From a candidate division Zixibacteria bacterium SM23_81 (GTDB lineage Bacteria; SM23-81), in the NCBI GenBank assembly GCA_001304015.1, contig LJUY01000021.1:1-34432 (forward strand): 34,432 nucleotides of DNA. Reading direction: 5' to 3'. The position numbers and the translations under genes were made by a program. Shown piece after piece: positions 1 to 34,432 of the stretch. The notes beneath the pieces were generated by a model. That model had not been told where the DNA came from, did not search any database, and saw nothing but the letters and a program-made list of their open reading frames with translations. Numbering within the stretch: position 1 is the first letter of the stretch; each line of letters opens with the position of its first letter.

Positions 1-1686
1 GCCATCTACGGACTCGCGGACAACGGCGACACGTACAGCACCGGCATCGGCGTGTACGGCCGCTCCGACAGCGATAATCCCGGCATCGGCGTCTACGGTG
101 AGGTCACAAATACGGGCACGACCTATGGAGTTCGCGGCGTCTCAGCCCACGGCACGGGCGTGCGGGGAGATAACACGGATACGGGAAATCAAGGGTCCCT
201 GGGACGACCGAACGAAGGGGTTTTCGGGTATACCATCCTTCAAGATGGCATGGCGGTTCGTGGACAAGCGTCCTATTCCAGCCTTGGCTACAGCTACGGC
301 GGTTACTTCGAGGCTGCCAGTTCCCTGGGACGAGGGGTTCACGGTGAGGTCAGCGGGCTCTATGGCTATGGAGTGTATGGACGGGCTACGGGCGACTATG
401 GGAGAGGTGTGGTCGGGGAGGCCGATGGCATTCATGGATGGGGCGTCTGGGGAGAGTCTCATGGTGACAGCGGCAGGGCCGTCTTCGGTGAGGCGCACAG
501 TGGGGGCACCGGCGGATATTTCTCCACCAGTGGTAGCACAGCACGGGCCGTGCATGGCGTGGCGGCCAGCTCCGGCACGGGCGGCTATTTCGAGGCCACG
601 GGCCTTACAGGCCGTGGCGTGCATGGTTTCGCCGATGGCGATAACGGACGGGGTGTCATGGGGGAAGCGACCGAGAGGGACGGCATCGGCGTATACGGAA
701 CCGCGGACGGCATCTACGGCATTGGCGTGTACGGCGCAGCCACCGACAACACCGGCTCAGTGCATTACGGAGGGTATTTCACAGCCGATGGGGCCGGGCA
801 TGCGCTATACGCCAAGATCGCAGGCAATAACAGCAGCTCACGGGCGATCTATGCCGAGAATCTCACTACCAGCGAATTAGAGCACTACGCTGGATACTTC
901 CGCGCCACCAGCAATGAGGCTCGGGCGGTCTATGGGCTTGCCGACAGAACGGGGGCTGGATCCGAGACGACGTATGGCGGGTACTTCGAGTCGCGAGCTA
1001 ATTGGGGTGTCGGCGTCTACGGCGGGACCACGAACCCCTACTACGCCGGGGCCGGAGTGCTCGGAGAGGCCTTCGGTGAGGGTAGCGCCGGGATCAAGGG
1101 CGTGAACTCCGGATCAAGTTGGGCTGGGTATTTCGACGGTCCAATTTACTCTAAGGGTTCGGCCGAGGTTTCCGATGATCTCCACGTCGGCGGCGAGCTT
1201 GACGTTGGCGGGATTGTCACCGGGGGCGCCGGCTCGTTCAAGATCGATCATCCGCTGGATCCCAAGAACAAGTATCTTACCCACTCGTTCGTCGAATCAC
1301 CCGACATGATGAACGTTTACAACGGCAATGTGGTCACGGATGCAGGCGGAGAAGCTTGGGTGCAATTACCGGATTGGTTCCAGGCGCTGAACAGAGACTT
1401 TCGCTACCAGCTCACCGTGATCGGCCAGTTCGCCCAGGCCATAGTCGCAGAGAAGATCGAGGGCAATCGATTTCTGATCCGCACCGATAAACCCAACACG
1501 GAGGTCTCCTGGCAGATCACCGGCATTCGCCAGGATCCATACGCCGAAGCGAACCGCATCCAGATCGAGGTGGAAAAGCCAGCGGAAGAGCGCGGCAGCT
1601 ATCTGCATCCCGAGGCATGGGGCCAGCCTGCTGAGTTGCATGTCGATCGCTTCCGGGATGCGCTCAAGGAGGCCCTTGAGAATTAG
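1..1686 (+). CDS. Fibre-like secreted repeat protein, 5' end outside the window
   Basis: The reading frame is open from base 1 (AIYGLADNGD...), so the true start lies upstream; the GTG at 52 is internal. The visible part is built from 12-residue glycine-rich repeats of the form GV(Y/H/W)GxAxGxxGx, roughly bases 330-800, mixed with GGYFxA units. Such repeats suggest a beta-solenoid or trimeric fibre shaft. A short VGGELDVGG linker leads to a C-terminal domain from about base 1230 that starts FKIDHPLDP and contains ESPDMMNVYNGNV and LNRDFRYQLTVIG. The same domain ends the neighbouring protein at 1983-4316, so the two are paralogues at their tips. I know this domain from large exported or tail-fibre-like proteins of many environmental bacteria but know no defined function. 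A signal peptide cannot be seen because the N-terminus is missing; export is inferred from the paralogue. A strong terminator follows 100 bp after the stop. Confidence 0.85.
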   Translation, partial: AIYGLADNGDTYSTGIGVYGRSDSDNPGIGVYGEVTNTGTTYGVRGVSAHGTGVRGDNTDTGNQGSLGRPNEGVFGYTILQDGMAVRGQASYSSLGYSYGGYFEAASSLGRGVHGEVSGLYGYGVYGRATGDYGRGVVGEADGIHGWGVWGESHGDSGRAVFGEAHSGGTGGYFSTSGSTARAVHGVAASSGTGGYFEATGLTGRGVHGFADGDNGRGVMGEATERDGIGVYGTADGIYGIGVYGAATDNTGSVHYGGYFTADGAGHALYAKIAGNNSSSRAIYAENLTTSELEHYAGYFRATSNEARAVYGLADRTGAGSETTYGGYFESRANWGVGVYGGTTNPYYAGAGVLGEAFGEGSAGIKGVNSGSSWAGYFDGPIYSKGSAEVSDDLHVGGELDVGGIVTGGAGSFKIDHPLDPKNKYLTHSFVESPDMMNVYNGNVVTDAGGEAWVQLPDWFQALNRDFRYQLTVIGQFAQAIVAEKIEGNRFLIRTDKPNTEVSWQITGIRQDPYAEANRIQIEVEKPAEERGSYLHPEAWGQPAELHVDRFRDALKEALEN

Positions 1687-1786
1687 GAGGACGCGAACAT
1701 AGGTGTGGTGTTGTGGATTTCAGCAGAGGAAATTTCATAGTAATGTCATCTCTGCATCAGCGTTCTCTATTAAACGAATAGCTGGC

Positions 1787-1813
1787 AGGGGCGGTTCACG
1801 AACCGCCCCTTTT
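1787..1813 (+). terminator. Rho-independent terminator after the first fibre gene
   Basis: A perfect 10-bp stem (AGGGGCGGTT / AACCGCCCCT) with loop CACG is followed by TTT. It lies between the first fibre gene and the promoter of the second, so the two genes are separate transcription units. Confidence 0.85.
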
Positions 1814-1848
1814 GCTATCCCATCTCTTTTAGGGTCTTTAGATTTTTC

Positions 1849-1877
1849 TTGACAAAAATTGTGATTTATGATAGAAT
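1849..1877 (+). promoter_or_regulatory. Near-consensus sigma-70-type promoter (P1)
   Basis: TTGACA at 1849-1854 and TAGAAT at 1872-1877 are separated by exactly 17 bp. TG lies one base before the -10 (extended -10). Transcription should start near 1884, giving a leader of about 100 nt before the ATG at 1983. The same arrangement, with similar bases just before the -10 (TTTATG), recurs at 5073, 22079 and 26584. Confidence 0.85.
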
Positions 1878-1982
1878 GGATTTGCATCTGTCAGACTCAT
1901 TGAGGTGGCAACTATCGTGGCCTGCTGACAGCTTTCATTTACCTTTCTTTTCAATTTTTCACTTCTTAAAGGAGGTGTGTCC

Positions 1983-4316
1983 ATGAAAGCGATGGCTTTT
2001 ATGGTGATTCTTTCGCTGGTGCTGCTGTCCACAGCGGCGCTGGCCGATGTGCCCGGCCTGATGAATTACCAGGGCACGCTCACCGATGTGGATGGTGTTG
2101 CGCTGGACACCACCGTGTCCATGACCTTTTCCATTTACACCGATTCGACGGGAGGGAGTTCTTTATGGACTGAAACTCAATCGTCTGTTGTGGTGGACCA
2201 TGGTCTGTTTAACGTCCTTTTGGGCCGGGCGAATGCCATTTCGGACGCGGTGTTTAACGGGGCGTCGCGTTGGCTGGGCATTCAGGTAGAGAGCGATCCT
2301 GAGCTGGTGCCCCGGCAGCGGATTGCCAGTGTGGGCTATGCCTTTCGAGCCGCCGAGTCCGATACGGCCGATTACGCGCGGAGCGGTTTAACAGGCAGCG
2401 ATGGAGATTGGACCATTGTGGGCAGTGACATGTACGCAGCCGTTCCCGGCTATGTGGGCATCGGGACGTCCAGCCCAACATACAAGCTTGATGTCCGCGG
2501 TTCGGGTCCAGATGATGGGGTTGTTTTTGGGATCGGAAACTCAGATCTGACTCACCGCCTGATGATCTATGGTGGCCGGCAGAATGATCCTAACCCGTTT
2601 ATCCATTGGAAGGATGGTGACCCGCTGCGGTTCACCACCGATCAGGGTGGCTGGTCTGAGAAGATGCGGATCACCAGCGATGGCAACGTGGGTATCGGGA
2701 CAACCAGTCCCTCCGAGGAGCTTGAAATCTATAAGGACCAGAATGATTGGACTAACCTGATTCTGAACAATCCCAACGCAGGGACAAATGCCGGCAGTGC
2801 TCTTTATTTTTATGAAGGAGGACTTTTGCGCGGCTACCTCTCGGCTCCCGGCTCAGGGAACACTATTGCCGTTTCAGGGCCAGGTAGCCTCCATCTTAGC
2901 GCCTATTATGGTCCGCTTGAGCTTAGTACTGGAGGCGGTAATCCTGTGCGCATTTTACCTTATGGTGGCAATGTGGGTATTGGAACGAGGAATCCTCTTA
3001 AATTGCTGCATTTGTATGGAACAGACAACCCCACGGTGTTGGTCGAGGCTCCGGACATCGCCACGCCAGAGCTCAAATTACAGCGCGGTTCTGAATCCTA
3101 CAGCATGTTTATGGGCTCTGGAAATGATCTGCACTTTTTCAAAGATGGGACCAAGGTCACTTTTACAGATGGTGGCTGGGTTGGCATTGGCACGTCGAGT
3201 CCCAGCAAACACTTGGAGGTACAAGGCATTGGTCCAAGAATTCTGGTGAATGCCACAGCTGGCAACCCCGAATTGAATCTACAGGCTTCAGGTCAAACAA
3301 CATGGGCCATATACCATCATACGGACGTAGGGGATTTGAGATTCTTCCAAGCCGGTGACAAGGTGACCATTCAAAACAGCACCGGCAATATGGGCATCGG
3401 GACGAGCAGCCCAGGTGGCAAACTTCAGGTCGTTGGAGATGGCCTGAAGGCCGGAATCTTTACAACCGATTATGAATCCTACGACTCACGAGCGCTCTAC
3501 GCCGAGTTCACCGCCACTGGCAACTATGACGCGGTTGCCATCGAGGGCGTCTGCACGCCGGCCGATTATTATGGTCTAGGTGGACGATTCGAGGGCGGTT
3601 ATATCGGCGTTCAGGGTGGTGTTTATGCCAGCGGAAGCAACACCTACGAGGGCGTCTATGGTTTCGCCGCCTATGGCACGGGGACGAACATGGGCGTTCA
3701 TGGCAGGGCCGGCGACGGCGAATACAACTACGGGGTCTATGGCTCCTGCGATGGCGGTGGTACCGAAAACTATGCCGGATACTTCAATGGCGATGTTGAG
3801 GTGACCGGCATTCTGACCAAGGGCGGTGGCTCCTTCAAGATCGACCATCCTCTGGACCCAGAAAACAAGTATCTGGTTCACTCCTCCGTGGAATCACCGG
3901 ATATGATGAATGTTTACAACGGCAATGTGATTCTCGATGCCGGCGGAGAAGCGGTGGTAGCACTGCCGGAGTGGTTAGAGACCCTCAATCGCGATTTCCG
4001 CTATCAGCTCACCGCCATCGGTGAGCCCGGGCCGAATCTGCACATCGCCGAGGAGATCGCCGGCAACAGTTTCCGCATTGCCGGCGGCACCCCGGGCATG
4101 AAGGTCTCCTGGCTGGTGAGTGGCATCCGGCAGGATCCGTTGGCCAATGCTCAGCGCATCCAGGTCGAGGTAGACAAGCACGAAGAAGAGCGAGGCAAGT
4201 ATTTGCACCCGGAGGCGTACGGCCTGAGCAAGGAGCGCGGGCTCCATTATGAACAGCTTCAGAGGGCTCAGCAAAAATCAGCCAGATATGAGCAGCAGAG
4301 GAGGGTTGAGAGATGA
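1983..4316 (+). CDS. Exported modular fibre protein with FKIDHPLDP tip
   Basis: The ATG at 1983 has GGAGG 7 bp upstream; a GTG at 1977 would sit directly on the ribosome site. The 777-aa product starts with a signal peptide (MKAMAFMVILSLVLLSTAALA). An N-terminal domain of about 110 residues follows (GLMNYQGTL, SMTFSIYTDSTGG, PRQRIASVGYAFRA), nearly the same as in the 5208 gene. The middle carries several NVGIGTxSPxxxLxV motifs, as in phage-type tail fibres and S74-containing proteins, then GVYGxA units. The C-terminal domain from about base 3824 (FKIDHPLDP, SPDMMNVYNGNV, LNRDFRYQLTAIG) matches the end of the first gene. A charged Q/R/E-rich tail closes the protein. No peptidase S74 domain or outer-membrane anchor is visible. 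It overlaps the companion gene by 4 bp (ATGA), so the pair is probably translationally coupled. A surface or extracellular adhesive fibre is an inference. Confidence 0.9.
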   Translation: MKAMAFMVILSLVLLSTAALADVPGLMNYQGTLTDVDGVALDTTVSMTFSIYTDSTGGSSLWTETQSSVVVDHGLFNVLLGRANAISDAVFNGASRWLGIQVESDPELVPRQRIASVGYAFRAAESDTADYARSGLTGSDGDWTIVGSDMYAAVPGYVGIGTSSPTYKLDVRGSGPDDGVVFGIGNSDLTHRLMIYGGRQNDPNPFIHWKDGDPLRFTTDQGGWSEKMRITSDGNVGIGTTSPSEELEIYKDQNDWTNLILNNPNAGTNAGSALYFYEGGLLRGYLSAPGSGNTIAVSGPGSLHLSAYYGPLELSTGGGNPVRILPYGGNVGIGTRNPLKLLHLYGTDNPTVLVEAPDIATPELKLQRGSESYSMFMGSGNDLHFFKDGTKVTFTDGGWVGIGTSSPSKHLEVQGIGPRILVNATAGNPELNLQASGQTTWAIYHHTDVGDLRFFQAGDKVTIQNSTGNMGIGTSSPGGKLQVVGDGLKAGIFTTDYESYDSRALYAEFTATGNYDAVAIEGVCTPADYYGLGGRFEGGYIGVQGGVYASGSNTYEGVYGFAAYGTGTNMGVHGRAGDGEYNYGVYGSCDGGGTENYAGYFNGDVEVTGILTKGGGSFKIDHPLDPENKYLVHSSVESPDMMNVYNGNVILDAGGEAVVALPEWLETLNRDFRYQLTAIGEPGPNLHIAEEIAGNSFRIAGGTPGMKVSWLVSGIRQDPLANAQRIQVEVDKHEEERGKYLHPEAYGLSKERGLHYEQLQRAQQKSARYEQQRRVER

Positions 4317-4885
4317 TAGGCGACTATAGGAAACAGAAAGGTTTGTTCTGCTTGATCGTTTTTGCCACGGTAGGTCTTTTTTCCCTTGTCCTGGCCGCTG
4401 GGGCCGCCGCCGATGCCCAGCTGGCCACCTCAGTCATAGGCTCAGCCGGTGGCCAGGCTAGCTCCACTAACTTCGTGGTGAAGTCCACCCTGGGCCAGTC
4501 CACGCCTATTGGAGCATCTGCCAGCACGAACTTTGAGGTGGGTGCCGGATTCTGGTACCAGGACCCCGTGGCTCCATCGACTATCGGCGATTTGACGGCC
4601 AATCTGTCCGAGAGTGACATTCTGCTGGAGTGGTCTCACGCCAGGGACAACGTGGCCATTGACCATTATGTGATCTATCGGGCCACACAGCCCTATTTTG
4701 AGGCCGCCGGCGGTGATTCCATAGGCGGAACCAAGGGCACCACCTATCTTGATCTGAGTGCTGCCGGGAGCACTTTGACGAACTATTTCTACGTGGTCAG
4801 GGCGGCGGATCCCAGCCGCAATTTGGCCGAGGATTCTAACCAGGTGGGCGAGTTCGATAGGGGGACAATGGGAGGGCCCAAATAG
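4313..4885 (+). CDS. Small secreted companion protein with fn3-like C-terminal domain
   Basis: The start overlaps the stop of the upstream fibre gene (ATGA at 4313-4316). The 190-aa product has a basic start and a hydrophobic segment (LFCLIVFATVGLFSLVLAAGA), a signal peptide or membrane anchor. Residues of about 35-80 form the pattern GGQASSTNFVVKSTLGQS...STNFEVGAGFWYQ, common in secreted proteins of FCB-type bacteria. Residues of about 85-185 look like a fibronectin type III domain (DILLEWS, YVIYR, NYFYVVRA) ending in VGEF. The same fn3 subtype ends the minus-strand protein at 32831-34432, also at VGEF. A decayed copy follows the next fibre gene at 7561-7692. The function is unknown; constant pairing with a fibre suggests a partner or accessory role, which is inference. 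Confidence 0.8.
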   Translation: MIGDYRKQKGLFCLIVFATVGLFSLVLAAGAAADAQLATSVIGSAGGQASSTNFVVKSTLGQSTPIGASASTNFEVGAGFWYQDPVAPSTIGDLTANLSESDILLEWSHARDNVAIDHYVIYRATQPYFEAAGGDSIGGTKGTTYLDLSAAGSTLTNYFYVVRAADPSRNLAEDSNQVGEFDRGTMGGPK

Positions 4886-4904
4886 TCGGGTTGAGAGGTT
4901 GTAG

Positions 4905-4930
4905 GGGCGCGACATGTCGCGCCCTTTTTT
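4905..4930 (+). terminator. Palindromic terminator 1 (GGGCGCGACA arm)
   Basis: A perfect 20-nt palindrome (arms GGGCGCGACA / TGTCGCGCCC) is followed by six T. It is preceded by GTAGG and resembles the GTAGGGGC... palindromic dispersed repeats I know from many environmental genomes. It ends the fibre/companion operon. Confidence 0.8.
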
Positions 4931-4959
4931 ATGTAAGGAAAGGTTTTAAAAGATTCGTA

Positions 4960-4988
4960 GGGGCACAGCATGCTGTGCCCCCTTTTTT
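4960..4988 (+). terminator. Palindromic terminator 2 (GGGGCACAGC arm)
   Basis: A perfect 22-nt palindrome (arm GGGGCACAGCA and its complement) is followed by C and six T, 30 bp after the first. Both start with GTAGGGGC, so the two are variants of one repeat family. A third variant is at 7738-7757. Confidence 0.8.
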
Positions 4989-5052
4989 ATCCGAGGAAAA
5001 ATTGTCACAGACCTAAAGACGGGATTTCCTTCCCCATATGACTTCAGTAGTT

Positions 5053-5072
5053 GCGAAAACCTCAATTTTCGC
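5053..5072 (+). promoter_or_regulatory. Inverted repeat abutting the -35 of the next promoter
   Basis: GCGAAAA and TTTTCGC form perfect 7-bp arms around a 6-bp spacer (CCTCAA). The repeat ends on the base before the TTGACA at 5073. Its position suits an operator or an activator site, but the A/T-rich half could also simply act as an UP element. No similar repeat abuts the other three promoters of this type. Confidence 0.4.
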
Positions 5073-5101
5073 TTGACAGAATCGGGGATTCATGGTAGAA
5101 T
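5073..5101 (+). promoter_or_regulatory. Near-consensus promoter (P2) for the YadA-head-like fibre gene
   Basis: TTGACA at 5073-5078, 17 bp, TAGAAT at 5096-5101, with TG one base before the -10. The predicted leader is about 100 nt to the ATG at 5208. It belongs to the same set as the promoters at 1849, 22079 and 26584. Confidence 0.85.
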
Positions 5102-5207
5102 GAAATGAAGGCAAAAAAAACAGTTTTTATCCAAAGAGCGGCATATGGCTTCTCTATTTCAATTCCGTGTTTTTTCTAAAACCCTCACTTTCACAGGAGG
5201 TACAGCC

Positions 5208-7517
5208 ATGAGAGTGGCCGCTATTGTGAGCTTGCTGTCGCTGGTCCTGCTTTCAACAGCAGCACTGGCCGATGTGTCCGGTTTGATGAACTACCAGGGC
5301 ACCCTCACCTATGGGGACGGAGTTGCGCTGGATACCACCATCTCCATGACCTTTTCTATCTACACCGATTCAACAGGAGGAACTCAAGTATGGACGGAGA
5401 CGCAGGCGGCAGTGGTAGTGAGCAATGGCCTCTTCAATGTGCTTTTGGGCAGTGTCAACGCGATTTCTGATACTGTGTTCAGCGATCCTGTCCGCTGGTT
5501 GGGGGTACAGGTTGGTGGCGATCCGGAGCTGACGCCCAGACAACGTATTGCTGTTGTGGGGTATGCCTTTCAGGCAGCCGAGGCCGATACGGCCGATTAT
5601 GCCCGCAATGGTGGTGGAGGTGACGACGGGGACTGGACGATTTCGGGCAACGACATATATTCTGCCCTTCCCGGGAATGTCGGCATTGGGACGGCAACCC
5701 CCTCGACAAAGCTGGATGTTCGGGGGACCTTGAATGTAGGTGTTAACGGCGCTGGTTATGATGTCAACTTTTATGGCTTGTTCAGCGGTAGCCGGCTCTT
5801 ATGGGACCAGTCGAAGATGGCGCTCAGGGCAGGCCAGGATTCCGATGGGACCCATTGGCATCCCGATAGCATAGGCTACCATTCCTTTGCCACGGGCTAC
5901 AATACAAAAGCCAGTACGGATTGGACGACTGCAATGGGGGTATCTACCACAGCGAATGCATTTGCCGCAGCCGCGATGGGCGGATATAGCACTGCCAGCG
6001 GATTGTACTCAACCGCACTGGGCCGGAGCACCACTGCGAGTGGTAACTACTCCACTGCCATGGGATATAACACCGCAGCCAACGGGCTGTATTCAACTGC
6101 TATGGGGCGCGAGAGCATCGCCGGCGGATATGCCTCAACCGCTATAGGACAGACTACAGACGCCAGTGGAGGGTACTCAACCGCCATGGGATATCACACC
6201 ACCTCTAGCGGGGACTACTCCATCGCCATGGGGAGATTTGCAACGGTGGATGCGGATAATGCCATCGTGCTGGGGAAGGGAATATCGAGTATCAGCCGCC
6301 TGATGAACAGCGTTGATAATTCCCTTGTGGTTGGATTCGACGACACGACGGCAACGCTATTTGTCGGTGGGCTTAATCATTGGGTGGGCATCGGCACCAA
6401 GGCTCCTGCGGCAAAGCTGGACGTTCAGGGCACCTTGAACGTCGGTATAGACAACACCGGTTACGATGTGAACTTCTATGGGGCAAATAGCGGGGGCAGG
6501 TTCCTTTGGGATGAGGATAAAATGGCTCTCAGAGCGGGTCGGGACAGCGATGGGACTCATTGGGCTTCTGATAGCACAGGGTCATACTCCCTGGCAACGG
6601 GATACAACACCAAGGCCAGCGGACCCTATTCGACCGCAATGGGAATCAATACAGCCGCCAGCGGGGACTTCTCAACGGCAATGGGGGTAGGGACAACCGC
6701 CAGTGGGAATCGGTCAACGGCCATGGGGGATGGCACCATCGCCAGCGCGGCTTACTCAACGGCAATGGGCGATGAAACAGAGGCCAGCGCGGACCGGGCA
6801 ACGGCGATGGGTTATCAAACCATCGCCAGCGGGATAGTCTCCATCGCGATGGGAGAGGGCACCACCGCCAGTGGGGAACGCTCCATCGCCATGGGAGGTT
6901 ACACAGAGGCAAGCGGGGATTTTTCAACGGCGATGGGATTGTACACGACCTCAAGCGGTGATTACTCGGTCGCTGCAGGCAGGTATGTCACGGCCCAGGC
7001 AGCTGACGCCATCGTTCTTGGCCACGGATTGACCAGCGCCAGCCGTCTGGTCAACAACACCTCAAATTCTCTTATGGTCGGCTTCAACGACACGACGGCG
7101 ACCTTGTTTGTCGGTGGTGCCAGTCACCGTGTGGGCATTGGGACGACGAGTCCTGCATATAAGCTGGAAGTTGAAGGCGATGTACACGTCACCCAAGATA
7201 TCAGCAAAGCATTCACTACTGGAACGAGCAATTTAGCCACGCCCATCGCCTACGCCTTTATCAACTCTGGGGGAGCTGTTGTCAACGGCACGCCGAACGT
7301 GAGCTCCAGCTGGAATGGGGCTAGCAGCCGTTATGAAATCACCATCAGCGGAGAAACTTATATATATTCGAGTTATGTCACCCAAGTGACAGTTTCCAGT
7401 GGAAGTCGATATACTGCCACAACCAATAGTGTCAGTGGCAACTTGTTGGTTTATATTTACGATACCACTGGTACTAAGACACAACAGGCTTTTCAGTTTG
7501 TGACTTACAAACCGTGA
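5208..7517 (+). CDS. Exported fibre protein with YadA-head-type repeats
   Basis: The ATG at 5208 has AGGAGG with 7-bp spacing and opens a signal peptide (MRVAAIVSLLSLVLLSTAALA); an in-frame ATG at 5145 would add 21 residues before it and is unlikely. The 769-aa product shares its N-terminal domain (GLMNYQGTL, PRQRIAVVGYAFQA) with the 1983 gene. The shaft has 14-residue repeats of the form YSTAMGxxTTASGx, the hallmark of YadA/Hep_Hag head domains of trimeric adhesins. The shaft module of about 235 residues is present twice in tandem. The C-terminal tip from about base 7190 (ATPIAYAFINSGG, YEITISGE) differs from the FKIDHPLDP tip of its neighbours. No YadA membrane anchor is present, so it is not a classical autotransporter. 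A trimeric extracellular fibre is inferred. It is followed by a companion-gene remnant and a palindrome. Confidence 0.9.
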   Translation: MRVAAIVSLLSLVLLSTAALADVSGLMNYQGTLTYGDGVALDTTISMTFSIYTDSTGGTQVWTETQAAVVVSNGLFNVLLGSVNAISDTVFSDPVRWLGVQVGGDPELTPRQRIAVVGYAFQAAEADTADYARNGGGGDDGDWTISGNDIYSALPGNVGIGTATPSTKLDVRGTLNVGVNGAGYDVNFYGLFSGSRLLWDQSKMALRAGQDSDGTHWHPDSIGYHSFATGYNTKASTDWTTAMGVSTTANAFAAAAMGGYSTASGLYSTALGRSTTASGNYSTAMGYNTAANGLYSTAMGRESIAGGYASTAIGQTTDASGGYSTAMGYHTTSSGDYSIAMGRFATVDADNAIVLGKGISSISRLMNSVDNSLVVGFDDTTATLFVGGLNHWVGIGTKAPAAKLDVQGTLNVGIDNTGYDVNFYGANSGGRFLWDEDKMALRAGRDSDGTHWASDSTGSYSLATGYNTKASGPYSTAMGINTAASGDFSTAMGVGTTASGNRSTAMGDGTIASAAYSTAMGDETEASADRATAMGYQTIASGIVSIAMGEGTTASGERSIAMGGYTEASGDFSTAMGLYTTSSGDYSVAAGRYVTAQAADAIVLGHGLTSASRLVNNTSNSLMVGFNDTTATLFVGGASHRVGIGTTSPAYKLEVEGDVHVTQDISKAFTTGTSNLATPIAYAFINSGGAVVNGTPNVSSSWNGASSRYEITISGETYIYSSYVTQVTVSSGSRYTATTNSVSGNLLVYIYDTTGTKTQQAFQFVTYKP
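5709..7164 (+). repeat. Tandem internal duplication of a fibre-shaft module
   Basis: Two consecutive modules, about 5709-6414 and 6415-7164, each run from KLDV(R/Q)GTLNVG through GYDVNFYG, LW(D)xxKMALRAG, DSDGTHW, a block of 14-residue STAMG repeats, and AIVLG to DDTTATLFVGG or NDTTATLFVGG and VGIGT. The STAMG blocks differ in repeat number, as expected from slippage or unequal exchange of the 42-bp unit. Confidence 0.85.
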
Positions 7518-7560
7518 TACAAAGGGGAAATCCACGTCAAGCGGTGTGGTCACATTAAGT

Positions 7561-7692
7561 TAGGCGAGTATCAGTTTCGGGGTGATTAGAGACTTCTGGT
7601 ATCAGAAACCGGCGGTTCCATCGAACATCGGTGATCTGACGGCTGATCTGCCGTTGATGAAAATCGCTCGAGAGATCAATATCGGTCTGTAG
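7561..7692 (+). pseudogene. Decayed remnant of the small companion gene
   Basis: The frame from 7564 reads ASISFGVIRDFWYQ, then KPAVPSNIGDLTADLP, and stops at 7690. This matches ASASTNFEVGAGFWYQ, then DPVAPSTIGDLTANLS in the 4313 gene. Over the 57 bases from TTCTGGTA to the last shared CTG I count 12 differences. The bases just before (TAGGCGAGTATCAG) resemble the start of the intact gene (ATAGGCGACTATAGG), so most of the first half seems deleted, and the fn3 half after about 7650 is lost. It has the same position relative to its fibre gene as the intact copy. Confidence 0.75.
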
Positions 7693-7737
7693 GCGACACA
7701 AGATAGTCATTATAACCGAGGAAGATTGTTGATGAAG

Positions 7738-7761
7738 GGGCGCAGCATGCTGTGCCCTTTT
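7738..7761 (+). terminator. Palindromic terminator 3 (GGGCGCAGCA arm)
   Basis: The stem GGGCGCAGCA / TGCTGTGCCC has one G-T pair and is followed by TTTT. It is a third member of the palindrome family seen at 4905 and 4960 and closes the degraded copy of the cassette. Confidence 0.7.
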
Positions 7762-8048
7762 CCCGTCCATCGGTCCTTGTTTATCGGCGTCGAGGTGCGT
7801 TACGGAAGTCGTGAATCGACTATTGTGTATCGTCTGTGTATCGTCGCTTCTGGTTGTTGGTGGTTTTTGAGACGACCGACGCCAGACGAAATGCGACGGA
7901 CGTAAAGCGCTTCGAAACCGACAGCGGATATGCGAATCACTGGTATGGGTGAGGTCTCCTGGTCCCTTAACTAATCTCGAATCTTCATTTTCTGTTGCCC
8001 CTTCTCTGATATTTCGTTACCTTCAGTGAGAATCTGAGAGGAGAGATT
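7762..8048. other. Gene-free stretch before the VWA gene
   Basis: I see no gene here. An 11-bp unit, TGTGTATCGTC, is repeated in perfect tandem at 7824-7834 and 7835-7845. No convincing promoter was found. A ribosome site (GAGAGGAGAG) sits just before the ATG at 8049. Confidence 0.5.
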
Positions 8049-10244
8049 ATGGGGTTATTTTCCGGCATCGGCCTTGATTTAAGCGGCCATCAGTGGGTAG
8101 TCACGCTCATCTCGCTGGTCTCAGCTCTAGGGATCGCTTTCTGGACCTACCGACGGACCAATCCACCGCTCCCTGCCAGCATCAGGGCTCTGCTCTTCAT
8201 CCTTAGAGCGGCAGCTATCTTCCTGCTGGTATTCGTGGTCCTGGAGCCGATTCTGAGCCTATTCTGGCGGCGCGTGGAAGAGCCGGTGGTGGCCGTGCTG
8301 GTGGACACCTCGGCTAGCATGTCCATCTCCGAAGAGTCCCAGGATCGCTTCTCTCAATCTCAGGAGTTCCTGAAAAGTCCCATCATAGAAAAGATCGCCT
8401 CAAAAAATCAAGTTAAAACCTATCAATTCGCTGAGGATGCCTATCCTTGGCAGGGTGATTCTCTCAAAGCCGCGGGTCTGGCCACCGACATTGCTCAGGC
8501 CCTGGAAACGGTGAGGGGGGAGCTGAGCGAGGAGAACCTAGCCGCGATGGTGGTCCTCACCGACGGTGCCAACAATTTGGGCAGAAATCCTGTCCAAAGG
8601 GCTGAGGTGTTTGGCCTGCCCATCTTTCCCGTGGGCGTCGGCTCGTCAGATCCTCGCAGGGATATCAGTGTCAAGGAAGTGGAGGTCAACGAGGTTGTGT
8701 ACGTGGAAAGCCGGGTGCCCGTGGAGGTGACCATACAGTCCAGAGGTCATGAGGGGCAGAAGGTCCCGGTGACCTTGAGCGACAAGGAGATCGTCTTGGA
8801 TAGCAGGCAGGTCACCCTGGTAGGGGAAGGTCGAGAACAGAGGGTGCCTTTAGAGTTCGTTCCCACCGAAGAGGGGATCCGGCGACTGACCGTCACCATT
8901 CCCCTCCAGGAAGGGGAGCTTGCCGCAGAGAACAACCGGCGGGACGTCTCCCTGAAGATCTTGAAGAGCAAAATTCGCGTTCTCTTGGTCTGGGGATCAC
9001 CCAGCTGGGATTTCGCCTTTCTCAGGAGAAGTCTGGAGAGAGACCCCAATGTCGAGCTCACCCCTCTTGTCATGAAGAAGCAAGGGGGATACTTCCTGGG
9101 GGCTTTTCCCCAGAAAGAAGCGAAGCTATTTCAGCACGACGCGGTCATCCTGGGTGACCTGAACACCGAGCACCTGGGCACCCTGCAGGGGGATTGGTTG
9201 TACCGCTTTGTGGCAGAGAGGGGTAATGGTCTGCTTTTCCTGTATGGGCCTCAGCTCAGGTTCGGGCCGGGATCACCTCTGGTCGATCTCATCCCCGTGA
9301 CCATCACCGGTGGGAAGCCAAGAACTCTGGAAGACCGGTTTGGAGTCGAGCTCACACCGGCTGGCCGGGTGCATCCGGCCACGGCAGTGGTCGATGATGT
9401 ACTTGCTCTCGACAGAATCTGGGGGGATCTTCCTCCCTTTCTGGGCCTAGGTCAATTTGGTCTGCCCAAACCCGGGGCGACCGTTCTGGCCGTGCATCCG
9501 GCCTTAGCGGTTGGAGATCAAAAAGCACCCCTCATCGTCGTCCATCGAGTGGGTGTCGGAAAAACGATGCTCATGGCCGCCTATCCCACGTGGCGCTGGG
9601 ATTTCATGCTCAAGGGTCTGGGCAGAGGTGAACAAACCTACGACCGATTTTGGTCCAATGTGGTCCGCTGGCTTACCACACGAGAGGAAGGCAGGTTAGT
9701 TCGCGTTTACCCGGCGGGCAATGTCTTCCGCAGCGGGCAGAGGATTGCCTTCCAGGCCAGACTATACGACGAGAACTATCGACCCATGGACAGAGCACAG
9801 GTGAATGTGATGGCCATGAGGAAGGAAACGCCAGGTCGAGTGGAGGCAGAGGGTGACCTCTTTGAGAGCGGTCGGAGAGATGGCCAGTATCGGGGCGAGC
9901 TGGGCGTGCTGTCTCCTGGGGAATATCTCTACCGTGCGGAGGTTTCTCTAGGAGGACAGAAGGTGGGATCAGACCAGGGAGAGTTTCTGGTGGAGGAGTA
10001 CAGTCTGGAATTTGAGAAAGTCGAGCTGAACGAGAAGTTGCTCAGGTCTATGGCACAGGTCAGTGGGGGAGCCTACTACGCTCTAGAGGATGTAGAGGAG
10101 CTGCCTGCCCATCTGCAATTTCGGAGCCGAGAGGTTTCCCGCAAATTGGAGCTTGAACTGTGGAATCATCCCGGCATGCTCATCTGCCTCATCCTTTTGC
10201 TGGCTGTGGAATGGACCATCAGAAAGAGGAATCGTCTCATGTGA
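8049..10244 (+). CDS. Membrane-anchored VWA-domain protein with glutamine-amidotransferase-like domain
   Basis: The 731-aa product has two N-terminal membrane helices (about residues 15-35 and 46-72) and then a von Willebrand A domain. The metal-site motif DTSAS (DxSxS) is at residues 86-90 and VVLTDGANN follows near residue 170. From about residue 308 (IRVLLVWGSPSWDF) comes a region like the GATase1-like domain often joined to VWA in BatA-like or COG5426-type proteins; I see no clear Cys-His-Glu triad, so it is probably not an active amidotransferase. A last helix (MLICLILLLAVEWTI) lies near residue 710, followed by a basic tail. The bulk is therefore predicted to be periplasmic and tethered at both ends. 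Neither an AAA ATPase (MoxR) nor other Bat genes are adjacent, which is unlike the usual context. The role is unknown; protein assembly or envelope maintenance is possible. Confidence 0.8.
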   Translation: MGLFSGIGLDLSGHQWVVTLISLVSALGIAFWTYRRTNPPLPASIRALLFILRAAAIFLLVFVVLEPILSLFWRRVEEPVVAVLVDTSASMSISEESQDRFSQSQEFLKSPIIEKIASKNQVKTYQFAEDAYPWQGDSLKAAGLATDIAQALETVRGELSEENLAAMVVLTDGANNLGRNPVQRAEVFGLPIFPVGVGSSDPRRDISVKEVEVNEVVYVESRVPVEVTIQSRGHEGQKVPVTLSDKEIVLDSRQVTLVGEGREQRVPLEFVPTEEGIRRLTVTIPLQEGELAAENNRRDVSLKILKSKIRVLLVWGSPSWDFAFLRRSLERDPNVELTPLVMKKQGGYFLGAFPQKEAKLFQHDAVILGDLNTEHLGTLQGDWLYRFVAERGNGLLFLYGPQLRFGPGSPLVDLIPVTITGGKPRTLEDRFGVELTPAGRVHPATAVVDDVLALDRIWGDLPPFLGLGQFGLPKPGATVLAVHPALAVGDQKAPLIVVHRVGVGKTMLMAAYPTWRWDFMLKGLGRGEQTYDRFWSNVVRWLTTREEGRLVRVYPAGNVFRSGQRIAFQARLYDENYRPMDRAQVNVMAMRKETPGRVEAEGDLFESGRRDGQYRGELGVLSPGEYLYRAEVSLGGQKVGSDQGEFLVEEYSLEFEKVELNEKLLRSMAQVSGGAYYALEDVEELPAHLQFRSREVSRKLELELWNHPGMLICLILLLAVEWTIRKRNRLM

Positions 10245-10287
10245 TCTCCGATGCGCAGAGGGGGTGATCTTCGGGCAAAAAGGGTCC

Positions 10288-10350
10288 TTATGAGGGGTAA
10301 TTTTACCCCTAGAGTCATAACCAGCTCCCGGGTGAACGCACCACGGGCTG
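10288..10350. other. Two nested inverted repeats between the VWA and lamin-tail genes
   Basis: AGGGGTAA and TTACCCCT (10293-10310) form a perfect 8-bp inverted repeat with 2 bases between, flanked by TTATGA and TCATAA. A second hairpin, CCAGC...GCTGG with inner GGTG-AACG-CACC, spans 10321-10351. Neither is followed by a T run. They may be a weak terminator or an operator or mRNA-stability element. Confidence 0.4.
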
Positions 10351-10394
10351 GTCACAGCTGCTGAGCAGAGACATCAACATCAGGAGGAGCTGTT

Positions 10395-12182
10395 ATGAAA
10401 GCCGTCGTGATCCTAAGCCTCGCCTTAGCGGTTGCAGGTCGCCCGATGCACGTTAAAGCTGAGGCATCTGCCATTGTCATCAACGAGGTGATGGCCAATC
10501 CTCTCGATGAGGATACCGGAGAGTTTGTGGAGCTCTACAATTGCGGGGATGTGCCCATCGATTTGTCAGGTTGGCGCCTGGCCGACGCGGCGGACACAAA
10601 CGATTTTATCTTGGACTACGCTGGTCTCCACGACTGGGGGATCTCGGGAACGGTGGTTCCCCCTGAGGGCTATGCCCTGATCGTCGACCCGGAATATTCT
10701 GGGGAGTATCAAACTTTCCTCAAAGAACAGGCCGACTCCACCAAGGTGGTTCTTCTCACCATAGGTCTGGACACCACACTCGGAAATGGCTTGACCAACT
10801 CCGGAGACCTTGTGATCATCACCGACGGCGAAGGCTTTTATGTGGCCTTCCAGTGGATCCGCGACTCCGGACAGGGGATTTCCTGGGAGAAGATCGAGCC
10901 AGAGCTGGGGGATGAAGAAAGTAACTGGTCCACATGTCGTCACCCCCTGGGAGGCACACCGGGTGTTCGTAACAGCGTAGCCCGGGCCCTTTACGATGTA
11001 CGGGTATCGGGGCAGGACCTCCAATTCGCGCCTCCATACCCTGAGCCGGACCAGGAGGTGGAGATTGGGACGACCATCCATAATCAGGGAAAGGCCTCGG
11101 CCTCGGGAATCCAGGTTTTCTTCTTCCAGGATCTTGATGCCGATACCCTTATGGATGAGGGAGAGCAAATTGGCTGGCCTCATGTCATCGATCAGTCTAT
11201 CCCCCCAGGCGGGATCGTTTCCCTTCAGCAGAGCTGGTTACCTCCCTGCTCTGGGACTCATCTCGTGGCCGTCTGGGCTTTATACCCTTTGGATGAGGAT
11301 CCTATCGATAACTGGGCTGTCGTTCCCCTCCAGGTTCGCTTTGCGCCGGGCACGGTGATACTCAACGAGATCATGTATGACCCGGCTCCCAGCGAGGAAG
11401 ATTCAAGAAGGGAGCCGGAGTGGGTGGAGATCCTGCATCGAGGAAGCACCCAGCTGGATCTGGCAGGCTGGACCATTGAGGACTCGCAGGGGAAGCTACA
11501 TCCTCTCTGTGACTCCTCCGTGGTGCTATTGCCCGACGACTATGCGGTCATCGCCGCCGGCTCACCGGATGATTTTAGGCGGGCATTTCCGGGGCTGGAA
11601 GGGTTGGTGCTATTCCCAATAGGTGGGATGCCTTCCTTGAACAACGCCGAGGATTTAATCCTGTTACGCGATGCGGCCAGAACGATGGTGGACAGCGTTT
11701 TTTATTTTGGTGAATGGGGTGGTGGTGGAGGCGTCTCACTGGAGCGAATAAATCCCCATATGGGCACCAACGATCCCCTTAACTGGAGTTGGTGTGTGCA
11801 CCCCAGGGGAGCCACCCCAGGTCAGAGGAACAGCATCTTCACCCCTGTGGTGCCAACCGGAGCTTCCTTATCGGCTTTCCCAAATCCATTTTCTCCTGAT
11901 GGCGACGGTCATCAGGAGGTCACCATTATTTCCTATCGTTTACCTACGGCCGCGGCCCGGATCACCCTTCGATTATTTGACATGAGAGGGCGTTTGGTGC
12001 GTACTCTCATGGATCAGGAACGTTGTTCCAGCGCCGGTGAGACAATTTGGGATGGGCGGAACAATGTGGGGGAGCACCTGAAGATGGGGATCTACATCAT
12101 CTTCATGGAGGCCCTGGACGATCGCCAGGGATTGATCTGTCGGGAGAAGAAAACGGTAGTTCTGGCTGGCCGGTTGGATTAA
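10395..12182 (+). CDS. Secreted protein with two lamin-tail domains and a FlgD-Ig-like C-terminus
   Basis: GGAGGAG precedes the ATG at 10395. The 595-aa product starts with a signal peptide (MKAVVILSLALAVAGRPMHVKAEA). A first lamin-tail domain (IVINEVMANP, GEFVELYNCGDVPIDLSGW) covers about residues 27-190. A CARDB-like region (EVEIGTTIHNQGKASASGIQVFF) covers about 200-315. A second lamin-tail domain (VILNEIMYDP, EWVEILHRGSTQLDLAGW) covers about 322-475. The C-terminus (AFPNPFSPDGDG, LRLFDMRGRLVRTL, WDGRNNVGEHLKMGIYI) is of the FlgD-Ig or CHU_C type, which in this group often works as a secretion or anchoring module. It is not the QNYPNPFN form seen in the other cargo. An extracellular structural or binding role is inferred. 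Confidence 0.85.
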   Translation: MKAVVILSLALAVAGRPMHVKAEASAIVINEVMANPLDEDTGEFVELYNCGDVPIDLSGWRLADAADTNDFILDYAGLHDWGISGTVVPPEGYALIVDPEYSGEYQTFLKEQADSTKVVLLTIGLDTTLGNGLTNSGDLVIITDGEGFYVAFQWIRDSGQGISWEKIEPELGDEESNWSTCRHPLGGTPGVRNSVARALYDVRVSGQDLQFAPPYPEPDQEVEIGTTIHNQGKASASGIQVFFFQDLDADTLMDEGEQIGWPHVIDQSIPPGGIVSLQQSWLPPCSGTHLVAVWALYPLDEDPIDNWAVVPLQVRFAPGTVILNEIMYDPAPSEEDSRREPEWVEILHRGSTQLDLAGWTIEDSQGKLHPLCDSSVVLLPDDYAVIAAGSPDDFRRAFPGLEGLVLFPIGGMPSLNNAEDLILLRDAARTMVDSVFYFGEWGGGGGVSLERINPHMGTNDPLNWSWCVHPRGATPGQRNSIFTPVVPTGASLSAFPNPFSPDGDGHQEVTIISYRLPTAAARITLRLFDMRGRLVRTLMDQERCSSAGETIWDGRNNVGEHLKMGIYIIFMEALDDRQGLICREKKTVVLAGRLD

Positions 12183-12218
12183 TCTGGTCTGAATTAAGGG
12201 CTATGGCCGATAAATTTC

Positions 12219-12247
12219 TTGACTTTTGACTTAAAAGGGAGTATCTA
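12219..12247 (+). promoter_or_regulatory. Candidate promoter for the enolase gene
   Basis: TTGACT at 12219-12224 and TATCTA at 12242-12247 are 17 bp apart. A second TTGACT overlaps at 12226. The 304-bp gap before enolase holds nothing else that I recognise. The leader would be about 235 nt long. Confidence 0.4.
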
Positions 12248-12303
12248 AGCGAGGGCATGAGTGTTGATTTCTATGGGGTGAGAATTTTCCTGTCCCATTT
12301 TGA

Positions 12304-13779
<1,476 letters not shown>

Positions 13780-13798
13780 TCTTTTGGGGAGAAGAAAA

Positions 13799-14158
13799 GT
13801 GTCGGTAGCCAGAGGTTATGATGGTCGACAGAAAGTATTTCTTCGCGGGCCGCACAAGAAGCGGCGCTTGGGACGTCTTCTGCTGATACTGGGTTTTCTG
13901 TTCATCTGCTACGTCTACTTGGGTGGTGATTACGGGCTGTTGAAGATATGGTCTCAGCGTAGACAAATTAAGGAGTTGAGGCAAGAAATCCATCGCCTTC
14001 ATGCTGAGCAGATGGACCTGAAGGAGGAGTGCAATAAGCTGGAAACCGACTCCTCTTATCTAGAGAAGAGGGTGCGGGAGGGACTGGGCATGGTCAGAGA
14101 GGGAGAGAAGGTATATCAGTTCGTGCCCCAATCCGATTCCACGGGGGAGAGGATTTGA
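13799..14158 (+). CDS. ftsB: FtsB/DivIC-family septum formation initiator
   Basis: A bitopic membrane protein of the divisome: a basic N-terminus (GPHKKRRLGR), one membrane helix (LLLILGFLFICYVYLGG) and a periplasmic coiled coil (RRQIKELRQEIHRL...). It ends in the family pattern LEKRVREGLGMVREGEKVYQFV. I chose the GTG at 13799 because GGGGAG lies 7 bp upstream (119 aa). A TTG at 13784 in the same frame has no ribosome site. The gene starts 20 bp after enolase and ends 1 bp before the next gene, so the three probably form an operon. In other bacteria FtsB/DivIC works with FtsL and FtsQ in septal wall synthesis. This assignment rests on architecture and the C-terminal motif. Confidence 0.85.
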   Translation: MSVARGYDGRQKVFLRGPHKKRRLGRLLLILGFLFICYVYLGGDYGLLKIWSQRRQIKELRQEIHRLHAEQMDLKEECNKLETDSSYLEKRVREGLGMVREGEKVYQFVPQSDSTGERI

Positions 14159-14159
14159 T

Positions 14160-14813
14160 ATGTTGAAGGAGCTCCGCAACATTTTCTTCACCGGTCTGTT
14201 GGTTTTAACGCCCATTGTAGTGACCATCTATGTTTTTTATCAGTTGTTTCTGAAAATCGACGGCCTCCTGGGTGGCAAGCTTATCGAGCTGACGGGACAA
14301 AGAATCCCCGGGATGGGCTTTGTGGCCGTCATCCTGCTCATCCTCCTGGCCGGGGTGTTTGCGCGAAATTTCATCGGGAAGAAGATGATCCAACTGGCGG
14401 AGTACATTGTCAACCGTATACCTCTCATCAATAGAGTTTATTCCGCCGTCCAGCAGCTTAGCCAGGCCTTCTTTTCGGGAAAGCGGGCCGTGTTCCAAAA
14501 AGCGGTGCTCATCGAGTTTCCTAAAAAAGGGAGCTACTGTATTGGCTTTCAAACTTCCGAGACCAAGGGAGAAATTCAGAGGCAGACCCGAAAGGAGCTC
14601 TTGAGCGTCTTCTTGCCCACCTCGCCCAATCCCACTTCGGGCTACCTGCTTTTCATCCCCAAAGATAAAGTGCATCCGCTTCAGATGACCATCGAGGAAG
14701 CGGTGAAGCTGGTCATCTCCGGAGGAGCCGTACTTCCTCAGGACAGAGTGGAATTTCGGGGAGAAGAGGCTAGGGTCTTGGGGGAGGAAGACGGAAAAAC
14801 AATTGAAAGTTGA
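14160..14813 (+). CDS. DUF502-family membrane protein
   Basis: The 217-aa product has two membrane helices (about residues 9-30, FFTGLLVLTPIVVTIYVFYQLF, and 50-68, GFVAVILLILLAGVFA). The family segments GLLVLTPIVVTIYV, NRIPLINRVYSAVQQLSQAF, VLIEFPKKGSYCIGFQTSE, VFLPTSPNPTSGYLLFIPKD and EEAVKLVISGGAVLP follow. This is the complete DUF502 pattern at normal length. The family has no firm biochemical role. Its start lies 1 bp after the upstream stop, so it belongs to the eno operon. Confidence 0.9.
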   Translation: MLKELRNIFFTGLLVLTPIVVTIYVFYQLFLKIDGLLGGKLIELTGQRIPGMGFVAVILLILLAGVFARNFIGKKMIQLAEYIVNRIPLINRVYSAVQQLSQAFFSGKRAVFQKAVLIEFPKKGSYCIGFQTSETKGEIQRQTRKELLSVFLPTSPNPTSGYLLFIPKDKVHPLQMTIEEAVKLVISGGAVLPQDRVEFRGEEARVLGEEDGKTIES

Positions 14814-14818
14814 AGATT

Positions 14819-14892
14819 TGATCGTGATTCGTGGATCGTGGTGCGTAAAAACATCGCGGATATTTTTTTTCACGATTCCCGATTAACGATCA
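14819..14892. repeat. Long imperfect intergenic hairpin
   Basis: Two 22-nt arms (14819-14840 and 14871-14892) are reverse complements at 18 of 22 positions. The loop is 30 nt and includes eight T. It lies 6 bp after the DUF502 stop. It may terminate the eno operon or be a palindromic dispersed repeat. Only one copy is visible here. Confidence 0.55.
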
Positions 14893-15063
14893 CCGCATTC
14901 TGTTTCCGGAAAAAGCAATGAGTTGAAATATCTCTCCGCAAGGATCACTATCTCCGAGCGATGAACTCAGAAGAGAGGGTAGCGGAGGGCAATATGGTGG
15001 AGCGAGAGGGGAAGGAGCATCTGGTGGGGTAGACCTACTTGTAAAGTGAGTGTGGTTTCTGTC
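14893..15063 (+). other. Gene-free leader before mgtE with a possible stem
   Basis: CTCCGC near 14933 and GCGGAG near 14983 could close a stem of 6 bp around about 44 nt. I do not recognise an M-box magnesium riboswitch. No clear promoter or ribosome site is visible. Confidence 0.3.
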
Positions 15064-16419
15064 ATGATGGAAGAAAGCCTGGAAAAAATTCTTGCCGAGG
15101 CAAACGAGCTTATCGATCGGGATGACCTAAAAGCCGTCGTGCTGCTCATCGAGGATCGCCATCCGGTAGAGATCGCCGAGATTATTGACCATCTAGAAGA
15201 GAATAAGAAGCGATATCTCTTCCAGCTTCTGGATTTAAAGCTAGCGGCCGATGCACTCCAGGAGGTCAGTGATCTTTCTCGGGATCAGATTCTGGGGGAA
15301 ATGGAGGTCTCTCGCCTGGCTGAGATCGTCGACCAGATGGCCTCCGATGATGCTGCCGACATCGTGGGTGAGCTGCCCTCGAAGCGGGCCGAGGAGCTCA
15401 TGAGCCTGATCGGCGCAGAGCAGGCTCAGGAATTGCGTCAGCTCCTCCGGTACGACGAGGAGAGCGCCGGCGGCATCATGACCAAAGAATTTGTCTCGGT
15501 GCCCGAGGACGCTACAGTGCAGGAGGCCATCGACCAGATACGGACCACCGTCGACCATGGGGAAGCTGTCTACGCCATCTACGTCACCGATAAGCGTGGT
15601 GTGCTGGTGGGAGTCTTCGCCCTGCCCCAGTTGGTCCTGAACAGGCCCGAGGAGAAGGTTTCTCAAATCATGAATGCCGATGTGGTCAGCGTGCCAACGG
15701 ACATGGACCAGGAGGAGGTGGCTGGTGTGGTCGAGAAGTACGATTTGGCCTCGGTTCCGGTGGTGGATAGAGTTGGCCGATTGGTGGGCCGTATCACCGT
15801 AGACGACGTGGTGGATGTCATCATGGACGAGGCCTCTGAGGACATTTCCAAAATGGCAGGTACTACCGACCAGGAGATTCGCCAGGATTCGGCCCTGCGT
15901 ATCGCCAGCCTGAGGTTGCCGTGGATCATCATCAGCCTTTTGGGGGGAATCATTTCCGGAACGATTATCAGCCATTTCCGGATAGCCCTGGGTTCATTGT
16001 TGGCCCTGGCTTTCTTTATACCGGTGATCACAGCTATGGGTGGCAATATTGGAATTCAGTCATCGGCCATCGTGGTGCGGGGCCTAGCTACTGGAGAGAT
16101 CGGGCTCCTTCGAGTGGCCCGCCGACTCTTTCGGGAGGCCAGGATTGGCCTGCTCATGGGGGTCATATGCGGCGGCACCGTAGGCTTGGTGGCTTTCGTT
16201 TGGCAGGGGAATCCCCTCCTGGGCGTTATTGTGGGCTCAGCCATGCTCAGCGCCATCACCGTGGCTGCCACTATGGGAGCGTTGGTCCCCCTGCTTTTCA
16301 AGAAGATTAACATCGATCCGGCCATCGCAACGGGGCCCTTCGTGACCATGACCAACGACATCGTCGGTTTGTTTATCTACTTCGGCCTGGCCGTTGTACT
16401 CTTAAAGCTATTGGGCTAA
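15064..16419 (+). CDS. mgtE: MgtE-family magnesium transporter
   Basis: Channel for Mg2+ (and possibly Co2+) in the inner membrane, gated by its own cytoplasmic domains. An acidic helical MgtE-N domain (about residues 1-125) contains DDAADIVGELP. Two CBS domains follow (MTKEFVSVPEDATVQEAI and IMNADVVSVPTDMDQEEVAG...VDDVVDVI). Five membrane helices begin at LPWIIISLLGGIISG. The family motifs ITAMGGNIGIQSSAIVVRGLATGEI and ATGPFVTMTNDIVGLF are intact, including the pore aspartate of NDIVG. The start is uncertain: ATG at 15064 or 15067, or GTG at 15046, all with weak ribosome sites; the difference is at most 7 residues. recO follows 21 bp downstream. Confidence 0.95.
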   Translation: MMEESLEKILAEANELIDRDDLKAVVLLIEDRHPVEIAEIIDHLEENKKRYLFQLLDLKLAADALQEVSDLSRDQILGEMEVSRLAEIVDQMASDDAADIVGELPSKRAEELMSLIGAEQAQELRQLLRYDEESAGGIMTKEFVSVPEDATVQEAIDQIRTTVDHGEAVYAIYVTDKRGVLVGVFALPQLVLNRPEEKVSQIMNADVVSVPTDMDQEEVAGVVEKYDLASVPVVDRVGRLVGRITVDDVVDVIMDEASEDISKMAGTTDQEIRQDSALRIASLRLPWIIISLLGGIISGTIISHFRIALGSLLALAFFIPVITAMGGNIGIQSSAIVVRGLATGEIGLLRVARRLFREARIGLLMGVICGGTVGLVAFVWQGNPLLGVIVGSAMLSAITVAATMGALVPLLFKKINIDPAIATGPFVTMTNDIVGLFIYFGLAVVLLKLLG

Positions 16420-16440
16420 TTCCGGCGAGAGGTTTTGGTC

Positions 16441-17196
16441 ATGCCATTATGTAAAACGGAGGCCATCGTTCTCCGGACCCGAGATCTGGGAGAAACCAGC
16501 AAGATCCTGACTCTGTTCACCGATCGTTATGGGAAAATTGCTGCCGTGGCCAAGGGCGCTCGACGGCCCAAGAGCCGATTTGGAGCCAGCCTCGATCTGT
16601 TCGCTCACAGCAATATCGTTCTGTATATAAAGGAGAGCAGAGACCTGCACCTCATCTCTGAAAGCACCTTGCTCAACGCTTTCTATGGCTTACGAGAGGA
16701 CGTTCACCGTCTCGGCTTCGCCAGCACCGTCGTTGAGCTTGTGGACCGGATGGTGATGAGAGCCGAGAGGATCCCGGGGCTGTTTCCTTTGCTTAATGGT
16801 GGGCTCCAGGCCCTGGAGAAAGGAAAGCACCCATCTCTGCTGCTATGGGCTCTGATACTAAAGATCGTGTCCGTCCTGGGATATAGGCCCCAGCTTTTCG
16901 CCTGTAATTCTTGCGGTGGTCCTATAGAGGGCAAACTGGCCGGCTTCAGCTCCGCCCAGGGCGGAGTAGTTTGTCAGGATTGCGGCCGAAAGGGAGTGGC
17001 TTTCACGGCCATAGCTTCAGAGACCCTTAAGCTTTTGCAGCAACTTCTGGCGGACGATTTCGTGGTCATCCGCAGTCTAGAAATCGATACAAGAGAAGGT
17101 CGCAGGATCGCCGCCATCGTAACGGGTTTCGTGGGGCACTGTATTGAGGACCATCGACCGCTGTCGTCCGTGAAGTTCTTGGAAGAGCTGAAATGA
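16441..17196 (+). CDS. recO: DNA repair protein RecO
   Basis: Recombination mediator that, with RecR, loads RecA on SSB-coated single-stranded DNA. The ATG at 16441 has GAGAGG 8 bp upstream and gives 251 aa, the normal size. The N-terminal OB fold starts with the family pattern KTEAIVLRTRDLGETSKILTLFT and continues to GKIAAVAKGARRPKSRFG. A helical domain follows, with the zinc site CNSC near residue 155 and CQDC near residue 178. It sits directly after mgtE and is probably co-transcribed. A long hairpin follows the gene. Confidence 0.95.
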   Translation: MPLCKTEAIVLRTRDLGETSKILTLFTDRYGKIAAVAKGARRPKSRFGASLDLFAHSNIVLYIKESRDLHLISESTLLNAFYGLREDVHRLGFASTVVELVDRMVMRAERIPGLFPLLNGGLQALEKGKHPSLLLWALILKIVSVLGYRPQLFACNSCGGPIEGKLAGFSSAQGGVVCQDCGRKGVAFTAIASETLKLLQQLLADDFVVIRSLEIDTREGRRIAAIVTGFVGHCIEDHRPLSSVKFLEELK

Positions 17197-17215
17197 GAGT
17201 AAAAAAGCGCAGTTT

Positions 17216-17269
17216 ATGTTCACGAGAAGGATAATTCCGAATCTCGAATTTTATATCCTGAGTGAACAT
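17216..17269. repeat. Three-step intergenic hairpin after recO
   Basis: ATGTTCAC (17216-17223) pairs with GTGAACAT (17262-17269). Inside it AGGATA (17228-17233) pairs with TATCCT (17254-17259), and the centre is another near-palindrome (AATTCCGA...TCGAATT). No T run follows. It is probably a terminator-like or mobile palindromic repeat. Confidence 0.55.
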
Positions 17270-17379
17270 CAGGAACGACGAAACATATCTCAACGAGGGA
17301 GTATCGTAACCTTCTCTTCGACCCACTGGCGAGCAGCGTCCGCCCTCAGAGGTGTCCCGCCAGCAGGGAGGCGGTGGCA

Positions 17380-18756
17380 ATGAACTTTTATGGTGACAGG
17401 CCCGTGTTAACGCTGGCTGTTTTTCTGAGCTTCGCCCTGCTGGGTATTTCAACGGGTGCCCTGGCCGATCAGGAGGTTTCGAATAAGCCGGAAGACTGGG
17501 ATGAGCAACTGGAAATGCTCCGTTCCGTGCCCTATATTGCTTTCTCAGAAACTGCAGTGGATAAGAGCGACAGCGGAGTTGTTCTCTATAATTCGGAAAA
17601 AGCTTCCAGCGGTTATAACCTTTATTCAAGCAAATCGCTTAACAAGACCATTTTGATGAACATGGAGGGGCGGGTAGTGCATGAATGGAAGTATTCGCCA
17701 ACACAAGGCCGCGGTCCCTATCATTGCGCCCTGATGTTGGGGGACGGGGATTTGCTGGTCATCATCAGAGATCAGGAGCTTGTGCGACTCAACTGGAACT
17801 CACAGGTGGTCTGGAAAAAGCAATTGGCGGCTCACCATGACGTGGCTCAGGCGCCCGATGGCTCCATATATGTTGTAGTGAGGGAACCACGGAATTACCG
17901 GGGCAGACAAGTGAATTTCGACGCGATCGTGCACCTGACGCCGGAGGGAGAAGAGATAGGCCGGTGGTCCACCTATGAACATCTGGCCGAGATCAAGAGT
18001 GTTCTTAACACCAAGTCATTTATGGACACCATTCTCGACAGCGCCCCGGCCGGTCATTTGCAGGAGCGCAGTGACTCGCTATTTTTTCGACCATCTCCAC
18101 ATGATCCCGACTTGAGCTATTTTCACACCAATACTGTCAGCTTGCTCCCGGCCACTGTTTTAGGAGCAGGGGACGCGCGTTTTCGAAGAGGAAATTTGCT
18201 GGTCTGTTTCCGGAATGTCAACCAAATCGCCGTGTTGGAAAGGGATACCTATCGGGTTCTTTGGGCTTGGGGCGAGGGTGAGCTGGAGTGGCCACATCAT
18301 CCCACGATCTTGCCAAATGGTCATCTCCTCATCTTCGACAACGGCGTCAGACGGCTGCACTCCCGAGTGGTGGAGCTGGACGCTGTGGCTGGGACCGTTG
18401 TCTGGGAGTACCAGGCGGAGCCTGCCCGGCAATTCTATTCGTATGTGGGAGGCTCGGCCCAGAGGTTGCCTAACGGGAATACCCTCATCTGCAACCACGA
18501 CCAGGGCCAGGCCTTCGAGGTTACTGGAGAGGGGGAACTGGTGTGGATGTGGCGGAATCCGGTTTCCCAACCGAAGGAACGCAAGAGGCCAGCAAAGCTT
18601 GCCAAATGGGCCGAGCAAGGCAGATGGGTCCGTCCAGAGACCGTTTACAGGATGACGCGCCTGCCATCTGATCAAGTGGACCAGCTGCTAAAGAAGATGG
18701 CCCCGGAGAGATCGGGGGACGGGGAGCTCAGCGAAATTCTGCCAATGTCGAAATGA
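17380..18756 (+). CDS. Exported arylsulfotransferase-family (ASST-like) protein
   Basis: The ATG at 17380 has GGGAGG 8 bp upstream; the GTG at 17374 would be too close to it. The 458-aa product opens with a signal peptide (VLTLAVFLSFALLGISTGALA). The body is a beta-propeller-like repeat with the Arylsulfotran_2 patterns HHDVAQAPDGSIYVV, YFHTNTVSLLP, WPHHPTILPNGHLLIFDNG and SAQRLPNGNTLICNHDQGQAFEVTGEGELVW. In characterised ASSTs a propeller histidine carries the sulfate; several candidate histidines (HHD, HTN, WPHH) are present, but I cannot identify the nucleophile. Many members of this family have unknown substrates, so arylsulfate sulfotransfer is only probable. No DsbA/DsbB-type partner is adjacent. 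Confidence 0.8.
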   Translation: MNFYGDRPVLTLAVFLSFALLGISTGALADQEVSNKPEDWDEQLEMLRSVPYIAFSETAVDKSDSGVVLYNSEKASSGYNLYSSKSLNKTILMNMEGRVVHEWKYSPTQGRGPYHCALMLGDGDLLVIIRDQELVRLNWNSQVVWKKQLAAHHDVAQAPDGSIYVVVREPRNYRGRQVNFDAIVHLTPEGEEIGRWSTYEHLAEIKSVLNTKSFMDTILDSAPAGHLQERSDSLFFRPSPHDPDLSYFHTNTVSLLPATVLGAGDARFRRGNLLVCFRNVNQIAVLERDTYRVLWAWGEGELEWPHHPTILPNGHLLIFDNGVRRLHSRVVELDAVAGTVVWEYQAEPARQFYSYVGGSAQRLPNGNTLICNHDQGQAFEVTGEGELVWMWRNPVSQPKERKRPAKLAKWAEQGRWVRPETVYRMTRLPSDQVDQLLKKMAPERSGDGELSEILPMSK

Positions 18757-18970
18757 GACAGAGCATGGGAATGGTGGGATGTAGGGCGCTATGAGTAACC
18801 GCATCATCCTGAAAAAGGATATACTGGGATCATCTTATCTGGGTATTGGAACGACCACTGACCACTGAATCGCGGCCCCCCAACTCTCGTTTTTAGCACA
18901 TCTCCATAAAAAAGTATCAAATGGCCAGATCGAAATACCATATAGACTTTGGAGGAGGAAACGCCCCAGG

Positions 18971-19831
18971 ATGACCTTTCAGGAGATTATCCTTCGATTA
19001 CAGAAGTATTGGGCTGATTATGGTTGCGTCCTGATGCAGCCCTATGACATGGAGGTGGGAGCCGGCACCTTTCATCCGGCCACCTTTCTCCGGGTCTTGG
19101 GTCCGCAGCCCTGGAATGTGGCCTACGTGCAGCCCTCCCGACGGCCCAAGGATGGCCGCTACGGAGAGAATCCCAATCGTTGGCAGCACTATTATCAGTA
19201 TCAGGTTGTCCTCAAGCCCTGTCCGGAGGACGTTCAGGACGTCTATCTGGCCAGCCTGGAAGCCCTGGACATCGAGCTGCGCCATCACGATGTTCGCTTC
19301 GTGGAGGATGACTGGGAATCGCCCACACTGGGTGCTTGGGGGCTGGGTTGGGAGGTATGGCTGGACGGCCTGGAGATTACCCAGTTCACCTATTTTCAGC
19401 AGGTGGGCGGCATCGATTTAGATCCCATCTCCGCTGAGCTGACCTATGGGCTGGAGAGAATTGCCATGTACATCCAGGGCGTAGACGATTTCAGGCACAT
19501 CCAGTGGGTCGGGGGAGTCACCTATGCCGATGTCCACTTGCAGGCGGAAATCGAGCACTCTCGGTTCAACTTCCAGGAGGCCTCAGTGGAGGCCTTATTC
19601 CAGCTATTCTCCCTGTTCGAGCAGGAGGCCGACAGGCTCGCCGGAAGCGGATTGGTGCACCCTGCCTATGAGCAGGTCTTGAAGTGCTCGCATCTTTTCA
19701 ACCTTATGGATGCCAGAGGAGCTTTGAGCGTAACGGAAAGGACCGGATACATCGCCCGGGTAAGAAACCTGGCTCGTAAGGTGGCCAAAGCTTATGTGCG
19801 GAAGCTGCAGGAGAAGGAGAATGCGGGGTAG
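18971..19831 (+). CDS. glyQ: Glycyl-tRNA synthetase alpha subunit
   Basis: Catalytic class II subunit of the bacterial alpha2beta2 enzyme that charges tRNA-Gly. The 286 aa are full length. The diagnostic stretches are present: [77 protein letters not shown] and [16 protein letters not shown] lies 12 bp before the ATG, a rather long spacing. The 214-bp upstream gap has no T-box motif. The beta-subunit gene starts 53 bp downstream and is surely in the same operon. Confidence 0.98.
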
Positions 19832-19884
19832 GCCAGAATAGTTCCAGGCCCTCAAGGGCTTGAGATTTCACGCGAGGTGAGGGT

Positions 19885-21996
19885 ATGTCGCAGGAGATGT
19901 TGTTGGAAATTGGCACTGAGGAGCTACCTGCCAGCTATATCCCGCTGGCTCTGGAGAGCTTGGGGACCGCCGCTGAAGTCGGTTTGAAGGAAGCCCGCAT
20001 TTCCTTTAAAGGGACCGAGGTCTATGGAACTCCCCGGCGGTTGGTGCTTCGCGTGAGCGGTTTGTCCGAAAAGCAGGATGACCTGGTTCAAGAACAGCAG
20101 GGACCAGCCAAGGCCATCGCCTTCGACGCCCAGGGCCACCCCACCAAGGCCGCCGAGGGCTTTGCCATGGGCAGGGGAGTCTCGCTGGAAGACCTGATGG
20201 TCAGGGAGACTCCCAAGGGGGAGTATGTGTTCGCCCGAGTAGTTACCCCGGGGCGCCCCACCGTGGAGATATTGTCACAGCTGTTGCCGGATGCCATCCG
20301 CGATCTGTCCTTTGTCAAGTCCATGAGGTGGGGCGCTGGTGCCCTGCGCTTCGCTCGCCCCATTCGCTGGCTGCTGGCCCTGCTGGACTCCAGGGTGATC
20401 CCCTTTTCCCTGGAGGGTCTGCCCTCGGGAAATCAGACCTTTGGCCATCGGCAGCTGAGCCCTGGTCCTTTTCGCATTGCCTCAACCAGCGCATACTGGA
20501 AGGTCATGACCAAAGCGGGGCTCATGGTGGATCAGCGAGAGCGCAGGAAGGCCATTTGGGAAGGTTTGCAGAAAGCGGCGGCGGCTGAAGGAGGCCGCCC
20601 GTTGCTGGACGATGATCTTTTGGAGACCGTCACCTACCTGGTGGAGTGCCCCACGGCTCTCTGCGGTCGCTTCGACCAGAGTTACCTCTCTCTGCCCCGA
20701 AAGGTGTTGACCACGGCCCTGTCAGAGCACCAGAAATATTTCGCGGTGGTAGACGATAAGGATCGGCTGTTGCCCTTGTTCCTGGTCGTCAGCAACGGGG
20801 ATCCTCAGAACGGCCAGTTGATCCTGAAGGGCCACCAGAAGGTTTTGGTGGCTCGCCTGGAGGATGCGAAATTCTTCTTCCAGGAGGACCTGAAAGCCCC
20901 CCTGGCCGACAAAATGGATATGCTCAAGCAGGTGGTCTTCCAGGAAGACCTGGGAACTCTCTATGAGAAGACGAAGCGCATCGCATCCCTGGCTGACCAC
21001 CTCTCGGAGGCTCTCAACCTCTCTCAGGTCCAGCACCGCGCCTCGGGCCGAGCCGCTCTGCTGTGTAAGGCCGATCTGGTCACACACATGGTCGGCGAGA
21101 AGGAGTTCTCCAAGCTGCAGGGATATATGGGACAGCAGTATGCCCTGGCCTCGAGCGAGTCAGAGGCGGTGGCCCAGGCCATATTCGAGCACTATCTGCC
21201 CCGATTTGCCGAGGACCTACTGCCCCAGTCTCTTCCCGGCTCTGTGGTGGCCATCGCCGACAAGGTAGACACCATCGTCGGGTGCTTCGGCGTCGGACTC
21301 ATTCCTACGGGTTCTCACGATCCCTATGCTCTCAGGCGAGGAGCTCTGGGCGTGATCAGGATCCTCCTGGAGCACAAGCTACACATTGATCTTCATGGGC
21401 TGGTGAACAGAGCGCTGGATCTTTTGGCGGAGAAGTTGAACAAGGAGCGGGCCGGGGTGAGAGAGGAGATATTGGCTTTCTTCCGCCAACGTATGGAGAG
21501 CCAATTGGTCGAGGCGGGATTGGAACCGGATGTGGTGGACGCTGTGGTCTCCTCCGCCGATCGAGATGTGGTAGACGCCCTGGGTCGAGGTCGGGCGCTA
21601 CAGAACTTCCGCTCGCGGGAGGAATTCCAGACGCTGGTTCAGGCCTCCAAAAGGGTGGCCAATATTCTCCGAGATCAGGAAGTCTCCGGCCAGCCGGATG
21701 CTTCCCTCTTTCGAGACGAGGCCGAGAGAAAATTGTTGCAGGCTGCCCAAACGGCTCACAAGAGGGTGACCAAAAGTCTACAGACCGAGGCTTACGACCG
21801 GGCCCTAGAAGGTACTCTGGCTCTGGTGGAGCCCATAAACGCTTTTTTCGAGAGAATCTTGGTGATGGAGAAAGATCAAGATCTCAGGAAAAACCGGCTG
21901 CGACTTATGGCAGAGGTTAGAGAAAGTTTTATGGCTGTAGCCGACTACTCTAAGATCGTGATCAGGGGAGAAGGAAGTTTTGCCAATTTAGGATAA
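19885..21996 (+). CDS. glyS: Glycyl-tRNA synthetase beta subunit
   Basis: Beta subunit (703 aa, normal length) needed for tRNA recognition by the tetrameric enzyme. It starts with the family pattern LLEIGTEELPASYI. YGTPRRLVLRV and SMRWGAGALRFARPIRWLL follow, then LSEHQKYFAV, the HD-like region LLCKADLVTHMVGEKEFSKLQGYMG and PDPYALRR-like SHDPYALRRGALG. The C-terminal anticodon-binding part has VVDALGRGRALQ and FFERILVMEKDQDLRKNRLRLM. No clear terminator follows; the next unit begins with its own promoter at 22079. Confidence 0.98.
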   Translation: MSQEMLLEIGTEELPASYIPLALESLGTAAEVGLKEARISFKGTEVYGTPRRLVLRVSGLSEKQDDLVQEQQGPAKAIAFDAQGHPTKAAEGFAMGRGVSLEDLMVRETPKGEYVFARVVTPGRPTVEILSQLLPDAIRDLSFVKSMRWGAGALRFARPIRWLLALLDSRVIPFSLEGLPSGNQTFGHRQLSPGPFRIASTSAYWKVMTKAGLMVDQRERRKAIWEGLQKAAAAEGGRPLLDDDLLETVTYLVECPTALCGRFDQSYLSLPRKVLTTALSEHQKYFAVVDDKDRLLPLFLVVSNGDPQNGQLILKGHQKVLVARLEDAKFFFQEDLKAPLADKMDMLKQVVFQEDLGTLYEKTKRIASLADHLSEALNLSQVQHRASGRAALLCKADLVTHMVGEKEFSKLQGYMGQQYALASSESEAVAQAIFEHYLPRFAEDLLPQSLPGSVVAIADKVDTIVGCFGVGLIPTGSHDPYALRRGALGVIRILLEHKLHIDLHGLVNRALDLLAEKLNKERAGVREEILAFFRQRMESQLVEAGLEPDVVDAVVSSADRDVVDALGRGRALQNFRSREEFQTLVQASKRVANILRDQEVSGQPDASLFRDEAERKLLQAAQTAHKRVTKSLQTEAYDRALEGTLALVEPINAFFERILVMEKDQDLRKNRLRLMAEVRESFMAVADYSKIVIRGEGSFANLG

Positions 21997-22062
21997 ATTC
22001 AGGACTGGCATAGATATTGCTCTTTGCAAAAAAAGGTGAATAGCGAAACGAGAGATGAAAAA

Positions 22063-22107
22063 TTTTTTAAAAAAGTTCTTGACAAAAATCTTGGTTTATG
22101 GTAAAAT
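22063..22107 (+). promoter_or_regulatory. Near-consensus promoter with T6A6 upstream block (P3)
   Basis: TTTTTTAAAAAA at 22063-22074, then 4 bp, TTGACA at 22079-22084, 17 bp, TAAAAT at 22102-22107, with TG one base before the -10. Upstream block, spacing and spacer bases (TTTATGG) match the promoter at 26584 almost exactly. The A/T block can act as an UP element. The leader to the ATG at 22261 is about 148 nt and contains a second strong ribosome-site-like sequence, AAAGGAGGTG, at 22166-22175, far from any long reading frame. Confidence 0.85.
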
Positions 22108-22260
22108 GGTTCATAGAGTGAAGAATGTGATCATCCAGGATCGCTTTTAAAGTGAAACCTTCCTGAAAGGAGGTGTTTAAGGGATTGTTGTAGTTGAATT
22201 TCTTTTTGGTCTAGGATATGGATCCTGGATATGAATTTATAGCAAAGGAGGTGAAAACAC

Positions 22261-23598
22261 ATGAAGAGACTTCTAGCGCTGAGTTTAACGTTTGCGTTGA
22301 TCGTTGGACTGGCCGCCAGTGCCTCTGCCTTTGATCTTCAGCGTGTGGAAACCAAGAACCTCAGAGATATCCAAGAGAGGGTCGTGTCCCTGGGGGGCAT
22401 GCACCCAACCAAGGACTATTGCAAAATCTACATGCTGGATGCCGAGCTTGGATGGGTAAGTGGTTGGACGGGTTTCGGCTCATATCTTGATTCTTGTGCC
22501 GCCTATAAGAAGTTCATCGATCCATATGATCCCAGGGATACGTGGGATTTTTGGCCTTGCCCCGAGCCGCAATTCCCGTTTAACGTGGAGTCCATCGATT
22601 TCCTCGTTTACGTTGCCGAAGGAGAAACCATAGACATTGTCTTGGACTTCGACCTCGAGGAGGCGGCTATCGGACCCACACCATACGATTCCTGCGATTT
22701 TGTTCCAGGACCCGAGATTTTTAACACGGGACCACTTATGTGGTCCGGTATACCTGCAGGTTTCTGGAAACTGGTCGTTACCTTCCCGTCCATCTGGATG
22801 TATGAGCCGTTCTTCTGCTCGGTTGAAGTTCTCGGACCTCACCCACATGCGAACAACTGGGGTTTCTGCACCGATACTTACGTGACAGACACCGTGAGCG
22901 TCAACTATCCCACCTATTGTTGGAACTGGTTCAACGCATGTCCTTTTGGCGACCCAACCTGGTATGAATTTGGTCCAGCGGGACTGAGCTTCGCTGGTTT
23001 CGGGAACGTTTACCTACTTGTTGATGGTCGCCCATACAACAACGTGGCCGTGGATATGGGCAGCTTTGAGGCTGTGCCGGGCGACAGGAGGGTGACCCTC
23101 AACTGGCAGTCCTTGACCGAGACCAACAACTCCCACTGGATCGTCAAACGGGATGGAGAACAAATCGCTCAGGTGACTGGCCAGGGCAGTAAGGAGACGC
23201 CCACTGATTACGTCTGGGTGGATAGAAGCTTGACTAACGGGGTGGAATACTCCTACATGCTCCAGGCCGTCAACTACGAGGGCAACGTCGACGAATACGG
23301 GCCGGTCATGGCGACGCCTTTTGGCGTAGTTCCGACCAAGTTCGCGCTATGGCAGAACTACCCCAACCCGTTTAATGCCAGCACGGTTATCCGTTACCAG
23401 CTCCCCTCTGACGAGCGCGTGACCTTGAAGGTTTACAACATCTATGGTCAGGAGGTAGTCACGCTGGTGGATACGGATCAGAAAGCCGGTATGTATACCG
23501 TGAACTGGACGGGCGAGGGTGTCAGCAGCGGCATGTACGTGTACACCTTGACCGCTGGTGGTCATAGCGAATCCAAGAAGATGGTCTTCTTGAAGTAA
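22261..23598 (+). CDS. T9SS-type secreted protein, cysteine-rich N-terminal region
   Basis: AAAGGAGG lies upstream of the ATG at 22261. The 445-aa product has a signal peptide (MKRLLALSLTFALIVGLAASASA). The region up to about residue 260 has eight cysteines and many aromatics (DSCAAYKK, WPCPEP, YCWNWFNACPFGDP) and matches no family I recognise; disulfides are likely. From about residue 275 an fn3-like linker (RRVTLNWQSLTETNNSHW, VEYSYMLQAVNYEGNVDEYG) resembles the one in the 1817-aa protein. The T9SS type A sorting domain begins QNYPNPFN at residue 365 and ends KKMVFLK. Export across the inner membrane by Sec and the outer membrane by T9SS is expected. It is a single-gene unit with its own strong promoter and terminator, suggesting an abundant surface protein. 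The function is unknown. Confidence 0.85.
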   Translation: MKRLLALSLTFALIVGLAASASAFDLQRVETKNLRDIQERVVSLGGMHPTKDYCKIYMLDAELGWVSGWTGFGSYLDSCAAYKKFIDPYDPRDTWDFWPCPEPQFPFNVESIDFLVYVAEGETIDIVLDFDLEEAAIGPTPYDSCDFVPGPEIFNTGPLMWSGIPAGFWKLVVTFPSIWMYEPFFCSVEVLGPHPHANNWGFCTDTYVTDTVSVNYPTYCWNWFNACPFGDPTWYEFGPAGLSFAGFGNVYLLVDGRPYNNVAVDMGSFEAVPGDRRVTLNWQSLTETNNSHWIVKRDGEQIAQVTGQGSKETPTDYVWVDRSLTNGVEYSYMLQAVNYEGNVDEYGPVMATPFGVVPTKFALWQNYPNPFNASTVIRYQLPSDERVTLKVYNIYGQEVVTLVDTDQKAGMYTVNWTGEGVSSGMYVYTLTAGGHSESKKMVFLK

Positions 23599-23620
23599 GA
23601 CATCATCGCCAGCCTACATT

Positions 23621-23654
23621 GGTGGCTGGGCGTCATACCCGACGCCCAGCCACC
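23621..23654. terminator. Perfect 14-bp hairpin after the T9SS cargo gene
   Basis: GGTGGCTGGGCGTC and its exact complement flank a 6-nt loop (ATACCC). No T run follows directly. It lies 22 bp after the stop and probably assists termination or protects the 3' end together with the next hairpin. Confidence 0.7.
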
Positions 23655-23659
23655 AGCTG

Positions 23660-23692
23660 AACCGTTGAGGCACAGAGCTCGACGGTTTTTTT
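23660..23692 (+). terminator. Rho-independent terminator
   Basis: AACCGTTGAG pairs with CTCGACGGTT (one G-T pair) around an 8-nt loop and runs into a T tract. It follows the 14-bp hairpin by 5 bp. Confidence 0.8.
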
Positions 23693-23762
23693 ACGTTTAG
23701 CGGGTAAGGAGGGCAGTCCCCTTGCCCCCGGGGTTTAGGATTCGCAGGCCTGTTCTTTTCCG

Positions 23763-23791
23763 TTGACTTTCCCCGCTGTTATGTCTATTGT
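23763..23791 (+). promoter_or_regulatory. Candidate promoter of the glycosyltransferase gene
   Basis: TTGACT at 23763-23768, 17 bp, TATTGT at 23786-23791. It is weaker than the four secreted-protein promoters and lacks their extended -10. I see nothing else in the rest of the 350-bp gap. Confidence 0.35.
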
Positions 23792-23949
23792 TAAAGCGAA
23801 ATTCGACGCCGCGCTAGCAGGGAAGTCAATGCTCAGCATATCAAGGAATCGCCGGGGAACCCGCGGATTTCTTCATCATCTGAAGTCCTGCCACGGGCTG
23901 TACTATTTTTTAAGCGCGCCATTTTTTCGCTTTCAGAGGGAGAACAGAG

Positions 23950-26085
23950 ATGAAGGCCTTTTCTCGAAAAGAAGGCATTTTTCTCGCAGTCCTGTTCCTC
24001 CTCGCCCTGGGCGTTCGGCTCATCTATCTGATCCAGCTTCGAGGCAGCCCACTGTTCGAATCGCCCATTATGGATGCCAGGTACCATGACCAATGGGCTT
24101 TGGCGATCCGTAATGGCATACCTTTCCTAGATGGCCCCTATTTTCGGGCCCCCCTCTATCCGTACTTTCTCGCCCTGATATACTCCCTCTTTGGCCACAG
24201 TTATCTGGCCGTCCGCATGGTTCAGTTTCTCATCGGCTCTGTGAGTGTACTGCTCATTTACTTTTTGGGTAAGAGGACCTTTGACGCCGCGGTGGGCAGA
24301 GTGGCCGCTGTTCTGGCCGCTTTCTACGGCCTGTTTATCTATTTTGAGGGTGAGTTGCTCATCCCGGCTCTGATTGTGTTTTTGGACCTGGCCCTGCTTT
24401 TGGTCCTGCTGTCGGCCCAGGATCGACCTGGTTGGTGGCGGTGGCTGGGATGCGGAGCCATCTTGGGGCTTTCGGCCATCGCCAGGCCGAACGTCCTGCT
24501 GTTTGGAGTGGTTTTGGTACCTTGGCTGGTGTTGCGTTGGCGGCAAAAGGGTTTGAATCTGAGAAGATATGGGGCCTACTTGGGCAGTTATGCTTTGGGC
24601 GTGATCCTGCTTATTATGCCGGTTACGGTCCGAAACTACGTGGTGGGCAAAGATTTTGTCCCCATCGCCTCTCAAGGGGGGGTCAACTTTTTCATCGGGA
24701 ACAATCGCGACTCGGATGGCGTCACAGCCATCGTTCCGGGGACTAGGGCTAGTTGGTGGGGTGGCTACCACGATGCCTTGCAGTTGGCCGAAGATGCGGA
24801 AGGACGTCCGCTGAAGGCTTCGGAAGTTTCCAACTATTGGTTCAGGAGAGGTCTGGAGTTCATGCGGGATGAGCCCTGGGCATCTCTTCGCCTTATGTTC
24901 AAGAAACTGGTCATTTTCTGGGGAGGTCCGGAGGTGTCCAATAATAAGGATATCTACTTTTTCTCACAAGGGACCTCTCTGTTAAGGATTATGATCTGGC
25001 AGTGGCGAGGACGTTTCTTTTGCCCCTTTGGCATCGTGGCTCCATTGGCTCTGGCAGGGATGGTATTGGCCTGGCGAAACAGGAAGGGAAAAGGATGGCT
25101 GATGGCCCTGTTTATCTTCACCTATATGGTGAGCGTGATCCTATTTTTCGTCAATGCGCGCTTTCGCCTGCCGGTGATTCCCTTTCTCCTGCCCTTTGCC
25201 GCCTATAGCCTGGTTTCCTTGTTTAGGGAGCGACGCCTGGTTCGGGCCATTCTTCCCGTGGGCCTGATTCTGGTTTTCGGCCTGGCGGTAAATCTCAATC
25301 TGGTAGGCTACCCTTATGCGCCTCGGCTGGTTGACTCTTACGATGCTCTGGGCATCGCTTACTGGAGAACTAAGCAGCACGATCAGGCTATAGCCGAATA
25401 TCTCCGAGCCCTCTCCATTGCCCCTGACCATATTAATTCAATGCACGGTCTGGCCTGGGTGTATGCTGAGATGGATAGCCTGGACAAGTCCATCGAAGTG
25501 TGGGAGCAGGCCATTTCTGTGAAGCCCGACATGCCAGATCTTCACTATGGTCTGGGTGTTTCTTATTATGCTCAGGGAAGGCTCGACGACGCCATCGCAC
25601 AGTGGCAGGAAACAACACAACTCCTTCCAGATTTTTCCCAATCCTATATTCAGCTAGGCATAGCCTACGAGGATAAGGGAGAGTTTGAAGAGGCCATCGC
25701 CGCACTCAAGCAGGCTATTCAGGTGAGTCCCAGGGACGTCATCGCCCACTACAATCTGGGGCATCTCTACAAGAAGTTGAGCAAAATCGATGAGGCCGCT
25801 GAGGAGTTCAAGCTGGCCATCGAGGTCAATTCGAAATTCGCCGATGCTTACAACAGCCTAGCTTGGCTGTACTGCCAGGAGGACATCAATCTGGATGAGG
25901 GGATTGAGCTGATCAAAAAAGCCCTGGAGTTGGATGAGAGCAAAGGGGCCTATTGGGATACCTTGGCAGAGCTTTACATTAAAACGGGACAGCTGCAGAG
26001 GGCCAGGGAGATCTTTCAGATGATGATCCAGCGGGAGCCTGAGGAGCCCTTATGGAAAGAGCGAGTTCGTGAAGTGGGAGGATAA
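23950..26085 (+). CDS. GT-C type membrane glycosyltransferase with C-terminal TPR repeats
   Basis: The 711-aa product has a polytopic part of about 440 residues with roughly ten or more hydrophobic helices. It resembles the PMT/ArnT (GT39/GT83) fold: the first external loop holds MDARYHDQWA, a likely site of the catalytic aspartate, and FRAPLYPYFLAL follows. Such enzymes transfer a sugar from a polyprenyl-phosphate donor on the periplasmic side. From about residue 455 to the end there are seven TPR units (SYDALGIAYWRTKQHDQAIA, LHYGLGVSYYAQGRLDDAI, AHYNLGHLYKKLSKIDEA and others) that could bind a protein partner. The gene lies between two T9SS cargo genes, so glycosylation of surface proteins or of a surface glycan is a fair guess, not shown. 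The donor and the acceptor cannot be read from sequence. Confidence 0.85.
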   Translation: MKAFSRKEGIFLAVLFLLALGVRLIYLIQLRGSPLFESPIMDARYHDQWALAIRNGIPFLDGPYFRAPLYPYFLALIYSLFGHSYLAVRMVQFLIGSVSVLLIYFLGKRTFDAAVGRVAAVLAAFYGLFIYFEGELLIPALIVFLDLALLLVLLSAQDRPGWWRWLGCGAILGLSAIARPNVLLFGVVLVPWLVLRWRQKGLNLRRYGAYLGSYALGVILLIMPVTVRNYVVGKDFVPIASQGGVNFFIGNNRDSDGVTAIVPGTRASWWGGYHDALQLAEDAEGRPLKASEVSNYWFRRGLEFMRDEPWASLRLMFKKLVIFWGGPEVSNNKDIYFFSQGTSLLRIMIWQWRGRFFCPFGIVAPLALAGMVLAWRNRKGKGWLMALFIFTYMVSVILFFVNARFRLPVIPFLLPFAAYSLVSLFRERRLVRAILPVGLILVFGLAVNLNLVGYPYAPRLVDSYDALGIAYWRTKQHDQAIAEYLRALSIAPDHINSMHGLAWVYAEMDSLDKSIEVWEQAISVKPDMPDLHYGLGVSYYAQGRLDDAIAQWQETTQLLPDFSQSYIQLGIAYEDKGEFEEAIAALKQAIQVSPRDVIAHYNLGHLYKKLSKIDEAAEEFKLAIEVNSKFADAYNSLAWLYCQEDINLDEGIELIKKALELDESKGAYWDTLAELYIKTGQLQRAREIFQMMIQREPEEPLWKERVREVGG

Positions 26086-26180
26086 GAGTTTCGCCGTTGA
26101 GGATTTAAGAAGCTCACCATCCTTTTTTTCGAGATCGGCTGAGCAAAAATGCAATGCCAGGTAGTTCGTTTGGAAGAGAA

Positions 26181-26205
26181 GCAGGGCTTCGGTCCTGCCT
26201 TTTTT
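26181..26205 (+). terminator. UUCG-loop terminator, copy 1
   Basis: GCAGGGC-TTCG-GTCCTGC (7 bp, one G-T pair) is followed by C and six T. Related UUCG hairpins occur at 32318-32353 and 32669-32694. Here it ends the glycosyltransferase unit about 95 bp after its stop. Confidence 0.8.
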
Positions 26206-26562
26206 CATGGCAGCAGGTCAATGAAAAGGGTCGGTTTCATGGAGATGCCTGCTCAATGACAACAGTCACTCCCGAGTTGCCGAGAGATTCAAATTGGAGT
26301 GCGGGCCATCAAGATCTTTTCTCAGCTCGCAATGGAAATTTATACATAGTAAGGATAAGCGGTGGGGATGCGTGAGGAGCGCAGTGTGGTTTCTTAGCTC
26401 GTTCATTGCGTAATTAGGCTATGTATTCGATGCAGAAGTTTGTATAAGATGCCAGTGGAGCTAATTCCTCATGGTGAAAGGGTTTATCCTTAGGTGACAT
26501 AGGGGATTAATGTCAAGCTGCAAGCTCTTTTGATGTGACCGAGAAAAAAAGTGTTTATTTCT
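26206..26562. other. Gene-poor stretch upstream of the 1817-aa cargo gene
   Basis: No intact gene is supported. A possible sorting-domain remnant lies at 26292-26375 (see separate entry). The rest shows no clear repeat or promoter before the block at 26566. Confidence 0.45.
26292..26375 (+). pseudogene. Possible remnant of the end of a T9SS sorting domain
   Basis: The frame reads NWSAGHQDLFSARNG, then NLYIVRISGGDA, and stops at 26373. The live sorting domain reads TWNARDARGSEVSAG, then IYFCRLQAGEF. The Trp, the following 13-residue spacing and the Y..R..GG/AG pattern agree with one inserted residue, but the match is short. It follows UUCG hairpin copy 1, as the clearer remnant at 32361 follows copy 2. 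Confidence 0.3.
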
Positions 26563-26565
26563 ACG

Positions 26566-26612
26566 TTTTTTTAAAAAAAGGGCTTGACAAAAAATGGCGT
26601 TTATGGTAGAAT
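26566..26612 (+). promoter_or_regulatory. Near-consensus promoter with T7A7 upstream block (P4)
   Basis: T7A7 at 26566-26579, 4 bp, TTGACA at 26584-26589, 17 bp, TAGAAT at 26607-26612, with TG one base before the -10 and TTTATGG in the spacer. It is nearly a copy of the promoter at 22063-22107. Transcription should start near 26619. Confidence 0.85.
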
Positions 26613-26618
26613 GGTTAC

Positions 26619-26843
26619 AAAGAGATGTATGCAGCCAAGCACTAGTTTTGAGGCTATTCTTAAGGTTTTTTAACCTGCTAGCCTAGTAAAGGGGGTGGTG
26701 TACTTCATCTTTTAACCAGTTTCTGTTCCTTATTTCGTGGACCATATCGTTCCATGAGGAGGTGATGGTATTCGATCTGGTGGATTCCGGGCTCCAGGGA
26801 GCCTGGGAAGGGTTGAGGTTTTCATCATCACATGGGAGGAAAG
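26619..26843 (+). other. Long 5' leader of the 1817-aa cargo gene
   Basis: About 225 nt lie between the predicted start of transcription and the ATG at 26844. Two ribosome-site-like sequences occur well before the gene: AAAGGGGGTGG near 26690 and GAGGAGGTGATGG near 26757. The latter contains a 4-codon ATGAGGAGGTGA. A small hairpin, GGCTCC/GGAGCC, lies near 26790. A regulatory leader is possible but not shown. Confidence 0.4.
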
Positions 26844-29800
26844 ATGAGCAAGAAGTTTACGATTGTTCTGTTAGTGGCTGTCGCTCTCATCGCCTCTGCC
26901 TCAGTTTTCGCTGACCAAGCGGTCGAGCGGAGTGACTCGCCTCTGGTGATACCGGAGACGGATGAGATTGAGAAGATTCCAACGGCACCTGGGAACCCTC
27001 TTCTTGGTCCCCCCAGTCAGTTGAAGGGTCCCTTGAGCGAGGGTTTTGAGGGCGGTGCCATACCGGCCAATTGGACGGTGTACAACGAGGATGGCGACAG
27101 CTACCAGTGGGAAGCCTATAAAACCACCAGCGCGCATAGCGACAGCTTTGTGGCCCGGGTGCATTATAATTATTACGGCTGCGATGACTGGCTGATCACT
27201 CCTAGGTTGACGGTGGCTGCGGGCGATAGCATCATCTTCTGGGCTAAATCGTACAGTTCTTCTTACCTGGAGGACTTTGAGGTGTTGCTGTCCACCACCG
27301 GCAATGCGGTCGGCGATTTCACCACTCAGCTGGACGCAGTCACCGACACGCCGTATGATCCCTGGACAAAGTATGGGTATGACCTGTCAGCCTATGATGG
27401 CCAGAATATCTACGTGGCCGTGCGGTGCGTCTCGGTGAACGAGTTCTATCTCTATGTGGACGACTTCAGCGGCCCGGAGCTGTGGGTGCCTGCTGGTCCG
27501 GCCATCGCCTTCAGCACCACCGATTTGGACTTCGGCACAGTGGGCATCGGAGGTTCCCAGGATCTGCCGCTGGTCATCTACAGCGTGGGCGCCTCCGACC
27601 TGACGGTATCTGCCGTCAGCTCCGACAACGCGCACTTCACGCATGATTTTCCCGGCGTGACGGTGATCTCTCCTGGTGACTCTCTCGTAGTGACGGTCAC
27701 CTTCACGCCCACCGTCGAGCCCCAGGAGACGGGCACATTGACCATCACCCACGACGGTACCAAGGCCGAGAGCTATATCGCTATGTCCGGCAGGGGATTT
27801 GCCGGTCTGTTCTTTGAGGATTTCGAGACCACCGTTCCGCCTGCCGGCTGGACCGATTACCACTTGGGTGATGCTGGCTCTCAGGGATGGTACCAGAGCA
27901 ATGTCAACCACGATTCCTGGTATGCTCGCCACACCTACGAAAGTGCCTATAATTGTGACGACTGGCTGGTGACTCCAGCCGTCACCATTCCCGCGGGCAA
28001 GTATCACGCCGCGCTCGAGTTCATCATGTACGAATACCTGCCCGACGATTATATGTATCATGGTGTGTGGGTATCCACGGGCAGCGGCGATCCCAGCGGC
28101 GGCGGTGGTCCCAGCGGATATGGTGATTTCATCGAGCTGCAGCAGATCCCGGTCACTCCTGAATTCGATTGGACGCCCGCCATCCTAGATCTGGGTACCT
28201 ACGCCGGTGAGACCATCTATCTGGCCTTCGTCTATCAGGATTCCAACACCTATTCCGATGCCTGGGGTATCGACTCGGTGAAGGTGGTCGAATACATCAA
28301 CCAGCCTCCGGAGATCGCCCACGATCCCAAGGGCGACACCGACGACACCACCCCGATCATCACGGCTATCATCACAGACGTCGAGGCAGTAACCGCCACC
28401 GCTTACTACGAGACGGCTCCCAAGGCCTTCACCCCGGTAGCCATGTCACTCACTGGCGTCCTGCCCAACGAGTACTCCTGTGATCTTCCCGTGGGAGCTT
28501 ACGGCACCGTCAATTACTATATCGAAGCCGAGGACGCCTCCAAAGGCCTGGTGACCACCACGGCTACATACTCCTTTGATATCTGTCCGCCCACGGGCAT
28601 AGAGCTCATTTACGACGACGGCACCGTGGAGAACGCCACCTGCTGGAACCCCGGCTATGAGGATAACAGGTTCGCCGTTGGCTTCACCCCACCCGCGTAT
28701 CCCTGCACCCTGAACGCTGTGAAGCTAGGCATCGCCGGCGATTGGCCCGACGCGGTTCACCAACAATTTGCCGTGGAGGTCTACAACGATTCAGCTGGCC
28801 TTCCCTTCCAATTGATCTACGGTCCCGACACCACCAACTCCATCGGCAACATCGTGGGCGGCGTGCCACCGTATCCCGATCTAGTTTGGGCCTACGTGTG
28901 CATCGATCCGCCGGTGGTGATCACCTTCGGCGATTTCTACGTGGCCAAAGCTCAGGTCACCACCCATCCGGAGTGCGAGGGCTTGGACATCGACGATGAC
29001 GGCACCCAGTTCAGCCGCAGTTATTGGGACACAACTGGCGGCACCGGCGCTTGGTCTCAGTACTATCCCGGCGAACGCAACCTGATGATCCGGGCTTATA
29101 CCAGCCAGGTGCTCACCGTAGGTGACCTTCAGGGTACGGTGACCGAGGCCACCAAGGGTCCCATCCAGGACGCCATCGTCACATCTGTAGGTGCTTTGGT
29201 CACCAAGTCCGATACCACCGATGCCAGCGGTAACTATTTCATCGGAGGTCTTCCCGAAGGTGACTATGACGTCACCGCCGAGGCTGCGGGATATCATTCT
29301 CAGACGGTCGAGGACGTGGCCATTACGGCCGGTGACACCACAGTCCAGGACTTCGCTCTTCAGGTGGATACAGCCCTGCTGCGGGAGAGCTTCTGCGGAA
29401 CCTTCCCACCTGCTGGCTGGACCAGCTACCAACTGGGCGATCCAGCGGGCTGGCAGCAGACCACCATTGGACACGACGACGCTTGCGCAGCGTTTCACAA
29501 TGACGACAACGTCACCACTTTGTGCGACGACTGGCTGGTGACCCCGGCCCTGAGCATCCCCGCTGGCAAGGCGGAATACGCGTTGACCTTCTGGGAGTAC
29601 TGGTATTACGTCAGCTACTACTACTATCACGGCGTCATGGTCTCCACTGGTAGCGGCAACCCCAATGACGGCCAATTCGTCGAGCTGCAGGAGATCAACA
29701 CAGGTGCCGGATACGCTTGGGAGCAGATGGGTCCCATCAGCCTGGCGGCTTACGCTGGCCAGACCATCTACCTGGCCTTCCGGTATCAGGGCGACTACGC

Positions 29801-32297
29801 CGACGAGTGGACGGTGGATGACGTGCTGGTTGACATGGTACTGACCGGCAACATTGGCGGAACGGTAGCCGAAGCCAAGGGTCCCATCCAGGACGCCATC
29901 GTTACCGCTGGAGGCATCTCCGACACCACCGATGCCAGCGGAGGCTATCTCATCGAGGGCCTGACCGTGGGTGATTATGACGTTACTGCCACCGCCGCAG
30001 GCTACTTCACCAAAAAAGAAACTGGAGTGTCCGTTGCGGCGGACGATACCACCATGGTGGACTTCGCCCTGACGGCGTATGGCACCGGCGAGGTTCTGCT
30101 GGTGGATGCCGATGGAAGCCCCGCCTATTACCCCGACAGCGTTTTCACCGATGTGCAGTCCTACTTCACCGACGCCCTGGACGCCTGTGGCTATACTTAT
30201 GACATCTGGGAGAAGATGAGCTGGCCTGAAGACGGTCCCGACGCGACGGTGATGGGCTACTACGACGCGGTAATTTTCTTCACCGGCGAGGCCTGGACTG
30301 GCAGTCAAACCCTGACGGACAACGACGAAACGGAGCTGGCCCTCTATCTGGACGGAGGCGGCAAGCTGTTCCTGTCGGCTCAGGATTACTTCTACGATCG
30401 CTATCCCTCTGCTGGCAGCTTTTCCCCTGGTGAGTTCCCCTACGACTATCTGGGCGTCACCTCTACGACTCAGGACGTCGTCTGGATGACCTATCCTGCT
30501 GTGGGGACTTCCGATGGTTATGCCGGCTCGGTGGCCGATGGCCTGTTCTACGATCTCTTCGATCCCTATACGCCGCCCGCAAAAGTCGATGATCCAAAGG
30601 CGCCCAGCAGGCGTCCCGACGGTCTGCCCATCGACGAGCTGGTTATCGCAGGTGACGCCGTGCTCGATGCTATCAGTGGCGCCGACACCGTGGACATCGG
30701 AGCCTGCCAGTATGAGGGCACCAAGGGCTTTAAGACCGTCTTCACCACGGTGGACTTCGCAGGCTTGGTCGACGGAACCCACACCAGGGCAGAGCTGATG
30801 TGCTCCATCATGGATTGGCTCCTGGCTCCGCCAGCGCAAATGTGGCTGTCCAATGGTGGCGTGAATCCCATCATCGGCAATCTGAGCACCACCTTCACAT
30901 ACTCGGTGACCTACACCCAGCTCAGTGAGCTGGCGCCGACGCTGAAGAAGGTGTACATCGACGGTGTTCCTTACGACATGGTCGATCCCACTGGCGGTGC
31001 CGGGCCGTATTCGGGAGGCGTGGTGTTCACCTATCAGCACCAATTCACCCTGGGTGGCAATCACGACTTCTACTTCGACTTCTCCGATGGCACCATATCT
31101 GACCGGCTGCCCTCTAGTGGGACTTTCTGGGGACCCATGAACGGCTTCTACTACTGGCACTTCGAAGATGCCGCTCACTTCAACACCACCGGCAGCCCGA
31201 CGGAAGACTGGGAGTGGGGTACTCCCACGGATCCCAATGGTCCGACCTCGGCTCATTCCGGTGAGAAGTGCTGGGGTACGGTGTTGGACACCAATTACAG
31301 TGTCAACTCCACCAGTCGTTTGGAGACGCCTCCGCTGGACTTCAGCAGCGCCATCGGCACACTGGAGTTGAAGTTCTGGCACTGGTACGATACCGAGGGC
31401 TATTTTGACGGCGGCAATGTCAAGCTGATCCTGCCCGACACGACTATCCTTCTGTTCCCCGACACTACCCAAGCTGGCATCGACGAGTATCCAGAAGATG
31501 CTCATTCTACTGGCAATGCTTGGATCCCTGGTGAGCCGGGTTACTCTGGCCATGTGCAAGGGTTCTGGGAGGAGGCTATTTTTGACCTCACCCCATGGGC
31601 CAACCAGAGCAACGTGGTCATTGCCTGGGATTTCGGCAGCGATGGCTCGGTGACCTATCCCGGTTGGTTCATCGACGACGTGGTCATCTGGGGTGAGCCG
31701 CCTCTGCCCGTGGAGCTGGCTAGTTTTGCGGCTACCGCCGGCGATAGGGTGGTGACGCTGGCCTGGGAGACGCGCAGCGAGCTGAACAACCTTGGCTTCC
31801 AGGTCTACCGTAGGGTAGAGGATGGAGAGTTCGCGCGCATCGACACCGAGATGATTCCGGGAGCCGGCAGCTCTGAGGACGCTCATTCTTACACTTACGT
31901 GGACAGGGGGCTGACCAACGGCGTGACCTATTACTACCAGATCGCGGCCGTTGATTTTGCTGGCAACGTCCGGATTCACGACATGGTTGTGTCGGCCACA
32001 CCAGTGTCTGTGTTGCCAACGGTCTTTGCGTTGTCGCAGAACTATCCCAACCCGTTTAATCCCAACACCGAGATTAAGTATCAACTTCCTAGAGACAGCC
32101 GAGTGGTCCTGAGGATTTACAATGTGATGGGCCAGGAGGTTGCTACTTTGGTCGATGCTGATTTGAAGGCCGGTTACTATACGGCGACGTGGAATGCTCG
32201 TGATGCTCGAGGTTCAGAGGTATCGGCGGGCATTTACTTCTGTCGCTTGCAGGCTGGAGAGTTCAGCCAGACCAGGAAGATGGTGCTAATCAAGTAG
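26844..32297 (+). CDS. Giant multidomain T9SS-secreted protein
   Basis: The ATG at 26844 has GGGAGG just upstream and starts a signal peptide (MSKKFTIVLLVAVALIASASVFA); an ATG at 26832 would put extra residues before it. The 1817 aa comprise, at approximate residues: cleaved-adhesin/choice-of-anchor J 66-212; a choice-of-anchor D or ASPM-type Ig domain 219-316; a second adhesin domain 322-484; an unassigned beta region 487-758; a carboxypeptidase-regulatory-like domain 760-843; a third adhesin domain 845-1003; a second regulatory-like domain to 1078; a GATase-like alpha/beta domain (VLLVDADGSPAYYPDSVF, YDAVIFFTGE) 1083-1326; the FTYQ domain 1331-1428; a jelly-roll-like domain (WEWGTP, FWHWYD, GGNVKL) 1436-1618; an fn3-like linker; and a sorting domain with QNYPNPFN at 1732, ending RKMVLIK. 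No protease motif such as HExxH is seen. It is a single-gene unit; surface adhesion or substrate binding is inferred. Codon use avoids TTA, CTA and TCA over long stretches. Confidence 0.9.
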   Translation: MSKKFTIVLLVAVALIASASVFADQAVERSDSPLVIPETDEIEKIPTAPGNPLLGPPSQLKGPLSEGFEGGAIPANWTVYNEDGDSYQWEAYKTTSAHSDSFVARVHYNYYGCDDWLITPRLTVAAGDSIIFWAKSYSSSYLEDFEVLLSTTGNAVGDFTTQLDAVTDTPYDPWTKYGYDLSAYDGQNIYVAVRCVSVNEFYLYVDDFSGPELWVPAGPAIAFSTTDLDFGTVGIGGSQDLPLVIYSVGASDLTVSAVSSDNAHFTHDFPGVTVISPGDSLVVTVTFTPTVEPQETGTLTITHDGTKAESYIAMSGRGFAGLFFEDFETTVPPAGWTDYHLGDAGSQGWYQSNVNHDSWYARHTYESAYNCDDWLVTPAVTIPAGKYHAALEFIMYEYLPDDYMYHGVWVSTGSGDPSGGGGPSGYGDFIELQQIPVTPEFDWTPAILDLGTYAGETIYLAFVYQDSNTYSDAWGIDSVKVVEYINQPPEIAHDPKGDTDDTTPIITAIITDVEAVTATAYYETAPKAFTPVAMSLTGVLPNEYSCDLPVGAYGTVNYYIEAEDASKGLVTTTATYSFDICPPTGIELIYDDGTVENATCWNPGYEDNRFAVGFTPPAYPCTLNAVKLGIAGDWPDAVHQQFAVEVYNDSAGLPFQLIYGPDTTNSIGNIVGGVPPYPDLVWAYVCIDPPVVITFGDFYVAKAQVTTHPECEGLDIDDDGTQFSRSYWDTTGGTGAWSQYYPGERNLMIRAYTSQVLTVGDLQGTVTEATKGPIQDAIVTSVGALVTKSDTTDASGNYFIGGLPEGDYDVTAEAAGYHSQTVEDVAITAGDTTVQDFALQVDTALLRESFCGTFPPAGWTSYQLGDPAGWQQTTIGHDDACAAFHNDDNVTTLCDDWLVTPALSIPAGKAEYALTFWEYWYYVSYYYYHGVMVSTGSGNPNDGQFVELQEINTGAGYAWEQMGPISLAAYAGQTIYLAFRYQGDYADEWTVDDVLVDMVLTGNIGGTVAEAKGPIQDAIVTAGGISDTTDASGGYLIEGLTVGDYDVTATAAGYFTKKETGVSVAADDTTMVDFALTAYGTGEVLLVDADGSPAYYPDSVFTDVQSYFTDALDACGYTYDIWEKMSWPEDGPDATVMGYYDAVIFFTGEAWTGSQTLTDNDETELALYLDGGGKLFLSAQDYFYDRYPSAGSFSPGEFPYDYLGVTSTTQDVVWMTYPAVGTSDGYAGSVADGLFYDLFDPYTPPAKVDDPKAPSRRPDGLPIDELVIAGDAVLDAISGADTVDIGACQYEGTKGFKTVFTTVDFAGLVDGTHTRAELMCSIMDWLLAPPAQMWLSNGGVNPIIGNLSTTFTYSVTYTQLSELAPTLKKVYIDGVPYDMVDPTGGAGPYSGGVVFTYQHQFTLGGNHDFYFDFSDGTISDRLPSSGTFWGPMNGFYYWHFEDAAHFNTTGSPTEDWEWGTPTDPNGPTSAHSGEKCWGTVLDTNYSVNSTSRLETPPLDFSSAIGTLELKFWHWYDTEGYFDGGNVKLILPDTTILLFPDTTQAGIDEYPEDAHSTGNAWIPGEPGYSGHVQGFWEEAIFDLTPWANQSNVVIAWDFGSDGSVTYPGWFIDDVVIWGEPPLPVELASFAATAGDRVVTLAWETRSELNNLGFQVYRRVEDGEFARIDTEMIPGAGSSEDAHSYTYVDRGLTNGVTYYYQIAAVDFAGNVRIHDMVVSATPVSVLPTVFALSQNYPNPFNPNTEIKYQLPRDSRVVLRIYNVMGQEVATLVDADLKAGYYTATWNARDARGSEVSAGIYFCRLQAGEFSQTRKMVLIK

Positions 32298-32317
32298 CGG
32301 TTGTGGGAGGGTTGTTT

Positions 32318-32353
32318 GTAGAAAAGGCAGGACTTCGGTCCTGCCTTTTCTAC
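32318..32353. terminator. UUCG-loop terminator, copy 2 (16-bp stem)
   Basis: GTAGAAAAGGCAGGAC, loop TTCG, and the perfect complement. The A4 and T4 runs inside the stem allow it to work in both directions. It ends the 1817-aa gene 20 bp after the stop. Confidence 0.9.
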
Positions 32354-32360
32354 ATCGGTT

Positions 32361-32600
32361 ATGAAAGATGTGACAGCTGAACGGTTGGGCCCAGAGCCAG
32401 CGGAAATCTCCCGGCTACAAAACTGCCAGATCCTATTAAACGCCAGCGCAATTATCCGCCATCAGCTTGTCTTGGTCGCATCTTTAACCTTGAAGGATCA
32501 GGGAGTCTTTGCTCAATAAGGGCAGAGCCCGGATGATGAATTTTTAAAGGCCGGTTTCGCTCTGTGGGGGGATTGGGGGAGAACCCGACCGCCGCATTGA
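32361..32600 (+). pseudogene. Decayed T9SS C-terminal sorting domain
   Basis: From 32418 the frame reads QNCQILLNASAIIRHQ, then LVLVASLTLK. It aligns without gaps to QNYPNPFNASTVIRYQ, then LPSDERVTLK of the 22261 protein, with 12 of 26 residues identical. A stop codon at 32517 replaces the Glu of GQE. The same frame goes on with DDEFLKAGFALW, where D and KAG fall at the exact positions of D..KAG in the live domain (gap-free over about 50 codons), then stops at 32598. Further downstream the frame appears shifted. The preceding residues PAEISRLQN resemble PTKFALWQN. The pseudogene sits between UUCG hairpin copies 2 and 3. Confidence 0.75.
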
Positions 32601-32668
32601 TATCTGTGCATCAACTGCTGGCCATCTCGGCCAAGCCAGATAGCATTGGTATGAAGGCTGCTTGCGGA

Positions 32669-32694
32669 AATGGCAGGGCTTCGGTCCCGCCATT
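32669..32694 (+). repeat. UUCG hairpin, copy 3, degraded
   Basis: AATGGCAGGGC-TTCG-GTCCCGCCATT has one mismatch and one G-T pair and no T run. The flanking bases (CATCG...ATGAAAGA) also resemble those after copy 2, so it is probably the old terminator of the decayed sorting-domain copy. Confidence 0.65.
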
Positions 32695-32746
32695 CTGGCA
32701 TCGAAACGGATGATGAAAGAACTCGGTGTGCTGGTTTTGCAAGATG

Positions 32747-32772
32747 AAAAAAACAGGGCGTTTGATGCCCTG
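32747..32772 (-). terminator. Terminator of the minus-strand gene
   Basis: Read on the minus strand: CAGGGC, loop ATCAAAC, GCCCTG, then seven T. It lies 58 bp beyond the stop of the convergent gene. Confidence 0.85.
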
Positions 32773-32830
32773 CGACCTCGATATATTACTTAGCAACTGT
32801 GAGCTGGTGGATTATCAAGTGGAGAGGGGA

Positions 32831-34432
32831 TTAGGGAGAAGTTGTGATGGTGAACTCCCCCACCTTCTCGGAGGGGGCCGATTTCTCACCGTCGAGGCTC
32901 AGAACCCTGACCACGTAGTAGTAGTTAGTTGGGTCTCCGGCAGCCTCAGCGTCGATGTAGCTTGTATTCGTGATCGTAGCGAGGGACTCTGGCTCTGCGG
33001 AGGGATTCTCGGGCAAGGAGCCCCTGTAGATGATGTATCCCGCAGGGCTTATCTCGCCAGGCCGAGACCAGCTGAGCAGGATGTCATCTCCTGCCAGGCT
33101 CAGGCTAAGACCTGAGACGGCAGGTAGAGAGAGTGAGCTCGGGCGAAGTCCAGTGATGGCCACATCGTCGATGTACCAGCCGGGATAGGTGTGTCTAAAG
33201 TTTGTACCCAGGTGAAAGCGGATAGCGACGCGATGTCCGCTGTAGGGGCTGAGATCGAAGGTCTCCTGATGCCAGTGCTGACCGGCCTGGTACGAGCAGA
33301 ATCCCGGCTCTCCCGGGATGCCGGCGTTGACGCCGTGGATGGTACCCTCATATCCGTTGTCCGGTGTGATGACCTGAAAATCACCTCCGTCCACGGAAAT
33401 CTTGACGTTCCCGCCGTCGTAGTGGGCCTGCCGGTATTCGAAGGAGAACCAATGCCAGAAGGAGAGCTGAGGATAAGTGACTCCAGTTAAGTCGATGGGC
33501 GGCGTTTCCAGCCTGGCGTCGGCGTTGTTGGAATAGTCGCCTTCTAAATTGGTGGCCCAGACCTTCTGGCCGGAGTGTGCCTCTCCCGGACCGCTGGTGG
33601 GATTGCCCCACTCCCAATTGGAGCCGGTGGCGGTCAGGCCCCCGGGCCAATTCTCAAAATCCTGCTGGTATATCGCCTTGGTGACCAAAGGCTCGGCAAG
33701 CTCTCCCAGGCTCGGCCACCTAATCGTTTCCAGGCCGCTGCAGACGAAAAAGTGATGCTGGTGTTCTCCCAGGTCTAAAGGCGTTTGATAGGTGAAAGTT
33801 GCACCTTTGGCAAAATCAGTATCGGCAGTGGTCATGGTGTAGCGTATGCTGTCGATGTAAACGAAGGCGAACTGAGGTGAATAATTGTTATCGCTGATAT
33901 AGGTGGTGCTGAATGTAAAATTCTCCGTCTCGCCCCCCCGTTTAGGAGATACTTGCACTTGATCCAGAACAAATCGACGAGGCTGGCCCACATAAACATC
34001 ATCGATGTACCACCCCTGGCCGCAGTTCTGCTCGTCGCTGGTGAGCCGAAAGCGAATCTGGAGTGCAGATCCGCTGGGATAGGCAGACAGATCGTAGCTC
34101 TCACTGATCCAACCCTGACTGGTCCCGGTGAAGGGCTCGCCCAATGGAATCCACCCGGTACCGGTGTAAATTTCTACGTGTCCAAAATCTCGATCTTCCT
34201 CCAAGTCGTACCAGTGCCAGAAGGTAAGCACAGATCCAGCGACCAGGATAGTCCGGGAGGACATCAAGAAAGCGTCCATCCCGTTTTGATACTCCTGATG
34301 AGCGGACTCTCCGCAATACCAGGAATGTAGGGGTGTGTGGGCTCTGCTCTGGCTGAGATGCCAGAGATCGCCGGTTCCACCGTGAGTCCAGGAGGTCTCT
34401 TGATCCTCCATGTCATCCATCAGGCCTGTGGG
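32831..34432 (-). CDS. Large secreted-type multidomain protein, 5' end outside the window
   Basis: The frame is open to the window edge (PTGL before the Met at 34420), so the start is not visible. In reading order it has a jelly-roll-like domain (WTHGGTGDLWHLS, SWYCGE, FWHWYD, GWYIDDVYVG; down to about 33975). The FTYQ domain follows (FTFSTTYISDN, VYIDSIRYTM, FTYQ; about 33970-33690), then a second jelly-roll-like domain (WEWGNPTSGPGEAHSG, RLETPPIDL, YPGWYIDDVAITG; about 33680-33140). A C-terminal fn3 domain (DDILLSWS, YIIYRG, NYYYVVR) ends in VGEF. FTYQ plus jelly-roll is the same pair as in the convergent 1817-aa protein. The fn3 end matches the small companion at 4313-4885. There is no T9SS sorting domain. 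The visible domains are non-catalytic; the missing N-terminal part may hold an enzyme, as such modules often follow proteases. Confidence 0.85.
   Translation of the reverse strand, partial: PTGLMDDMEDQETSWTHGGTGDLWHLSQSRAHTPLHSWYCGESAHQEYQNGMDAFLMSSRTILVAGSVLTFWHWYDLEEDRDFGHVEIYTGTGWIPLGEPFTGTSQGWISESYDLSAYPSGSALQIRFRLTSDEQNCGQGWYIDDVYVGQPRRFVLDQVQVSPKRGGETENFTFSTTYISDNNYSPQFAFVYIDSIRYTMTTADTDFAKGATFTYQTPLDLGEHQHHFFVCSGLETIRWPSLGELAEPLVTKAIYQQDFENWPGGLTATGSNWEWGNPTSGPGEAHSGQKVWATNLEGDYSNNADARLETPPIDLTGVTYPQLSFWHWFSFEYRQAHYDGGNVKISVDGGDFQVITPDNGYEGTIHGVNAGIPGEPGFCSYQAGQHWHQETFDLSPYSGHRVAIRFHLGTNFRHTYPGWYIDDVAITGLRPSSLSLPAVSGLSLSLAGDDILLSWSRPGEISPAGYIIYRGSLPENPSAEPESLATITNTSYIDAEAAGDPTNYYYVVRVLSLDGEKSAPSEKVGEFTITTSP

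Follow-up and report, generated by a model that had tools for sequence, protein, structure and literature searches.

Promoters close to the ideal extended −10 form stand mostly before genes for exported proteins in the genome of the candidate division Zixibacteria bacterium SM23_81. Four of them lie in the stretch of contig LJUY01000021.1 that we analyzed (34,432 nt, hereafter the window; Table 1). We consider it probable that these four are near-ideal promoters of the housekeeping polymerase that have been allotted to exported proteins made in abundance; the pattern does not require a dedicated sigma factor, although one may exist.

The first-pass annotation had listed four near-identical promoters in the window, each followed by a signal-peptide gene. 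All four were recovered on the plus strand at the positions it gave, each with the TG one base 5' of the −10, a perfect −35 and five of six consensus bases in the −10, and with a signal-peptide gene downstream. On a profile derived from the whole genome, these sites scored 28–35 bits, and nothing else in the window exceeded 1.9. The T6A6 and T7A7 blocks upstream of the last two promoters indeed end exactly 4 bp 5' of the −35. The housekeeping genes of the window (eno, divIC, mgtE, recO, glyQ, and glyS) had also been said to lack this form, and nothing similar was found before them (best scores −7 to −15). The motif was likewise absent at the window's signal-peptide genes at 10395 and 17380. 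A search of the window for Rfam elements returned none.

Table 1. Promoters, upstream elements, leader elements and downstream genes in the window.
Feature	Position	Strand	Remarks
Class-A promoter, TTGACA-N17-TAGAAT with TG extended −10	1849..1877	+	33.7 bits; precedes secreted LNYQG-type paralogue, start 1983
Secreted LNYQG-type protein	1983..4316	+	Paralogue of 5208; signal peptide MKAMAFMVILSLVLLSTAALAD
Class-A promoter, TTGACA-N17-TAGAAT	5073..5101	+	28.3 bits; precedes secreted YadA_head-repeat paralogue, start 5208
Secreted YadA-head-repeat protein	5208..7517	+	Signal peptide
UP element TGAAAAATTTTTTAAAAAAGTT	22056..22077	+	Includes T6A6, 22063-22074
Class-A promoter, TTGACA-N17-TAAAAT	22079..22107	+	33.9 bits; precedes Por_Secre_tail (T9SS-type) gene, start 22261
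Extra SD-like element GAAAGGAGGTG	22165..22175	+	About 80 nt 5' of the real SD, 22244-22254
Secreted protein with Por_Secre_tail (T9SS sorting domain)	22261..23598	+	
UP-like element	26561..26582	+	With T7A7, 26566-26579
Class-A promoter, TTGACA-N17-TAGAAT	26584..26612	+	34.9 bits; precedes 1821-aa Por_Secre_tail gene, start 26832/26844
Leader with two SD-like elements before the start	26688..26764	+	AAAGGGGGTG, 26688-26697; GAGGAGGTG, 26756-26764
Secreted 1821-aa multidomain adhesin-like protein with Por_Secre_tail	26832..32297	+	

We searched the whole genome for TTGACA-N17/18-TGnTAnAAT and found 56 sites (class A), none of them inside a predicted gene; a reversed-pattern control gave 0–1. 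A downstream gene could be called for 53 sites. With signal peptides called by a simple rule rather than by SignalP, 42 of the 53 genes (79%) encoded one, compared to 29 of 122 (24%) in the background (p = 8e-12) and five of 20 (25%) after equally perfect promoters lacking the TG (p = 5e-5). When alternative starts were allowed, a rule that treats every set in the same way and supersedes the re-reading of starts by eye, the numbers rose to 47/53 (89%) for class A, 41/122 (34%) for the background (p = 6e-12), and 8/20 (40%) for the TG-less promoters (p = 6e-5). The preference for surface and exported proteins seen in the window therefore holds genome-wide, and it recurs in a second genus. Equal use of the motif before housekeeping genes across the genome was looked for and was not seen.

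The bias persisted after removal of 13 LNYQG paralogues (29/40, p = 7e-8) and became marginal when all blastp-linked proteins were collapsed (8/14, p = 0.02). A held-out profile, trained on sites off three test contigs, reached a score of at least 20 on those contigs for 6/29 signal-peptide genes and 1/89 others, and the single exception gains a signal peptide once its start is re-read. The majority of signal-peptide genes have no class-A promoter, which speaks against the housekeeping-polymerase reading. The full motif was found in none of the tRNA upstream regions inspected by eye on sampled contigs. No 16S gene was found, and the two tuf fragments begin at contig ends; the comparison with housekeeping genes thus covers promoters other than those of rRNA and tuf/S10, the strongest of that kind.

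The first-pass annotation had proposed a test for enrichment before T9SS or signal-peptide genes; enrichment before signal-peptide genes was borne out, and a signature specific to T9SS cargo was not. Just eight of 87 genes with a FlgD_ig (T9SS) tail have a perfect class-A copy, and among 60 without one, a near or degraded version was present in few. Most sorting-tail genes lacking the promoter, we rejected the idea of a T9SS-cargo promoter signature.

A similar bias was detected in a sister genus, where 17 of 23 such promoters precede signal-peptide genes and 16 of the 23 genes have a class-A homologue in the SM23_81 genome. In 22 other bacteria, together with a second family of the phylum, the proportion was just 3/25, as determined with a simple ORF rule used for all sets (a codon-trained gene finder gave "none" in 18 of 30 cases from unrelated genomes). 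The other genes downstream of the motif in these control bacteria include rpsB and tuf. A literature search turned up nothing that deals directly with promoters of Zixibacteria or with extended −10 promoters linked to the T9SS.

Every conserved position of class A lies at or beside a known RNA polymerase contact. The seventh to fifth bases 5' of TTGACA are A or T in 54–56 of the 56 sites, C directly precedes the −35 in 51/56, T occupies −17 in 46/52, and G occupies −6 in 35/56. The third base of the −10 is A or G, not T, in 47/56 class-A sites, and T in 13/26 TG-less promoters; A or G at this base is not predicted by a model of pure promoter strength. UP elements are A/T tracts at about −59 to −38. 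Upstream of the promoter at 22079, the UP element matches the full E. coli UP consensus at 14/14 positions, and the element upstream of 26584 matches the same consensus at 11/14. The former is the best match of all class-A sites, and a count of 14 did not occur once when 20,000 random upstream positions were scored; few other class-A sites match the distal half well. The C-terminal domain of RpoA keeps the VRSSNCLK (VRSxNCLK) and FGRKSL (GRKSL) motifs in alignment with solved alpha subunits. The DNA-contact residues of this domain are R265, N268, and K298.

The RpoD encoded in the mutS2-dnaG-rpoD arrangement has the segment VPVHIIEAINK, which aligns to IPVHMIETINK of a solved RpoD and keeps the equivalents of E. 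coli H455 and E458, the residues that read the TG of the extended −10 (PMC2613000). The motif fits canonical RpoD best, and a sigma-factor preference, as raised in the first-pass annotation, is a possibility. A point against the housekeeping reading is that a long RpoD with identical TG-reading residues is also present in the second family of the phylum, where the motif is hardly used.

The main competitor to a housekeeping reading is a dedicated regulon, in which a short group-2 sigma factor or another polymerase-bound factor would read TTGACA-N15-TGRTARAAT and switch the exported-protein genes together. The genome encodes three short, RpoD-like group-2 sigma factors (contigs C35, C43, and C96), of which the C43 and C96 types recur in the sister genus that shares the motif. 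All three have RERxRQI in region 4.2, which makes reading of TTGACA conceivable. Within the TG class, TATAAT tracks cytoplasmic genes (pooled p = 0.014, from hand-read counts), such that the TARAAT and TATAAT variants are split by gene type, and other bacteria of the FCB group drive parts of their secretion genes from alternative sigma motifs (PMC9723704, PMC4800418). However, the TG-recognition residues found in RpoD are absent from all three short sigma factors surveyed, which have N and G/A at the H455/E458 positions and L at the T440 position, so reading of the TG by them is not expected. Moreover, the A/T tract and the C before the −35 also occur in the TG-less promoters, leaving class A no distinct upstream signature. 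Overall, we regard such a regulon as unlikely, though it is the alternative to be taken most seriously. Slightly more doubtful is its wider form, in which a group-2 sigma factor or a modified holoenzyme would give TTGACA-N15-TGRTARAAT a separate specificity and make it this family's secretome regulon in the FCB group, apart from TATAAT-type housekeeping promoters.

We also considered that the promoters resemble one another through common descent, having been carried along in gene duplication, as the first-pass annotation had offered. Thirteen downstream genes are LNYQG paralogues, and in the window, genes 1983 and 5208 are 73% identical over their first 174 aa and genes 22261 and 26832 about 50% identical over their last 195 aa. 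The four spacers are also more alike than those of random quadruples of such sites (9.5 versus 6.1 of 16 positions, p = 0.0018, for a pattern picked post hoc from the four sites themselves). The precise spacer word is mostly confined to the window: TTGACA-N10-13-TTYATGRTARAATG occurs at five sites in the genome, four of them here. Beyond the promoters the likeness ends, however, since the 30-nt flanks match about as well as in random pairs (upstream 10.0 versus 10.1, downstream 8.8 versus 9.0, of 30), even for the paralogue pair 1983/5208. With the enrichment surviving removal of the paralogues and the same motif standing before singletons as well as genes whose N-terminal parts are unrelated, duplication is very improbable as the explanation.

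Marginally weaker still is an ordinary strong sigma-70 promoter of no gene-class preference, four copies of which would be in the window by chance: the motif is close to the textbook sigma-70 consensus and found genome-wide, but the class-A proportion of 47/53 departs from both 41/122 and 8/20, and the sister genus shares the bias while the controls do not. We give least credence to a conventional transcription factor that binds a shared sequence and activates surface-protein genes, which the bases common outside the hexamers (A after the −35, TT before the TG, GG after the −10) might suggest, because these all lie at or beside polymerase contacts, the spacer center (−25 to −19) shows hardly any base preference, and the 22 tabulated upstream positions hold no recurring operator-like block.

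In the favored reading, the housekeeping polymerase would engage an A/T tract for its alpha-subunit tails, C-TTGACA, a 17-bp spacer, the TG extended −10, TA(A/G)AAT and then G or A. As each contact would add binding energy, class-A promoters should be the strongest of the cell, with no activator needed. We infer high expression of the genes behind them and RpoD as their reader. Selection in this lineage would have placed the class before exported-protein genes in preference to those for ribosomes and other housekeeping functions.

Some class-A leaders contain an extra SD-like element upstream of the real one. Among the longer leaders, about one in five has such an element (nine of 40 leaders, with 1.1 expected), mostly 75–105 nt upstream. 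A counterpart of the 22079 promoter at L036 3419-3607 has a similar leader that includes a similar SD-like element. The extra element may stabilize the mRNA via a bound 30S subunit. A conserved leader peptide (uORF) in the double-SD leaders was tried as a candidate and rejected, as the frames differ: the frame in L068 is open in frame for 21 codons, and that in L061 stops after five.

Compared to sigma-70 extended −10 promoters with UP elements in E. coli and to the −16 TRTG region of B. subtilis, class A has the same TTGACA, 17-bp spacer, TGn and −10 hexamer, together with the T at −17, the A/T UP tract and the purines after the −10 (PMC2613000). It differs in the third −10 base and in the combination of all elements in dozens of promoters, mostly of signal-peptide genes. 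The SigP/PorXY regulon of the Porphyromonas T9SS and the Flavobacterium motifs SM4-SM6 are likewise secretion-linked promoter classes in the FCB group. These are, however, of ECF, sigma-54 or variant −7-box type, and SigP serves machinery genes (PMC4800418, PMC9723704), whereas the SM23_81 motif resembles that of sigma-70 and stands before genes for exported proteins. The SD-like leader sequences apart from the translation start resemble the STAB-SD of Bacillus thuringiensis cry3A mRNA (PMC4113751), which belongs to another phylum. The Bacteroidetes sigma-A promoter (−7 TAnnTTTG) is also from the FCB group, and the C35 short sigma factor has the same general build as that sigma factor, but SM23_81 promoters are TTGACA/TAnAAT with SD-led genes.

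Strong promoters are commonly expected at genes for ribosomes and growth. In two uncultured genera, nearly all ideal extended −10 promoters instead stand before exported proteins, which suggests that the cell surface receives this lineage's strongest transcription and points to a cell-surface-centered life. The motif alone is a cheap predictor, marking an exported-protein gene in eight to nine of ten cases, and may indicate which hypothetical genes are likely to be abundant in situ. It would also supply native promoter-plus-leader parts, of predicted high strength, for an FCB lineage without genetics.

All four promoters described by the first-pass annotation were found exactly as it had claimed, each ahead of a gene with a Sec-type signal peptide, called heuristically by a simple charge/hydrophobicity rule. 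They scored 34.9, 33.9, 33.7, and 28.3 bits against a profile built from genome-wide sites, these four among them, and the next-ranked position in the window, with both strands scanned, reached 1.9 bits. As the annotation had also held, the scan found nothing comparable at the housekeeping genes (enolase, glycyl-tRNA synthetase, recO, mgtE, and divIC). The motif is absent before two exported-protein genes of the window and is thus not universal for exported proteins. The first two promoters lie in a tandem group of related exported proteins, the first member of which is cut by the contig start. A 1067-aa open frame antisense within the 1821-aa adhesin gene is most likely just a by-product of codon bias.

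Coordinates of the promoters and of other features in the window and elsewhere (G000, this genome; G001, sister-genus genome; C, contig)
Feature	Location	Position	Strand	Downstream gene start	Extra leader SD
Class-A promoter	window	1849..1877	+	1983	
Class-A promoter	window	5073..5101	+	5208	
Class-A promoter, T9SS-tailed gene	window	22079..22107	+	22261	22165-22175
Class-A promoter, T9SS-tailed gene	window	26584..26612	+	26832/26844	within 26688-26764
Tandem group of exported proteins	window	1-7517			
Exported-protein genes without motif	window	10395; 17380			
Antisense open frame	window	28881-32084	-		
Paired class-A promoters (L010, L011)	G000 C11	2744; 4766			
Paired promoters	G001 C300	1387; 5034			
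Stretch with TGA-containing gene (L053)	G000 C53	7000-10500			
Stretch with TGA-containing gene (L189)	G000 C32	11488-12888			

The assembly surveyed (3.07 Mb in 99 contigs, incomplete) contains 82 TTGACA-N16-18-TAnAAT sites, compared with zero in the control. TG precedes the -10 in 56 sites (class A; 0–1 in the reversed control), none of them within a predicted gene, and is missing from 26 (class B). Among the 53 class-A sites for which a downstream gene could be called, the first such gene encodes a signal peptide at 42. The corresponding counts are 29/122 (p = 8e-12) for a background set, drawn from three contigs, of genes preceded by 70 nt or more of free sequence, and 5/20 (p = 5e-5) for class B. 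The preference for surface proteins proposed from the window is stronger than could be known there. With all nearby in-frame starts permitted equally in every set, the counts were 47/53 (class A), 41/122 (background), and 8/20 (class B). Class A without 13 LNYQG paralogues retained 29/40 signal-peptide genes (p = 7e-8); collapsing all blastp-linked proteins left 8/14 (p = 0.02), a step that merges 28 proteins whose links come at least partly from common domains, for example the T9SS-type tail. When the test contigs were left out of training, a profile scored at least 20 bits for 6/29 signal-peptide genes versus 1/89 others, and this single gene has a signal peptide once its start is re-read.

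The class-A-driven LNYQG-type family has at least 13 members genome-wide, whose signal peptides are very much alike (MKAxAFMxxLSMVLLSTAALAD) and often followed by LxNYQGTLTD. Two homologous signal-peptide proteins, from stretches L053 and L189, each have an in-frame TGA at the equivalent position (VLAE(M/L)FTST(M/T)-TGA-xxCP). The resulting UxxC motif sits at what we take to be the redox-site position of Omp28-like proteins, and the products are possibly secreted selenoproteins. The end of stretch L034 may hold a third, truncated copy.

The same-family comparison comprised one genome, from a sister genus, with 30 sites. Signal-peptide genes follow 17 of its 23 readable sites; this genome contains class-A homologues for 16 of the 23 (identities 33 to 78%), with differing spacer interiors. 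At the equivalent locus, a public Zixiibacteriota contig (L036; glyS 72% identical) has a promoter with the same architecture and a leader that is similar too, which suggests that this organism falls within or close to that phylum. The motif is scarce in a second family of the phylum (4 and 1 sites), where a 344-kb sample showed no bias toward signal-peptide genes. Other bacteria yielded 30 sites from 22 of 37 genomes; 3/25 lead to signal-peptide genes, and some precede rpsB or tuf. The association between class-A promoters and exported-protein genes is real, lineage-restricted, and conserved.

A same-strand pair of class-A promoters occurs in both genera, about 2 kb apart in this genome and 3.6 kb apart in the sister genus, with very similar spacers ending TCTCTGCTAAAAT or TTTCTGCTAAAAT. 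In one control bacterium (G038), 13 TTGACAC...CTGGTAAAAT sites are nearly identical and have C-rich spacers; another (G020) repeats, over several contigs, a block of two promoters 73 bp apart, with some copies at contig ends. These may be a repeated element and promoters of rRNA type.

Conservation in class A extends beyond the hexamers: A/T at the seventh to fifth base before TTGACA (54–56 of 56), C immediately 5' of it (51/56), an A-rich stretch from -29 to -26, a T at -17 (46/52), TG followed by a purine at -13 (44/52), TA(A/G)AAT as the -10, and, at -6, G or A. Class B has the A/T tract and the C in common with class A; it lacks TG and favors TATAAT, the third -10 base being T in 13/26 sites versus 4/56 in class A. 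The T6A6 and T7A7 blocks are predicted UP elements. The block at 22079 matches the E. coli UP consensus at 14/14 informative positions, a score reached by 0/20,000 random upstream positions. The conserved class-A positions lie at or beside the contacts of alpha-CTD and sigma regions 4, 3.0, 2.4, and 1.2 (in part after PMC2613000).

The genome encodes four RpoD-like sigma factors (L098–L101): a single long RpoD, whose gene belongs to a mutS2-dnaG-rpoD arrangement, and three short factors. In an alignment, only the long RpoD keeps the equivalents of H455 and E458 (VPVHIIEAINK), the residues that read TG (PMC2613000); the short factors have N and G/A there. Because RpoA also keeps its C-terminal contact motifs, the ordinary polymerase would be the most economical reader of class-A promoters. 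A dedicated sigma factor is a possible alternative reader: the third -10 base of class A is a purine, and both motif-using genera have two of the short types, C43 and C96. The other family of the phylum has a single type in place of this pair, about 55% identical to each. A shared operator finds no place in the spacer centers, which are near random in class A. Duplication of the promoters with their genes, one of the origins the first-pass annotation suggested, is not borne out by the flanks: the four window spacers resemble one another more than random ones do (p = 0.0018), but the 30-nt flanks on each side do not, even between paralogues, and recent copying should have left likeness there. 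Independent maintenance or convergence is therefore favored over recent copying as the probable origin of the promoters.

An additional AAGGAGG(TG)-type sequence 5' of the true SD occurs in 9/40 class-A leaders, where dinucleotide shuffles predict 1.1 (p = 1e-6), and mostly lies 75–105 nt before the start; background regions have 7/122 versus 4 expected. It is found in both T9SS-tailed genes of the window and in L016, L061, L064, L068, L078, and L005. The closest known parallel is the STAB-SD in Bacillus thuringiensis cry3A mRNA (PMC4113751), and by this analogy the extra SDs are possibly mRNA stabilizers.

The most likely mechanism is that predicted maximal-strength RpoD promoters are allotted to exported proteins that are presumed to be abundant.

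Follow-up and report, generated by a model that had tools for sequence, protein, structure and literature searches.

The locus raises the question of why a gene for a long exported fibre is followed by a gene for a small exported companion protein, and what the companion does for the fibre. The window, by which we mean the whole stretch of 34,432 nucleotides that was analysed, shows between positions 1983 and 7761 the order promoter, fibre, companion and terminator, followed by promoter, fibre, companion remnant and palindrome. We propose that the companion serves as a base adaptor through which MAT-like fibres are mounted on the cell surface, a reading to which we assign a probability of roughly 0.55. 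The anchoring is inferred, and there are no interaction or location data. The features on which this proposal rests are the following.

1..1686, + strand: C-terminal part of a third fibre gene, truncated at the window edge; its tip is 60% identical to the fibre 1 tip over 164 aa and belongs to the same tip cluster
1787..1810, + strand: intrinsic-terminator-like hairpin 3' of the third fibre, found by a scan; -20.3 kcal/mol when folded with its flanks
1849..1877, + strand: promoter-like site of the fibre 1 unit, TTGACA-17-TAGAAT; spacing and position are common to most fibres of the genome
1983..4316, + strand: fibre 1, 777 aa, with signal peptide, MAT-like N-domain, VGIGT-type shaft and a tip of the 'FKIDHPLDP' class
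2046..2393, + strand: conserved N-terminal domain of fibre 1; matches NF053851 Bdello_MAT_N with E 5e-9, under the curated cut-off; predicted by AF2 (pLDDT 71) to be an all-beta sandwich
4299..4304, + strand: ribosome-binding site of the companion, AGGAGG, identified in the sequence 8 nt upstream of the companion start
4313..4885, + strand: companion, 190 aa, with signal peptide (mature part from 4409), GFW domain and, at the C-terminus, an FN3-like module; overlaps fibre 1 by ATGA
4412..4564, + strand: GFW domain, about 50 aa, kept beside fibres across bacteria
4565..4882, + strand: VGEF-type FN3-like C-terminal module of the companion; Pfam fn3 E 0.048, under the cut-off
about 4901..4926, + strand: GTAGGGGC palindrome 1, terminator-like, with a T-run after the hairpin
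about 4957..4981, + strand: GTAGGGGC palindrome 2, terminator-like, with a T-run after the hairpin
5073..5101, + strand: promoter-like site of the fibre 2 unit, TTGACA-17-TAGAAT
5208..7517, + strand: fibre 2, 769 aa, with signal peptide, MAT-like N-domain, YadA-head repeats (PF05658, E 9e-47) and a tip class of its own
5271..5609, + strand: conserved N-terminal domain of fibre 2
7594..7677, + strand: companion gene remnant covering the GFW/FN3 boundary, with an in-frame TAG
7734..7757, + strand: GTAGGGGC-type palindrome 3

A first-pass annotation had described the order fibre, companion and palindrome at 1983-4981 and again, with a decayed companion, at 5208-7761. This order was confirmed, and so was the decay: the companion remnant is real but short, comprising 86 nt that align to companion positions 238-323 with 73% identity (E 7e-12). 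The ATGA overlap of the intact gene pair also held. The coupled translation that had been read from it is merely plausible and is not required, because the companion has its own AGGAGG. The third fibre ending at position 1686 and the promoter-like site before each fibre unit go beyond what had been noted. The term 'duplicated cassette', on the other hand, held only in part, as it overstates the relation between the two units. The N-domain of fibre 1 shows 82% identity with a copy on contig 17, as compared to about 75% with its counterpart in fibre 2, and the two fibres are at least as close to other members of the family as to one another. A recent tandem duplication of the cassette was therefore rejected, and fibres 1 and 2 are two tandem members of a dispersed family.

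This family is large. In the genome to which the window belongs (3.07 Mb in 99 contigs), 26 matches to the fibre 1 N-domain were found, and the dispersed fibres number approximately 24. A full-length fibre begins with a signal peptide, which is followed by a domain of about 115 residues and by a shaft that is either VGIGT-rich or built of YadA-head repeats, and it ends in a C-terminal tip. The tips of 23 fibres (21 from this genome and 2 from a sister genome) fell into 12 clusters with no detectable similarity between clusters. With one conserved end, one diversified end and many copies per genome, the fibres fulfil the criterion for a MAT-type organisation. When 22 fibres were scanned against Pfam, only YadA_head, S74, Phage_T4_gp36 and ORF20A were matched, the YadA-head repeats in five fibres and the S74 chaperone tips in two. 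None of the 22 had a C-terminal YadA-type membrane anchor, so that the criterion for type Vc trimeric autotransporters is unmet, and no recognised outer-membrane translocation domain was present in the scanned fibres despite their signal peptide. That the fibres are trimers is an inference with only indirect support from the YadA-head repeats (5/22) and the S74 tips (2/22). Their display on the cell surface is likewise inferred; the signal peptide is seen in the translation and location data are lacking.

The first-pass annotation knew of no described function for this system, which is correct only in part, since the fibre has a studied relative in the mosaic adhesive trimer (MAT) family of Bdellovibrio bacteriovorus, fibres with which this predator grips its prey. 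Following the signal peptide, the 21 members of that family carry a beta-rich domain in common (Caulton et al. 2024, PMC10769870). The criterion applied for a MAT N-domain was a conserved beta-rich domain of about 130 aa that immediately follows the signal peptide and matches NCBIfam model NF053851 (Bdello_MAT_N). All 22 base domains of this genome matched the model (best E 5.6e-10), as did 14 of 14 diverse fibre base domains, most of them from other genomes, and it was the sole model that matched consistently. The match amounts to about 36 bits against a curated cut-off of 60 and covers roughly the first half of the model. Because the score lies under the cut-off, we term the fibres MAT-like and claim no family membership. 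An AF2 model built from four sequences (pLDDT 71) predicts an all-beta sandwich for the base domain. A fold search with this model gave no PDB match at E <0.001, the best VIA-align Z of 7.5 being in the range of common arrangements, and a sequence search of solved structures found no relative of the base domain either. The absence of a convincing PDB relative agrees with a remark in the MAT paper on the MAT N-domain (PMC10769870). Two weak matches to unnamed viral proteins (E <0.001) were also seen in the fold search. According to the authors of the MAT study, the surface element that is bound by the MAT N-domain is unidentified (PMC10769870).

The companion consists of two modules, an N-terminal domain of about 50 residues with the pattern STNF..STLGQS..G.S.STNF..GAGFWYQ, for which we coined the name GFW in the present analysis, and, at the C-terminus, an FN3-like module that ends with VGEF. 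The GFW domain is covered by no Pfam or NCBIfam model in the searches that were run. An AF2 model of the companion from the single sequence (pLDDT 36) was uninformative with respect to the GFW fold. The earlier description as a 'small fn3 companion' held in part: the C-terminal half matches Pfam fn3 only weakly (E 0.048, 14.3 bits against a gathering threshold of 25), while a family profile matches the chitinase A1 chain 1k85 with E 0.0018, but the C-terminal half is not the conserved link to the fibres. Of 41 companion matches in the genome, most represent the VGEF FN3 module alone, and the module was located at the extreme C-terminus in 29 of 30 copies checked. No match to TIGR04183, PF18962 or PF13585 was obtained for the window companion, which therefore does not meet the criterion for a T9SS type A or B sorting domain.

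Adjacency of fibre and GFW genes is the finding that carries our proposal. It had been suggested that fibre and companion form a two-protein secreted system and act together, and that a lack of conserved adjacency of the two families in other genomes would refute this. The adjacency proved to be strong and supports the suggestion; a physical interaction remains an inference. Within the genome of the window, all five full companions are in fibre loci, and the same is true for the one companion of a sister genus. In three loci (the window, C29 and C23) the companion lies directly 3' of the fibre, whereas it follows a fibre and one protease in C72 and a fibre and three proteases in C85. The sister genome DAOVRJ01 (labelled Candidatus Zixiibacteriota) has the same fibre-companion order. 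For a wider view, a GFW profile, which is short and was built from sequences found by similarity only without any use of gene position, was run together with a fibre profile over 193 genomes. GFW was detected in 17 and the fibre domain in 33 of these, and all 17 GFW genomes were among the 33 (P ~1e-15). Fifteen of the GFW genomes belong to families other than that of the window, and all but one of these lie outside its phylum. In them, 26 of 29 GFW matches had a same-strand fibre no more than 5 kb away, as compared to 0.66 expected upon random placement (P ~5e-43), and the adjacency was observed in 14 of the 15 genomes. One member of the GFW profile came from genome G012; without that match the count becomes 25 of 28. 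The pairing of fibre and GFW genes is thus established, and no description of such a pair was found in the literature searched.

The random-placement null disregards the clustering of surface genes, and two control sets were therefore added. FN3-only proteins of the window's genome were near fibres in 2 of 35 cases (2.7 expected), and T9SS-sorted proteins without GFW in genome G061 were near fibres in 2 of 38 cases (1.7 expected). Neither set showed an excess. The FN3 half was accordingly rejected as the conserved link, which is provided by the N-terminal GFW half. The order was fibre before GFW in 18 and GFW before fibre in 11 of the 29 pairs examined, the gap was at most 300 nt in 24, and the 4-nt ATGA overlap was also found in distant genomes (L120 and L136). 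It should be noted that a GFW gene was detected within 5 kb of only 8 of the 24 fibres in the window's genome, and of 40 of 134 fibres over all genomes counted. With only about one third of the fibres near a detected GFW gene, either the partner is shared in trans, or many fibres are independent of it, or copies were missed.

Comparison of five linked pairs from two sister genomes revealed which part of the fibre the companion follows. Identity is 75-86% among the mature companions and 65-74% among the base domains, whereas among the tips it is 13-41%, which is near chance for most of them. Since companion and base are conserved and the tips are not, the partner must work with the base or with the cell, and not with the tip. 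The C-terminal modules of GFW proteins vary as well: a T9SS type A sorting domain (TIGR04183) was found at the end of 17 of 30 GFW proteins and a dockerin in 6 of 30, while a VGEF FN3 module is joined to GFW in the family of the window and in G151, which is outside its phylum. The T9SS translocon SprA is encoded in the window's genome (799 bits, its neighbours in the frame), and a SprA match was obtained in 15 of the 17 GFW genomes, over the cut-off in 12. GFW is thus the constant part of these proteins, and it is joined to a variable part that often belongs to the type of module by which proteins are held at the cell surface. That the VGEF FN3 module serves as an anchor is no more than a guess from its C-terminal position.

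The fibre family, its tip diversity, the GFW domain, the gene adjacency, the C-terminal modules and the T9SS machinery of the genome are all documented by the sequences. Trimerisation, direct binding of GFW to the base, surface location and use as adhesin are inferred. In the proposed mechanism, the fibre would be an exported unit with a MAT-adhesin-like organisation, comprising a conserved N-terminal base, a shaft of repeats and, at the C-terminus, an exchangeable tip. Fibre and partner would cross the inner membrane via their signal peptides, the GFW domain of the partner would bind the conserved base domain of the fibre, and the C-terminal module of the partner (in the window the VGEF FN3 module, in relatives a dockerin or a T9SS sorting domain) would keep the complex at the cell surface. 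Any tip could in this way be mounted on the common base. A bolder reading, which in our judgement may as well be wrong as right, is that GFW is a general, previously undescribed receptor for MAT-type base domains. MAT fibres have been described in one predator with their attachment point left open, and GFW, a domain absent from the databases searched, would be a concrete and testable candidate. The adjacency of GFW genes is strict in some 15 bacterial families and MAT-like fibres reach well beyond Bdellovibrio. If this bolder reading is correct, there is a modular two-part fibre system in many lineages, with one base joint, exchangeable tips and exchangeable partner anchors.

The chief alternative, which remains possible, is that the companion acts as a chaperone in export or assembly, one that keeps the fibre unfolded, or aids its trimerisation and outer-membrane crossing, without being a permanent part of it; in one variant, the companion may use a sorting domain of its own to carry the fibre through the T9SS. 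Some helper would be expected for fibres without a recognised outer-membrane translocation domain, T9SS-type sorting domains are present on the partner and not on the fibres, and the genes overlap or are tightly spaced. However, the dockerin and FN3 ends point to lasting attachment rather than transient aid, and some GFW proteins are large and multidomain (up to 1467 aa), which would be odd for a chaperone. It is less probable that the companion is a small surface protein in its own right, with its own ligand or a matrix role, which merely shares a regulon with the fibres and makes no direct contact with them. The promoter type is indeed common to many secreted proteins (54 sites genome-wide) and proteases are also present in some fibre operons, but FN3-only and other T9SS-sorted proteins are not enriched beside fibres, and the adjacency is seen again in 14 of the 15 genomes from other families.

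Two further explanations seem to us very unlikely. As a minor component of the fibre, the companion could cap the tip or adjust tip specificity, and its export and its position beside the fibre gene may be cited in favour of this; near-identical companions (75-86%) are nevertheless paired with unrelated tips (13-41%). Alternatively, the fibres could be what is left of phages or tail-like particles, with the companion as a stray gene, as the shafts gave PHROG tail-fibre and YadA-type matches and two fibres have S74 chaperone tips. Against this view, the full-length fibres start with a signal peptide, there are about 24 dispersed copies, and no companion relatives were found in viral contigs. 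Moreover, no virion structural genes were recognised among the translations of the window's open reading frames, which were read without a systematic search. The neighbouring genes we take to be housekeeping genes (enolase, glycyl-tRNA synthetase), recognised from their translations alone.

Among the closest known systems are the MAT fibres (PMC10769870; NF053851), with which the locus has in common the signal peptide, the conserved beta-rich N-domain, the fibrous shaft, the diversified C-terminal tips, some of them S74, and a similar number of copies per genome (21 in Bdellovibrio versus about 24 here). It differs in that the N-domain similarity is under the family's curated cut-off, in that its host, an as yet uncultured bacterium, has a T9SS and a sister genome labelled Candidatus Zixiibacteriota, and in the conserved GFW partner gene, a keyword search of the main text of the MAT paper having found no mention of a partner (PMC10769870). 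YadA-type trimeric autotransporter adhesins share the YadA-head repeats of fibre 2 (PF05658), but the scan of the fibres gave no match to a YadA-type membrane anchor domain, and the arrangement of base and tip is inverted. Small surface proteins sorted by the T9SS (TIGR04183) resemble the GFW proteins through the type A sorting domain of 17 of 30 of the latter and the SprA of this genome. However, the window companion has an FN3-like module in the place of the sorting domain, and GFW lies outside any Pfam or NCBIfam model matched here.

Lastly, the regulatory sequences were considered. The palindromic terminator of the first-pass annotation held as a terminator-like element, with two palindromes after the companion and one after the remnant. 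GTAGGGGC palindromes 1 to 3 form strong hairpins, the first two followed by T-runs, and no Rfam family was matched by them. Approximately 16 occurrences of this palindrome type are known from the genome, frequently, though not invariably, 3' of fibres or companions. As terminator-like hairpins of a single sequence type with this distribution, they were rejected as a special part of the fibre system. They are most simply, and probably, intrinsic terminators, although this is inferred from sequence alone. The promoter-like sites, which are near-perfect matches, lie about 105 nt 5' of the start in both fibre 1 and fibre 2. Sites of this class with a score of at least 11 were found upstream of 61% of 23 fibres, as compared to 0.2% when the upstream regions were shuffled. 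The exact motif TTGACA-17-TARAAT occurs 54 times genome-wide, and 13 of these sites precede fibres, the fibre positions having been matched by eye.

The same near-consensus promoter, TTGACA-17-TARAAT, was found repeatedly upstream of fibre genes and of other surface-protein genes, which suggests that these genes may form a common regulon. The genome holds 54 such sites, and TG usually precedes the -10 element.

Window 1849-1877, 5073-5101, 22079-22107 and 26584-26612: near-consensus promoter with extended -10
Window 32831-34420, (-) strand, plus about 35 more places in the genome: VGEF-type FN3 module
Window 28881-32084, (-) strand: 1067-codon open frame, antisense to gene 26832-32297
Loci L070:6393-6950, L106:6705-7484 and L110:464-1042: mini companion (GFW domain and T9SS sorting domain)
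Loci L065:6173-10766 and L070:14376-7373: fibre/companion operons enclosing proteases
Genome G000, contigs C15:516 and C40:25838: palindromes with identical flanks, one at a contig start and one at a contig end

In 29 of the 30 proteins checked, the VGEF-type FN3 module forms the very C-terminal end, and it could represent an unrecognised domain for C-terminal sorting or anchoring, beside the T9SS one. Directly downstream of each mini companion lies a diverged second fibre type. Predicted secreted proteases, of trypsin-like, clostripain-like and C10-like types (functions assigned by eye, without a family search), are encoded between the fibre and companion genes of the two listed operons.

Since both identical-flank palindromes follow fibre tips and sit at opposite contig edges, they probably represent a single assembly repeat. 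The antisense frame, which overlaps a large gene for a T9SS-sorted product, is probably a shadow of repetitive coding sequence.
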